Made by a program: the position numbers and the translations under genes | Origin: Tetradesmus obliquus | Taxonomy: Eukaryota; Chlorophyta; Chlorophyceae; Sphaeropleales; Scenedesmaceae | Assembly: GCA_030272155.1 (NCBI GenBank) | Contig: CP126195.1 | Location: forward strand, 2,277,001-2,341,000 | Direction of reading: 5' to 3' | Length of the DNA stretch: 64,000 nucleotides | Notes under the pieces: model-generated | Seen by the model: the letters and a program-made list of their open reading frames with translations, nothing else | The model's database searches: none | What the model was told of the DNA's origin: nothing | Part shown: piece by piece, positions 1 to 64,000 of the stretch | Numbering within the stretch: position 1 is the first letter of the stretch | Layout: the number at the start of each line of letters is the position of its first letter

Positions 1-3000
1 GACAGCAGGGCAAGGTGTGGCATGTGCCCCTGCTGTTCACGTTGCGTTGGCAGGCTCTGCTTTTCATATTTGCATCACGGCAGGATGCAAGCACAACCCA
101 TGTTTGATTGGATGACTAGGATGCATTGCCGGGGTGCTGCCTTATGTGGGAGTTGCTGTGCTGCTGCTATGCACACATCCAGATGACACGGCACACTGCT
201 GCTCAAGTGATCCATGTGTTATGCGGGCACGTTGACCTTTTGACAACTGTGATCCCCAGGTGTGGCAACAGCTTCGAACTGCTGCACAGCCTGTGTGACA
301 AAAGCCTGGTTCTTCCTGGCTCAATTTTGACCCTGTTGACCATTTGATTAGAAGAGTTGCAATAGGTTGGTAGCAGCACTTGCATTGTTGTTGTAGCCCT
401 GACGTTGCTGTAGCTGTACTGCTGGTTGCAAAGCCAAGCTGTTGGCTTGGGCAACCGCTGACTGCCTGGAAACTCTGCCGCAGAACACATTTTAGAATAA
501 GCCAATGGTTGCACGCAGGTGTGACGTGGCACAGCCTGTTGACTATAATCACATGTTGATCTTAGTTCTTGACCCAAACATTGTCATGTGATGTACCTCT
601 GCTGGAGTTTTGACCATCGAAGTTTAGCGTTTCATTTGATTTCATGGTGGCAAAGGCTGGCACCAGGAAGCAGCCGCGTCTTGCTTGGTCTGGCTTTGCA
701 GTTTTGCATCATACACGGCATGAAAAGCCCGATTCACCCCCTAGGCCTGCTGCTGTTTGCAGCTGTGGTGTGTCGTGTTGCCTTTGTGCTTGCTTGGTGT
801 ATGATCTGGAGGGACCCCGCAACTGTGACTCATGTGGTGCATTGCACTGGCACAGCGCCCGCTGTTATGTGGTCAAGGTTGATGTTACATGGTGTGCTGC
901 GGCTGCTGCTATTTGCAGTGTGTAGCTAGCTGCTAGCAAGCACAGCTGCTTGTCATGGCTGACTATACTTCTAGGTTTGAAAGAAATTATATGCGCTGTG
1001 TGCCCTGCGGGTTCTTGCGGCGCGATGCGTGACTGCTGGCCTTTTTGGCCTGTTGCGCGCTTCACGGTCACTGTACATGCCGTACCAGGGCTGTCTTTCG
1101 GTGATCTCCTGGTAGTGTCCTGGTTTGCTTGCCAGCGTTGGAGCACTGTACTTGCTGTGTGTCCGGCTCTGCAAAAAAGCAATATGCTCATGACAGGTGG
1201 CATGCAGGGGAGGGTTCCCGTGTGGAGTCCTGCATGATGCCACAGCCAGGCCACCTGTTTTGTCCACTGTGTGTTGCCGTGACCTGCCTTTGGGCTGTGG
1301 CTGCGCTTGATGTAGAGGAAAGTAGCCATGCACTGCCAGGCTGTATACTGCGCTGTGTGGGTACATGCACAGCATATCGACCCTGCAGCCGATGCTGCGG
1401 TTTGGTGTGGCTGCATTTTCAAACAGACAGTAGCCTAGTCAGTTGGTGTCCAGGCTGCATACGCATGCTCCCCAGCATGTGGCAGTCAAGTGTTGTTTGC
1501 GTCTGGTATGTTATAATGCATCTCATGCACCACTCTCCTGTCCCCACACCACTCTTGCAGTCTAGTGTCGGGTGGATTGTGTGCGGTTGTACCCTTTTTG
1601 TCCTGGGGGTTTGCAGGCTGTGTCTTCATCGTCGTATGATACCAGCTGAAAACTCTCTACCGGCTGCCCAGCTGTTGCGCCGAGCCGTGTGCTTGGCGCG
1701 TAGCTGCGGCAGTCAAGTGTTCTGACAGCATCACAAAAGCAGTGCTGTGGTGCATTGCTGCCCACATCACAGCTGCCAGCTGCGCGCTGCTGCTGCAGAA
1801 GCCAGCATGCCAGCTGGCTTACATGTTGTTGCCTCGTTTGCGTGGCCGTGCTTTTTCCGTGCACCGGCTCGTGGGTTTTCCTGTGGTGTTACCGGGCTGG
1901 CAGTGCATGTCAATGTGCATGCTCCAGCAATGCACGCAAGAAGAGCTGCAAAGCGCTTGCATCCTGTGTCTGTACCCTGATCTTGCTTGCTGCACCAGCG
2001 TTGCAGCAGCTGCACCGCCTGTGTCAAAGTATGTTTGGAAGTGTGGGTGGTTCATGAAGCTCGTGCTGCACAGCGCATGCGGTGCGGCATCTCAGGATAC
2101 CGCAGTCGCATGCAGCTGCTGTCTCCTATGCACTTCTTGACACAGCAGCCGTGGAACTGTGCTGGGTGCCAGCACTGCTGAGCTTGCTTTCCTTGGGCAT
2201 GCTGTGAGAGGCCTGTGTGTCAAGAGTGTACATCTGCCCTGCTACACAGGCCTTGGTTGAAGCCTGCATGCATGCAGCCAGCCAGCAGCTGCTGCTGGGC
2301 TGCAATGGCTTGTAGGCGCCGGTGATTGGAAGCTCCTTGGAAGCTTGACTAGCAGTTTTGGCCACCTGGCCTCACCACGTGATTGCTAGCCCTGTAGCTT
2401 CTTAGAAAAGCTGAATTTGTTGACCGGCATCCACCGGCATCAATCACAGTAGGGCGGGTGCTCGGCGGCGGTGGCTCGACTGCTTTTGGGCAATTGCTTT
2501 GCCCTTGATGCTGGAAGCAGGGTGGCTGTAAAAGGCACCCTGGATATGGCCATTTTGCGAGCAGCATGGCTGTCGCTGTTGGCCGCATTGTGTTGTCATT
2601 AGCTGGCATGATGTTTGAGCTGGGCTGCACAACCATGACCCAGTCAACGTGCATCTAGTAGGTCCTATTGGTATTGTACACCGCTGGTGTGCTGTTGCTC
2701 GCAGGTGCTGTTGGTTGAAGGTGCACGCGCTGCGCTTGGTGTGCTGTATGGCGTCATTGCCGCGGCTTAACTGGTGGTATGATGACCACATGTATGTTGC
2801 TATCATATGGCGTGTGCAGCTGAGTAGAGGTGTGTGCGGAGCTCGCATGGCTGCAGCCAGCCACCGGCGGTTCTTTCCTTTTTTGCCACTGTCGGACAGA
2901 AAGCTTGCCGAACAAGAAAGATGTAACCTGCACATCTTGCTCCGTTGGGTCTGATCCAGGAATGGTTCTTACCATCAGCATGTCTCCATCAAAGTTACAG

Positions 3001-3266
3001 CAATTGCTCGCACATTGCAACACAACACGTTCAGCACCACACCGCACTGAAGCAGTAGAAGCAGGGCTCCATTAGGGCATGCTAATGTGCTGCAACTTGC
3101 AGTACCTGAAGTGCCAGCTGCATGCCAGCGATGCTGCAGCCGCTGCGCCAAGCCACGCTGTGCCAGAAACCGCAGCAGCTGCGTTACGTCAGTCCGCCAT
3201 AGTCCACATTAACTAGAACTGGTGCCCACACAGACAGTCCAGCGCTGCTAGCACCAAACAGCGCGC
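1..3266. other. No gene recognised
   Basis: This stretch is rich in TGC/GCTG words and short open frames on both strands. None shows a recognisable domain, a run of exon-intron junctions that join in phase, or a repeat longer than a few tens of bases. Gene ends or introns of a gene lying to the left of the window cannot be excluded. Confidence 0.5.
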
Positions 3267-5524
3267 TCACTTCACGCTGGTTGACAGTGCAGTGCCGATC
3301 ACCATCAGCACCTCGCTCTGCTGGTACTGAAACGGCTGCGCTGCCGCCACCAGCGCAGACACGCGCGCCCGCCGCAGGGTGTGGTCATCCAGGTTGGACA
3401 GGATCCAGTCGTCCAGGCCCTCAGTGTGACGCAGCTGCCCGCCATCACCTGCATTTGAAAAATGCAAACGCATTTGAATGTGGCAGGGCTGAAAACGGTG
3501 ACGGCAGCAAGAGGCCTGCACATCCTGTGATGTGCTCGCATTCAGATCTGCTGAGTGACATGGTGCGCAACAACAACAAATGACAGTGATCTAAGTAACA
3601 ACAGCAGCAGCAGCAGCAGCAGGCATGCAATTGTATCGGGCCAAGGTATGGTGTTGAAATGTTCCTGTATACTATCTGCGGCATAGCAGCAGGGACGGTA
3701 CGCTGTGTTGTGGCCGCCTGTGCTTATAACAGTGCTGCAGACGTCCGTGCCGCGCACTTGCAGCTCCGGCAGCAGCCTTGCTCACCTTGCTGCTGCTGCA
3801 TGCTTGGCAGCGTGTCCAGCTTATGCAGGGCGTGTGAAGCAGCTCCCGGGGCTCCCGGCAGCTGCTGTGCTGACACCTGCTTGAGGGCTAGCCGCAGCGC
3901 TGCCTGCATTTGCACCTGGAGGAAGAAACAAAGAAGAAGGAGAGGTGTTAGACTGGAGGCACATGCGATGTCAGTGCCTGATTGGTTGACTGCCACTCCC
4001 ATTTGCCAAGAACAGCTGCACATCCAACCTTGCATATGGGAGCATGCACAGCAGGTACAACCTGGCACATACCGTAGCACACACAACACAAACTATTGCA
4101 GTAGTCAGCTGCCTCATGCATGGTCCTACCTGTGTCAAAGCAGGTTACCTCCTGCCTGCTGCTGCAATCTCTGCCAGTGCCACTGGGCTGCTGCCAGGGT
4201 TGCTGAAAGGCAGGTGCAGCGTGCCGCTCTGGTGGTTGTAGTTGTACGCGGTGCTGTGTGCTGCGACTGGTGCTGCACCTTCCCTGCAGGGAACATACCG
4301 CACACAGCAAGTGTCAGTTGAGTAAGCCGTGTGCAGACAACACCAGCCGTGTGCGCAAGCGTTTGCCAGCGATGACGCAACACCAGCAGCATGACATGCC
4401 GGGCTAGCTTGCAACTGAAGCAAACAGACAGACACACAGCGACACCCACACAAGGGATGCCACGCAAGGGCTGCACCGTGCACCATTCTGCTCTGCAGTC
4501 TTCAGAGCAGCACTGGACCCAACGGGCCGCACGAATCGTCATCGTAGTAAACAACAAAGTGCTCACGTATGCGCCTGCAGCGACAGCCCCTCCAGCAGTT
4601 GCACCCCATCCATGCGGCACAAGTTGTACGCGCCCTCTGTCTCGTGCATGCGCTGCTGCAGCGGCGGCGTGAGGTACGTTATGAACACGCTCACTGCCGT
4701 GCCTGGGGAGTGCTCCAGTGTGGCTGTGGCTGATCCGTAGGAGCTTATGAGTGGGGCAAACACAACATCAAAGTCCTGCAGCACACACTGGATGACCTGC
4801 GGAAGTAGGAATTAGAGAGGGCATTGCAGCGGCAGCAGCAGAGCAGGAGACAACAGTGGGAGGTTCTGAAGAGTGCAAACACAACATCAAACTCTTGCAG
4901 CACAAACTGGATGGAATGCACTTGTAACAAAGAGCCGCAGCAGTGAGAGCAGCAGAGTGGGACACAACAGGATGAGCTCATGACTTGTAGTTGTGAAAGG
5001 GCCAACACGCAACATGTAACAAGTAACAAGTAACAAGTAACAAGTAGCAAATAGGTATTAGGTGACCAGGCATGGCAGCAGCAGCAGCAGCAGCAGCAGC
5101 ACTCACCGGCACCACCACTCCATCAGGGAACAGGTCCAGCGGGAACTTCCGCGCCAGCTGCTCCGGCCCTGCAGCCAGCACACGCTGTGTTACAAACATG
5201 TCATATAACATGTCATTTGATGCTACAGTTGCGTTGACACTGTGGTGGAAGCCAACCGTCCATCAGCAACCTGATGACCGCCTTGCAGCATTGCATCGAT
5301 CTGCTACAGCTTGCTGGCTCAACAGCACATACAGTGCGGCGGACACCATATCCTGCAGTTTCTGTGTGCACATTCTGCAGTGCACAGTAGCACAGAAGGC
5401 CACTGAGGGGGCCGCCGCACACCTGCATTGCTGCCAATGGCCAGAATGGGTGTGAGGGGAGTGTCAGCTGCCAGCACTGACTGCTTCACCCCCTGCTGAG
5501 CCAGCACATCCGACAGCCTGCAGC

Positions 5525-5571
<47 letters not shown>

Positions 5572-6576
5572 AGATCTATAAGAGTGGAGGGCTGTGCTGC
5601 TGCTAAACATGAACAGGCCCTGCATGTGTGCTTGGGTATGTTGCTGCTGCCGGGTGAATGAACCATGCAGTCAGGACGTTGGCGATGCGCAGCCGTACAT
5701 GCTTCCACATGAGCTGCTGTTGCTGCTCGCCAGAAGCTGTAGCGGCTGCTTTAGGCTGCCATGCAACAGCCCTTGCCCAGACCACAGGATCTGCCAACAA
5801 TGCGCTGCTGTCCCGGAGCACGTAAGATTCACATCATAGATCCATGTGACTACTGCTTAGCCTACAATTGTGCACGCGACAAACCACCCACTGCTGATTG
5901 CTTATGTAAGAAGAAGTGAATATCCTCGCAAGAGCTTCAAGATATGGTTTTCCGCACCTGCTGCTGGTGCCGTCTGGTGCAGTGACCTGCAGCTGCAGCA
6001 GGTGCTGAAGGCTGCCGCTCCATTGGCTGGGGGTCACCCAATCACTGTCGGCAAACGTGTATGCTGCGCCGTTGCAGAAGATGAAAGATGTTGAAGGCCG
6101 CGCATAAGGGTATCCCTGCGGCAGGAGGTGACGAACAGCAGGGGCAGCAAGATGATATTGTTACCGCATGCTCTGCTGCGGCAGGAGATGCTTGCAAGAC
6201 GTTCAGGACTTGGAGGGTGCGATGGTAGCTCTTGCAGCATGCGACTGGATGAGTAAGCAGGCTGCTGTGCAGCTGCTGCTATCCTGCTGTGGGTTGGGGC
6301 ATGACATGTGTGCATAGTGATGTACACGAGGATCACAGGACTGTCCAACACACTGTAGCTATAGGTGTGTGCTGTGGTCTGATACTCAGGTCCCTTTTGA
6401 CAGCTGCCTACCTTTGCCCTAGCGAGGCGTTCGGCTGTTGTTGCGTTTGCCACCACTACGCGCCTTGGCTGCAGCCTAGGGGGCACCACTGGGGATGCTG
6501 ACACCATGCTCCTGCAAACTCTGCTGCTGCAGAACCCCTTTGCCAGTAACCGTGTAGCAGCAGACGGACCGAGCAT
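3267..6576 (-). CDS. Conserved protein with GSN motif, possibly gamma-glutamylcyclotransferase-like; probable plastid transit peptide
   Basis: Multi-exon gene read on the minus strand. Exons I can place are 6576-6412, 6115-5987, 5517-5423, 5168-5107, 4796-4567, 4283-4149, 3915-3786 and 3448-3267 (stop). Most junctions are GT-AG and in phase. An additional exon is probably needed near 5700-5820, and the join 4149 to 3915 is out of phase by two bases, so a small exon is missing there. The N-terminus (MLGPSAATRLL..., or an internal Met at 6507) is basic and Ser/Ala-rich like a plastid transit peptide. Next come GYPYARPSTSFIF and AIGSNAGPEQLARKFP, then DFDVVFAPLISSYG, SPGTAVSVFITYLTP and RMHETEG. 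I recall uncharacterised proteins with the same order (GSN...QL..KF, DFDVVYS, PGT, RMHATE). The GSN motif resembles the substrate loop of the gamma-glutamylcyclotransferase fold, but that assignment is a guess. Confidence 0.6.
4860..4925 (-). repeat. Decayed copy of a neighbouring exon start
   Basis: In the intron upstream of the 4796-4567 exon lies a second, diverged copy of that exon's first 16 codons. It reads IQFVLQEFDVVFALF, against VIQCVLQDFDVVFAPL in the real exon. The copy is on the same strand, about 110 bp away, and is not followed by the rest of the exon. Confidence 0.75.
5013..5100. repeat. Short tandem repeats (GTAACAA)n and (CAG)n
   Basis: Four to five units of GTAACAA(A) at about 5013-5050 are followed by a CAG run at 5073-5100. 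Both lie in an intron of the minus-strand GSN-motif gene, the CAG run directly next to the splice donor at 5107. Confidence 0.8.
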
Positions 6577-6959
6577 AAGGACAAGAGAAAAATCTCGATA
6601 GCAGACCTTGGTTTGAAGCACAGCTGCTTGTCAGGCTGATGATGCAGATGCCTGGCAAGTACTGCTCTGCTGCTGCACTTCAACTACGATTACCAACCGA
6701 CTTATATGCAGCTGCTGCCTACGTCTCAAGCAGGATGCAGGTGCCGTTGCTCCACGCACGTACTGGAAAGCCCGTCCTGGGCTCTGTTGGCTTCACAGCC
6801 AGGGTTCGTGCTCGCGGCACGAACGGTGTGACTGATAGACCCTGGTGACTAAGCGATAACGCAGCATGAAACCTTAATCAAGAAACTCCAAAAATATTTA
6901 CGTCTCAAGCTTGCGCATCAAGGGTGGTCAATAGCACTGGGACCTGCCAGGCTGGGTGC

Positions 6960-6993
<34 letters not shown>

Positions 6994-7781
6994 CAGCAGC
7001 AGCAAGTGGCGTGCTTTACACCAACTGTCGTTCATTGAGTTTTCAAGCACATTCATAGTGCTTCTGCTTAGCCTCTTACGTCCTGGCCTTGATTTTGCTG
7101 CTACACATAGGTATCAGGCCTCAGCCAACTACAGCCCCTGCAGAGAGCGACAGCACCCACATCAGTGCCTGCAGCTGCCATTGGGCCTTCCAAAGAGCAC
7201 AAAATTCGCATTCAACAGCCCCGCATCACCAGCCTATGGTGGCACGGTTGTCAACTGCACCACAATACCAAGGACACATTGCGCAGCAGCGGCCACGCTT
7301 CAATCGGTGAGCTGCATGTACTCCATTTGTGTTGTTACACTGATACCATCACGCCTGTGTTGTCAGCGCACACCCTGTGGTCACTTGTGAGACACAGCAC
7401 ACATGCTGCTAGCCGCACTGTAGGGCCCCCTGGCTGCTGGCAGCAGCGTGATAAACTTCCAGCTGTCCAGCCAGCAGCAGATTGGTGCCCTTGGTTCTTG
7501 CGAGTTGCTATGTCACCCCATTGAGGTTGACAATGACCATACCCACATGATGAGGCTACCACCCAGCCTCCAAGGTGTGCCAGGTATCAAAGCTGCCTGT
7601 CAAGCTCAAGGGAGCCCGTGGGTGCCACTTTTGTGCTTTGTCGTTCTTGCTGACATTGTAACTGTCGCCGATAACCTCCTTGCTGCATTTGTGTGCAGGC
7701 ACCTAGCCCTCCCAGCTTCAGCACCATTGCAGCAGCACCGTCGGCAGCAGTGGCAGCAAGCGGCGGCTGTAAATCTTGGCC
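6577..7781. other. Intergenic between two divergent genes
   Basis: This holds the presumed 5' regions of the minus-strand GSN-motif gene and the plus-strand TrmL-type gene. A CAG-type run lies at 6961-7004. No recognisable coding exon, and no promoter element I would stand behind. Confidence 0.4.
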
Positions 7782-8349
7782 ATGGCTTCCAAGGCTGGCA
7801 GCAGCAGCAGCGGGGACCTGCAGGGCACAGCAGCAGCAGCAGCAGCAGCAGCTGATGGAGGTGACTGGGATGTGACACAGGCTGGTCAGTCACGGTGAGG
7901 AGCAGCAGCAGCAGCAGCGGCAGCAGCACAGCATTGGATATAACATGAGAGATTTGGTGCTCAAGGGTGTGCATTGTGTTTTACGGTGCTCACTCTCCTT
8001 TTCAGGTCTCAGGCCTGGTGTTCAACCTGTTGTGGCTCATACCATCCAAGATGGTGCCAGGACCCACATGTAACTATCCTCTCTCATTGTGCCTTTGAAT
8101 GCAGTGACAAAAAAGCGCTCCACAGGGCTGCGCCTCCTGCTTGTTACTGACAGAGCTGGCCAGGAATTTGGTCCGCATTAATGCATCTGCTTTGGTGCAT
8201 CCATGTTTTTGTGATGGCAGCAACAGCAGCATTCAGCAGGCGGGCAGCATGCTGCCATTTTGAGTTGTAAGATTGGGAAACCTAAACCCTTGTACTGGCT
8301 GCGGCTTTTGTTGGTGCTGCTGCTGCTGCTGCTGCTGTTGCTGCTGCTA

Positions 8350-8382
<33 letters not shown>

Positions 8383-9177
8383 CAGGCAGCCTGGCTCAGC
8401 GCACCGGCCTGATGTGCATGTGGTGCTGGTGGAGCCACAGATACCGCAGAACACGGGCAACATAGCACGCACATGTGCAGCAACGAATGTGGCGCTGCAC
8501 CTGGTGGGACCCATGGCCTTCGAGCTGGATGACAAGAAGTGAGTCAGTGTGCTCAAATGTTTCATGTTGCATACTACAGGCTGCCCCAAACAGCTTGCTT
8601 TGAAGTTTTTAATGTTTGTAGCGTTGCCAGCCTGCCAAGTCGCCTGAATGCTGGTTCACTCATGACGCCGCACCTGGTGGGACCCATGGCCTTTGAGCTG
8701 GATGACAAGAAGTGAGTTGGTGCTCAGGCATCTTATATTGCTGATGATAGGCTGCCGTACCAGCTTGAATTGGAAATGCAGGTTGTTGTACCACCAAAGT
8801 AGGGCTGCCAAGTCGCCTGCGTGTTGGCAAGAGCATTAGAGATAGCTTGCTGCTGCTGTCTTGACACTGCTGCAACGCTGCTTCAGCCATGGAATATTAA
8901 GTGGGCCACATTGTTATCACATCAACATTACATTATTATTCATGGCGCTGCACCTGGTGGGGCCCATGGCTTCAAGATGGATGACAAGAAGTGGGATGGG
9001 TTGCAGTACAGGCGTGTAGTACAAAGCACCGCATGTGGTACTGACCGGCCTGAAAGCTTGCCCTGTAGTTGGGCACTAGAGTGCCTATGCGAGGTTGCTC
9101 AGGTATTGCCCTGGTGCTGGCTAGGGCGGTAGAGGCAGCTTGCTGCTGCCCTCAACGCCGCTACAACCCTGCGTCAA

Positions 9178-9211
<34 letters not shown>

Positions 9212-9307
9212 CAACCCTGCTGCTGCTGCTGCCAGGCTGAAGCGAGCTGGGCTGGACTACTGGCAGCACGTATGCGTGAAGCTGCACGACTCATGGCAGG
9301 TGAGGCC

Positions 9308-9361
<54 letters not shown>

Positions 9362-10225
9362 TAGAAGAACGCCTGCACTGCTTGAGTTGCATATGGTACA
9401 TGCAAGCCGGGCACTTGCGCGGCTCCCCTCATTTTTGATTTAGCGCACTTGATCATGTGTGTGACTGTGCGCGCTTTTGGCCATGCAGGGCTGCATCCTC
9501 CGGGGCCAGGTCCCAATCAGCCTTCCCTTCCGCTCCTTGATGCACACATCAACACCACCTGATGCTGAGTCTATCTGCTGTATGTGCAAGCTTTGCAGGA
9601 CTTCTTCGCCTTCTTCCAGGCCCTGCCGGCCCCCAAGCAGCTGATTGGCTACTCCGTGTATGGTGACACCTACTACGCAGGCCCGGGTGCGTGACAGCTA
9701 CATGTAGGGTGCTGTGGTATGCCATCGCTGATATTGAATCACTGCAGCACTGCTGTGCCCTGATGCAACAGCTGTTGCCGTTACAGACACCTACTACGCA
9801 GGCTTGGGTGCGTGGCGGTGGCACTGTAACTGTTACAACTATTAGTTGAATGCAAGTGACATTGCAGCAGGTTGCTGCAGCTGACACTGTACAAGTTACT
9901 ACTAGCAGCTGGCATAATATTCGTAACTTGCGGCTGACGCATGTATCACTTGAGTGACGCTGAGAGGGATGAGAGGTATTGACAGCAGTTGCGAGGCCCA
10001 GGTGGGCACAGCTGACATGGTGCGCTACATGATGCGTGTACTGCAAGCGCTGTGCCACATTTGTGACATAATCAGCAGTACAACTCATCATACACACATT
10101 TTATGCACGCCGATATGTGTACTGCAAGCACTTTGTCGTTGTATTTCAATATCGCGCCTGGAAAGTTCCTGTCCGCTTCACCCTGCGCAAGGTTGTCCTG
10201 GCTGGCTGGCCAAATGACGGGCACA

Positions 10226-10296
<71 letters not shown>

Positions 10297-10979
10297 AGAG
10301 TTCAAGTACACACCTGGCGACTGGCTGCTGTTTGGCGCTGAGACGACCGGGCTGCCCATGCAAGGTACTGCAGCATGATGCAGATGCATGCCTTTTGTCC
10401 ACAACTGCTGCTGCAGCTGTCACCGACAGTCACAACAGTTTTGTTGCCTGAGAACAAGTGGAACACACCAGCATATACATGCTCCGCCGCTACTGCGCTG
10501 GACTTCAAAACTGAGGTGTTGTTTGAAAGCGCATTCTTACAGCACAGTGTGCTGTAGCTGGCAATTGCACCATGTCAGTGCTGCTGTTCTGCTTATGCCA
10601 TGCACCATGCTCTCTCTTCACTGTCTGGCTGGTGTCCTCTGACAACACCTGCCTCCCGACACTGCTGCTGCTGCCCCCTGCAGCCCACCGAGACATCCTC
10701 ATCAGTGGAGGCGTGCTGGTCAAGATCCCAATCGTAGACACCTACGTGCGCTCCATCAACCAATCCGTGTGCGTGGGTGTTGGTGTGTTTGAGGCGCTGC
10801 GGCAGTTGGATGAGGGCCGGCATGATGTGACGCCTAGGGACGATGAGTCATCGCCAATGGTGCGGCTGCCGACACCCATGCAGGTGGAACAGCAGCATCA
10901 GCGGCAGCAGCAGGAAGGGCAGCAGCAGCAGCAGCAGCAGCAGGAGGCTGTTAAGAAGGAGGCACCGGTGCTGGCTTGA
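7782..10979 (+). CDS. TrmL-type tRNA (cytidine/uridine-34-2'-O)-methyltransferase, SPOUT family
   Basis: Exons are 7782-7894, 8386-8538, 9236-9299, 9599-9686, 10299-10364 and 10684-10979. All junctions are GT-AG, phases agree, and the total is 780 nt, giving 259 aa. The start lies in a strong Kozak-like context (GGCCATGGC). Residues 46-110 carry the YibK/TrmL signature [16 protein letters not shown] (NTGN at 60-63) and [16 protein letters not shown] is at 151-159, and residues 176-203 hold [15 protein letters not shown]...FEALRQL, the knot-forming SAM-binding motifs. Bacterial TrmL is about 157 aa. Here about 40 Ala/Ser-rich residues precede the domain and about 55 Gln-rich residues follow it. 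The family methylates the wobble ribose of tRNA-Leu. The compartment is unclear; the N-terminus is not a classic transit peptide. Introns carry long CTG runs and copies of exon ends. Confidence 0.88.
8668..8990 (+). repeat. Two decayed copies of the TrmL exon 2 end
   Basis: The last ~48 nt of exon 2 ([14 protein letters not shown] plus its splice donor, 8492-8545) recur in intron 2 at about 8668-8720 and 8943-8990. The first copy keeps the donor GTGAGT. In the second the donor is changed to GTGGGA and a base is lost inside the exon part. Flanking intron sequence (CTGCCAAGTCGCCTG, TTGCTGCTGC) is repeated too, so the units are tandem duplications of roughly 180-270 bp. Confidence 0.85.
9178..9361. 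repeat. CTG and CAG runs flanking TrmL exon 3
   Basis: A CTG run at 9179-9231 leads directly into the acceptor of exon 3 at 9235. A CAG run (9310-9361) begins a few bases after its donor. A similar long CTG run at 8316-8385 ends in the acceptor of exon 2, and another at 10226-10298 in that of exon 5. Confidence 0.9.
9783..9816 (+). repeat. Decayed copy of the TrmL exon 4 end
   Basis: Exon 4 ends GACACCTACTACGCAGG..., followed by the donor GTGCGTG (9665-9692). About 118 bp further on, inside intron 4, the same exon end and donor-like GTGCGTG recur with two changes. Confidence 0.8.
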
Positions 10980-10985
10980 GGCGGT

Positions 10986-11158
10986 TTGTAGCACTACAGA
11001 TGCTTCTTGTTACTTCGGCGGATGTGAGTTTGAGGCGCTGCGGCAGTTGGACGAGGCCCGGCATGTTGTGGCGCCTAGAGACGATGAGTCATCGCCGATG
11101 GTGCGGCTGCCAACGCCAATGCAGGTTGAGCAGCAGCAGCAGCGGCAGTAGCAGGAAG

Positions 11159-11189
<31 letters not shown>

Positions 11190-11236
11190 CCAGGAGGATG
11201 CTGAGCAGGAGGCACCAGTGCTCGCCTGAGGCGGTG
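10986..11236 (+). repeat. Tandem duplicate of the TrmL last exon, broken
   Basis: The 3' part of exon 6, from FEALRQLDE to the stop (10789-10985), is repeated at about 11029-11236 with roughly 90% identity, including the poly-Gln tract, the ending APVLA and the bases GGCGGT after the stop. The copy carries an in-frame TAG inside its Gln tract and has no upstream domain, so it is not a gene of its own. It may serve as part of the 3' UTR. Confidence 0.85.
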
Positions 11237-13230
11237 CTTCATGCCACATGAGGATGTATCACTTGTTGGCTTTACACTGCTGGGTGTGATGTACAGTCGT
11301 ACGCATCCACAGCGGGTGATTTTTACTTGTTACCAGGGAAGGTGAAATCTACAGTGGCAGTTTGGCGCCATTGTTTTTTGCGTTAGTGGCACGCAATTCG
11401 CCAGCAACATGTGCCTTAGCAATTGCAGAAGCAGCAGCGCTGTGTTGGTCCCTGAACTTTGCCAGCAGCAGCAGTAGCGTTGCAAAAGCTCGTCAGCATC
11501 ATCCGCAATGAGTGCACCGATGCATGCAGTTTGGTGTGTGCTGGCATGCTGCTGCTGCTGCACAGCATGCGCTACGAGCTGAGTAGTGTTCATCATCTGA
11601 CAGAGCGGCACGTTGTCATGCAAAGCAGCTGCTCTTTGTGCACTGCTAGCATAGAATGTCAAGGTCGCATGGTTTGCACGCGCCTGGTATGTGATCAACC
11701 TTCAGCTGGACCTCATCATGACCGAAGTTCGGTGTCAAACAGCATGATGAGTTGCTGTTGCTACAGCTTATGTGCAGCGGCTGATGCTGGTGCTACGTAT
11801 GCGTAGCAACCGTACACGGGGTTGCTGCTGGAAACTGGGTACTACCCAGTGGGGTGTTCGTAACACAAACATCTTCATTACTCTCACGAATCCAGTGTTA
11901 CCACGAATCTTACACTGTAAGATGGAATCTGCCGACAGCAGGCCTGCAGGATGCACCGTGCCTAGTGACTAGGACGCACTGGGAGGTCGAGCACAATCGC
12001 CGTGTCTTAAGCCTAGAACCCTGGAGCTGGATCAACACATTGAGCCAGAGAGGGCCTTGATGGCCGCAGATGAAATTGTAATATATCTATGACATGCAAT
12101 TGAATCGTTGAGAAGCAGCAGACACACAGTGGCGTGCACGTCGGCGCAGCAATGCCATAATATGACTTGAAGACAGCTGCGTTGGCCACACCATACCTTC
12201 ATGGACGCAAGCGGGCTTACACAAAGCTGTAAGTGCATTGTGAAATTGCTTTGTGAAAGTGTGTGTGCATGATGGTGGCCTGATACTGTTATGGTCACCA
12301 TGTAACTGCTGCTGCAGGCGCAGACACAGCTGCTGGCACAATCTGGCAAGGCTGCAGTGGCCCCTAACCTTGCTTTAAGTCCCCAGGGGCTATAAGGTGA
12401 CTTAAAGGCCTGCTGCAGCCCCCTAGGGCCCCTGTGGCCAATAGTCAATTCTGGGCCTTGACTGATGTACAAATATTCTATCACGGCGTCAATTGGCCCA
12501 GCTGAGATACAAAAAACCTACATATTAGACCCACAAATGCAATTGATCCCTGCCATGCACACTCGTCCTTAACAGGTGTCCATTTGTCCCATGAGCCCTA
12601 GTATCCAGTTGGTCCAATCAAGTCCATTGGGCCCAAGGGCCTGTTACAAACTGTCATATACCCTCTTCAAATACCACAAGGCACGCAATAGCAAACAAGA
12701 AACCAATGATGCATTCCGGGCACAGCAGGGGGCCTGCAGCAGCCAGAACAAGCCACTCCCGCCATTTCTTAGGAGCGAGGAGGGGCACCCGTTTAATCGA
12801 ATTGTAGCGTCTACAGACGTCCCTGCTACAAATCAAGCACACCATATTGCAGCAGAACATGTCTATTTCAATGATCCAACATGGCTCAGGAATCATTTTG
12901 CAGCGGACTGTCAGGTTATTTTGGGTTTTTGTTGTGGGGAGCTGCCCTGCAAGCCACAGCTTGGCAGGTGAGGGCGGCGGTGGCTGGCACAGTGTGCAAG
13001 TGTGACTTGCAGGAGCTGGCACAGTGTGCAAGTGTGACTTGCAGGAGCTGGCACAGTGTGCAATGCAGCCAGCTCCAATGGCGCCTCTGAGAAGTGCAGC
13101 TTGCTGAGATCGCTGCGAGCACGGAGCACCTGACCGTGTTGCATACTGGCAGCCACATGCCTTCAGGGTCTACCACTGGTACACACACACTGCCTCACCG
13201 TCGCTCAGAATCATAACACCTGCTGCTGCA
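11237..13230. other. No confident gene; minisatellite at 12986-13065
   Basis: No recognisable coding region. A 32-bp unit containing CTTGCAGGAGCTGGCACAGT is repeated about 2.5 times at 12986-13065. Because each unit contains an acceptor-like TTGCAG, it may be another duplicated splice junction. Palindromic GGCCC-rich sequence lies at 12355-12440. Confidence 0.4.
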
Positions 13231-13560
13231 ATGCAAAGTGGTTTTGCAGGCCTGTTCAAGAGCTGGGTGGGTGACCTGGTGGGCAGCGATGGCCAGCTGC
13301 TGCAGCACGGTGCTGGCGCTAGCTGGCACCGGCAGCAGCAGCAGGTATGGGCAGCTGAGCTGCAAAGCAGCAGTACTGCTGTAGGAAGCAGCAGCAGCAG
13401 GGTTGGCAGGTGGGGTCCTGCAGAGCTCAGTGCTGACCTGGCGGTCCTCCTGAGGCAGCGTTATAACACAGAGGCGCTGTACCCTTACGGCCTAGACTAC
13501 AGCGGGTGCAAGCAGCTGCCGGAGGTTGAGTGTGTGGTTACAGTGCGATTGGAGGCGTAG
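13231..13560 (+). CDS. Unknown protein, probable 3' exons
   Basis: Open frame ending ...LRQRYNTEALYPYGLDYSG and CKQLPEVECVVTVRLEA before a TAG. The amino-acid pattern of the last 50 residues looks like real coding sequence; the middle is a Ser/Gln-rich low-complexity stretch. The frame may be interrupted by introns (acceptor-like TTTTGCAG at 13248, donor-like CAGCAGGTATGG near 13345). A TGTAA motif, the usual green-algal polyadenylation signal, lies at 13908. I do not recognise the family. Confidence 0.35.
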   Translation: MQSGFAGLFKSWVGDLVGSDGQLLQHGAGASWHRQQQQVWAAELQSSSTAVGSSSSRVGRWGPAELSADLAVLLRQRYNTEALYPYGLDYSGCKQLPEVECVVTVRLEA

Positions 13561-14712
13561 CAGTTAGCAAGCCTGGCTGGCAAGTTGTGTGTCTTAGAGC
13601 GGAAGCACTCGCTCTTTGCAGCAGTGCATGGCAGCCTGCAATGTATTGCAGGCTGCTTTGAGTGAGTGCCAGGTTGAAGCAGCTCGGCGTCAGGGGAGCC
13701 CAGATTGTACCATCTGCTGTCTTTGATGCATCTGCTGGATGCCAATTGTGGCTGCTTGTGCTGCTGGCAGATCGCAGTGCAGGCTGCAGTGTAGTTTGGA
13801 ACAGCTGGTGCAGGCTGCAGCTTGAGCAGCTGCTCACCCTACTGGGGCGTGTGCCGAGCTGTACTCTGGAAGTGGCGCCGTCTGGAAGTTGACCCTAGGT
13901 GTAAAGTGCTTGACCGTCTATGTGTGCCCGCGTTTCATGTCCCAGGTGAACATTGTGCAGACAGGCATTGTGAGGCCAGGTAGACCTACCTGCAGCCGAG
14001 GTGGGTGACGAAATTATGACATAGTAAGTGACATAATAAGCACGTGGGCCCGGACAAAGAATAAAATCGTTGAAGCGGCAGCAGAGCAGCATTGTTCCGC
14101 AAGAGCTTTCACGTAGTATCGCTAGCAGCAGTGTCAACGGCAGCAGGAGTTATGAGCCTCAGGCTGGTGTGCTTGTAAGCTTGGAGCTGGCACCAGCAGC
14201 AGGTCGCAAAGCGTGGTAGGCCTCTGGCCGCCATGCCAGTGTTGCTTCAGCATCGGTTGCAGCGCAGCGTGGGTCCGGACTATGGATTACCGCTAATGCA
14301 ATGGCTTGTTTGCTTGTAAACTTCGTCCTGGCACCAGCACCAGGGCGCAAAGTAGGTTGGACCCCTGGCCGCAGTCACTCATGAGTCAAAAGCTGAAACT
14401 AGTCATCCTTGTTAAGGACTTCACGTTCGTCTAAGGCTCCTTACGTACCGCTGCCTGGGTCGCTGACAACCACTTGCTTGTTTACAATGATCATGGCATG
14501 TGACATGTACAGGTGCCGCTGGAGTGTCAATTGCAGCGTTGGTCCAGAGAATAGGTCATCGATTGAGCTTCGGCTGTAGAAACAGCTTGCTCAGAAAACA
14601 TGACATGCCATGTTCCAAACCGTCGCAACTGAACTATTCCTATGAGTCTTCATGCATGCCGCACGCTGTGCAAAACATGTGCAACGTCACACGGGATGTG
14701 GCCGAGCTGGCA
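13561..14712. other. Intergenic, nothing recognised
   Basis: Lies between the unknown plus-strand gene and the first miniature LTR element. Two ~20-bp stretches resembling each other (CTTGT(A)AGCTTGGAGCTGGC and CTTGTAAACTTCGTCCTGGC) occur near 14169 and 14311. No coding signal. Confidence 0.4.
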
Positions 14713-14717
14713 GCCAA

Positions 14718-15260
14718 TGTAACGAGGGAAAACTGGATGTCATAGGAGGGATCGGACCCCGTTACAACTCCCCCCCACCTATTCTCTTAGCGTCCTCGCT
14801 AAGCATGACGGTCTTACTGGCCTACTCGACGTCCAGCGCACGGGAATCACCCCGTGGGGATGACCTCGAGTTACTTTCAGACATTCACACATCACGATAA
14901 CTCTTTGAGCGTTGATGGGTCGTTTTCCACTCGTTTGTTCTTCCTGGCATTGGCTTTCTGCCCTAGCAGACCACCGTCGAGCGCGGCTATGCATGTCTGT
15001 ACTGTAATGGGTGCCCCACATCTGTGGCGATCAACCCGCAGGGGTAGAGCCCTGCCATATGTCTTTGTTATGCACCCCAGCGAGCCTGTTGCCACCAGAG
15101 CGTCGCGGAGCAACCGCCTCCAAGCCGGGTTCGAACTCAGGACCTCGGGGCTGCGAGACAGGTGACATACACCCCTCAGCTAAACCACCCCGCCCTTCTC
15201 AAGCTACCAACTGTAACGAGGGAAAACTGGATGTCATAGGAGGGATCGGACCCCGTTACA
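14718..15260 (-). mobile_element. Miniature LTR retrotransposon (TRIM-like), copy 1, with tRNA-like core
   Basis: Two identical 49-bp terminal direct repeats (14718-14766, 15212-15260) start TGTAACG and end CGTTACA. They enclose 445 bp with no coding capacity. The element is flanked by a perfect 5-bp target duplication GCCAA (14713-14717, 15261-15265), the hallmark of integrase-mediated LTR insertion. Read on the minus strand, the first repeat is followed after 2 nt by TGGTAGCTTGAGAAGG, a plausible primer-binding site since its complement ends in CCA. The last repeat is preceded by a polypurine tract, GGTGGGGGGGAGT. A tRNA-like segment with box A and box B lies just inside the primer site. 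The identical repeats suggest recent insertion. Confidence 0.85.
15119..15190 (-). promoter_or_regulatory. tRNA-like segment with pol III box A and box B (TRIM copy 1)
   Basis: On the minus strand, TAGCTGAGGGG (15182-15172) fits box A and GAGTTCGAACC (15138-15128) fits box B, spaced as in a tRNA gene. The flanking sequence does not pair into an acceptor stem, so this is a tRNA-derived promoter relic rather than a tRNA gene. The same segment is present in copy 2 (boxes near 17791-17781 and 17747-17737). Confidence 0.65.
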
Positions 15261-15426
15261 GCCAAAATTAAAATCACGTCAATTGCAGATACCATATAGA
15301 CCTGGGCTGGGCAGCCTTTTGCGTGGTTCTTCTTGTTCTCACCAAAGGCTCTGCATGTTTTGGCCGAGTCTGTCTGTGCCTGTGCTGCATGCCTTGCCAC
15401 TGCTTTTGGGGCCATGCCGTGTTTAC

Positions 15427-15506
15427 GATATGTGAGCTGAAAGTAGGGCGAGTGACTCACTCTCGGGTGATAGCTTGCCTTCTCCTGTAACAAGCCTCTC
15501 TCTTTC
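15427..15506 (+). mobile_element. 80-bp 5'-truncated LINE tail
   Basis: 76 bp (15427-15502) are identical to 23551-23626, the 3' end of the large LINE. The copy is bounded by a 10-bp direct repeat CCGTGTTTAC (15417-15426 and 15507-15516). This fits target-primed reverse transcription that stopped after about 80 nt. Confidence 0.8.
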
Positions 15507-15516
15507 CCGTGTTTAC

Positions 15517-16626
15517 ACTGGCAGCCGAAGGTAGTGCATCATGTTTTGGCGCTGGCGCTGGCATTCTGCACAATAGTGCCTTGCCTTTGCTATTTGACCT
15601 GCCCGTTGGGTGGAAGCTTGTTTGGTCTGCTGAGTGGCTGCTGACAAGCCGCTGTGACATGCGGTCCTGTTTGTGTGCCTTTGGCAGCTCTGCATTTTTC
15701 CAGCCATCTTCTCACTGCCCAAGCTGCGCTCCGCCCCAGGCTGAGCTGCGGCTTGGTGAGCTCAGCCCGCCCGCAATGCAGTTAGTGCATGGCGGCCCTG
15801 TGTTCTCTCTGCATTGCTTGCCGTCACTGACACTGCTGGCAGCACTTTATTTTCCACTTCGCGTATGAGGATACATTTTCTGGGGGCGAACTGTGTGGAG
15901 TAAGGAAGGCGGCTGTGCTAGCATGGCCATATGCCGAAACTTACACACGGGGGCCATTTCTCTGGGGTTGGGCCTCACATGAGTGACGGCCTGTGCTGAG
16001 CTTCCTGCAGTTTTCCTGTGTTTTCGGGTGTTCGTTGCAACGTAGTTGCCTGTGCACACCGTGTAACCCCTCTTCTTCTTCTCCATATAGACCACAGTTT
16101 GAGAAGTAGAGGAATTTTCGCCGAGGATTATGAGCTCCAAACGTTATGGTTCGCCATTGTTCGTCATCAGTCGCCTTGTCAGTCCGTCCTGGCTTAGGCT
16201 AAGCCAGGATAGCCAGGCTGGCTATCATGGAATGTATGCAAATGTCCTGAGCTCATGCCTTCTGTGCATATGAACGGCGTTACACATCGAAGTACAGGTA
16301 TGAAAGTCTCTTCACGAGGGACTCGGCAGCAACAGCAGCCAGCGGGGCGGGGTCGCTTTATCACTGTAATCACGGCGCCTCTTGCCCGCGGCAATGCAGC
16401 AGCATCGCCGAATATATGCAGAACAATTGAAATGCTGGCACGATTGGTTTGCGACAGCAGGCGTGCACTGCAAGTGGCATGCATGGGGAGTGGCCGGGCA
16501 ACGCCAAGTCGCACTTGCCAGCACAGGCGTGCATCAGCAGCGTACCATCAAACATGTACTGGTATTGGACATAGAACAGTGTATTATGCGCAGCTGCAGC
16601 AATGTTTACGGTGGGTTACCACACTT

Positions 16627-16660
<34 letters not shown>

Positions 16661-16949
16661 GGGTAGGGGTGGAGGGGGCACTCACCCTCCAGGACGGCCA
16701 ACATGCAACTTTGCCCTTTTGCATCCAGCATTTCATATAAAAATTATTGGCGCTGGTTGCTGGTTCCGCAAATGCTGGGAACATGGCCAAACACGCGCTT
16801 TGATTTTTCTTTTTCGTCCGTCAAAAACCACCTTGAATATTGAATCTATTGTTTTTAATAGTAATAAAAATAAAATAATAATAATAATAATAATAATAAC
16901 AATAATAATAATAATAGAAAAACTGACATAACATTTACTGCCTTGTCAG
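15517..16949. other. No confident gene; microsatellites
   Basis: No recognised coding sequence. A CAG run lies at 16626-16660. An AT-rich (AAT)n-type microsatellite occupies about 16856-16917, unusual against the GC-rich surroundings. Confidence 0.45.
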
Positions 16950-17036
16950 GTTGTAGAGCAGAAGCAGGAGCTGCACATGCTAATCAATGGTTCAGCAGCC
17001 ATGGTGGCCCTTCGGGGGGGGCCACTTACTTGCCAT
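16950..17036 (+). CDS. Exon-like open segment, unknown
   Basis: 29 codons in phase 0 between an acceptor (CTTGTCAG) and a donor (GTGAGT). They encode VVEQKQELHMLINGSAAM and a short tail. It looks like one exon of an otherwise unrecognised or destroyed gene. An 11-bp unit GTACGCATGAT is repeated three times just after it (17041-17073). Confidence 0.25.
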
Positions 17037-17326
17037 GTGAGTACGCATGATGTACGCATGATGTACGCATGATGTTGCATTGTGCTTGTGCTTGCAATGA
17101 ATGCAGACAGAAACTTCCCTTTATAACTTATAAACAGAGGTGGCCTGAGGCCACCTCTGTTGCTGCACAGATCACCCGATGGCGGATGGCACTGCATGTG
17201 GAGACACTGCACTCGCCTTTTGTGTTTACACTTTGCGTACGTGGTTACCATGGGCAGAATCACCCTGGCTGGTTGCACTATAGCTCACCAGGTGAACCCA
17301 TGGGCTGTTGGCCAACACTGTGCCAC

Positions 17327-17869
17327 TGTAACGAGGGAAAACTGGATGTCATAGGAGGGATCGGACCCCGTTACAACTCCCCCCCACCTATTCTCTTAGC
17401 GTCCTCGCTAAGCATGACGGTCTTACTGGCCTACTCGACGTCCAGCGCACGGGAATCACCCCGTGGCGATGACCTCGAGTTACTTTCAGACATTCACACA
17501 TCACGATAACTCTTTGAGCGTTGATGGGTCGTTTTCCACTCGTTTGTTCTTCCTGGCATTGGCTTTCTGCCCTAGCAGACCACCGTCGAGCGCGGCTATG
17601 CATGTCTGTACTGTAATGGGTGCCCCACATCTGTGGCGATCAACCCGCAGGGGTAGGGCCCTGCCTTATGTCTTTGTTATGCACCCCAGCGAGCCTGTTG
17701 CCACCAGAGCGTCGCGGAGCAACCGCCTCTAAGCCGGGTTCGAACTCAGGACCTCGGGGCTGCGAGACAGGTGACATACACCCCTCAGCTAAACCACCCC
17801 GCCCTTCTCAAGCTACCAACTGTAACGAGGGAAAACTGGATGTCATAGGAGGGATCGGACCCCGTTACA
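17327..17869 (-). mobile_element. Miniature LTR retrotransposon (TRIM-like), copy 2
   Basis: Same structure and length as the copy at 14718, with only about four base differences over 543 bp. The 49-bp repeats are at 17327-17375 and 17821-17869. No target duplication is visible: left flank GCCAC, right flank ACTCC. Instead the right repeat is followed by 20 bp (17870-17889) identical to the start of the internal region. So a second internal region once followed in tandem, sharing the repeat, and is cut off at 17889 where the LINE sequence begins. Confidence 0.85.
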
Positions 17870-17923
17870 ACTCCCCCCCACCTATTCTCTGCTCAATGAT
17901 CGAAGCAGCAGAAGCAGCAGCAG

Positions 17924-18475
17924 GTGCCGCCTCCAGCTGAGGCCGCGCCTGCTGCCGCGCCTGCTGCCGCGCTTGCGCTGTTGGCTGTCGAGGACCCGGC
18001 GGACTGGTATGAGTATGGGGCAGCCCCGCCGCAGCGCCAGCGCAAGCGGGCGCGGCCACGGCGGCGGCCGCAGCAGCAGCTGCCGGAGCCGCCGCTGAGC
18101 CTGTGCCTGCCGCCGCCGCGGCGTGCCAAGCGCCCAGCTGACTTCTCTGCCTCGGATTTTGCGTATTCGAGCAAGGCCGTGCAAGTCAGCCAAGGACAGC
18201 GCGCTGCAGTGGTGGCGCAGGACATGAAGGTGGCTTCAGCGGCGCCTGCGGCGCCGCGCCTTGGCCGGCCCCCGGTCCGCAAGCCCTCAGGGCACCAGGA
18301 AGCGCGCTGGAAGCTGCTACAGCAGCTGCAGTGGCAGCCTCACGACTTCCAGCTCTACCCTACCCCGCAGCAGCAGCAGCAGCAGCAGCCGCCGCCGCAG
18401 CAGCAGCAGCAACAGCAGGACAGCACTGCTGGCGCCGCGCCTCCCGGCGCGGCACCCCCCTCCCACACCGCCTAA
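17924..18475 (+). CDS. LINE ORF1-like protein, Pro/Gln/Ala-rich
   Basis: 183 codons, in the same frame as ORF2 and ending TAA directly before its ATG. The product is basic in the middle (QRQRKRARPRRRPQ), carries RRAKRPADFSASDFAYSSKA, and ends in Gln/Pro-rich low-complexity sequence. There is no zinc knuckle or RRM that I can see. The position and basic nature fit a nucleic-acid-binding ORF1, or the N-terminal part of one long polyprotein interrupted by a single stop. Confidence 0.6.
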   Translation: MPPPAEAAPAAAPAAALALLAVEDPADWYEYGAAPPQRQRKRARPRRRPQQQLPEPPLSLCLPPPRRAKRPADFSASDFAYSSKAVQVSQGQRAAVVAQDMKVASAAPAAPRLGRPPVRKPSGHQEARWKLLQQLQWQPHDFQLYPTPQQQQQQQPPPQQQQQQQDSTAGAAPPGAAPPSHTA

Positions 18476-21400
18476 ATGCCCGGTACAACCGGGCCCCGAA
18501 GGGCTGGCATGCGTAAACACGCCCTGCGCATTGCCAGCCATAGCGTGGGAGGCGTGGGCTGTGCGGGGCTCCTCGCCTGCGCAGCGCAGGCAGCAGCAGC
18601 TTGGGTGGACCTCAGGCTGCACATCGTTGCCGTGCAAGAGTGCAGATTGCAGTATGATGAGGTTGCGCAGGTGATGACGGCTCTGAATGCAGCAGCAGCT
18701 CAGCGGGCTGCTGCCACGCAGCAGCCCCATCATGCAGGGTTTGACTACAAGTACTGCATCAACACTGACCCCCTGCACCCCTACTCAGCTGGCAATCTCG
18801 TCTTGTGGCAGCGGCAGCTAGTATCCGAGGGCTCCCTGCAAGTGCTGCCTGAGGCTGATGCCGACAGGGACGCCCGCGGCCGTTTGATGGTGCTCCACTT
18901 CAAGTGGGGTGGCCATACTATCAATCTTGCTAACGTCTATTGTCCCAACGCCTCCGTGGACCGTCAGACCTACATTGCAGATACGCTGGCGCCGCTCTGG
19001 GCAGCCAATCCTGCCAACAGCATCTTCATTGGCGACTGGAACTTTGTGGATGATCCTGCTGTTGACAGACGCTGCCTGGCCGGCCAGCCCACCACGTCTG
19101 ACGCCCCGTCCCGGCGGGCTTGGCAAGCAGCGGCACCTGGTGCTGCTGATGCGTACCGGTGCTTGCACCCTACGCGCCGCAGCTACACGTTCATCCATCG
19201 CAACCCGCAGATTGGACATGTAGCGCGGCTGGATCGAGCTTATGTTGGCAGCGCACTGCGCGCCAGCGTGGTGTCCTGCACCACAGCTCCCTCCGGTGTT
19301 TCGGACCACTTCCCCCTGGTGCTTGAGCTGGCTCCCCTGCAGCCCCCCAAACCCACTGGCCCTGGCCTTGCCCGTGCCCGTGTGGACTTCTGGAGCAGCC
19401 TGCCCCACCGCGCCCAGCTGAAGGCATGGGTGCTTGTCGCGCTGCAGGGAGAGCCAGCATCCGACCCTGCCCGCCTTGTCTGGTGGCCTAGCTTCAAGCA
19501 GAGGCTGCTGGCCAAGTGCCGGGAGATTCGCAAGGCATGGCGCGCGGACACGGCGCTGCCGTCCTATGCTGCTGCCCAGCAGCAAGTGCAGGATGCCCTC
19601 ACCCAGCTTGGCGCAGCAGCAGGCCAGCCGCAGATCGGCACAGCCATGGCAGCGCTGACTGCTGCTCGAGCGGCGCTCCGCGCCGCGCAGCAGGCAGCTT
19701 GGACAGCCAGCGAGCGCCTGCAGCGGCAGCAGTGGCTGCACCGCGGCGAACAGCCCAACCCCTGCATCACAGAGCAGTTGCGTGCCCTGGAGCGGTCTCC
19801 TACCTCACGGAAGGTGGTTGCTCTGCGCAGCGCGGCCGGCGCATATGTGTGGGAGGGTGCAGGGCCCGCCAAGGTGGCCATCACGCAGTGGGCTGGTGTG
19901 AGTGCGCAGCCGACGGTGGACCCAGCCGCCCAGGCTGCCATCCTCGCAGCCGTCGCCAGCTTGCCTAGGCAGCCAGCAGCAGCAGATGGCAGCACAACAG
20001 TTACAGAAGAAGCAGTTCTGAAGGCGCTGTCCGACTCCAAGCCCAACACGTCGCCTGGGTTGGATGGCTTGCCTGTTGCAGTTTACAAGCATTGCAAGGA
20101 CCTGTTTGCGCCGGTCTTGGCGCGCGTGTTTACAGCAGTGGGCACCCTGGGGCAGACGCCAGCTGGCTTCTTGGATGGTGTGGTGATTGGCGTCTTCAAA
20201 GCTGGCGATGCTACCCTGGCTGCCAACTACCGCCCTATCACACTGCTCAACACAGACTACAGGCTCTTGGCGAGAATCCTGGCGTCCCGCCTGCAGCAAG
20301 TGCTGGACCAGGCGATCTCCCCCACCCAAACAGCGTTCATTAAACAGCGCAGGATTGGACACAACATCATCACCGTGCAGCTGCTGTTGCATGCGCTGCC
20401 AGCAGACAGCACCGTGGTGACGGCGCTGCTGGATTTTGCCAAGGCATACGACACCTTGGACAGGCCTTTCCTGCTGTCTGTCATGAGTGCTATGGGTGTG
20501 GGGCCAGAGTTCTGCAAGTGGGTGGAACTGTTGCTTACTAACACGCATGCGTGTGCTTGCATGAATGGCTTTGTTTCCGGCATGCGCAGGTTTGATGCTG
20601 GTGTGCGGCAGGGGTGCCCCTTGTCTCCCCTGCTGTACCTGTTTGTTGGTGAAGCCCTGCTGAGGTTCTTGCAGTCGAAAGGCATTGACATCAGCGTGCA
20701 AGGCATCACATTATCAGCGACACAGTTTGCGGATGACACGCAGGTCTACCTGCAGTCACCTGCACAGGTCCCACAGTTCTTGCTACATATGCAGGTTATG
20801 GCAGCCGCGTCTGGGCAGCAGCTCAATCTGCATAAATCAAAGTTACTATTGCTAGGTGCTGCTGCGCGGCAGCAGCACACAGCGCTCTCACAGCAGCATG
20901 CAGCGGGTGTGCTGCCCTTCTGTCCTGTGCTGCAGGCCAATGTGCTGGGTGTGTGTGTGGGCTCTGACTCTCCTGTAGACTGGAGTCAGAAGCTGGCTGC
21001 AGTGGATGCCGCGCTTGCGCGGCTGTCACACATACCACAATTGTCTGTGTTTGGCAGAGGCATGGGTAGCGCAGCGTATGGTGTCAGCACCCTGTTGTAT
21101 GCAGCTGAATTTTCAGATATACCGGCAGATGTTGATCGGCAGCACCTTGTTGCGTCAGTTGGGAAGTTAGTGGATAGAGGGTTGGCGCCTGCGTCAACCG
21201 AACGGCGTTTTACTGGTGTAGCTGCTCGCCTGCTGGCGGGCAGGCCAGCTGAAGGGGGTTTTGGTGCTTTGCCATGGCTTGAACACATACGTGCACGGCA
21301 TGCTTGGTGGGGCGCGCAGTTTGCTACTGCGCCGCCTGACACCGAGCTGCCCTGGATCCGCATTGGGCGGGCGCTGTTGCACTCCAAGCATAAGTGGTGG

Positions 21401-23032
21401 GGCCCCCTGTCCCTGTTTGACAGCAGCTCAGACACGCAAACGCCTATGGACCTGCCACATGCGTTTCCCCAGCAGTCCCTCCCTCCCCCACCACTGCGCC
21501 GCATGATTGCTGGTCTTCAAGCACTGGGCCCAGTCCGTGATGTGAAGGCGCTGGCACCAGCCGCGCCCTCCCCTGTGCTGCCCCTGCCGCATCCGCAGCA
21601 GCTGTCCGACATGCAGCAGCTGCGACAGCAGTTGCAGGCTGTGCAGGACGCGCCAGTGCTGGCGCCTGGGGCTTGGTGCAGCTTGGCGCCAGTGTTTGCC
21701 AACCCCTTCCTGCAAGCTGGGCTTGGGTTTGTGCCGGGCGGGCTGCAGTGCCTGCCGGTGCCCGCTAAGCGCAGGGAGCATGAGTGTCGTGGCGGCAAAT
21801 GCAGGCCGCGTCTTCGCACTGTGGCTGATCTTATTCGGGCGTGGTATCTCATTCAGCGTGTTGTTCAGCAGCAGTTGCCGCACCCGTTGCTGCCTTACGG
21901 CTCCAACTACAGCAATGCTGACAACGAGGCTGAGGATTTGCAAGGCCTGGTTGATAAACTGCCCGTTGCCTGGACTATGGCTGTTTTGCCTGTTGTGCAG
22001 CATCCTGCCGCAGACCGGCCTTGGCCGCCTGCGGCTGTGCCGGACCCACCATGTATACCTTCTGCAGCAGAACAGCAAGTTGAGGCCATGTTGGTGGCTC
22101 GGCTGGGTTGGCAAAATGTCCGAGGCAAGGCTGTTCCTGTTGCACAATTGTCTGTTAGTGAAGCCACCTCACTGCAGCTTGGTCCGCTGCGTGCTGAGCG
22201 CCGTGCGAAGCGCACTGGGTTTGTCCAGGCTGCGCTGGGCTCAGGGGCTGCACCAGCAGCAGTGATTGATGGCTTGAAGTGGGTGGCAGCTAACCAGAGC
22301 ATGCTTTGGAAGATGCGCTGGGATAATAGTTTCAAAGAGTTGTACTGGCGGCTTATTATGGATGGCCTGCCGACATCGCAGCGTATGCACAAGTCGGGTG
22401 ACACTTGCATGTGTGGCGCTGCCTGTCCTGGTTGGGTTCATCATTTTTGGGAGTGCCCTGTTGCGGTAGCAGTGATTGACAGTGTGCTGTCTGAGTTGCC
22501 TGCTGCTTGGTGCACGCGGGCTGCAGGCCGCCCGCCGCTTGCTATGCGGCATGTTTGGTTGATGCAGCCGCCAGCTGGCCCTACTAAGCTCCGCAGGGGC
22601 GTTTGGAAGGTTGTCTGCCTAGCTGCTCTAAATGCCATGGATGTTGGCAGACGACATGCTAATAAGCTGAGCATCCCGCCGCCCGCCCTGGCCGTGCAGC
22701 AGCCACCGCCGCTGCCGGCGGGCCAGGCGCTTATTACTGATACACTACAGCATGCAGCTCTCACTGCTGCGCAGCAACAGCATAATCAGCTGGTAGAGCA
22801 GCGCCGACAGCAGCAGCAGCTGCATCAACAACAACAGCGACAACAGCTGGTAGCGCAGATGTTACAGGAGGCTAAGCAGCAAGCGGTGTTAAGGTTTTGG
22901 GAGTTGCTTGCTGATTTTGTGGCAACAGAGGCAGCGCCCGCTACTTGGCGGGTTGCGGTGCCTGGCAATCACCCGTTTCTGTGCTCTGATCCAGCGCAGC
23001 TGCGCATTGTACTGGCGCCCCGCTCTGGTTGA
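18476..23032 (+). CDS. LINE ORF2: apurinic endonuclease + reverse transcriptase + zf-RVT
   Basis: 1518 codons, uninterrupted. Residues ~13-275 form an endonuclease/exonuclease/phosphatase domain (IVAVQECRL, FIGDWNFVDDP, VARLDRAYV, SDHFPLVLEL). Residues ~520-800 are the reverse transcriptase: SPGLDGLPVAVYK, NYRPITLLNTDYR, ALLDFAKAYDTLD, GVRQGCPLSPLLY and the catalytic FADD near residue 751. Residues ~1275-1330 match the zinc-binding region found after the RT in plant-type LINEs (WRLIMDGLPTSQRM, CMCGAACPGWVHHFWECP). A Gln-rich tail follows. The enzyme would nick the target and prime cDNA synthesis there. All key residues are present, so it may be active. Confidence 0.92.
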   Translation: MPGTTGPRRAGMRKHALRIASHSVGGVGCAGLLACAAQAAAAWVDLRLHIVAVQECRLQYDEVAQVMTALNAAAAQRAAATQQPHHAGFDYKYCINTDPLHPYSAGNLVLWQRQLVSEGSLQVLPEADADRDARGRLMVLHFKWGGHTINLANVYCPNASVDRQTYIADTLAPLWAANPANSIFIGDWNFVDDPAVDRRCLAGQPTTSDAPSRRAWQAAAPGAADAYRCLHPTRRSYTFIHRNPQIGHVARLDRAYVGSALRASVVSCTTAPSGVSDHFPLVLELAPLQPPKPTGPGLARARVDFWSSLPHRAQLKAWVLVALQGEPASDPARLVWWPSFKQRLLAKCREIRKAWRADTALPSYAAAQQQVQDALTQLGAAAGQPQIGTAMAALTAARAALRAAQQAAWTASERLQRQQWLHRGEQPNPCITEQLRALERSPTSRKVVALRSAAGAYVWEGAGPAKVAITQWAGVSAQPTVDPAAQAAILAAVASLPRQPAAADGSTTVTEEAVLKALSDSKPNTSPGLDGLPVAVYKHCKDLFAPVLARVFTAVGTLGQTPAGFLDGVVIGVFKAGDATLAANYRPITLLNTDYRLLARILASRLQQVLDQAISPTQTAFIKQRRIGHNIITVQLLLHALPADSTVVTALLDFAKAYDTLDRPFLLSVMSAMGVGPEFCKWVELLLTNTHACACMNGFVSGMRRFDAGVRQGCPLSPLLYLFVGEALLRFLQSKGIDISVQGITLSATQFADDTQVYLQSPAQVPQFLLHMQVMAAASGQQLNLHKSKLLLLGAAARQQHTALSQQHAAGVLPFCPVLQANVLGVCVGSDSPVDWSQKLAAVDAALARLSHIPQLSVFGRGMGSAAYGVSTLLYAAEFSDIPADVDRQHLVASVGKLVDRGLAPASTERRFTGVAARLLAGRPAEGGFGALPWLEHIRARHAWWGAQFATAPPDTELPWIRIGRALLHSKHKWWGPLSLFDSSSDTQTPMDLPHAFPQQSLPPPPLRRMIAGLQALGPVRDVKALAPAAPSPVLPLPHPQQLSDMQQLRQQLQAVQDAPVLAPGAWCSLAPVFANPFLQAGLGFVPGGLQCLPVPAKRREHECRGGKCRPRLRTVADLIRAWYLIQRVVQQQLPHPLLPYGSNYSNADNEAEDLQGLVDKLPVAWTMAVLPVVQHPAADRPWPPAAVPDPPCIPSAAEQQVEAMLVARLGWQNVRGKAVPVAQLSVSEATSLQLGPLRAERRAKRTGFVQAALGSGAAPAAVIDGLKWVAANQSMLWKMRWDNSFKELYWRLIMDGLPTSQRMHKSGDTCMCGAACPGWVHHFWECPVAVAVIDSVLSELPAAWCTRAAGRPPLAMRHVWLMQPPAGPTKLRRGVWKVVCLAALNAMDVGRRHANKLSIPPPALAVQQPPPLPAGQALITDTLQHAALTAAQQQHNQLVEQRRQQQQLHQQQQRQQLVAQMLQEAKQQAVLRFWELLADFVATEAAPATWRVAVPGNHPFLCSDPAQLRIVLAPRSG

Positions 23033-23626
23033 CCTTCCTGCCTCTGCATGTTGTGCTGTCAGCAGTTGTCGATTTTCCAGTTTCTGTCAAGGACATGTTG
23101 CATGTGTTGGGTGTCACAGCGCTGGTTTCTCAGCTCTTTCCTCCGTGCTGCGTGTTTCTGTCCTTGTCAGCCGTAAGGATTGCAGAAGCAGCAGAGCCCT
23201 AGTTTGCCTTAGTTTGCCTTAGTTTGCTTTGATTTGCCTGTCAGTCGTGCACTGCGTCAGTTGTGCATGCTCCTGCTTGCTGCAGTCTGGTGAGTACAGC
23301 AGTGCCTTGATGCAATCATGCCAGACATTCATGGTGAGCAGCACCTTTGTGCACCCCGCTTACTGTTTGGACCATGCTTGTCCTTCCCTGTGCGCTTTTT
23401 GCCTGGTGCGTGGAGCACATGCTGCTTTTCGTGCTGCTTTTCGCACTTGCTGCCCTGCATGTACATGTTCGTTTATGGGGAGATAGGGGCTGCGAGACGC
23501 CTCTGGAGTTTTCTTTGGTGGCGTCTTGTGGCTTGCTATCGAGTTCATACGATATGTGAGCTGAAAGTAGGGCGAGTGACTCACTCTCGGGTGATAGCTT
23601 GCCTTCTCCTGTAACAAGCCTCTCTC

Positions 23627-24405
23627 GAATTGATCGGTCATTTACAATCGATGTCCGTGAAGGGCAAAACAGTGCTGTTAATGCAGCAGAGTGCTGGTCA
23701 ATCGATCACTTCTTGCGACGTGATGTGTCGGGCCAGATGCTGTGGATCGATATGACCACAGAAACCACAAAACCAGAAAATACATACACAGTACTCAAAC
23801 ACTATGTTGAGTGCAAACAAAAGGCGCCATATACAACAGGTGCCTGCGTGGTGGTTCCTGCAAAGCCCACCAGCTGGCCCACACCATGGACTGAACTGTT
23901 GCAAGGTATGCAACAAGTAGCATCCTTCGATAAGCGCAGTCATATGTATGAAAACGTTCCAGCAGAACTGGCAACACAGGCCGTGGTGATATACTACGAC
24001 CCGCCACACTACATGCAGCTGCATAGCGCAACAGCTGCTGCCGCGCCGATGCTGACCATGAACTTCAACGGCACAGCAAATCAGGCAAATGCCACAATTG
24101 CTTTGGACTCTCAAGCCAGCACAAGCTTTGTGAGTACCACATGGCTGCAAAGAACAGGCATGACCTACAAGTCAACAGTTGCTGCAAGAGTGCAGCTGGC
24201 AGATGGCCACTGTGCCGAAACACTAGGAGTGGTCAAGTTGCGGATGCGCATAGGCCAATGGAAAGACACAGTCACCTGTCATGTGTTGGACATTAAAGGA
24301 TTCGACATCTTGCTAGGTGATACGTGGCTCACTGCAAACAGAGCCATCATGGACTTTGGCCACAAAGCAGTAAGCTGTTCAAGGGCAAAAAGAGGTTCAC
24401 CTTGA
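23627..24405 (+). pseudogene. Ty3/Gypsy Gag-end and aspartic protease, partial
   Basis: The open frame enters from the LINE tail; true element sequence begins at IDRSFTIDVREG. Near 24100 TIALDSQASTSFVSTTWL matches the retropepsin active-site region, but the usual D-S/T-G reads D-S-Q. GFDILLGDTWLTANRAIMDF near the end is the second protease motif. The frame ends at 24405, overlapping the next frame, into which translation would have to shift by -1 at about 24370. Confidence 0.8.
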
Positions 24406-25569
24406 AAGCCATTGCTCAGAAAAAGCGGCTGGGGAGCGAGTCTGCCAACCCAATGCTGCTAAGTGCGCTGCAGGTGAAGCGTTTCATGCGTAAACGCAGC
24501 AACAGGCACTTCTTGGTGCAGATCAAGGACTCTGATGCGCAGCAGTACCTCTGCTCCATGGTCCGGCAAAGCACAGACGGGTTGATCCCCCACGAGCGCT
24601 TAGACGCTATTCTAAAGGAATACGAGGACGTGTTTCAAGAGCTGCCTGAAGGCCTACCGCCTGAGAGGAAGACAGCACACGTTATCCCGTTGGTGCCTGG
24701 TGCACAGCCAGTGTATCGAGGTGTATACAGACTCACGGTCGGTGAAAAGGCAGAAGCAGAACGTATGATAGCAGATTTGCTTCGTAAAGGGCTGATTGAG
24801 CCTAGCAGCTCGCCGTGGGGAGCCTCAGTACTGTTTGTGCCAAAGCCAGACGGTAACTTACGGATGTGCATCGATTACAGGGCACTAAACAAGCTCACAG
24901 TAAAGAATAAGTATCCGCTGCCCAACATCCAAGAGCTCCTGGATTCGCTAGGAGACGCAAAGTGCCTGTCAGGTCTCGACCTGGCATCAGGCTACTGGCA
25001 GATAAGGATAAGCGAGTCAGACACTCCGCTGACGGCATTCAACACGCATATGGGCCATTATCAATGGCGAGTTCTGAGCATGGGGTTGACTAACGCCCCC
25101 GGGACGTTTCAAGCGTGCATGAACGACATTTTCAGAGATTGCAAGAGTTTTGTTCTTGTATATCTAGATGATATTCTCATCTACAGTCGCACGCCCGAGG
25201 AGCACGAACAACACCTGAAAATCGTGCTGAACAGGCTGCGAGAACATAAGTTCTATGCGAAAAGAGCCAAGTGCAACTTCAATCAAAAGGAAATTGCATT
25301 CTTAGGCCACATTGTTGGTGCCGAGGGCATCAAAGTCGATCACAGGAAGGTGGCAACAGTAGAGTCATGGCCAGTGCCACAGGACACGCATCAGCTGCGG
25401 TCATTCCTGGGCCTAGCCAACTACTTCAGGCGATTCATACAGGGTTATAGTTCCCTCACAGCGCCTTTAAACGATTTGTTGCGCAAAGAAAGATCAGTCT
25501 CCAAAGAATGGGGACAGGCGCAGCAGGATGCCTTCCTGGGAGTCAAGCATGCGCTTACACATGCCCCAG
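24324..25569 (+). pseudogene. Ty3/Gypsy reverse transcriptase, cut by CACTA insertion
   Basis: Homology to the upstream protease resumes at KLFKGKKRFTLKA (about 24372). The RT core is complete: PYRGVYRLTVGEK-type entry, LIEPSSSPWGASVLFVPKPD, RMCIDYRALNKLT, YPLPNIQELLDSL, the catalytic YLDDILIYSR near residue 280, and LGHIVGAEGIK. It breaks off in the linker to RNase H (...LTHAP) where the CACTA transposon starts. The open frame runs on to 25745 inside the transposon and would add about 59 foreign residues. Confidence 0.88.
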
Positions 25570-26402
25570 CACTATGGTCAAGGCCCATCCACATCTCATC
25601 CACAAATCGTCCACATCAGGTCATACACAGTGCCATCCACAGCGGACTACGGCCATCCATAGGCCATCCACATCCGTCTGGGTCCATACGGCGTGTGGAT
25701 GAACTTCGAGCACTTGTGGATGAAGTTGTGGATAGGGCCAAATGAGCCTCGAATCACTGATAAAACATGTTAAACATTGATATATAACAATAATCGATGA
25801 TTTCCCGTCGCGCTGGTGCCGGGTACGCGAGCACAGCGTGCAGCAGCAGAAGCAGCAGCAGGTAACAAAGCTTGCAAGGCCAAGTCACCGCTGCTCCTGC
25901 TGCAACTTCAACACCAGGCCACAGGTACAGAAACACAGACAAGACTGCCGCAAAGTGTGCTATGTCCCTGCAATGCAACACCATGCTGTGACGTGCCACA
26001 TGCAACCTGAACCATTGTGTTCTGTCTGATCAGACAGAGTGTCATGACACTGCTCAGTAGCATGTTGCTTGCCACTCCAGCATCCCTTCTTGCTGTGTCA
26101 GGCCTTAAGCTGCTGCTAAACCGTGCATTTGATGGAATGCAAGCTCCACGACGCCTGCTTGCTGCGGCTACACATAGCTTGCAACTCGGCAACCTGCTTA
26201 TCAGCCTGCACTGCATTGGGCAAGTCAGCAGCAGTCGCAGTAGCAGCAGCAGCAACAACAAAGGCAGCAAAGTGTTTCAGAAGTCTGTGTTAGACGTGCA
26301 ACTGCTACAGCAGCGCTGCTGCTGCCAAAACCACATGCAGGAACCGTATAACTTCGTCCATTTACATGCAAAGTGCGGCGCTGCTTCTTGAAGGAGTGGC
26401 CA

Positions 26403-26434
<32 letters not shown>

Positions 26435-28562
26435 TTCTCAGTATACAAGCACTGGCATGTCCCGGCCCCACACAACATGTGGCACAAGTCTGACGCTGCT
26501 ACTGCTGCGGAGGTGATCTGACACTAGGCAGGCACGTGATCTGTGTTGCGCTGCGCAATACCATGGATGGCGCCCTGCATGCTCGACCTTGCACGTACCT
26601 GTCAACAAGTCCCAGACTGCTGTTGACAGTGAGGTGGTTGTGCGCGAGTAAGCTGTCGCACTGTTGGCTGCTTGCCTGCATACTGCTTGATGCACTGGAC
26701 GAACCTGCAGCAAACTAACACGTGTGGTGAGTGCTGTGCAAACGGCAGCTGCTAATGCATCGAGGATTGCAGGCACCCGGTGGTGCCACCCAAGCCATCA
26801 ACATGCATCACATGTACTGCTGCTGCTTCTGCTGCCAGTGTTACCGTGGTGCCGCATGCATGCAGGGCTGCAGCCGCTAGTGCCATCACATGCTACTGCA
26901 GCCACTGCCAGCTGTTGTCGTTGCTGTGCACTGCCTCTGGGGTCATGTAGCTGTCGCTGCACCTGTGCTTCTGCTGTACACCTGGCAGCAAGATCCTCTC
27001 ACCTGGCATCAAGCTGTTGCAGCCGTTGAGTGTGCTGTTGTTGCTTGACATTATTGGCGCAGCATCGCAACTTGGCAACTTGGCATCCAAGTCAAGGGAA
27101 ATAGCCATGGCAGCCTGTGCGCAGCGTGGCAGCACAACACTTACCAGGATCAAGACACGGTGAACAGAGATGCGCTTGTGTCTTGCACAAGCCGACTTTT
27201 CTGTGTTAGCATGTGCACAAATGCGATTCGCCAAGCCAGGCATGCGCAACAACATACATGTGACCCGATGCATGTTTAGTATGCTACATAGCACTGCTTC
27301 ACTTGCGCTACCCTGACAAAGCTGTTACGGGCTGAGCGTTCGCCCTACGGCGTAAGTGCCCCTCACAAAAAGACCGCTGCCTGCCTGCAGGACAAGATGC
27401 ACATGCGTGCATAGGGACTGCAGTCCGCTGCTGCTGTCAGCTGGTCAGCTGCTGATGTCACCACCTGCCTAGTGGCTTGCACAGCTTGCTCACCTGCTGT
27501 CTGCTGCTTTAAGTTTGGTGCAATTGCAGATCCAGCATCCAGGATGTGCCGCCCACACATGTGTGCCTTGCCGTGCATGTATGTTGTGCATGCCTGCTGC
27601 TGCTCCTGCTGCTGCTGCTGTGCAACTCCTGCTGCATCAGCTGGCACTAGTATGGTCAACGCTGCAGTAGCTCTGCTAGCACCATTGCGTATGTGGATTT
27701 AGTAACGAACGAAGCAGGCGCACGACAGTGATCGGCCCATTATAAACCACAACAGCCATGGTTGCTGTTGGCAGCAGCACTGTTGATCTGGCTGATCCTG
27801 GGCTGGTGACTTGCATTGCGCCTGCTGTGTTCAATGCAACCGTTACGGCGTAACATTTTGCTTGAAGATGGCGCCATCGATCGCTTGTGAAAGCAGCCAG
27901 GCAGGTACGCTGCATTCCCTCACGATGCTGTTTATTCAGGCATTACTCAGGCGCAGTTAGCAGGTCAGTTGGAGTCACGGCTTCTATTTGTTAAGCTTGC
28001 ATCAGCCATGGGGTGCTCCGCAGCAGGGTGGGCTGTCAGTTCCAAACCACGATGTTTGAACAGATGTTAGGAGCGCGACCAATGCTGTCGAACGCTTTCC
28101 TTCTATCAAACCATTTGATTCAAAATTATACTGAATTTGGCCATCCAATTTCTGCTGGCAGCAAGATGTGCCATCGGTACACCAAGTGCTTCACCTTAGT
28201 CCTGCAGGGTTGCAAGGGACTGCAGTAGTACAACAACCACGGCTAAACGAAAATTACTAATCAGGAAATAGCATAGTCTGCGTCTAATGTGCATGTGTCC
28301 TGCCAGGCCTGCACCTGCACCTGGCATCTGGCCCAGTCACTGGGTGGGCCCACCGGGGGGCTTCTGCAGTACACTGTTGCCGCTGGACAGGTGTGCTGTC
28401 CTTGTATAACCATACCATGCACTTAAACACTCATCGACGGCATCAGTTACAGCTTCTGCCGGCAGCCACTGAACAGTCATCCACAGCATGCTGCTGTGGA
28501 TGCACCGGTCAGGCGCTGTGGACGACTTGAGGATGGTTTGTGGATCAGGCTTGGCCATAGTG
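25570..28562. mobile_element. Non-autonomous CACTA (EnSpm/CMC) DNA transposon
   Basis: Ends are CACTATGGTCAAGG (25570-25583) and, inverted, CACTATGGCCAAGC (28562-28549). Imperfect inversion continues for about 45 bp. Target duplication is CAG (25567-25569, 28563-28565). Removing the element and one CAG brings the two Ty3 frames together as ...HAP-V-LRIPD..., the sequence expected at this point of Ty3 pol. Subterminal regions (25583-25740, 28470-28550) carry many copies of CATCCAC/GTGGATG in both orientations. CACTA ends, 3-bp duplication and subterminal repeats are the superfamily's hallmarks. In 2993 bp I see no transposase, so it would depend on a partner elsewhere. Confidence 0.85.
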
Positions 28563-28565
28563 CAG

Positions 28566-30445
28566 TACTGCGCATACCAGACCTGCAGGCAGCCCTTGCA
28601 GGAAAAGCTCCACTAGAGCTAGTCACGGATGCCTCAAAACTGGGCATGGGAGGAGTGCTCATGCAAGAAGGACGCGTAATTGCCTTCGAAAGCAAACGCT
28701 TTGACAAACATGAGGTAAACTATGGCACGCCAGAAAAGGAATTACTGGCAGTGATACATGCACTGAAGCACTTCAGACACTATGTGCTGGGAGTGCCTAC
28801 AACACTCATCACAGATCATGCCCCAAACGTGTTCTTTGAAGAACAGAAGGTGCTCTCACCGAGACAGTCGCGTTGGTATGAGTTCCTCACACAGTTCACA
28901 CACCTCAAGTGGGAATACAGACCAGGCAGAACAAATGTGGCAGACCCACTCAGCAGAAAGCCTGGCGAAATTTTTGCTAGCTTACAGCTATGGGCTATCA
29001 CCCGCTATAAAGGAAAGAAAAGGCCGGCAGTGGCGGAAGTGGTGGTTGGGTCACCGGCGGCACAGCCGACGGGTCAAACCAACCCTGCTACACCGCAGTG
29101 CAAGCTGTCTGGCAAGGGCATGGTTGCGAAGAAAGTGCGGTTCATGGAGGAGCTGGTGCAACATGCACCCGAAATAACAGAGGTACAGCCGTGGAGGACA
29201 GCCGCGCACTACCCTCCTCCTCCTAAAAGCGCCTTAAAGACAGCAACAGATGAGGCTGCCATGGCAGATGGGAAGCTTGCCCCTCCTATGGAGATTGATC
29301 CAATCGCAGAAGACAAAAGAATAGCAGACCTTGCTCAACGTATCATGGAAGGATACGAGACAGATGAGTGGTTTGCTAACACAGAAAATGTCAAACAGTT
29401 GACACATCAGGCAGGCCTGTACTATGCAAAAGCAAAAGACGGCACAACAGTGCTGGTGATACCAGATGCAGGCACCCTAAGACAGGAGTGCATACAGGAC
29501 TGCCATGATGCAACTTTTGCAGGACACATGGGCATCACAAAAACCATTAAGTTGGCTGAACGCACGTTCTGGTGGCCCTCTATGAAGGCTGACATCGAAC
29601 GTTTTGTCAAGACATGTGTACACTGTCAACGGAACAAAAGCAGTAACAGAAAGCCGGCAGGTCTGCTCAAGCCGCTGCCAATCTCTGGCAGACGGTGGGA
29701 GTGTGTGTCCATGGACTGGATCACTGGTCTTCCTGTAACAGAGGACAACTATGATGCTATCGCAGTTATTGTCGATAAGCTCACAAAGATGGTGCGATTG
29801 GCGCCTTGCAGGACAACGGATGGCGCGCTGGAAACAGCAGAAATGCTGTTGGATGTGCTGTTCAAGTCACATGGCATGCCACGCACTATAATATCCGACA
29901 GAGACCCACGCTTTACAAGCGATCTGTTCAAAGAAATCTGCAAGCACATGCGTGTGAAGCAGGCACTGAGTACAGCGTTCCGACCGCAGACAGATGGTCA
30001 AACGGAACGGGTCAACAGAGTGCTGGGAGACATGCTACGCTGCTACGTAGCCCCCAAGCGAGATGATTGGGACAAGCTATTATGCTTGGCTGAATTTGCG
30101 ATCAACAACGCATACCATGAGTCACTGGGAACGACACCGTTCTTCCTAAACTATGGTCAGCACCCATTGACGCCTGTATCAGGCAAGTTCGACAGTAATG
30201 TTCCTGCAGCCTTACACTTTACAGTAGGCTTACAGGCAGAGCTAGCGCGCGCGAAACAGTTGCTTCATGACGCCCAGCAGAGGCAGAAGCACTACGCCGA
30301 TAAGGCTTTGCGAGAAATCGAGCCTTATATTCCCGGCGTGAGCCAAGTCTGGCTCAACAGCAAGCACCTGACATTCAAAACAGGCGATTCCAGCAAGAAG
30401 CGCTTCTTGCAGCTAGCTGCTGCCCAGATGGGTAGGCCCGTTTGA
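28566..30445 (+). pseudogene. Ty3/Gypsy RNase H and integrase
   Basis: RNase H begins LRIPDLQAAL and shows LVTDASKLGMGGVLMQ, YGTPEKELLAVIHALKHF, LITDHAPNVF and RTNVADPLSRKP. A basic linker leads to the integrase zinc-binding motif (HDATFAGHMG...CVHCQRNK) and the catalytic core with the D-D-E triad in SMDWITGLP, ISDRDPRFTS and DGQTERVNRVL. The frame continues upstream to 28496 inside the CACTA element. It ends early at 30445 after a probable 10-bp insertion (30410-30419), beyond which the homologous sequence (RWVGPFEVLDRIGELAYRL) continues in another frame. Confidence 0.88.
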
Positions 30446-30446
30446 G

Positions 30447-30836
30447 GTGCTTGACAGAATCGGAGAGCTGGCATATAGGCTTAAATTGCCTGCCAAATGG
30501 AAGATCCATGATGTCTTCCATGCGTCCTTACTTAAGCCCGTAAAAACAGATGGTCGATACAAAGGCTTCCACCCTGTGTTTGACCTGGACGGTGCTGGTG
30601 GACAGGAGGTAGAAGTGATTCTATCCCATGAAGAGAAAACCACCGGCAAGAAACGACCTATGCTGCGTAAGCGGTATCTGGTCAAGTTCCAAGGGCTGGG
30701 ACAAGAGCACAACACTTGGGTTCCAGAGAAACGGTTGCAAAGGGACTGCTGTCACAACTGCCCTGCAGTGCTACAGGCATACTGGGATGAACGTGTGCGC
30801 CCACGCGGCAGCACCGGGATTTCTAGGACTGCTTAG
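30447..30836 (+). pseudogene. Ty3/Gypsy integrase C-terminus with chromodomain
   Basis: LDRIGELAYRLKLP and IHDVFHASLLKPV are the integrase C-terminal module. They are followed by a chromodomain: EVEVILSHEE, RYLVKFQGLGQEHNTWVPE. Chromodomains steer such elements to marked chromatin. The segment was originally continuous with the preceding frame. Confidence 0.88.
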
Positions 30837-31244
30837 CGCCTGCATCAGTCATATACAGACTTGTTGGTTGAGTATCGCTGCAACTATGGTTGTTGCACCT
30901 GTGCAAGCTTGCTTGATTCACGGTTTCTCAGAAACGGCCTCAAGTTCTCTTACGCTCTCCGACGGCAAGCGCTATGGCGTATTGCCCCTGATGCAGGCAC
31001 ATGGCCAGTGCCTCCCCACTTATACATACATATCGCATCAGGATAAAATGGACCTTGCCACCCGGTGCAATCCACTCGGGTGTTACCTCGGCAGAACCGG
31101 GTAATGCTGCTTCTGCGCCTTCGCGCGCATTTTAATAGGGTGTGAGATGGGGTCCACACCACCACTAATTCAACAGTTTTCTCCACATCTATCTGTTCCT
31201 TTGGATCTCGCGGGTGATTCCGTGGTTCAACGGGGACGTTGAAG

Positions 31245-31316
31245 ATAGGTGGGGGGGAGTTGTAACGGGGACCTGTGGTGACACTGTCCGGTGACATGTC
31301 TCTATAGCCCGTTACA
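31245..31316 (+). repeat. Polypurine tract and start of the 3' LTR (Ty3 element)
   Basis: 31245-31260 is a purine-rich run with seven G's ending AGT. TGTAACGGGG starts at 31261. The 26 bases 31245-31270 are identical to the minus strand of 14782-14757 in the miniature LTR element. The repeat has TG...CA ends and an inverted TGTAACGGG/CCCGTTACA, closing at 31316. Confidence 0.7.
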
Positions 31317-32634
31317 AGGTAGAGGATGGGACGCTATCCAATACCACTGTTATACAGGAGAACGACGTGCACTCAGTGCGAGGGGATTTGATGCCGACCT
31401 CGGGTTTTATCTTGCGGTCTGGCTACGTCGGCAAGGACGTGTGTATATATGGTGCACATCGTTCCCCAATCCCATTATCCAGTAGCAGGTCACTAGGCCT
31501 GTTACAGCCACAACGTAATTACTCGGCGGGAGGGAGACGCACTGGGGGCCTAGAGCAGCCTTGCATGTACTAGGGAGGAACGTGGCACCTCCGTAGCTAT
31601 GTCTCGTCAGTTACTGAGACATCCTGCATAGTGGACGCTCAACACGGGGAGCTTTTGCTACGTCTGGACCGAGGATGGCCGCTTCTGGACCGAGGATGGC
31701 CACTACGTTCTACCTCTGGAGTCTAGACAACCATCAGGTGGAATTTTTTTCATTTTTTTAATCATTCTCGACGTAAAAACGTGGGGTACCTCACCCCAGC
31801 GTGTCGTAATCGTTTCATCCGAGTAGGACACAGCCTTTGCATGCCAGAGCCAGATCTGCTTACATGTTGTAAGATGTAAAATCCCCTCTAAAACGTCTTG
31901 TTCGAGAAACACAGGGCTGTGGGTGTGCAAGGATCACTTACTCTGCAGCTGCAGCACTGCGCAAGAGGGGGGCACCATCGGCTGACTGGCCTACAGCCCA
32001 GCTGAATCAAAATCAACTGGCCAGCACGATCATACCATCATATAATACTTGGATGTTACACGACAGAGGCCCGCGTGGAAGCCAAACGACAGGTACATTG
32101 CACCTATAGTGTCACCAGCTGTCACCGACCGTGAGGTTGACAAGCAGCATGTGACACGTGGTTGACAGCAAATTGATTTTGCCTTCCTTCTCATGCTTAT
32201 ACATTGTAAGTAACGCGCCCTGAGACCGTGCACGCACACCGTGTGCAGCACACGTTCCCTCTGCAACTCACCGTGAAAGTGTTCAGATCACGCGGCAAGT
32301 GCAATCTCACCTTCAACAATGCCAATTCAGGTGTCTGACACTTGCCTGCTGGCCAGCACCATGGTAGGAGGTTTCTCCCCTGTTACTGATAGCTTGAGGC
32401 ACTGGCAATCGACCGGCGCATGTTTCCACTAATTCGGGGGTATCTTATCGTTCTAGACTCTTAACCCTGCTGTATTCTTGCATGCTGTGGCATTTCGCAG
32501 CAGAGTACACACGTCCGGAGCCTAATCCATACCTGCCTACACAAGTTTATCTCTACCACCAGCACTTGTGTTCCGCGCGCCGCTTTGATACATATTATTT
32601 ACTTACCCTATCCATATCAGCAAGCATCTTCGTT
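31317..32634. other. Ty3 3' flank and 5' region of the subtilase gene
   Basis: No coding signal. A 19-bp unit with CTGGACCGAGGATGGCC is doubled at about 31662-31700. The promoter of the plus-strand subtilase-like gene should lie in the right part; I see no clear TATA box. Confidence 0.4.
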
Positions 32635-35600
32635 ATGGGACGCCTGGCAATGCCGCCCGGCCCGACAGCTCAAAAAGGGCTTATTCTGCTGGCGTGCGTG
32701 CTGATCAGCCTGGCTTGCCTGCACCTCGCAGAAGGAGCATCCGGTTCTCCACGTAAGATGCAAAATGTGTCGCGATTGCTTTGTTCTTGTGCGGCAGCAT
32801 GTTGCTCCTGGTCAGGGTGCTGCTGCTGCAGTGCCACAGCCGTGGCATGCCAAGCCATCAGGCCAAGTAAGGCCAAGGCCACCAGCAACTATACAGCAGC
32901 AGATGCTAAGCTCGCTGCGCAGCAGCACCAAATTTGTCAGCTGCTGCCGCTGTAGTTGGCACAGCCAATCATCACCAGGGCTCATTCACCTTCCTTGCGG
33001 CCGCAAGGAGGCTCCGCACTCTCGGAAAGCTGCGACCCCTGCTCTGCCTTCTGCTCTGCCTTCCACTTTCTTGCCTCAAAGCAGCAGCCCAGACAGGCTT
33101 TATTATGGCCAAACTCTCCACGCCTTACTGCAACAGCAACCCCAGTGCCTCACCCTCCGCAGCAGCAGCACAACAAGGCGTTGTGCTGTCAGCAGCCACC
33201 ATGCAAGCTGCGGCTGCTGCTGCCGCGGCTGCGGGCCTGACTTGGGTGCGGCAGCTGCCCATGGATTGCTGGATACTGCTGAAGAGAGCTGATGGCGAGA
33301 CAGATAGCGCTGGCTCTGCTGCTGCAATCCAAGCATTAAAGGGACCAGGCGATGAAGTGATGACGGCAGGTGCATGCACGAGTCTTTGGGCTCCCCCTGA
33401 CGTTTGAACACACATGCTGGGCAGCTGTGTCTACCAGGCTGCTGCTTTGCTGGTCACGCACGCGTGCTGGAGGCAATGCAGCAAGCCGTTCGGAGTGTCA
33501 GCACGTCAGTTGAAGCAACAGCACATTGTTGGTAGCAGCTGATGTCGCAAACAAAAGTTCTGACTAGCTGTTGTCCTTGACGCCGGTCGGAGCGACCGCG
33601 GCTGCACAAGATGCGTCTGCTTGCCAGCTGTATGTCACAGAAACCATGAGCTGCACATTGATGATTTGTGCCTCCACCTCTCCTCCTTGGCGGATGCTGC
33701 TGCTGCTGCTGCCTTGCTGCACATACTGCGCTCGTCTCCTGCCTCCTGTGTGTGCCCCAACTCACAGCAGCAAGCAACTGGCCTGTCTTCCAATATGCTA
33801 CCCCAAACATCTTGATCCCCCGGCGTAATCCGGAGCAGTCGCGCACGCCGACCACCAACACAGCATCACACAGCGCTGCTGAGGTGCTTGCAAGCTCTCG
33901 CAGCGCGGGCTCTGCCCAGATGCCAGGGCTGCCTGAAGAATGCGGCTCAGGTAGCTGCACCGCTGATGGCGCTTGGGGCCTCAACAGGATCAAAGCTGTA
34001 GGTGGGTGCCGTGAGATGGGCTGATGCAGCACTAGCAGCTGCTGTTGCAATCTGGATAGCGGCGGGCAGTGCAATTCATGTGCGCTCTTTTCAACGCTGC
34101 AGCGACAGCAACAATGCCGTTTGCACTTGTGCCTGCACCAGCAGAAGGATCCAGCAGTGACCCGATTGACATAAACTGGAAGCTCTTATCAGTTCTGCAG
34201 GTGCAATCAGCTGCCAGTCGTTCTTTGTGCAAACAATAGTAACCGTGAAAGCTGCTAGCGCGTTTACATCTGTCCTTCATCACTGATGTCCTAAAAAACT
34301 AGCTTATCTGCCTCCGTGTCCGCAGATCTGTGGAAGCTGCTGGCTGCCCAGCGCGTGATGCCCCTCAGCAAGAGCAGCTTCACTCTGAAAGGCACAGTCG
34401 TTGATGATGTGAGTTACACAACCTGCTGGTTCCCCTGCTAAATGAAGCACCAGGAGAGTCATGCCTGCTGCAGCAGCAAGGCATGCACTTAGTAAAGTAG
34501 CTCAGCAGCGAGTGATTTTGCTTACTGCGACAGAGCTGCCAGTCTGCTGTCCTTTGGTGGTCTCCAGCACAGTAATGCTACTGGCTGACATGCCAGCTCA
34601 TGTTGCGCACAGCTGGGACATCATTCATGTATCTGTTATGTTGTGGTGCTGCATGCTTCCATCCACTGCTGCTGACATCTCCAGTGCAACCAGAAGCACC
34701 ACGCGCTCGCGTTGCTGCACATTGTGTATGCACACAGGTAGTGTGCCAGCTGCCAAGTGGCTGATGGAACGAACACCTTTGCTGTGTTGCGCCGCAGGGT
34801 GTGGACTTCCTGCACAACAATGTGAAAGGCCAGGCTGACGTCACCAACTCCGCAACATTCACAATGGACCGAAACAATCAGCCTGCGGGCGGCATTGCAG
34901 CAGGCAACAACACCCACGGCACGCTTGTCTTTGTAAGCAACTACACGCAGCTGCCGCAGCAGCAGCAATCATAACAAGGCCAGGCAGCTCATTCGTAGCG
35001 ACTGCCGGTACTGCACAGCTCTCAACAGCGCAACAGCTGGGCGGGCCTTGAGGCTGGCGTCTCGCAGTCGATACAGTTGGAAACATCATGACATCAACTC
35101 ATGCTTGGCTCGCAACGCTGCCTTGCAGGGAATTATGGCTGCCAACTGGAGCCCCTATGATAGCCAGTCTGACGCCTCGGGCTTGGCTGGGGTGGTGGGC
35201 CCAGCACACGGCAACCTTGCGAGGTGAGGTGCTGGCTAGCATGCTTCAGGCCGCAATGCACCTGTGACTGATGAAAGTGCCCCCTTTGATAAACTCAAAC
35301 CCAAATGCCTGCCGTGCACTGTGGCGAAACAGGCACAAGGCACGGCCATGAGTTGCCACCCACTTCTACCGACGCTGCTTGCACAGCTGTACTGATGCAT
35401 TGTTGGACCGAGTCATGCCTTGAATCTTTAGTGCTGTTCATGCTGCTGGGCTGGGCTACAGGCGCCTGAAGCACCCGCAAGAAAAATGGTAGCCGGCTGC
35501 CAAACAATGCACATCAGTGCATGCTTCAGGGACCAGGTCAGACCTTCATGATGACATTCGAGCAAGCAGCAGCATCACACCGTCGCACCAACACACTTGC

Positions 35601-37388
35601 CATCCGCGTACTCTTGCTGCTGCTGCTGCTGCTTCTGCTGCTTGTGCTGCTGCGGCAAACCCACTCGGCCTTTGTGCGGGGGCAGCATCAACATATTTGG
35701 CGATTCAGGCTTCGCCTATCACTTCGACGTCTTTAATGCAGTTCGCCATGCCGTGAAAGCCAACGCCCACCATGTCATCCTTTACACGTAAGTAATGCAC
35801 ACTGGCCGGATGCATCAGTGTTACAGCACGGCGGTTTGTGCAGAATGCTTCAAAGGTTCTTCCTTTGCTGTGGTGAACACACCAGGCACATTTTCAAGCT
35901 GTGTGCACTGCAGCGCAGTGGCAGACATGTCTGCAATTGTACAATTGCGGCATGCTCCCGACTCAGCTTTGGATTGAGCTTGCAGCTTGCGTCCTTGCTG
36001 TGATCGCAGGTCGGAGCTGCTGTCCAACAAGACAGGAGATCTCGACGCACTGTACAGGGACACATTTGAGCCAACATGCAGAGCTGGTGGCGTCATCGTC
36101 GTTGCTGCTGGCAGCTTCATCGAACACAACGGCTCATTTAGGGGCCGTGACGTCGCTGACTTGTATGGTAAGAGGCGGCCCAGCTGGTGTTGTAAGCGCA
36201 TGCATGGCTCGCCAGGGCATGCTTGCTGATGCTCCGCAACACAACGCACAATCCAACTAGTGCAGCAGCATGTTGTGCAAGGTGGCATGTAACGTAACAT
36301 AACATAATGTAACGTGCTGCGATGTGTACTGCTGTGCGAGCTGCACAGCCATGTGTAGCCTGGAAAGCTGACTGCCATGCCATGCTGTGCAGCGGCAAAG
36401 TTGCAACATGTATCAAAAGGCTGCACTCTTGTTATTACGCGATCGCATCTGTTACAGATATGCTGCAATCATTGATTCTGCGTGTGTGTCGCTTCACATG
36501 CAACAGGTGACGGCACCTCGGTAGTCTACCCAGCGTACACAGCAAGCCTTTTGCCAGATTGCATGCTGGCGGTTGCTGCTACCGTCCAAACTGTGCCTGC
36601 GCCTAGCGTAGACCCGCTCGCTTGGTTCTCGAACTATGGCCAAGGCGTGAGGATCGCTGCCCCGGTGCGTATCAGCGGTTGCATGTCAGCAGATGCACTG
36701 CACGCACGGCCAGCTGCAGCAGCCAAGGCTGAACATGACAGCGATGACAGCACACAGGGCAGGGACGATTGGCTGCGCATGTTGTGTCCATGGCTGCAGC
36801 CTGGTGCACCAGCCACCGGTGGCGGAGTGTAAGAACCGTCAGCAGGCAGCATGCAGCTGCTGTGAGTGTGCATAGAACACAATCACTCTCGTGAGCGAGC
36901 AGCGGCTTGCTGGGCTGAAATCTGAGGCAGGTTCCATTGCTGACATGTGTCAAAAGACAACACCAGCCGCTGTTGCACAGTGCAACATGCACCAGCACAC
37001 AGCAGATGCCCAGCGCTTGCATAAAGCTTATGATGGACCACCTCGCCACTTAACTGCAGAGGCCTCCTGGCACTCGGTGATCCGTGTTACCTCCGTGCAC
37101 CGCTGCTGCTGCTGCTGCTGCTGCTGCTGCAGGGAGAAAACATAATGACAAGTGAGCAGAGCACTCCTGACAACCGCTGGAAGACTGGCAAGTGGGACGG
37201 TGAGTGCGCGGCAGGTATTTGGCTGGTGTGCGCATTGGCTAAGTGACGCTGTGGTGGCCTCATTGTGACATTAAATGAAACTCTGTGAGCCAGCGGGTCC
37301 TGCAGCTGGCATGGCACATCGCACGGCTAGCCCCATCTATCTCAGCTGGTGTATCTGCCTTGCATTGACTTGGCTTCGTCGACTGACT

Positions 37389-37420
<32 letters not shown>

Positions 37421-40400
37421 GCTACTGCTGCTGCTGTTGCTGCCACAGGAACGCCATTGGTGAGTGCACGAGGTGACCGGCAGCATGCATGTTGCCAGCT
37501 GCCACAGCCGTCAAGTTTGTTGCCATCGGCAGCTTGCCTGCTCTGTCTGACGCTCTGCCAGGCCTCTCTCAACTCCGTTTATACACGCTACAATCGAATC
37601 ACGCGCTAAACATCAAATGTTGTCAGTGAACAACAGAACCACACGCCAAGAACGCATGATGCGGCCTGTTTTAGTGCATGCAAGTGGGCAGATGGTTGAC
37701 AGCTTCCTGCACAGCAAGTTGTGACTGCATCAGTGCTGGATCGCAGACTCACCGTCAGTTGTAACCCACCTCATTGTTTGTAACGTGACAGATCTAAACG
37801 CCTTCCGGATCGTGTATGTGATAATCAGCCACACTTTTCAACCGCCTATTGTGCGAACGACTGCTGCTGTTGCCTCAAACATGCAGGCTGCAGCCCATGT
37901 GGCTGGCGCTGCGCTGCTGCTGCGCAACCTATTCCCAGCCGCCACCAACAAGCAAGTCGTCGACTGCCTTGTCACGTCAGCGGATCGCACTGCTACATCG
38001 GCTTTTCCTGGAACTGGCAGGACAATCAACGGAGGAGTGCTGAATGTGCTGGCAGCATACAACTGTCTGGTTGCTGCTGCGCTGGACTGCTCCGCTCAGC
38101 ATCTGCAAGTGCCTGCATGTGTGGACTGGGCAGCAGGTGGGCGGCATACCTTGGTGACTGCTGTAGCTGGCAGCATTGATTGCTGAGTGGCTTCCGCTGG
38201 AGTTATGAGCAGCTGAGAACACGCATGGGGCTGCCATTCTGTGAGGCTGGGCTGTTCAGCAGGCGTGCAATCGCAGGGAAAAAAGATGAGTAGGCTGCAG
38301 AAGTGCTGAGCTTTGCAGCTGGACATGCACAGCATACAGGAGCACAGCAATCCAGTGAGTCACTGTGAAGCCTTGCCAACCACCTGCAGCTGCTGACATT
38401 CACGCCATTACCTGTTTCGGATCTGTCAGCCACAACATCTGACATCATAGCAGGAGCAGGCGGATGCCGCCCGTCACCAGCAACAACGTCAGCATCTGCT
38501 ATACCTTGCCACAGCGTGCTGCAGGCAGTCACAGTACCATACCAGCTTGCTGCAGGCAGTCACAGTACCATACCAGCGTGCTGCAGGCAGTCACACCACC
38601 ATACCAGCTTGCTGCAGGCAGTCACAGTACCACACCAGCTTGCTGCAGGCAGTCACAGTAACATACCAGCTTGCTGCCATGCACCCTCTACAAGCTGCCG
38701 TAGCCAACCCACCACACATGTCGCTCACATTGCGCTGCTCTCCACGCTGCACGGCATGCTGTCATGCAGGCAGGGAAGACAAGAGCTGCAAGGCTTCCTC
38801 CTCTGTGTTCTGCCTGCCTATCACAGGCCCTGTGGCCAATAGCACTTGCACCTACCCACTCAGGGCAGCCGGCATCACATGTGATGCAGCGGGTGAGGCT
38901 GGCACATGCAACGGCACGTCGTCTGACTGCGTGCCTTCGCCAACGCAGTGCATGGGCACGCCGCTGCCTGTGAAAGATGCAATATGGTGAGCTGCCGCGG
39001 TCTTTGCTGCACTGCAACTAACAGCCTAGTCACAGTGCATGCAGTTGAGAGCAGTTGCTGTTGCTGTTGCAGCAGTTACTGTTCAGAAGGTGCCCTGGCC
39101 TGCAAGCTGACCCAGCAGCGCTGCTAGCTGCGGCACCTGCAGCCAAGTGTGGTATGCTGCCAGCACATGCAAAAGTGCATTGCAATGCAGTGCAGCGCTG
39201 AAGCACAGCTGCTGGTCGCAACTCCAGCGCAGCGCTGAAGCACAGCAGCTGGCGGCAAAACTGAATGGCCTTGCCTGGACCCTTGACGTTGTTAAGTTCA
39301 AAGCTGTGTTGCGGTGCTTTGCGGTTTGCAGCAGTGACGTGCGATCTCATTCAGGTTTCAGGCTCTGCCGACTGTTGTTCTGTACAATGAACGTATTAAA
39401 AAATATTGAAAACTGTGCACTGCCCCGCAAGCTTGCTCGGCAGTGCCCACCATACAAGTGCTGCGTGCTGCCAGCTCCTGCAACACAGCACTTCCTTCTG
39501 ATCTGCACTTGCAAAACACTGACAGTGCAGCAGCACTTGAGCACATCTGCTGGCAGGGGCCCTCTCTGCACATCAGACCATTCGTTGTACCGCCTCGTAT
39601 AGTGTTGTGCATTGCTTGAAAGTGTGGCAGAAGCGTGCAGTTCTTCAGACTGTAGTGATAATTGTTGCTGGCCTGTGCCTTGCCTGTACTTCTGCTGATT
39701 ATAGGAGCGCAAGCTGCAGGGGCCTTGAGCCAGGCAACTCCTGCAATGCAACCTGCTGGGCAGCCGTTGATTACTATGGTCCAGGCTACACCACAACCTG
39801 CCAGGCAGACGGCTCATGGAGCACAGCTGTGGGGAGCTGCACGAAGGCACAGCCACGTGTGACGTGCTACAACGACTGCAAGGCCGCAAATTGCGATGCC
39901 AAGAGTGGATGCAAGTGCGACTTGGTCCAGGGTCCAAAGGGAGTGGACCGGGCTTGCACCTGCAATGGTCAGCTGGGACTGAAGGAGATGTCCTTCTCGT
40001 GAGTTGCCTCAGGCATGCAGTTGCTTTTCAGTTCTGCACATCAACATGCTGCTTGGCTGAGGAGCTGAATGCGGAGGATAGCAGCTAGGCGATGTTAGCA
40101 GCAGCTGCACTGGCAGCAGCAGCAGCAGTTGCAGCAGCAACAGAGTCTGAACAGTGAAAATCCTTATTTAAGAGTCAAGGACCTTGCTTGCATTGTAAGT
40201 ACATCACATTCCATTGCATACCCCACTCAACCCAGGAGTGGGTACCCCGATCAGCAGCCAACTAGAGGCTCATAGAGTAAATATTGAAATCTAATGCTGA
40301 CAATGCGCAGAGATGGGTGTATATGAGATGACGCCAACAGCAGCAAGAGCAACAACAGCAATGCAAGGAAAGGCCTTGGCCTGAACTGACTGCTGCTGCC

Positions 40401-40820
40401 TGCTGCGCTTGTTGCAGTGATGCCCAGCAGTGGAGCAGCTGCGCTTGGAACCTCACCTTCCCCAAAGGAGTCAGGCTGCAGGCAAGGAGGAATGCAAACC
40501 TAACCCTCGAGGTGCATATCATGTCTGGGGCTTCAAAGATCTGCCCGCCTCGTGGAGTTAACCTCATAACAGGCATTAGGTTTGGCAACATGGAGGCATG
40601 TCCAGCTGGTGCATTGGCAAGCTACGGGCGGCTGCTGCCAGCTGGAAAGCGCACTCTTAACTCTTCCCGGTGTGCCCCTGTCCTGTCTCAGGGCAACACA
40701 GTGTTGTACTATTTCAATGTGAGGCCTCCAACTGGCCGTGCTAATTTGAATTGCTCAAAGATGTACGTGGGCACATCTGACGGCTCTGAAAAAGAGCTGC
40801 TGCTGCGCCTGACTGCCTGA
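32635..40820 (+). CDS. Secreted subtilase-like (S8) protein with sushi-like domain, catalytic Ser replaced
   Basis: Exons: 32635-32752, 32941-33369, 33768-34001, 34326-34408, 34798-34932, 35129-35223, 35686-35787, 36010-36167, 36507-36664, 37133-37199, 37449-37459, 37887-38136, 38827-38986, 39705-39998, 40418-40820. All are GT-AG; the sum is 2697 nt = 898 aa with no internal stop. Residues ~15-35 form a signal peptide. A propeptide-like region ends FQYATPNILIPRR and leads into AWGLNRIKAV. Catalytic Asp is in VVDDGVD (~287), His in NNTHGTLVFGIMAAN (328). LAWFSNYGQGVRIAAP follows. The Ser loop reads GTPLAAAHVAG (527-537) instead of GTSMAAPHVAG, and the oxyanion Asn region reads AAGS. Cys-rich and sushi/CCP-like regions (~660-715, YTTTCQADGSWSTAVGSC) follow. 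Algal sporangins are subtilases of this general kind. Exon 2 is the least certain. Confidence 0.8.
37388..37459 (+). other. 11-nt micro-exon behind a CTG run
   Basis: A CTG-rich tract (37388-37447) ends in an acceptor. Exon 37449-37459 is 11 nt, followed by the donor GTGAGT. With the neighbouring exons it encodes G-T-P-L, exactly filling the gap between ...KWD and AAAHVAG in the subtilase serine loop, in phase on both sides. Confidence 0.65.
38517..38674 (+). repeat. 31-bp minisatellite, five units
   Basis: Five direct units (TGCTGCAGGCAGTCACAGTA followed by 11 more bases) with few differences, inside the intron between the 37887-38136 and 38827-38986 exons of the subtilase-like gene. Confidence 0.9.
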
Positions 40821-42085
40821 GCTGGGCAATACGACTGCAGCACAGTAGCCAACATGAATGCCGCATTGGCTGCATTGGCTGCATTGGCTGCATTGGCTGC
40901 ATTGGCTGCATCGACTGCAATCAATGCATCGACTGTATTGGCTGCATTGAATGCTTCGACTGCATTGGCTGCATTGATGCTCAGTGGTGGTACACCAAGG
41001 CTGTAGTAGAACATGTACTGTACAGTGCATACTACATGTACTGTACAGTGCATACTGCATGTGCCACAGGAATGGCGTTAGCGCATGTGACGCTTTCAAC
41101 CTGTGACGACAGATTGATGTTGCATTGTGGGCAGGCCAGAGTGCTTGCCAGGCAGGCTTACATGTCTTGCAGCTGCTACCAGCACACGCACGATGCCTGC
41201 CTGTGGCTATGTAGTTTCCACGTGGCTCCAGCACGCCACATTTGCATTCTGATGCAGTGATGTTGCATTGCATGACCTTCTTATGGGATGCCTGATGAGC
41301 CTGGCATCTTGGTCGTGTCTGGACGTCAGGATATCGATGCGGTCGCGATGATATATCTTGATGTGCATATGGCTGTACAGCACATGTGTCGCTTGGCGGT
41401 GCTGTTGTCATGTCCTGCGGAGCATATGGCATGTGCTGCTGGCAACAAACAACTGCATGGTGGAGAGCACCTCAGATGCATGAGGCCTGCCACACGTCAT
41501 AAAGCAGGAACAGCAAGCATTGCTGTTGGATGCGCAGGGCGGGCGCGAGCAATGTGCCCTGCTTTGTGATATACATTGTTGTTTGTGCTGACGTCAAGGC
41601 GCATCCCTTGTAGCCACGACTGTTGAGTTGCCACCTTGCTGGCGCACAGAGTCTCGTGATTTAGGGTGTAGGAAGCTGACTAAGCTGAGCTGGTTTGTTC
41701 TGAATGTTTGGAGAACACTGTTGTTGCTGAGCACAGCACAGCGCAGCAGCAGCAGCAGCATGTTTTGTGTGTATGCCAGCGGCTTGCACATGCAGCGCAG
41801 CATGCTGGAGTGGCGTGCACCGGATGCTTGCAACAGCAGTCAATCTAATCTAAGCAGTGCAGGTGCTAGCAGCGGACAGCAAGTTGATGCGGCAGGCTTT
41901 CCCGTCAGAACGAGGCCGGATGCAACTCACTGGATGACGTAGGGTGGCTTGTTTGGCAGGATCGCGCCAAAGTTGTCACGCACCACACGGTGCAAGCGGG
42001 ATCCATGTACCATGTAGCGTATGCGCGCTAGCTGCCACAGGCGCAAGGCAAGGGGAGGCGCCCAGGCAGTGCTGACCCGCACCTG
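40821..42085. other. Intergenic with short tandem repeats
   Basis: A 9-bp GCTGCATTG repeat and variants fills about 40861-40980. A 24-bp unit containing ACATGTACTGTACAGTGCAT occurs twice at about 41010-41058. The right part should hold the 5' end of the second Ty3 element, but no LTR or Gag could be recognised. Confidence 0.45.
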
Positions 42086-42589
42086 GTGCACGGCAGCAAA
42101 GGCAGGCAGAAGCAATCAAAGGTAGTGGCCAGGAGGGTGAAGGTTGACATCAAGCAAGTGGAGCAGCTGTGCGATACGCTGTTGTGTGGTGACAGTAGTT
42201 GGCATATCGGTATGCTAGCTGCAGCGTCAGGTCTCCTACGCAGCGTGCCGGTGGGCCTGGGCCTTGGCGTGTACCCGCAGCACTTCTTGGTCATGGAGGG
42301 AGCCAACTTCCCCATCACTCTGGGGCTGGACTTCTGTAACACATACGGAGCCAAGATCTTCAGCCGCAGCTGGCACAACAGGCAGGTTGGCGCAGAGCTG
42401 CAGCTGCCGGTGCCGCGGCAGTATGCGCGGCGCGGCCAGGCGTACCCGCAGCCTCCTTGGTACGTGCCGCAGCACCTGCGCGCCTCCTGGATCTTCACGG
42501 CGCGCATCGCCGGGCACTACGTCGTGCACAGGCACCGCTGCTACGGCAAGCGCGTGCCCCTGGAGTCGTTGCTGGCAGCAGGCCGCTAG
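42086..42589 (+). CDS. Ty3/Gypsy protease-like domain of second element
   Basis: 167 codons, same frame as the downstream polyprotein but separated by TAG at 42587 and another TAG at 42641. FLVMEGANFPITLGLDFCN and TYGAKIF match the second motif of retropepsins (hydrophobic...LG.DFL..Y.A.ID). The catalytic D-S/T-G motif expected some 60-90 residues earlier is not seen, so the protease is truncated or its first half lies in a diverged frame. C-terminal sequence is basic. Confidence 0.55.
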   Translation: MHGSKGRQKQSKVVARRVKVDIKQVEQLCDTLLCGDSSWHIGMLAAASGLLRSVPVGLGLGVYPQHFLVMEGANFPITLGLDFCNTYGAKIFSRSWHNRQVGAELQLPVPRQYARRGQAYPQPPWYVPQHLRASWIFTARIAGHYVVHRHRCYGKRVPLESLLAAGR

Positions 42590-42646
42590 GTTGGTGAGCA
42601 GCAGTCCGCTTGTTGTGGAGTAAACACCCCTTCAACCTCGTTTTAG

Positions 42647-45600
42647 TTGATGTCCAGTGATGATGAGGAGTTGTGCTTCATGCCTGGTGATGCGCCCAGC
42701 TCACCGACGGCTTCGGAGGTTGGCGGTGAGCAGCAGCAAGAGGCGCTGCTGCGCGCGTTGCAACTGCAGCGCGAGGCATATTTGCATCTTCCGCGGCAGC
42801 AGTTTGAACAGCTACAGGCTTTGTTGTTTGAGTATAGTGACGTTTTTGCGGTTGATGATACAGTTCTTGGTTGTGTGCCTGATGAGAAAGGGGTGTTTCA
42901 CTGCATCCCCACTGGTTCTGCTGAGCCGGTGACGCAGCGGCCTTACAAGCTGAGCCATCACGAGTCGCTGTGGCTGCGTGTTGAGTTGAAGCGTTTGGTA
43001 CGGCTTGGGGTGATTCGGCCCAGCAAGTCTGCTTGGATGAGCCCGGTTGTGTTGGTGAAAAAGCCTAATGGGGGCCTGCGTCTGTGTGTGGATCTGCGTG
43101 CACTCAACAAGGCCACTCTGCCAGATCCCTACCCTCTGCCCCGCATCGAGGAGGTGCATGCAGCTATGGGTGGATGTACGTTGTGGTCTCAGATGGATTA
43201 TGTGACGGGGTTTTGGCAGGTGCCAATGAAGGAGGAAGATTGCCATAAGACTGGTTTTACTACTCCTTTTGGCAATTTTGAATTTTGCAGGATGGCCATG
43301 GGCATGATGTCTGCGCCATCTACGTTTCAGCGGCTGATGGATGAGGTTCTGGATAGTGTGAGCGGTGCAAAAACATACATAGATGATACTTTTGTGTTTA
43401 CAGCAACTTTTGAGCAGCAGTTGGCTTCCTTGGCGTGTGTCTTTCGACGTAGCCGAGAGTACAACTTGAAGATGAATCCTATGAAGTGCCGTTTCTGTGT
43501 ACCGGAAGTTGTGTGCCTGGGCCATTTGGTGTCTGCTCGGGGCATTCGGCCTGTTATGGATAAGGTGGCTGCCATCATGGATCTGCCCCGTCCTAATTCG
43601 GTCAAAGGTATGAAAGGTGTTTTGGGCGTTATGGAGCAGTACAGAAAGTACACCAGCGGTTATGCAGCGATGTGTGCGCCGCTGCAGCTAATGACGCGCC
43701 GCAATGTGCCGTATGTTTGGACAGTTGAGGCTGTTGCTGCTTTTGATACGGTGAAGCAGGCGCTGTGCTCTGCGCCAGTGCTTGCACTGCCAGACTGGGC
43801 CCTGTCGTTTATTTTGACAACAGATTGGAGTCGGCTGGCGATTGGGGCAGTTTTGTCACAGGCAAATGCGGCTGGTGAGGAGCATCCTCTTGCGTTTGCT
43901 TCACGTGCGCTCACTGCTGCTGAGCAGAACTATGCTGCTACAGAAGGTGAATGTCTGGCTGTGAAGTGGGCGGTTGATAAATTTCACTACTATCTGCATG
44001 GCAATCGTTTCTTGCTGCGCACAGACCACAAAGCTCTGGAGTGGCTTGACAGCGCGCGTTTCACCAACTCCAAGCTGGAGAGGTGGGCGATGCAGCTGCA
44101 GGCGTATGATTTTTCGGTGCAATATATCAAAGGATCCACCAACTGTGTGGCTGACTACTTGTCACGTCCGCAACCTGGTAGTTCGTGTGTTCTGGAGCAT
44201 GAGGATGGTCGGCAGGAGAGTGTTTCTGCTGGTGCTTTGGTGATTTGCAGCGCTGCGTGGCCTAGCAGTGTTGTGAAGCAGTCGGATTTCGATGCGGTGG
44301 GTTGTGAGGTTTGTCAGGATCCTGGCGGTTTTGATAACATGGCAATCTGCTCTGGGTGCGATCGGTGCTTTCACCTGCGCTGTGTCATGCCACCCATGTC
44401 TACTGTTCCCAGTGGTGACTGCTTTTGCCCTGGATGTGACCCTTGGTTTTCCAATGTTTCTCAGCTGTGCGATCCGGATACAGTGCTGCTGTATGCACCT
44501 GGAGATCCTCACGTGGATGATTTTTTGCTGGCTTATGTGCGCAGTGGTATGGATGATGGTGTGCTACAAGGTTTGAATCGCGGCAGAGTACGCGCCATAC
44601 GGCACAGAGCTACTGCTCTGCGGCCTCACCGCACTTTGCAGGACTGGTTGATGGTGTTACGGCATGTGAAAGGCGCTAATCCTGTGTGGTTGTGCTGCCC
44701 TCCTGTGTCCTACCGCTGGGATCTGGTGCGCAGTATGCATGATGCTTTGGGACATGCTGGGGTCCAGCAGACATGTGCTTATTTGCAACAGCATTTCCAC
44801 TGGCGGGGCTTGCCTGGTGATGTTCGGCTGTTTCTGGCTCAGTGTGATGCGTGTCAGCGCCGTCGGCTGGCACTGCCTGCACCTTTCCCCATGCAGGAGC
44901 CAGTCGTTCGGGGGCCGTTTGAGCATGTGCATATCGACTTGTGTGGCCCTTTCGTGACTCCTTGTGCTGATGTATATGGACGGTTGTATTTGCCTGAAGC
45001 AAAGGAGCAGGTGTTCAAGGCTTGGGTGGTAGTTATGATCGATTACTTTACAAAGGCTGCAGAATTTGCTGTTATTTATGATAAGACAGCTGCTTCGGTT
45101 GCTCGGGCTTTCTACTACAGTTGGATCTGCCGGTACTTCGTGCCCAGCCATGTCACCAGTGACAATGGTACTGAGTTTGAGGTTCAGTTTGGTCATTTGC
45201 TGGCACGTTTGGGCATCAAGCATGTTCAAACGTCAGCTTGTCATCCTGCTGCTAATGGTGTGGCGGAGCGGTTGGTGGGCTCTTTCAAAAGCATGCTGGA
45301 GCGGCATGTGAACTCTCATCCGATTCATTGGGTGCAGAGTGTTCCTGTGATGCGGCAGCAGTACTGGGCTCGTGTACATGCCACCTTGGGCATTTCGCCG
45401 CAGGAGATGGTGTTTGGCAGACAGCCTGTGCCTGTGTTACCTTTGGCACGTGATGTGTTGGCAGTAGCAGCATCTGCTAGAGTGTGGGTTTGGCCTGAGT
45501 TGTTTGAATGTGAGCATCCGGCTTTGCATGCAGCGCAGTTGCGTCAGCAGCTGGCGGCTGTTGATCAGGATGTATTTGTCAGGATAAAGCAGCAGTTTCA

Positions 45601-45889
45601 GCGGAATGCGCGTGCTTGGCCCCTGCGTGGTGCCCGCCGCACTGTTGACAGCTCTGTTACTTTTAATAAAGGCGATCTTGTGCTTGAGGTGGTTTCAGGC
45701 CCTGTTACCAACCTAGGAGATGGTGTGCGGGGGCCTTTCCGTGTGCTGGAAGTGCGTGACAATGGTGTAGTTCTGCTTACGACTGGCAGTACAGGTTTTC
45801 GTGATGCTGCTGCGTTCACGCGGCACATCAGCAATCTGGCCAGGTACCTGGACAAGCGCTCTGTGCGTGCTGCTCTAGCAGCGTCCTGA
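42647..45889 (+). CDS. Ty3/Gypsy Pol polyprotein (RT-RNase H-PHD finger-integrase)
   Basis: 1080 codons, uninterrupted. RT: PYKLSHHESLWLRVELKRLV, MSPVVLVKKPNGGLRLCVDL, catalytic YIDD at 244-247 and CLGHLVSARGI. RNase H from about residue 385: LTTDWSRLAIGAVLSQ, ATEGECLAVKWAV, TDHKALEWLD, NCVADYLSRPQ. At about 553-600 lies a Cys4-His-Cys3 PHD finger (CEVCQDPGGFDNMAICSGCD, CFHLRCVMPP, GDCFCPGCD). The integrase zinc motif (HDALGHAG...CDACQRR, ~697-735) follows, then the D-D-E core: HIDLCGPF, TSDNGTEFE and NGVAERLVG (~871). It ends in an SH3-like C-terminal module without chromodomain. All catalytic residues are intact. The PHD finger could read histone H3 and so guide integration; that is inference. 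Confidence 0.9.
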   Translation: MMSSDDEELCFMPGDAPSSPTASEVGGEQQQEALLRALQLQREAYLHLPRQQFEQLQALLFEYSDVFAVDDTVLGCVPDEKGVFHCIPTGSAEPVTQRPYKLSHHESLWLRVELKRLVRLGVIRPSKSAWMSPVVLVKKPNGGLRLCVDLRALNKATLPDPYPLPRIEEVHAAMGGCTLWSQMDYVTGFWQVPMKEEDCHKTGFTTPFGNFEFCRMAMGMMSAPSTFQRLMDEVLDSVSGAKTYIDDTFVFTATFEQQLASLACVFRRSREYNLKMNPMKCRFCVPEVVCLGHLVSARGIRPVMDKVAAIMDLPRPNSVKGMKGVLGVMEQYRKYTSGYAAMCAPLQLMTRRNVPYVWTVEAVAAFDTVKQALCSAPVLALPDWALSFILTTDWSRLAIGAVLSQANAAGEEHPLAFASRALTAAEQNYAATEGECLAVKWAVDKFHYYLHGNRFLLRTDHKALEWLDSARFTNSKLERWAMQLQAYDFSVQYIKGSTNCVADYLSRPQPGSSCVLEHEDGRQESVSAGALVICSAAWPSSVVKQSDFDAVGCEVCQDPGGFDNMAICSGCDRCFHLRCVMPPMSTVPSGDCFCPGCDPWFSNVSQLCDPDTVLLYAPGDPHVDDFLLAYVRSGMDDGVLQGLNRGRVRAIRHRATALRPHRTLQDWLMVLRHVKGANPVWLCCPPVSYRWDLVRSMHDALGHAGVQQTCAYLQQHFHWRGLPGDVRLFLAQCDACQRRRLALPAPFPMQEPVVRGPFEHVHIDLCGPFVTPCADVYGRLYLPEAKEQVFKAWVVVMIDYFTKAAEFAVIYDKTAASVARAFYYSWICRYFVPSHVTSDNGTEFEVQFGHLLARLGIKHVQTSACHPAANGVAERLVGSFKSMLERHVNSHPIHWVQSVPVMRQQYWARVHATLGISPQEMVFGRQPVPVLPLARDVLAVAASARVWVWPELFECEHPALHAAQLRQQLAAVDQDVFVRIKQQFQRNARAWPLRGARRTVDSSVTFNKGDLVLEVVSGPVTNLGDGVRGPFRVLEVRDNGVVLLTTGSTGFRDAAAFTRHISNLARYLDKRSVRAALAAS

Positions 45890-46644
45890 GTTTGGAGGGC
45901 TGCAGCTTACATGCTCGCAGCGGTGGTAACAAATCCAGTGCTACATAATGTAGTCTGTGATTTGCAGCGCTCTGCTGTTGCTGTGCACTGCTCTGTGGTT
46001 GCTGAACCCTGAGTAACACATGCCATGCTCGGTGCTTGCCTATAGCCAGCACACTCGCAGTGAAACACTGTTGGGTGTTTGTTCGAGTTTCTGCTGTTTT
46101 GAGTGGTGCTTGGTTACTGGCTCATGTGAGTGCGGATTGTTGCCACCGCTGTGCTGCATCTGCATGTCCCTGGTTGGTGTGGCTCTGTGCTTGTTTCGGG
46201 ATTGTTTGTGTTGGCACGCTTTGTTTGCATTGCCTGTCGGTTGTTTGGTGCTAGTGTTGGCTTGTGATGGCTTGCTTGTGCCTCAGTCTTCTCTTTTGGG
46301 AGGGGGTGAAGGTGTAGGCTACACACAGCGCTGACTGATAGACTTCACTGAAGCTTTGTGGTGTGATCTACCACAGCCAGAGTAAGGATGGAAAGGTGTT
46401 GCAGCTTCTGTGTGTACGCCTGCTGTGATAAAAGAGTCAGCCTGAGGCACTGCGCTTCTAGGGTCAGCTGTTATAACAGTAATATGCTGAGTCAGCGTAA
46501 CAGTTACAGCTACAGGTTATGAAATGCCGTGAGTTGGCATGTGTGAAGAAGAGAAAGGAAGTATGTTGCAACGCTGTCAAGCGTGTGCAGACGATGTGGC
46601 CGTCGAATGTCACAAGGTAACAAATCCAGTGCTACAACCTGAGC
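45890..46644. other. 3' region of second Ty3 element, no LTR resolved
   Basis: A polypurine stretch, GGGAGGGGGTGAAGG, at 46297-46311 followed by TGTAGGCTACA could mark a 3' LTR start, but no matching 5' LTR was found. A 21-bp direct repeat (GGTAACAAATCCAGTGCTAC plus A) occurs at 45925-45945 and 46615-46635, 690 bp apart. Confidence 0.35.
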
Positions 46645-47003
46645 TTCTTGATAATAGAGGGTAACTAGCCACACATGCAGCACCAAAGGATCGACAACAC
46701 ATGTCAGCACATCTTTCCACAGCAGCAGCTGCTGGGTGCTGGAATTGCTGCAAGGTGGCTAGTTGCCCTCTTATAAACACATGCTGCTTGATAATAGAGG
46801 GTAAGTAGCCATGCATACAGCAGGGTGAGTAGAAACACATGTCAGCATCTTCCACAGCAGCAGCTGCTGGGTGCTGGAATTGCTGCAAGGTGGCTAGTTG
46901 CCCCCTTATAACACACATGCTGCTTGATATTAGAGGGTAAGTAGCCATGCATACAGCACCAGTAGAAACACATGTCAGCATCTTCCACAGCAGCAGCTGC
47001 TGG
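46645..47003. repeat. Tandem repeat, 136-140 bp period, about 2.6 units
   Basis: Units start near TTGATAATAGAGGGTAA at 46648, 46788 and 46924. They share CACATGTCAGCA, CCACAGCAGCAGCTGCTGG and GGTGGCTAGTTGCCC blocks. Identity between the second and third units is clearly above 90%. No coding signal. Confidence 0.9.
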
Positions 47004-47230
47004 CTGGCATTGTTTTCTGTGAGCACCACTGTGTGCGCAGGGTGGCGCACCATCGTTCAGCACTCGGCTAGCAACCTGCATCATGCAATGAAGCACTTTG
47101 GACACAGGTTGTCCTGCTGGTGTCCGCCTCCAGTGCTGCATGACCAGCTCAGCACACAGTGAACCATGCAGCATGACTCACGCTGCTTTGAGCTGCTGTC
47201 GCCTGCCATGCAGGTGCCCAAGACGCCCAC

Positions 47231-47559
47231 CTGGTGTTGCGCAGTGGCCTCTTGAACATCTGCGCTGCAGCCTTCCTGGAAGCTGCTGATGATAAAGGCC
47301 TCCCATTCTGCCACGCTGCCTGACACGATCAGTTCAAACAGGTCCGTCCCAGTGGCCTTTGCCCTCTCCTTGAGCCTGCGCAGGGCCGCCTGGGCCTCAC
47401 TGTCACCCTCCAGGTACACTGGCACCAGCTGCTGGTTTGACAGGGGGCTTATGGGGAGCCCCAGTGCTCTTGCAAGCGCAAAGAAGCCTGCTGTTGCTTT
47501 CTGCGCAGCGTGCGCTACATCCTGGCTGTCAGCTGCATCTGTTGTGTGCTGTTCCCACA
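47231..47559 (-). CDS. Orphan exon of unknown gene
   Basis: Read on the minus strand, 329 nt lie between an acceptor (CTGCTGCAG) and a donor (CAG|GTGGGC), open throughout. It encodes WEQHTTDAADSQDVAHAAQK, ALGLPISPLSNQQLVPVYLE and DLFELIVSGSVAEWEAFIIS with a coding-like pattern. The frame remains open in both directions but the sequence outside looks non-coding. I do not recognise the family, and no partner exons were identified in either direction. The tandem repeat lies about 230 bp beyond its donor. Confidence 0.45.
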
Positions 47560-48739
47560 CTGCAGCAGCAGCAGAGAAGCAGCAGAGGATATAGGATATT
47601 AAGTGATCGTTCAACAGTTGTTTTAGCATGTATAAGGCTTGCAGCATCTTATTGCATGCAAGGAAATTGCTTGCTGGCTGCATTAGGGTTGTTCCGTGGA
47701 AACTGCAGAGACGCACCCTGGTTTCCAGGCAGATTGACTCTTCGCACCGCCATCAAACTTTCGTTCCGCTTTGCTACTGACTGTGTGGCCACATGGGCTT
47801 CGTCGGGACCTGCACTACTGCTAAAGAGACGCAGGCCACCACGCCGTGCTTTGCTGCGCCCTCAAGAGAATCTACAACACTTCAAAGGTTACTTAAAGCC
47901 ATATTGTGGTCCCAGTACGGTCATGAGTTCACGCTGGCTCGTGGGGCTACTGCTGCTGCTGCTGTTCAGTGTGGCAGCCGCATTGGTCCTACGCGCGTTT
48001 CCATAAGCATACTAAGGCGTTCAGTATATCTTTCAGACACATTGTGAAGAGATCTGCGACAGCCGCAATTGTGGAAGAGTGAGGCTGCACCCCACGTGGG
48101 AACGCTTAAACCCAGAACCATGGAGATGCTACAGGCGCATTCGAGTCTTATCTATTGCAGCAGCTGCAATGGCATGGCAGCCAACGTATGAGTGGTGATG
48201 CATCATCATACGCTGCAGCGCTGCATGCAGAGGCACTGGCACGTAACAAAGGGTTGAACCGAATGTGCACACTGTACATTCTGCGTGTTACACCCTGGCG
48301 TCTGCAGCAACCAGCAGCGCACGAACTCAACTCAACGTTGTTGTTCGAACCCTTCGGGGACTCGTCACAAACATGGGCTACTATTGCTGGTTGCCACCCA
48401 GCAGGCGATGACATGATCACTTTTATGAAGCAGGCACCTGCTTTGGTGGCTGCTTTTGTGCACTGCTGCTATCTGATGCGGTGTCACCCGGACACTGATC
48501 CTGAGGTCCTTCTGTCCTCTCAGGCTGTTGCTCAAGCTATTGATGATGCTGATGAACTTTTTTCTGCGTTTCGTCTGACGGTTTGGACGATGATGAGTTG
48601 TTCTTCGATGTTTCCTCCCCCTATGAGCCTCTCGTTGGCTCCTGACTGGGGTTCCCACTCCTCGTTGAGTGGAGCATGTCATGTAATGTAATGTAATGTA
48701 ATGTCAACTAACAATCGTGTACAAGCACCTTTGTCACCG
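47560..48739. other. Intergenic; weak open frame 48155-48691 (+)
   Basis: A 178-codon frame at 48155-48691 contains plausible segments (DPEVLLSSQAVAQAIDDADE) but no known motif. I cannot tell whether it is a gene, a transposon relic or chance. An AATGT microsatellite (48679-48703) follows it. Confidence 0.3.
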
Positions 48740-48857
48740 TCACCTGCTGGCTGCTGCCATCGAAGCCAGACGCCGCTCAGGCGCCAATTCTTTCGCTGCT
48801 GCCAACAGCTCATCAGCAGTCACACCTCCACCAGCCTCACCACCACCACCACCCCCA

Positions 48858-48889
<32 letters not shown>

Positions 48890-51800
48890 ATCCAACCCCA
48901 GCAGCTGGTGGAGCACCAGATCAGCTGTAGCAGGCCCCAGGCACAGCCCCGAGCCCTCATGCCCTGCTGCTACAGCCACTCCTGGCAGCCCAGGAACTAA
49001 CCCCACTGAGGGCAGCCCACCTACTGCAAAAGGCCTCAGGCCTACTCGGGTTGTTGCCAGCAGCTGCTGCGCTGAGATGCCGGATAGGTGGGGGAGGAAG
49101 CAGCTGGCTCTTTGCATGATGGCGTCTATGATGACGGCGTCAGGCAGCGCCTCCCAGCCGCTGAATTCACGGGAACTTCCTGCAAGCGTGAGGTGTGAAG
49201 ATCAATGTGAGCATTGACACAAATGCATATCAAAATGCGCCCGAGTAAGCAGTCGGCGGGCAGGGCAGACAGGGGAGGTGCAGCAAGATCACGCCTGCAT
49301 GTGCACGCATGTGCTGCAACAGCATTGCCAGAAGCTTGCGGCAGCAGTAGGACTGCCGTTGTACTGGGCACGCCTGTACAAACCCGTGCAACTAGTGAGG
49401 TTTCTATCGTTGTCAGCAACAAGAGCCATGGACTGCCTTGATGCAGTAATACACCATTGCGGCACCTTTGAAGTGCATTGAAAACTTGCCTTTGTTGGTA
49501 GTTCTACTCAGAGAGTAGGTTCGTAACTCCTGTGGTTCCTTACATGCAGCGGGTCAGCCTCACCTATCAGTAGCGTTCCTGATGCACTGGTCGTTGCTGT
49601 GAACGTGATGTGCACTGCTTTGCTGCTGCTGCTGCTGCTGTTTCCAGCAGCTGTGCCATGTGACTGCTCGCTGCTGCTGCTGTAGTGCTGCGTGTAAGAC
49701 AGCTCCATCATGCCTGCAGCCAATCGGCAAGCGTGAAAAGCAGGTGACGGCTCATCAGTGCTCAACGCGGCGTATACATTCAAATAAGTATAGCGAGATG
49801 GGGGCACATCCATATCTTGACACTTCACAAGCAGATCAAGCTGCAGGGATCTCAAGCAGCGGGTTGCTGCATTCCGCAACATACTAAGGCCACAGCAGTG
49901 GCTGTAGTTGACTAAGCAGACCAAAAATCCCACCCCATGCCTAATCATTGTTGCACCCACATGCACAAGGCACTTTCTGACAAGGGCAACACATGTCAAG
50001 CAGGTGACAGGATGCGTCAGCCCCTCCTTTGCTGTGCAGCAGCTGCCGCACGTTCATGTAGGCCAAGCTGGACATAAAACACCACTGGAACTCACCAGTG
50101 TGTATGCGCGGCACGCCAGCTGGCGGCAGCATCTCCAGCAGGTGGCCTCTCCCGCACTGTGAGTGCTGCCACACCACCAAGCATGCAGTGCTATCTGCTA
50201 CCACCACTGGCGCTCACCGGTGTGTATGCGCGGCATGCCAGCTGGCGGCTGCATCTCCAGCAGGTGACCCCTCCTGCAGCAGCTGCTGCCAAACCACCAA
50301 GCATGCAGTGCTATCTGCAACTACCTCTGGCGCTCACCGGTGTGTATGCGAGGCATGCCAGCTGGCGGCTGCATCTCCAGCAGGTGACCTCTCCTGGGCT
50401 GCAGCAGCTGCTGCCAGCCCTGCTGCCCAGTGGCGGCTGCCAGCAGCTGCCCACTCCACACACCAGCAGCCACCACCACTCCCTGCCGAGCTCGGACTCT
50501 GCACAACAGTGTTGCACGAGCAGCATCGCAACGTTTGGCAGCTGTATCTGAGCAGCACCGCTGGCTGCTGACAGTTGCCCCACATGGCTGTACATGTTGC
50601 CTGACAGCTGTGGTTGTATAAGTTGCCTGAAAGCTGCTTGCTTAATGCCTAGGCTGTGCATGTCACTGCGGCTGACAAAGCATCTGGCGGTGTTGCTGCT
50701 CACAACTGGCCTGCATCGCCTGCTGCTGCTGGATTGTGGCTACTATGTTCGCGCAAGCCAATTAACGGCGGCAGCAAAACGCCAGCGCTTGGACGCTAGA
50801 AGTTGCCTGCCCTGCCGTCCCCAGCGCTCAGCCTGAACACACACTCCTCTCCTCGTACCTGCGTTTATGTGTTGTTACCTCCACGCCTGCCCCATCACCC
50901 AAGGGCTGCAAGCCCACCACAGGCTCCTGCAGCCCAAGCAGCAGCTGGCTGGTCTGGCCAGCACTGCCCCCTGCTGCTGCTGCTGCCAGTTGCTGGCAAT
51001 CCTCCAGCATGGCAAATGCTGTCTGCTTGCCATTCTGTGTAGCGCCAAAGCGCAATGTGGTGCACAGTGCAGCAGCAGCAGCAAGCGTTAGGCTGTTGAC
51101 ATGTGTCTGCCCAACAAGTAGAGTACAGGGTGGCAATCAGCACTGGAATTCCCCAGGCATGTCAGTCACGCATCAACACATCCGCGCAAAGCCACCAGTT
51201 CTGCAGGCATGCAAGGCGCTTAGAAATGCACCCAACAAATGCAACACCAGTACTTCAAAGCATCCTGAGCGCCATCGTCAACTCAGACGCGCCGCCAGCT
51301 AACGCCACTGCCCCATGCTTCGCCGCGCAAGCCAACCAACTTTGAACAAGGCAGCAACATGATCAACAGCATGTTGGCGCCAAACAACCACAGCTGGCAC
51401 CGGCAGCATCAGCGGCAGCAGCACTCACGATCTGTGCGTCACTCTTCACCAGCAGCCCGTGCGAGCCTGTCGGCAGCTTCAGGGCAGGCTCAGCCATCTT
51501 GAGCTCCCGGGGACTCAGCAGCACCACGCCAGGCACGCCCTGCTGCTGCAGCATGGCTGCACGCGCCTGCAGCTGCACCATTTCATCTGCTGATGTGGCA
51601 AGCAGCAGGCTGCCATTTTCCTGCAAGCAGCAGCAGCAGCAGCAGCAGCAGCAGTGCGTGTGGCTCGTTGGCAGCGCTTTGTGGGCTGATTAACACAGGC
51701 CCATGGTGACCGACTCGTGCTTGGCATGCATGCAGAGTGTGAGGTGCAGCACAGATGCAAGGAACTCCTCAGCACTCTTTAGCCAGCTATTGCAGTGTAC

Positions 51801-52848
51801 CACCTGCTGCTGCCAACCTGGCTGAAGAAAAACATACATAACATACATAACGACCCCTCACCTGCCACTCCATGGCTGTGCCCAGCTCGCTGCTGCCTGC
51901 TGCTGCTGCCAGCTGCTGCCACATGGCCTTGCTGCGCCTGGCCAGGGGCCAGCTGGGGCTGGCTGGGTCGCGGTGCGCCAGCCAGATGTAACCCTGCCCT
52001 GCAGCAGAACAGCATCAGGCAGTGCATTCTGTTACAACATCAACATTAGTACCAGACAGCAGAACAGACACAACAGGCACAGCCAACTGGGGCTTGCAGG
52101 ATTGCGGTGCGCCAGCCAGATGTAGCCCTGGCCTGCAACACAGCAGAACAGCACCAGGCAGTGCATCAACATGAGCACCAGACAGCACAACAGGCACAAC
52201 AGGCACAGCTTGCAGGATTGCGGTGAGCCAGCCAGATGTAGCCTTAATTCTATGTGCGGCTTCTGCTGGCAGGCTTCTGCTGGCAGGCTTCTGCTGGCAG
52301 GCTTCTGCTGGCAGGCTTCTGCTGGCAGGCTTCTGCTGGCAGGCTTAGCCCAACATGGCATTAGGTACTACCTCACTAGTAGTATCGCACCTGCACCAGT
52401 GGCCCCAGCACATGGCTGCTTTGCATCCAGCAGCGCCACAGACAGCTGCGTGTCCTGCAGCAGCTTACGAGCGACACACAGGCCTGCATAACAAACACAC
52501 CAGGTGCTGCTGAGCCTGCTGCGTTATTCAGCGCCCGGGCATGAGTGCTGTGCCTGCAGCTCATGCTATGCCTGCAAGCTGCAGCAACTCAGCAGGCAGA
52601 GGCCAGCTAAGACACGAACGAATGCTGCAGGAGCATGCTGATGGTGAAGCAAACTGTGTCTCACCTATGATTCCTGAGCCAATGACTGCTACATCCACTG
52701 TGTCCTGTGCACTGCTGCTGCCTGCTGCTGCCACAATGCATGCGGATCTTCTGCTGCTGGAATGACTGACAAACAATGTTGAAGGAAAGGTACAGCACCT
52801 CCCGCCATAGTGTGGGCGGGGAGGCGGCCTGGTGTGCAGTGCATGCAT
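48740..52848 (-). CDS. FAD-dependent oxidoreductase, DAO (glycine/D-amino-acid oxidase) family
   Basis: Exons, minus strand: 52848-52665, 52483-52391, 51998-51862, 51620-51429, 51034-50879, 50560-50338, 49713-49564, 49179-48740. Sum 1575 nt = 524 aa, all in phase. The start of the 50560 exon is the least sure. The first ~45 residues are rich in Ser, Arg and Ala, a probable plastid or mitochondrial targeting peptide. VDVAVIGSGIIGL holds the FAD-binding GxGxxG at 57-62, and GATGAGQGYIWLAHRDP the second DAO motif. QGVVVAAGVWSG and RGHLLEMQPPAGMP are typical of the family. VGLRPFAVGGLPSVG (424-438) and AAGHEGSGLCLGPAT (449-463) close the FAD site. The family oxidises amines with FAD; the substrate cannot be told. 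Confidence 0.88.
50092..50387 (-). repeat. Three tandem copies of an exon end in the FAD oxidoreductase gene
   Basis: A 120-bp unit occurs at about 50333-50387 (the real exon end), 50213-50267 and 50092-50145 plus spacers. Each carries HLLEMQPPAG..PRIHTG followed by a GTGAGY-type splice donor. The two extra copies lie in the following intron, and all three donors remain intact. Confidence 0.9.
51960..52245 (-). repeat. Three copies of an exon start in the FAD oxidoreductase gene
   Basis: The start of the 51998-51862 exon (GQGYIWLAHRDPASPSW) is copied twice upstream in the intron, near 52136-52080 and 52245-52205, as GYIWLAHRNPAS. Intervening sequence with CAGACAGCAGAACAG words is repeated as well. 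The copies are shorter with distance from the real exon. Confidence 0.85.
52258..52346. repeat. 14-bp minisatellite
   Basis: About 6.4 perfect units of GCTTCTGCTGGCAG in the same intron, directly next to the outermost copy of the duplicated exon start. Confidence 0.95.
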
Positions 52849-53220
52849 AGCAATCGAAAATGGGAGCAGTACAAGTCCAGGGACAACGTGTTGAGGTGTA
52901 GCGCACGATAGCGGGGTGAATCAAAAGCATAAATCAAATTGATAATACAGTACAGAGGTATTGCTGATGCTGATCACCCGCAACACCGTAGCTTGCCTGC
53001 AAGCGGTGTGCTTGGTTATCTGGGACTTTGACGGACGCGAACGATCAACACGGCACACGCATGTTCACAGGAGTCCCATCATCACGTTCAGTTGATTCTC
53101 TTCAGTGAAACGTTTACTGCCACCCACAGTAGTGTCTGCAGCGGAGTTCACCAAGAGATTTGGCAGTCACCTGCAACTTGCCGTGCTGAGTTTCACTCAC
53201 AACCATTGAAAAAAGGCTCC
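52849..53220. other. Short divergent intergenic region
   Basis: 372 bp between the start of the minus-strand FAD oxidoreductase gene and the likely start of the plus-strand PAM68-like gene. It presumably holds both promoters. No TATA box or other element is clear. Confidence 0.4.
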
Positions 53221-54221
53221 ATGATGCAACTTCAGCGTCTCGCAGTTGGCCAGGTCCGCACCAGCCTGTTGCTGCTGCTCCTGCTGTTGCTCTACCTGAC
53301 AACTCCTTTCCTCATGCCAGTTAGTGCTGACGCTCATTGGCATTTTGCAGAGGCCAACCATCAGCAGCCGAGCCAGCAGGACCATATGCAGGCCACTATG
53401 TGCCAAGCAGAAGCAGAACAAGGTATTGCAGCAGCTCAGCCCCTCTTACACGCCATGCATGCCAATCTAGACTGTATGTTGGCTTGGCACTGAATCAAGA
53501 TATCATCTGAAGGCACATTTCAGCATGTGCAGGCCGTGCTGTTGCTCATTATGGGGCGATGTCATGTGCGCAGGCAAGTGTTCGCCAGCCTGGCAAACGC
53601 ACAGCACCCTCAGCCATCCGCTGGTGCCCATCAGCAGCCGTTACAAGCTTCCAACAGAGCGCATGCACGTCTTGAGCATGTAATACCAGCAGCTTCTGTG
53701 TGCTGTTGTGTTCAGGTGAACAAGCGAGGCAAGGTGTCATCGCGGCCTGGTCCTGGCAGCCAGTCATCTGAAGAGGCACAGCAGCTGCTGGTGCAGCAGC
53801 AGCAAGGCGTGTCACCAGCAGAGGTCACAGCGCAGCTGGAGCAGCAGAAGCAGCAGCAGCAGCCACAAGTGCAGCCACCGCAGCAGCCTGCAGCAGCAGC
53901 AGCAGCAGCCGCCCCGCAGCAGGCTGGCAGGCAGGCAATCACAGAGACACCACAGGTGTGTCCCAGCTCAGGTTGATGCTATGGTTGTCACTACAGCCTT
54001 GCAGGAACTTTTTGCTTTCCCTGACTACTGCACACTCCTGCGTCAGCGATATCATCTTGCATACCATGGTGCGACATCCTCTTGAGGTGTGCCAGACAGC
54101 AACCTCGGCAATCGGACAGGCAAGGCAACTGTCGCCAGGTATCCCGTCACGAATGGCATATACCACCACTGCTCCTGCAGAGACCTCCAGGTTGTTTGCC
54201 ACGTGCATGGACCATGGGTTG

Positions 54222-54291
<70 letters not shown>

Positions 54292-54991
54292 TGCAGGTGG
54301 TTGTTGACCGCATGTTCAAGCGTGTGCTCACCTTTGCTGGCGCGCCAGTGGCGCTGGGCATGGTGCTGTTCCCGGTGTTCTGGTACCTCAAGGTGCGGCC
54401 TGCAGCTTAGTATCCATTCTTTGTTTTGTTGCTGTGTTGTGGCTCGCATGCGAATCCGCCGCCGTACTGCGTGACATACACATAAACCTTATGAAGGTGT
54501 GTGCTGGCGCGCATCCTGTGGATCCAGCTGGCGCCCCACAAAGGCTTTCCCTTGTCTGAATATATTCAAAGCTGCTGTAAATTTTGTATCAAGCCCTTCA
54601 CCCGTGCTTGCACCCTGGTTGGCGCGGCTGTTTACTCTCACTGTCATCTTGCAGGTGGTGCAGAAGCTGGAGCACCGGCTGTGGGTGGTGTCTTCCACGT
54701 CACACGAAGCATCACAAGCTCTTTAGTTGCATCACACCCTTCCTTGCTTGCACTCTATCTGCCTTATAACCTCCTCCTGTTCTCCTGCAGGTGGTGCAGA
54801 AGCTGGAGTACCCGCTGTGGGTGGTGTACGTCACGCAGGCGGCCATGTTTGGCGGCGGCCTGCTGGGCATTACGTATGGCATCCTGTCGACAAGCTGGGA
54901 CCCGCGCCGCGAGGGCAGTGCCCTGGGCTGGCAGGAGCTGAAGGCCAACCTGCCCATCCTGCTGAGCAAGAACAAGGAGCAGCAGCAGTGA
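53221..54991 (+). CDS. PAM68-like thylakoid membrane protein (photosystem II assembly)
   Basis: Secure exons: 53716-53955, 54297-54392, 54791-54991 (80, 32 and 66 codons plus stop), all in phase 0. A possible first exon 53221-53253 (MMQLQRLAVGQ) also ends in phase 0 but is uncertain, and no good transit peptide is seen. After a Gln/Pro-rich stretch comes VVVDRMFKRVLTFAGAPVAL, a first membrane segment ending FPVFWYLK. YPLWVVYVTQAAMFGGGLLG is the second. Then comes the family signature GILSTSWDPRREGSALGW and a short charged tail. In plants PAM68 helps early photosystem II assembly in the thylakoid; the function here is by family membership. Confidence 0.85.
54224..54290. repeat. CTG run before the PAM68-like middle exon
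   Basis: About 20 uninterrupted CTG units end seven bases before the splice acceptor GTGCAG at 54296. Confidence 0.95.
54650..54699 (+). repeat. Decayed copy of the PAM68-like last exon start
   Basis: Acceptor CTTGCAG followed by a copy of VVQKLEYPLWVV (here VVQKLEHRLWVV) lies 137 bp upstream of the real last exon, with its upstream pyrimidine-rich stretch also repeated (ACCCTT...TTGC). It then diverges. Confidence 0.85.
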
Positions 54992-55024
54992 GCTTTTTTT
55001 GCTTGCAGCTGGGCTGTTAGCGGG

Positions 55025-55518
55025 ATACCAGAGCTGAAGGCAACCTGCCCATTCTGCTCAGCAGGAATGGGCTGCAGCAGCAGTGAGGCTGCTATTGCAG
55101 CTGGGCTATGTGAGGGCAGTGCGCTGACCTGGCAGGAGCTGAAGGCCAACCTGCCGATTCTGCTCAGCAAGAACAAGGAGCTGAGGCTTTGGTAGAGCTG
55201 GGCTGTTGAGCTGGGAGGGCAGCGCCGGCAGACTGGCAGGAGCTCAAAGCTAACCTGCAAATTCTACTGAGCTAGAACAAGGAGCAGCAGCAGTGAGGCT
55301 TTGCTGCAGTTGGGCTGTTGAGTTGGGTGGGCAGTGCTGGCAGGAGCTGAAGGCCAAACCTTCCAATTCCGTTGAGCAAGAACAAGGAGCAGCAGCAGTG
55401 AGGCTGGTGTTGCAGCCAAGCTTTTGAGTTGTGTGGGCAGTGCGCTGGGGTGGTACGAGCTGAAGGCCAATCTGCCGATTTTGCTGAGCAGAACAAGGAG
55501 CAGCAGCAGTAAGGCTGG
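55025..55518 (+). repeat. Five degenerate tandem copies of the PAM68-like coding end
   Basis: The last ~110 bp of the gene (from GREGSALGWQELKANLPILL to the stop and ~20 bp beyond) recur at about 55025-55110, 55112-55214, 55215-55326, 55327-55430 and 55431-55518. Each retains most of ELKANLPILLS.NKEQQQ and, except the third, a TGA/TAA after it. All carry frame breaks or substitutions. They follow the true stop at 54991 and would be transcribed, if at all, as 3' UTR. Confidence 0.88.
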
Positions 55519-57219
55519 TGGAAGTTATGAGGGTCGCAGCACAAGCAGCAGCAGCAGACGCAGCACGGCTGCTGAGGCTGCCGCCAAAACAGGTGACCGT
55601 CTCCTGTGACAGCAGCAGCGTGCAGAAGCTGACAGCAGCAGCTTGCAGAAGCTGACAGCAGCACGCAGCAGCAACCATGAGTAGACATGGCCCTGGCTGC
55701 TGATGCATCAGCATATGGCGAGCAGCAGGAGCTGTGGGATGCATGTTCAGCTGCTAGCGGTGCCACTGTCACCACTGCAGCCGGGCAGAGGCCTGAAGTA
55801 GGCAGCCAGCGTGAAGCTGGAGGCAGGCGACAGCCTGGTGATGGTGCTGCTGGTGCACTCCTGGTGATGATGATGCCATCATCTAGTAGCGTTATGATGG
55901 CCGCTGGCAGACCCTGATGGCGCGCTGCAGGGCAGCTGCCGTGGTTTCCCTGGGCAGGCCTGCGTGTGTGTTTGCAGATTTTTGACAGCTTGTATGCAAT
56001 CATGGCAGGCCTTGACGGCTCAGCCTTTCAACCTGCATCTGGCGCTGTGTTTTTGCCTAGGCTGTTGAGCGGCAGGTGGAAGAACCTGTATTTGCGTATG
56101 CACAGAGCAAGAGGCTTTACTGGATTGTAAACACTGTTGTGTGCCCGCAGCAACGATGCGTGCTATGTCAGGCACCAAATGACACTGACAGTCACTGTCA
56201 GCACGGTGCTGCATGTGTGGGAATCATTGATACCCACAAATCAGAACATGTGTGACCAGCTCATACTGCTTGGGGGCTCCAATGTGATGTGAAACAAATG
56301 TGACGTGCCATTGTTACACATCGCGCAGCATTGCTTGAAGGTGCGCAGCTATGCATTTACCACGGTCCCTCGGGATCCTGGAGCCGTATAAATCCGTATA
56401 TTTACATCGTTGATTCTTGTGCAGTAAGAAGTTAGAACGCTGCAACTACGCGGACACTGCCAAGAAGCGCCCACACCGGCAGAGTAAATACAACCCTTGT
56501 CAATTTAAAAGGCACTGCAGTCAAGTCCCTGCAGCACTCTGCATGCCATGAAGCAGCACAGTGACGTCAATCACCTGCCCAAGGGCAAGGCCAGACAAAT
56601 CATAAGAAAAGTCCCTCGCGTCAAACTGAAGCATTCATCTGTTGAAACAAGTGCAGCTGTGTAAGAAAACAAGCAGCCTGATCTACAGTGATACATGCTG
56701 GCGTGCACAACAGAAACGCAGCCATGCGCAATCAACGCAGCGCGCCTATATGAATCTGAACTCCACAACAGGAACCTTGGATGGTTGCAGGATCACTAAC
56801 TGCCAGCTGGCTGGCTCTTGCACCGCCTCAGCCTTGTAAACCATCAGCAAAACCACAGCCGACATCTCTGCTGCCGCATCAGCATGCACAAATAACTTGC
56901 AGAACAATTGAAGATAGGCGGCTGTACATTGCGGGTACAGCCCAGACCAGTGGTTGCAAATAACAAGTAAACAGTACAGCTGTGCAGTCACGGGCCACAT
57001 AGGCATGATGGTTGACTCATGTCACAGCCATGTGCACGTCAACCCTGTCCAGCATGAACTCGCTGCAACGTCCCGAACATGTCAGCAATGTGCAACCACT
57101 GCCCTAGGTCTTGATGCAGCATATCCACGCAGCCTGGATCACATCTACCATGTAGCTGGTGCTGCTGCCACTGCATCCAAAGCCCTCCTCATGCACGGCA
57201 GCGCTGCTTCACACTCCCA
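55519..57219. other. Intergenic, nothing recognised
   Basis: Contains (CAGCAG)-rich stretches (55540-55680) and a TATA-like TATAAATCCGTATATTTA near 56391, not assignable to a gene. No coding signal. Confidence 0.4.
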
Positions 57220-59788
57220 CTACTGATGTTGCTGCTGCTGCTGCTGCTGCTGGTAGGCTGCTGCAAGGTGCTGCACCATAGCAGCAGGGTCTCCGCCAAA
57301 CATGCGCACACACATCGCCTCCATAGCAGCAGCAAACGCAGCAGTGTTGCCAAAGGGTGGCGCCGGCTGCCCTGCAGCAGCACCAGCAGCACCCACCCTG
57401 CCAGCGCCAGCAGCAGCAGCAGGCCCACCACCGCCCACAGCTGCAGCACCTAGCTGTGCACCCATATGATACAGCTCCCGCATTAGATCAGGGTTGATCA
57501 TCTGCTGCGCACCAGCCGCCGCGCCATTCGCTGCGGCGCCGTTCACTGCTGCTGCTGCTGCTGCTGCTGCAGCCGCGTCAGGCGCGCCCTGCTGCTGCTG
57601 CAGCTGCTGCGTCTGGCTGGGCACCCAGCGGCTCCAAGGCTGCTGCTGCTGCTGCGGGCCTGGCGTGCGGTACACCTGGTGGCTGTACTGCGGCTGCTGC
57701 CCTTGCGGGCGGTACACACGGTGCTGCACCACGCGGCGCTGCCCGCCATTGCCACCTCGCGAACGCCCACCCCCTGCACCCCCTGCTGCTGCATTGTCCC
57801 CGCCATCACCGCCGTCTGACATGCTTCCCTCCTCACCACCATCTGCTGCTCCTGATGGCAACCCCGCCATCGGCATGCCCATTGGCATTGCTGGGCCGCC
57901 ATAGCCGCCGGCGCGGTAGCCGGCTGCTGCTGCTGCTGCTGCTGCTTCGTCTGGGCGCAGCGCGCCTGGTGCAGGGGAGGCAGAGGCTGGGGTGTCTACC
58001 TGGTAGTCCTGCAGGGTGCTTGGGGCGCGGCGGTTGCGGCTCTGCAGTTGCACAAGGAAGACAAGAGAAAAGAAGAGCAGCAGCAGGCGGCGGGCTGTCA
58101 GTGGCAGTGATGATGATGCCTGCGTTGCCATGGTGTATGGCATGGTGCGGTGCGTCATAGCCAGCGTCAGACTGGCAAGCAAGGGCAGACACGACTGGAT
58201 CTGAGTGCGAGCATCAGCACGTGCGTCCCTGTCCCTGTGCTACGTCTCCACCACCCGCACAGCAGCGCTGCTGCCGACTCTGCTGACGCCCTTTCCCTCC
58301 CACAAGCCATAAACATGCATCGCTCAACTCCTGATTCGCTGTTTCGAAAACCACAAGCAGATATCGTTCAGCTGATGATTCGTCAGTCATAAGCCATAAA
58401 CAGCTACGGTTCAACTTATACTTCATTCAAGTCTTTCAAGTTTAGATTTAGATAAAAGCTCACCTTGCGTGGGCCCAGCTCGTCCAGGTTAGCCATCAGG
58501 TCTGCCTCATCCCGCTTGCCCCTGCCCCGGCCGCGGCCCCTGCCAGTCAGCCCAGCCTGCAGCTGCTGCAGCATGATCTCTTGCTGCCAGTCCTCCCACT
58601 CCTCCTTCACCCCAGCCAGCAAGCCCTTCTCTGCAAGCCTGTGCCAGCGCTGCGCCAGCGTGTCACCAGCAGCAAAGCGCGCCAGGTACACCTGATACTC
58701 AGCATGCACCTCTTGAGGCTCGGAAGCATCAGGAGGCGGCAGCGGCGGCAGCGATGCCTGCGGCGCTGCTGCTGCTGCTGCTGCTGCTGGAGGCAGGTCC
58801 AGCTGCTGTGGGGGCAGCGGGGAGGCTGCAGGCGCAGGGGAGGGCGAGGGAGCAGGCCGCACCAGGGGAGACGCGGGGGGCATACCGACTGGCACTGCTG
58901 CTGCTGCTGCTGCTGCTGCGTCCACTTCAGCGGGCAGCTCCTGCTTGACATTGACTGGCTCATTGTAGTCTGCTACCTGCTGCTGCTGCTGCTTGACCGG
59001 CGCGCTGCCATCAGCTGCCTGCTGCTGCTGCTGCTGCAGCGCGTCCCGCAGCTGGGTCAGCTGGCTGAGCAGCGGTGAACCAGCTGCTGCTGCTGCTGCT
59101 GGGTCTGCTGCGTTTGCCAGCGCTGCTGCTGTTGCTGCTGCTAATGCTGCTGGGGCATCTGCCTGCCCAGCTTGCTGCATTCCTGCAAGGCTTGCCAGGA
59201 AGCTGGGGGGCACCAAGCCAGGCTCGCCTGCTGCAGCTTTTGCTGCTGCGATTGCTGCCAGCGCTGCCTGCAGGCCTCCGGCACCCTGCGCCTGCTGTGC
59301 GAGCGCCGCTGCAAGGTTGCTGCTGCTGTTGACGTTGTTGCCTACCAGCGCAGCGGCCAGGTCGCCGCCAGCAGCTGCTGCTGCCAAGCCTTCAGCATTG
59401 CCTGCTGCGGCAACGTCAAGTGCCGGGTTGTAGTCTGCTGCAAGGCCGCCTGCCGCCCCTGGTGAGGCTGCAGGAGGCTTTGCTGCTGCATCTGGGCTGC
59501 CCTCCTTGCTTGCGCTGCCTGTAGTGCCTGCGTTGTTTACGTTGGGCACAGCATGCACGAAGCCGTCACAGTCGACAGGAGCCGGATGGAAGCAGCGGTC
59601 GCTGCCGTTTGGGACTCCGCTGGCGTTGTTGGCTCCTGCAAAACCGCTGCTACCCACCAGCAAGGTGTAGGGCTGTTGCTGCTGACTGCTGATCTGTGCG
59701 CGCTTCACAACGGTTGCAGCAGCCGCATCTGCTGTTGGTGGGTGCAGGTAAGGCTGATAGTCCGTGCTGCTTGGCAGCAGGTTGAAGC
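57220..59788 (-). CDS. Ala/Gln-rich low-complexity protein, function unknown
   Basis: Two exons on the minus strand, 59788-58464 and 58041-57220, join in phase 0 (...ELGPRK|SRNRRAP...), giving at least 715 residues. The first begins in phase 1, so at least one 5' exon is missing. Most of the protein is poly-Ala, poly-Gln and Pro-rich. The ordered part, near the exon join, reads HAEYQVYLARFAAGDTLAQR, KEEWEDWQQEIMLQQLQ, a GRGRGRGRGK stretch and DLMANLDELGPRKSRNRRAP. The acidic/basic pattern and RG repeat suggest a nuclear or RNA-binding role, but I recognise no family. The second exon is Gly/Gln/Ala-rich with VYRPQGQQPQYSHQVYRTPG. Confidence 0.7.
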
Positions 59789-60834
59789 CTGCAGGCGGAC
59801 ACGGTACACCAGGGTCAACAGTGGGAAGCGGTGGGGCGTAAGCAGGAAAGTGAGTGAGCGTGACGCAAGCACAAACACAAGCCTGCAGCACGCACCAAAA
59901 CTCAGCAGTTGTGAAAAACATCGAATCAGAGTGGCAAGCGCCTGCAACGCTAACGCCCACCACCTGCCGGCAAGGTGACCGCACAGGGTGGGTGACGCCG
60001 GATGCGGGCTTACACGTCCGACTGCCAGGAGCTGCGACAGCACAATATTAAAACGTACTCACCCTCACCCTTCCTCTTTGGCATGTCTGCACTGTATCGC
60101 ACACAGCAATCAACTGTGGGAAATTCACCTGCAGGCACCAACAGCAGCAAGGCACAGAAATGAGCGAAGGCGAAAGCTTATCAACATAGCATACACGCAA
60201 AATGGTAAAGGGCTGCGGCACACTGCCATAGGCTCATGCCAAGTACCTGGACAACCAGACCTGGACTGGCAAATTGAATGCTGCAGGCGCACAAGCTGTG
60301 CATATATAACATATGAATGAGACGAGAAAGCTGTTGAGAGGTTGATTCGGTGATGCAAACAGAATCCGGTGAGTTTGCCTGGCGTGCCACCAAGGTGTTG
60401 TGCTCACCCTCTGTCCACGTTTGCAGGGGTGCTGCCTTCAGGGGGTATAAATACCTTAAAGGATAACTGACGGTTGACAGGAGGCCGTCAAAGAACTCCG
60501 CTTTGCTACAGTCCGCTGTGCTGCAGCAGCTGAAGACCGAACAGCTGAAAAGCTCTCAGGGCTGATGCATTAGTTGCAGGTAAGCCGTAATCATTTTACA
60601 ATCACACCATGCAGGGAGCTTGAAAGCTCGAGTACGTGTGTGTAGGTGGCCATCGTAACAGTGGTATTAGCAACCAGCGCAACAGCCGCTTCCATGGTCT
60701 TTATTCTATCACGTATCCAGTGATATTAACTGCAAGGATCATGCCTTGCCCCAGCAGCACACACACGATGATCAATCCTGCCTGCGAAGGCCGTGCTGTG
60801 GTGTGAACACCAGATAAGCCGGAACTAGCCAATA
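59789..60834. other. Intergenic; TATA-like element at 60442-60456
   Basis: GGTATAAATACC at about 60443-60454 is nearly palindromic and could serve as a TATA box in either direction. The 5' exon and promoter of the minus-strand Ala/Gln-rich gene should lie here, but no exon could be fixed. Confidence 0.4.
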
Positions 60835-61212
60835 TCACATGCAATAACCGTATTGCCTGGTTGCAACGGCGAATGCTGTTGGCTGGCAGCGATCACGTGG
60901 TGTCTGCCACTGGCGGTTTGTCAACTCGTCCAGCGCACCTTGCAGCCAAAGAGAAACTCTCTCATACGCAAGATCCATGCTCAGGTGCTCGGGACACGCA
61001 GCTGCACCTTCTGTCGTAGAATTGGCGCTCTGCTGAGCAGCGTTTGACCGGTCAACTTCTTGAAGCCTCTTCGTCAGCAGCTGACACAGGTGAGTAATCT
61101 CGGGCCAGCCCACGCTGGCACCCAACCACACAATCACACGCGCCGTGACTTGAGCAAAGCACTCACGTTGATGTTGCCTGCCGCCTGGGGCTGCTGGCAG
61201 ATTGTCCATCAT
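60835..61212 (-). CDS. Small unknown protein or exon
   Basis: 125-codon open frame starting MMDNLPAAPGG. The middle (LLTKRLQEVDRSNAAQQSAN, MDLAYERVSLWLQGALDELT) looks helical and coding-like. Donor- and acceptor-like sites (AAC|GTGAGT near 61165, GTGTCAG near 61080) suggest it may be spliced, in which case only the C-terminal 80 residues are real. No family recognised. Confidence 0.3.
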   Translation of the reverse strand: MMDNLPAAPGGRQHQRECFAQVTARVIVWLGASVGWPEITHLCQLLTKRLQEVDRSNAAQQSANSTTEGAAACPEHLSMDLAYERVSLWLQGALDELTNRQWQTPRDRCQPTAFAVATRQYGYCM

Positions 61213-61954
61213 GAAGCCAGCACCAACATCGTGTTACACAATGTGCATGGTCGGACCATGCACGATTTGTGTGCTCTGGATGTGGTGGATGAGGTGGCAG
61301 TGTTACATCAACTTTGTTGCCAAGTCGCTTGCTACTGTTTGATGTTGACCTTGACTTGCTGAATGAATCATACTGCATGCTTCATGCTGCACTCTGTGGT
61401 GTTGCATTTATTGGCACCACCCTCAGGGCGTGAACAGAAAGAAAAAGAACACTGCAGCAACGGCAGCACTTGCTGAACGCACATCAACTCCATGTACCCT
61501 GATACAGGATCTGTGAGGATTCCCACTGCTCCCCTGCCAGTACTGGCAGCACCTAGTTGCTGCCTGAGTGCGCCATATTCAGACTGCAAGCTGAAGATGC
61601 ACTGCACCTAGTCGCTGCTAGCCCGGCGGCCTAACAGCGCCTAGTATGCCTTTCAAGCGCCACCATCCAATCAACTTTGTTTATTCAATTCAACATATGA
61701 ATGAACAACAGTTGTTATTGGATGCATGCAATGCAACACACAACTTGTCTACAGCTGCCAGCTGTGATTTCAAGCTTGGCTGGCAGCCAACACCAATCCT
61801 GGAGGAACGCTGACATGCCCGCCCAGCCTGGGGTCCACTAAACCAAAGACAGAACCTGCAATCAACGTTCCATCACAACGCTGCACAGTAGCAGGGCATA
61901 TCAAATGGCATGCGCACCCTTGAAGGCTGTCAAGGCCACCCGCTGACACTTGCA
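61213..61954. other. Intergenic, nothing recognised
   Basis: No coding signal on either strand beyond short chance frames. It should include the 3' end of the minus-strand cupredoxin gene. Confidence 0.4.
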
Positions 61955-63153
61955 CTATGCACCACCAGCTCCACTCATGCCTGCAGGCGCTGCAGCAGCA
62001 GGCACTGCAGCAGCAGGCGCTTCAGCGGCAGGCGCTTCCGCAACATACACTTCAGCAGCAGGTGCTTCAGCCGCAGGGGCCCCTGCGCCGCCCCCACACG
62101 TCACCTGCACCAGCAGCTTCTGCCCGCGCTGGCAGTGCCGCCCCTGGCCGTTCTGGCAGGCCAGCCAGAAGGCTGGTGCGTCCTGCTGCTGCACGGTGTA
62201 GGTGATGTTGCCGCTGCCAGCGAGTGGCGCAAGCTCCACGCCAGTGGATGCACTCCAGTTGGCTGGGCAGGCGCCTGCTTGTGGCGGTGTACATATGGGA
62301 TGCGGTAAAACCAGAGACAGGGGGAGCACATGAGTGTGTGAATGAAGATGTGTGTGTATGAGAGGGCGAGACAGGGGGTTGAAGTACTGCTGGAAAGGCA
62401 CAGCTGTGGCTGCCTCAACATGGTGCTCGTGAACTGCCAGCATGCTGCTTCAAGCAACAACAAAAGGATGATAGCAACCGCACTGCATTGCACCCTCCTT
62501 CCCTTCCACCATGCCTGCAGCTGCACAGCATGCTCGATACACACCTGTGTCGGTTGCGTTATTGAACACCTTGAACACGCCATGGTTGCCGCTGCTCCAC
62601 ACAAAGCGAATCTGGTCTCCAGGGCAAGCTGTGGCGAGGGGCGGGTAGGTGATGTTGCTGGGTGGGATCACCCACGGGTCGATTTCAAACAGCGTGGCAG
62701 CTGCAGCGTACTGCAGCGGCAGGCAGCATACTGCTGCATGGCGGCATTCAGCAAAGCACACAAGGCTAGCATGAGTTGAAGCGTGATGGAATTATTATGT
62801 TGATGTGCTGGTAAAGTGCAGCTCCCCTGCATTCCGTTGTTGTCTTCAGCAGCTTTTGTCTGCTTGCTAGCACGTCTGACTAGCAAGGTGCAGCAATGCC
62901 ACCTGTCAGGCAGTGCATGGGTTGTGTGGACAGAGCAACACGAGGAGCTTCAGGCAGGCTGCTGAGCAGCACTTGTTATGCTTCAAAAGAAAGGCCTCAA
63001 AAGCAATGCTTGCTTGAGCAATCGTAACTCACTCTGCCATGCGGTAGAAGATGATGCTGAGGTGATTTGTGAAGCGGGTCGAAAGGCCTGCTGCAGCTGT
63101 GACCACCAGCACTGCTCACCTGCAGCTGTGAGCAGCAAAGCTAGCGGCACCAT
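61955..63153 (-). CDS. Small secreted cupredoxin (stellacyanin/phytocyanin-like)
   Basis: Exons, minus strand: 63153-63120, 62700-62545, 62274-61955; 510 nt = 169 aa, all in phase. The start MVPLALLLTAAAATLF is a short signal peptide; an upstream in-frame start is possible. IDPWVIPPSNITYPPLA and CPGDQIRFVW match the cupredoxin N-terminal strands. The copper ligands would be His51 (SSGNHGVF), Cys103, His110 and Gln115 in WLACQNGQGRHCQRGQK. Gln as the axial ligand and the HCxxGQ spacing are as in stellacyanins; Cys-to-His spacing is two residues longer than usual. After C123 comes an Ala/Pro/Glu-rich tail (APAAEAPAAEV...) ending MSGAGGA. Likely role: electron transfer or metal binding at the cell surface. 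Confidence 0.8.
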
Positions 63154-64000
63154 TTCCAAGAGAGCAAAATAGGTATAGGAGGTTGTAAGAATTATTTGAA
63201 ATCCGTCGATGTCCTGTAGTTCCCTGATATCGCTGATCTGTGGTTGCTCCAAGGTGTTCAATGAACGTCACCAATGATCGCCACGGCCACACTCGTTGCT
63301 CAATGCGGTTTAAACACCTCACGTTTGATTGGTATACGATGCTGTGGCTTCAACGGCACACGTCTCAGCAAGTGCAACTAGGGTTCTGACGAATGTCCCG
63401 GTGGCGGTTACAAGGCCGAGATACAGGTGGCAAACTCTTGCGGCTAACGTCTTGATCGTGACAGTAAGACCCAAGCACACAAACACATCTTCTCTGACAG
63501 CTATACACAAGCTCAATATTGACAAGCAAATAATGTAACACAGCAGTGGTCTTACACCCTTCAGAGGTCACCTTCTTTTGGTGGAGGCCTTGCATTGCAC
63601 GGCGCAAATGCCTTTGCTTTGTGCCTGATGAAACAAGCATCATTATGCTCACTCCTTATCACACAGGTGCCATCACCGCACATGCCACCTCACAAGCGCG
63701 GCATCATGCTGCACTTGCCATCATGGCAATTGCATCACAGCTTGTCACCCATGCAAGGCCACCAGCGGCAGCACGTCACAATGCACGGAACAGTAGCCTA
63801 AGCCTGAGGGGGATTTTGATCACCATTCAAAGTAGCTCAACACCACAGGTCGGCTGGGGCCGATCCGTCTCCATCAATGCAACCACAGCAACAGCAACAG
63901 ACAGCAGCACAGACCTGCTGGTCGTGCCGTGCCAGGCAGAGGCCTGACGCTGCATGACTCAACCCACGGATGCGCCATGCACTTGCCGAAGGGAGCATTC
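63154..64000. other. No confident gene
   Basis: A plus-strand frame at 63546-63947 has some coding-like stretches (SLRGILITIQSSSTPQVGW) after an acceptor-like CACACAG at 63667, but no motif. It could be an exon of a gene extending beyond the window. Confidence 0.35.

Follow-up and report, generated by a model that had tools for sequence, protein, structure and literature searches.

Minisatellites and satellites are arrays in which copies of a common unit lie in register. In rice and in plant nickase work, small tandem duplications reportedly arise by fill-in at staggered breaks. The excerpted text of PMC8355091 describes this fill-in route for small tandem duplications. A tandem duplication across an intron–exon border is known for a single gene, potato RdRp (PMC4974935). 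The notion of internal gene duplication is well established, and duplications inside genes are common, according to work cited in the excerpted text of that paper. The original prediction for the DNA considered here, that no described class matches the duplication of exon edges, is therefore too strong. Our literature search found no genome-wide class of coding-edge duplications. Intron lengthening without transposons is an open problem, and in the alga Tetradesmus obliquus it can be approached through a countable, datable mutation that adds ~120 bp per step at exon edges.

Sample and Gene Models

The window, a stretch of 64,000 nucleotides, was analysed with three other blocks of the T. obliquus genome, a sample of 334 kb or 0.3% of the genome. 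The counted set comprises 88 tandem duplications with units of 80–260 bp, and shorter (<80 bp) or longer (>260 bp) units are excluded. A duplication is assigned to an edge when a predicted coding exon continues past it; the exon models are home-made and checked in part. The null is 1000 random placements on a collapsed gene map with a 10-bp edge rule. Filtering of the 79 edge units leaves subsets of 72 for decay, 46 for the exon/intron split, 71 for copy order, and 69 for shared breakpoints.

Comparison with the homolog P0241 places the majority of checked exon ends within 16 bp of the gene models. The P0241 match extends 48 bp past the modelled exon end at 22295 and, at 21447–21701, 33 and 63 bp past the model, and the comparison brings out an exon at 31158–31295 that is absent from the gene model. 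The putative copy at 29235–29342 fits P0241 better (86%) than does the putative real exon end (74%). Two members of the 79 are doubtful, W14162 with an exon part of 5 bp and C17164 with one of 728 bp. The gene finder calls many copies exons and mislabels two stop-codon duplications as donors; users of gene finders should be aware that exon-end copies are readily mistaken for exons. A Ty3/Gypsy ORF was also subjected to a protein search.

Duplicated Edges in the Window

Self-alignment recovers eight sites at CDS edges in four genes, with the per-gene numbers that had been predicted: one in a GSN-motif gene, three in a TrmL/SpoU gene, and two each in an FAD gene and a PAM68 gene. In the GSN-motif gene (minus strand), for which a Pfam search gives no match, an acceptor-side unit and its one copy (4856–4983) occupy 4737–4983 at a self-alignment offset of 119. 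The exon part of the unit is 4737–4775 and the intron part runs to 4855. The copied exon part, 4856–4894, is identical at 31 of 39 positions, and the copy is without the acceptor AG.

The TrmL/SpoU gene (plus strand) carries its first site, 8490–9176, at the donor of exon 8386–8538, where the exon end, GTGAGT, and the intron start have two copies beginning at 8663 and 8943. The exon end 8490–8538 recurs at 8663–8711 (46/49) and 8943–8990 (45/49) with an exon part of 49 bp in both, and in a genome-wide search the unit matches only its own locus. At the donor of exon 9599–9686, the site 9665–9814 holds a short copy, 9786–9814; the exon end is 9665–9686, and the copied exon part, 9786–9803, matches at 18 of 18 positions. 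The third site, 10783–11235, spans the last exon's end, its stop codon, and 3′ flanking sequence, copied once (11024–11235). Here, the last exon with its stop (10783–10980) agrees with the copy (11024–11230) at 177 of 207 positions. The stop position is concordant with P0121, an annotated TrmL protein from the same species. This protein contains only the old exons and skips the copies, and at this gene the suggestion that copies seed pseudo-exons is not supported.

The FAD gene (Pfam DAO, minus strand) has two copies on the donor side of exon 50325–50498 (site 50020–50420, unit 120 bp), where the exon end at 50325 recurs at 50207–50291 (83/90) and 50085–50171 (76/90). Two further copies lie on the acceptor side of exon 51862–51998 (site 51940–52243), with the exon start at 51998 repeated at 52082–52130 (43/49) and 52208–52243 (30/36). 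The scan merged this site with an adjacent 14-bp minisatellite, and it is therefore absent from the 88. In the PAM68 gene (Pfam DUF3464/PAM68, plus strand), the acceptor of exon 54791–54990 has one copy (54641–54703) at an offset of 136 (site 54641–54840); 42 of 49 positions match in the copied exon part, 54655–54703. The end of the last exon, the stop codon, and 3′ flank form a longer array at 54906–55520, in which the last exon and stop, 54906–54990, are followed by five copies reaching 55510, plus a fragment, at spacings of 95–111. A ninth array found by self-alignment, three non-coding units of 135 bp at 46643–47014 (no strand assigned), lies 67 bp past the last predicted FAD exon and is a counter-example to edge placement; it occupies a single locus in the genome.

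Tandem self-matches with a score of at least 24 number 19 in the window, 66 in block A, and 41 in block B, and collapse to 54 clusters. Nine fourth-order Markov shuffles reach scores of 20–23 and give none at that threshold. The claim that copies always extend outward holds, but it describes no separate regularity and is built into the edge criterion, since copies lie outward of the exon because the exon stays intact. The claim that the splice site is often kept needs qualifying: the dinucleotide is retained in 49 of the 72 first copies tested and lost in the GSN copy.

Placement at Coding Edges

On the home-made models, 79 of the 88 duplications lie at predicted coding edges (76 when the null's 10-bp rule is applied), unlike the gene-independent placement expected of satellite-like arrays. 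The process extends beyond this locus, as had been proposed, recurring in the three other genome blocks: 71 of the 79 are outside the window. A stricter edge rule is satisfied by 70 of the 79. Random placement puts 25.7 ± 4.2 duplications at edges, with a maximum of 41 in 1000, against 76 observed by the same rule. Non-coding duplications number four (five by the null rule) against 44.2 ± 4.8 expected, with a minimum of 28. An earlier permutation on uncollapsed models gives a weaker excess, an edge lying in the left copy in 22 of 44 cases (10.1 expected) and in either copy in 26 (17.1 expected). The absence of any excess at exon edges would have told against the proposal, and in these 334 kb an excess is found.

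Part of this excess is due to geometry and detectability. The odds of 76:4 against 25.7:44.2 correspond to a 33-fold excess, or ~16-fold at 50% and 10-fold at 31% non-coding detection; with five non-coding duplications in place of four, the values are 26-, 13-, and 8-fold. In simulations, the detection rate of intron-only duplications is 93, 65, 53, and 31% at intron mismatches of 0.151, 0.214, 0.229, and 0.259, and the observed intron mismatch is 0.236. An edge excess of roughly ten-fold is left over. For the affected introns, uniform placement predicts that 33 of 71 duplications are intron-only, and one is found among the 88. The intron part by itself suffices for detection in 25 of 72 edge duplications. 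In a window-wise test, 18.7% of interior windows are self-similar, a figure inflated because array copies match one another, so the scan was repeated outside the clusters; there, a gapped scan adds three weak intron-only matches.

In a comparison independent of the scan, a match to the edge's own intron with a score of at least 20 is present for 10.4% of 739 exon edges (donors 10.5%, acceptors 10.3%), against 0.3% for other genes, 0.6% for other introns of the same gene, and 0.1% for the reverse complement. The last of these controls identifies the orientation as direct, head-to-tail. Edge units are typically ~120 bases long. The sites are not distinguished by GC content, which is 0.577 in edge units, 0.586 in all edge windows, and 0.48–0.55 in four non-coding clusters, and a search for breakpoint motifs returns small counts only (GTAC 6, CATG 10). 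The youngest duplications are few, with only three edge and one intergenic at an identity of at least 0.95, and a bias at birth is therefore not viewed directly.

Decay and Order of the Copies

Copies decay like unconstrained sequence, with mismatches at the three codon positions of 141/1446, 147/1467, and 291/1450. Edge units disregard the reading frame and exon-internal repeats hold it: the period is divisible by 3 in all 19 exon-only duplications, in 29 of the 79 at edges, and in 9 of 32 non-coding ones. At least two copies are present at 36 of 71 edges. Of 61 pairs of consecutive copies, 31, about half, have exon breakpoints no more than 3 bp apart, versus 8% between arrays; such in-register copies with common breakpoints are what satellite-like arrays contain. 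The copies are also ordered by age, the nearest being more exon-like than the farthest in 25 arrays, less in 7, and tied in 4, although low-score outermost copies may be chance matches that exaggerate the order. Identity is 0.85 between copy and exon, 0.81 between adjacent copies, and 0.78 between non-adjacent copies. Divergence of the intron part, 0.236, exceeds the 0.154 predicted from exon-part ages. For the split of units into exon part and intron part, the Spearman coefficient is −0.33 (n = 46), or −0.62 for units of at most 180 bp (n = 41), and the two parts may or may not be linked.

The expected enlargement of introns is borne out by a median length of 500 bp with copies versus 313 bp collapsed (74 introns). 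Introns that lack a listed cluster have matches at 1.8% versus 0.9% (score of at least 18), with no clear tail of older copies. Genes differ strongly in duplication load (chi-square 104.5, 32 df), and duplication density is not correlated with GC3. The duplications carry ready-made splice sites into introns and leave an age-ordered record.

Origin of the Arrays

The sites may be understood as coding-edge tandem arrays, made by a founder duplication and then in-register expansion, with formation preferring coding DNA; we regard this reading as about evenly poised between right and wrong. The founder would mostly be 95–175 bp long, running from a point in a coding exon, usually 25–110 bp inside it, into the intron or 3′ flank next to that exon. 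The original edge would remain joined to the exon and in use, and splicing and frame would therefore be unharmed and the duplication tolerated by selection. Wholly exonic duplications would be tolerated only in frame. The repeat would often expand in register, with new copies tending to form beside the exon. Conserved exon sequence would act as the master copy, and older copies would be displaced farther out, decaying as unconstrained DNA. A ~ten-fold excess is left after geometry, detection, and selection are allowed for, and on this ground founders would form preferentially with one coding end. Template switching in transcribed coding DNA, or the repair of breaks there, may produce them. An origin by two independent extensions out of a break at a splice site is disfavoured by duplications that span stop codons (TrmL, PAM68, A35732; weaker, C3078 and A73051).

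A broader proposal is offered tentatively, at rather less than even confidence. A duplication process in Tetradesmus would target coding DNA and, after selection, leave products almost only at coding edges, with visible copies at ~1/11 of predicted splice edges. Expelled exon ends would be a main source of intron growth, and the conserved exon edge a permanent template renewing the array. If formation is truly coding-biased, transcription, chromatin, or homology would be linked to small duplications, which is testable in a fast-growing unicellular alga.

Several other explanations bear on the edge excess. Survivorship is unlikely but the strongest of them: formation would be uniform, non-coding duplications would soon be deleted by copy–copy recombination, and edge ones would be kept because their deletion would leave the gene with an exon copy that carries mutations. 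Known processes suffice, stop-codon edges and conserved exons are also accounted for, and very young duplications are too few for direct exclusion. However, intronic copy–copy pairs would be unprotected, yet half of the edges keep at least two copies, mutually less alike than to the exon. Toy simulations (7 + 24 parameter sets) give an edge/non-coding ratio <1.5 wherever both counts are at least 10, and one set gives 1 vs 0. Slightly less likely again is repair of a break from a diverged partner, either a cDNA or the second parent of a cross, that matches in exons only and therefore places one founder end in at least 25 bp of coding sequence. Exon parts <25 bp do occur in just 4 of the 79, but such short parts are harder to detect; exon-side breakpoints also avoid CAG/CTG runs. 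The TrmL stop-edge copy reads HVVAPRDD, as in the strain OEZ85 protein P0122, where its own exon reads HDVTPRDD, but a later exon change fits too. Moreover, ~10% mismatches at first and second positions fit decay of an own copy and not an allele from a strain with a 94% identical protein. Uniform duplication, combined with a sieve of selection and the easier recognition of conserved exons but with no further edge excess, is improbable. The sieve itself is real, as all 19 exon repeats are in frame, and a conserved exon part aids detection (96% of simulated edge units), but once geometry and detection are corrected for, non-coding duplications still fall short by a factor of ~8 to 16, which contradicts this account in the sample.

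Selection for functional copies, as alternative exons or spare splice sites, is more doubtful still. Retention of the splice dinucleotide and the many exon calls by the gene finder favour it, but the 1:1:2 mismatch pattern is that of an unconstrained copy, frame is ignored, stop-codon edges are affected too, and P0121 omits the TrmL copies. Slippage seeded by CAG/CTG runs, part of the original prediction, is very improbable. Runs are dense (1.5–2.7 per kb), but neither breakpoint is enriched for them within 10 or 25 bp: a run occurs no more than 10 bp away at 4% of outer ends (random intron 6%) and, in a figure possibly lowered by run masking, at 1% of exon-side breakpoints (random exon 13%). 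Within 50 bp of outer ends, the values are 19% vs 15%. Short-period arrays are also few at edges (5 of 45 vs 12.2 expected). The least probable source is mobile intron elements (introners); green algae are among the lineages that have them, according to the excerpted text of PMC9860276, but the TrmL unit at 8490 and the array at 46643 are each single-locus when searched genome-wide. The original interpretation thus survives in its recurrence and intron lengthening and not in its CAG/CTG seeding or its claim of an undescribed class.

Comparison with Known Systems

Coding-edge arrays resemble several described systems in part. Like introners, they alter introns genome-wide (excerpted text of PMC9860276), but both tested units are undispersed. 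They share with minisatellites and satellites an in-register array of a common unit, but one unit here is a live exon edge, and the short-period arrays of the sample have no edge preference. In fill-in at staggered breaks, one event likewise yields a head-to-tail copy, but the insertions are <100 bp and the excerpted text of PMC8355091 does not mention a preference for coding edges. As in internal gene duplication, the duplications lie within genes. The potato RdRp duplication also spans an intron–exon border and copies splice signals along with it. In potato, a new intron is spliced, whereas here, as checked for TrmL, the old edge is used and the intron grows; and one gene is involved there, compared with 79 of 88 sampled duplications here, often as arrays.

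Placement of Tandem Duplications at Coding Edges

Self-alignment of the window confirms the eight sites of the original prediction, at which tandem copies straddle the end of a coding exon and extend outward into the intron or 3′ flank; nine shuffled sequences give zero tandem matches at the scan threshold. The sample was extended by blocks chosen by place, A (C1:1.00–1.10 Mb), B (C8:2.00–2.10 Mb), and C (C12:1.50–1.57 Mb), which together with the window (C5:2277001–2341000, 64 kb) make up 334 kb, or 0.3% of the genome (104.66 Mb, 17 contigs). A chained self-match scan of these 334 kb yields 142 clusters, with 368 chains at threshold in the real sequence versus 3 in eight shuffles. Cluster periods are bimodal: 45 clusters repeat at less than 60 bp, and a second class centres on 110–130 bp.

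Across the sample, 79 of the 88 clusters of 80–260 bp sit on an exon edge with the exon running on past them (71 of 79 without the window). They are labelled as 43 donor, 31 acceptor, and 5 terminal, two of the labelled donors being stop-codon edges. Of the remaining nine, 4 are internal, 3 are intergenic (two of them within one array region), and the other two are an exon-only and an intron-only cluster. Under the 10-bp rule used for the null, 76 of the 79 qualify, while the same units placed at random on a gene map with repeat copies removed give 25.7 at edges (maximum 41 in 1000 placements) and 44.2 in non-coding sequence (minimum 28). As an internal control, short-period arrays lie at edges in 5 of 45 cases versus 12.2 expected. 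Alignment of exon ends to their own intron, which is independent of the scan, reaches a score of at least 20 at 10.4% of 739 edges versus 0.1–0.6% in three controls, and is similar for donors and acceptors.

Counted per gene, 72 duplications are spread very unevenly over 798 edges of 33 predicted genes. The OSCA-like gene of block C has 13 of 48 edges duplicated, and two block B genes have 0 of 42 and 0 of 34. Stop-codon edges are also duplicated (the TrmL and PAM68 genes and block A cluster A35732, with weaker cases at C3078 and A73051), and the cluster list also includes two edges on the start side (A19096 and B4415). Block B additionally carries an intergenic array at 29463–31200 (L021–L022) with a unit of ~144 bp, similar in length to edge units.

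Gene Models

Exon calls come from a home-made hidden Markov gene finder that reads both strands, learned from the sample sequences, and is blind to repeats. It predicts 491 exons with a median length of 121 bp and introns with a median of 265.5 bp, and it recovers coherent splice signals (donor AG|GTGAGT, acceptor CTGCAG|G). The hand-spliced TrmL protein (221 aa, without the first exon) is identical along its length to the Tetradesmus obliquus protein OEZ86_012677 (P0121, 259 aa), with which the exon edges and stop of the model agree. The PAM68 model covers nearly the whole DUF3464 profile and the FAD model nearly the whole DAO profile; the same profile search returned no match for the GSN-motif gene.

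The block C gene at 19–36 kb is an OSCA/CSC1-like channel whose best homolog, P0241, carries PF13967, PF02714, and PF14703 and is a transcriptome ORF, judging by its name. With P0241, tblastn recovers most predicted exons with ends at most 16 bp off, and the copies match separately, mostly more weakly than exons. The exceptions are a match at 22295 extending 48 bp past the predicted exon end, a match at 21447–21701 extending 33 and 63 bp past the prediction, an exon at 31158–31295 overlooked by the gene finder, and a supposed copy at 29235–29342 whose match (86%) exceeds that of the exon end taken as real (74%).

Growth and Decay of Arrays

Two or more copies are present at 36 of 71 edges. Of 61 pairs of consecutive copies reaching the edge, 31 have exon breakpoints no more than 3 bp apart (8% between arrays) and 29 have spacings that agree to within 5 bp (10% between arrays); many arrays have therefore grown in register from a single founder. 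Compared with the farthest copy, the nearest one is more like the exon in 25 cases, less in 7, and equal in 4 (p 0.002), and the intron part gives 24 versus 8 (p 0.007), an age order that may be inflated by chance matches among weak outer copies.

Exon parts of copies have a mean identity of 0.87, and intron parts are lower. Mismatches fall ~1:1:2 across codon positions 1, 2, and 3, a pattern that would be expected of a constrained real exon and a free copy, and the intron mismatch of 0.236, taken over four strata, is close to the third-position mismatch of 0.20. The exon-side end of copies is sharp, with identity at chance level beyond it, the end itself being set by the alignment method. On the intron side, likeness stays above random level for ~60 bp. 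The TrmL copy past the stop (window 11024–11230) reads HVVAPRDD, the same as the strain OEZ85 protein P0122, and the exon beside that copy reads HDVTPRDD.

Explanations for Edge Placement

The median length of introns carrying duplications is 313 bp once copies are collapsed, which is roomy enough for intron-only units; these are expected in 33 of 71. Detection of simulated intron-only duplications is 93, 65, 53, and 31% at intron mismatches of 0.151, 0.214, 0.229, and 0.259, the observed mismatch being 0.236. The intron part is detectable by itself in 25 of 72 edge duplications; a laxer threshold was passed by unrelated pieces in 6 of 300 trials. With 4 non-coding clusters, the edge excess over random placement is 33-fold, falling to ~16-fold if detection is 50% and to 10-fold if it is 31%; with 5 non-coding clusters the values are 26-, 13-, and 8-fold. 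A gapped scan outside edge clusters finds 1 strong and 3 weak loci in 133.5 kb of intron, plus five marked short-period arrays (one being the FAD acceptor site), and, across 62.9 kb of intergenic sequence, two array regions plus seven arrays of short period.

A period divisible by 3 is found in all 19 exon-only repeats, in 29 of the 79 edge units, and in 9 of the 32 non-coding clusters. The in-frame exon-only repeats, drawn from all three blocks and the window, are a clear signature of selection on frame. Units inside exons are visibly selected against, and this does not remove intron-only units. Survivorship would instead have unprotected, non-coding repeats lost and edge repeats kept; however, copy–copy pairs persist, and simulations in a simple toy model of our own kept the edge advantage under 1.5-fold wherever each of the two counts reached 10 or more. 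Duplications of at least 0.95 identity number 3 at edges and 1 intergenic, too few to show a bias at birth.

Other Repeats in the Window

A Ty3/Gypsy pol open reading frame lies at 42650–45889, with relatives bearing reverse transcriptase, RNase H, integrase, and PHD-finger domains. A direct repeat of ~571 bp (14690–15260 and 17299–17869; 97.6% identical, 2.6 kb apart) resembles a long terminal repeat pair. The window also holds an identical 79-bp direct repeat 8.1 kb apart (15424–15502 and 23548–23626) and an inverted repeat of ~90 bp, 78% identical (40200–40288 and 48604–48695).

Mechanism and Relation to Known Systems

On the gene models used, the data establish the class, its placement, its decay pattern, its in-register growth, and its age order. 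Founders would arise preferentially where one end of the duplicated DNA is coding. Splicing itself is an unlikely guide of duplication because stop-codon and start-side edges are affected too. Break repair within transcribed coding DNA is a possible candidate, as is repair from a partner whose similarity is confined to exons. Edge placement is not accounted for by composition, by CAG/CTG runs as tested at the breakpoints, or by a simple breakpoint motif.

Among titles and abstract openings, with most subscription papers outside the search, no paper on this coding-edge duplication class was found, and a term search of two genome papers on Scenedesmaceae or Sphaeropleales shows the word “intron” to be absent from the main text of both. 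The closest precedents are the potato RdRp case (PMC4974935), introners (PMC9860276), small duplications made by CST and Pol alpha (PMC8355091), and a review on how introns are gained.
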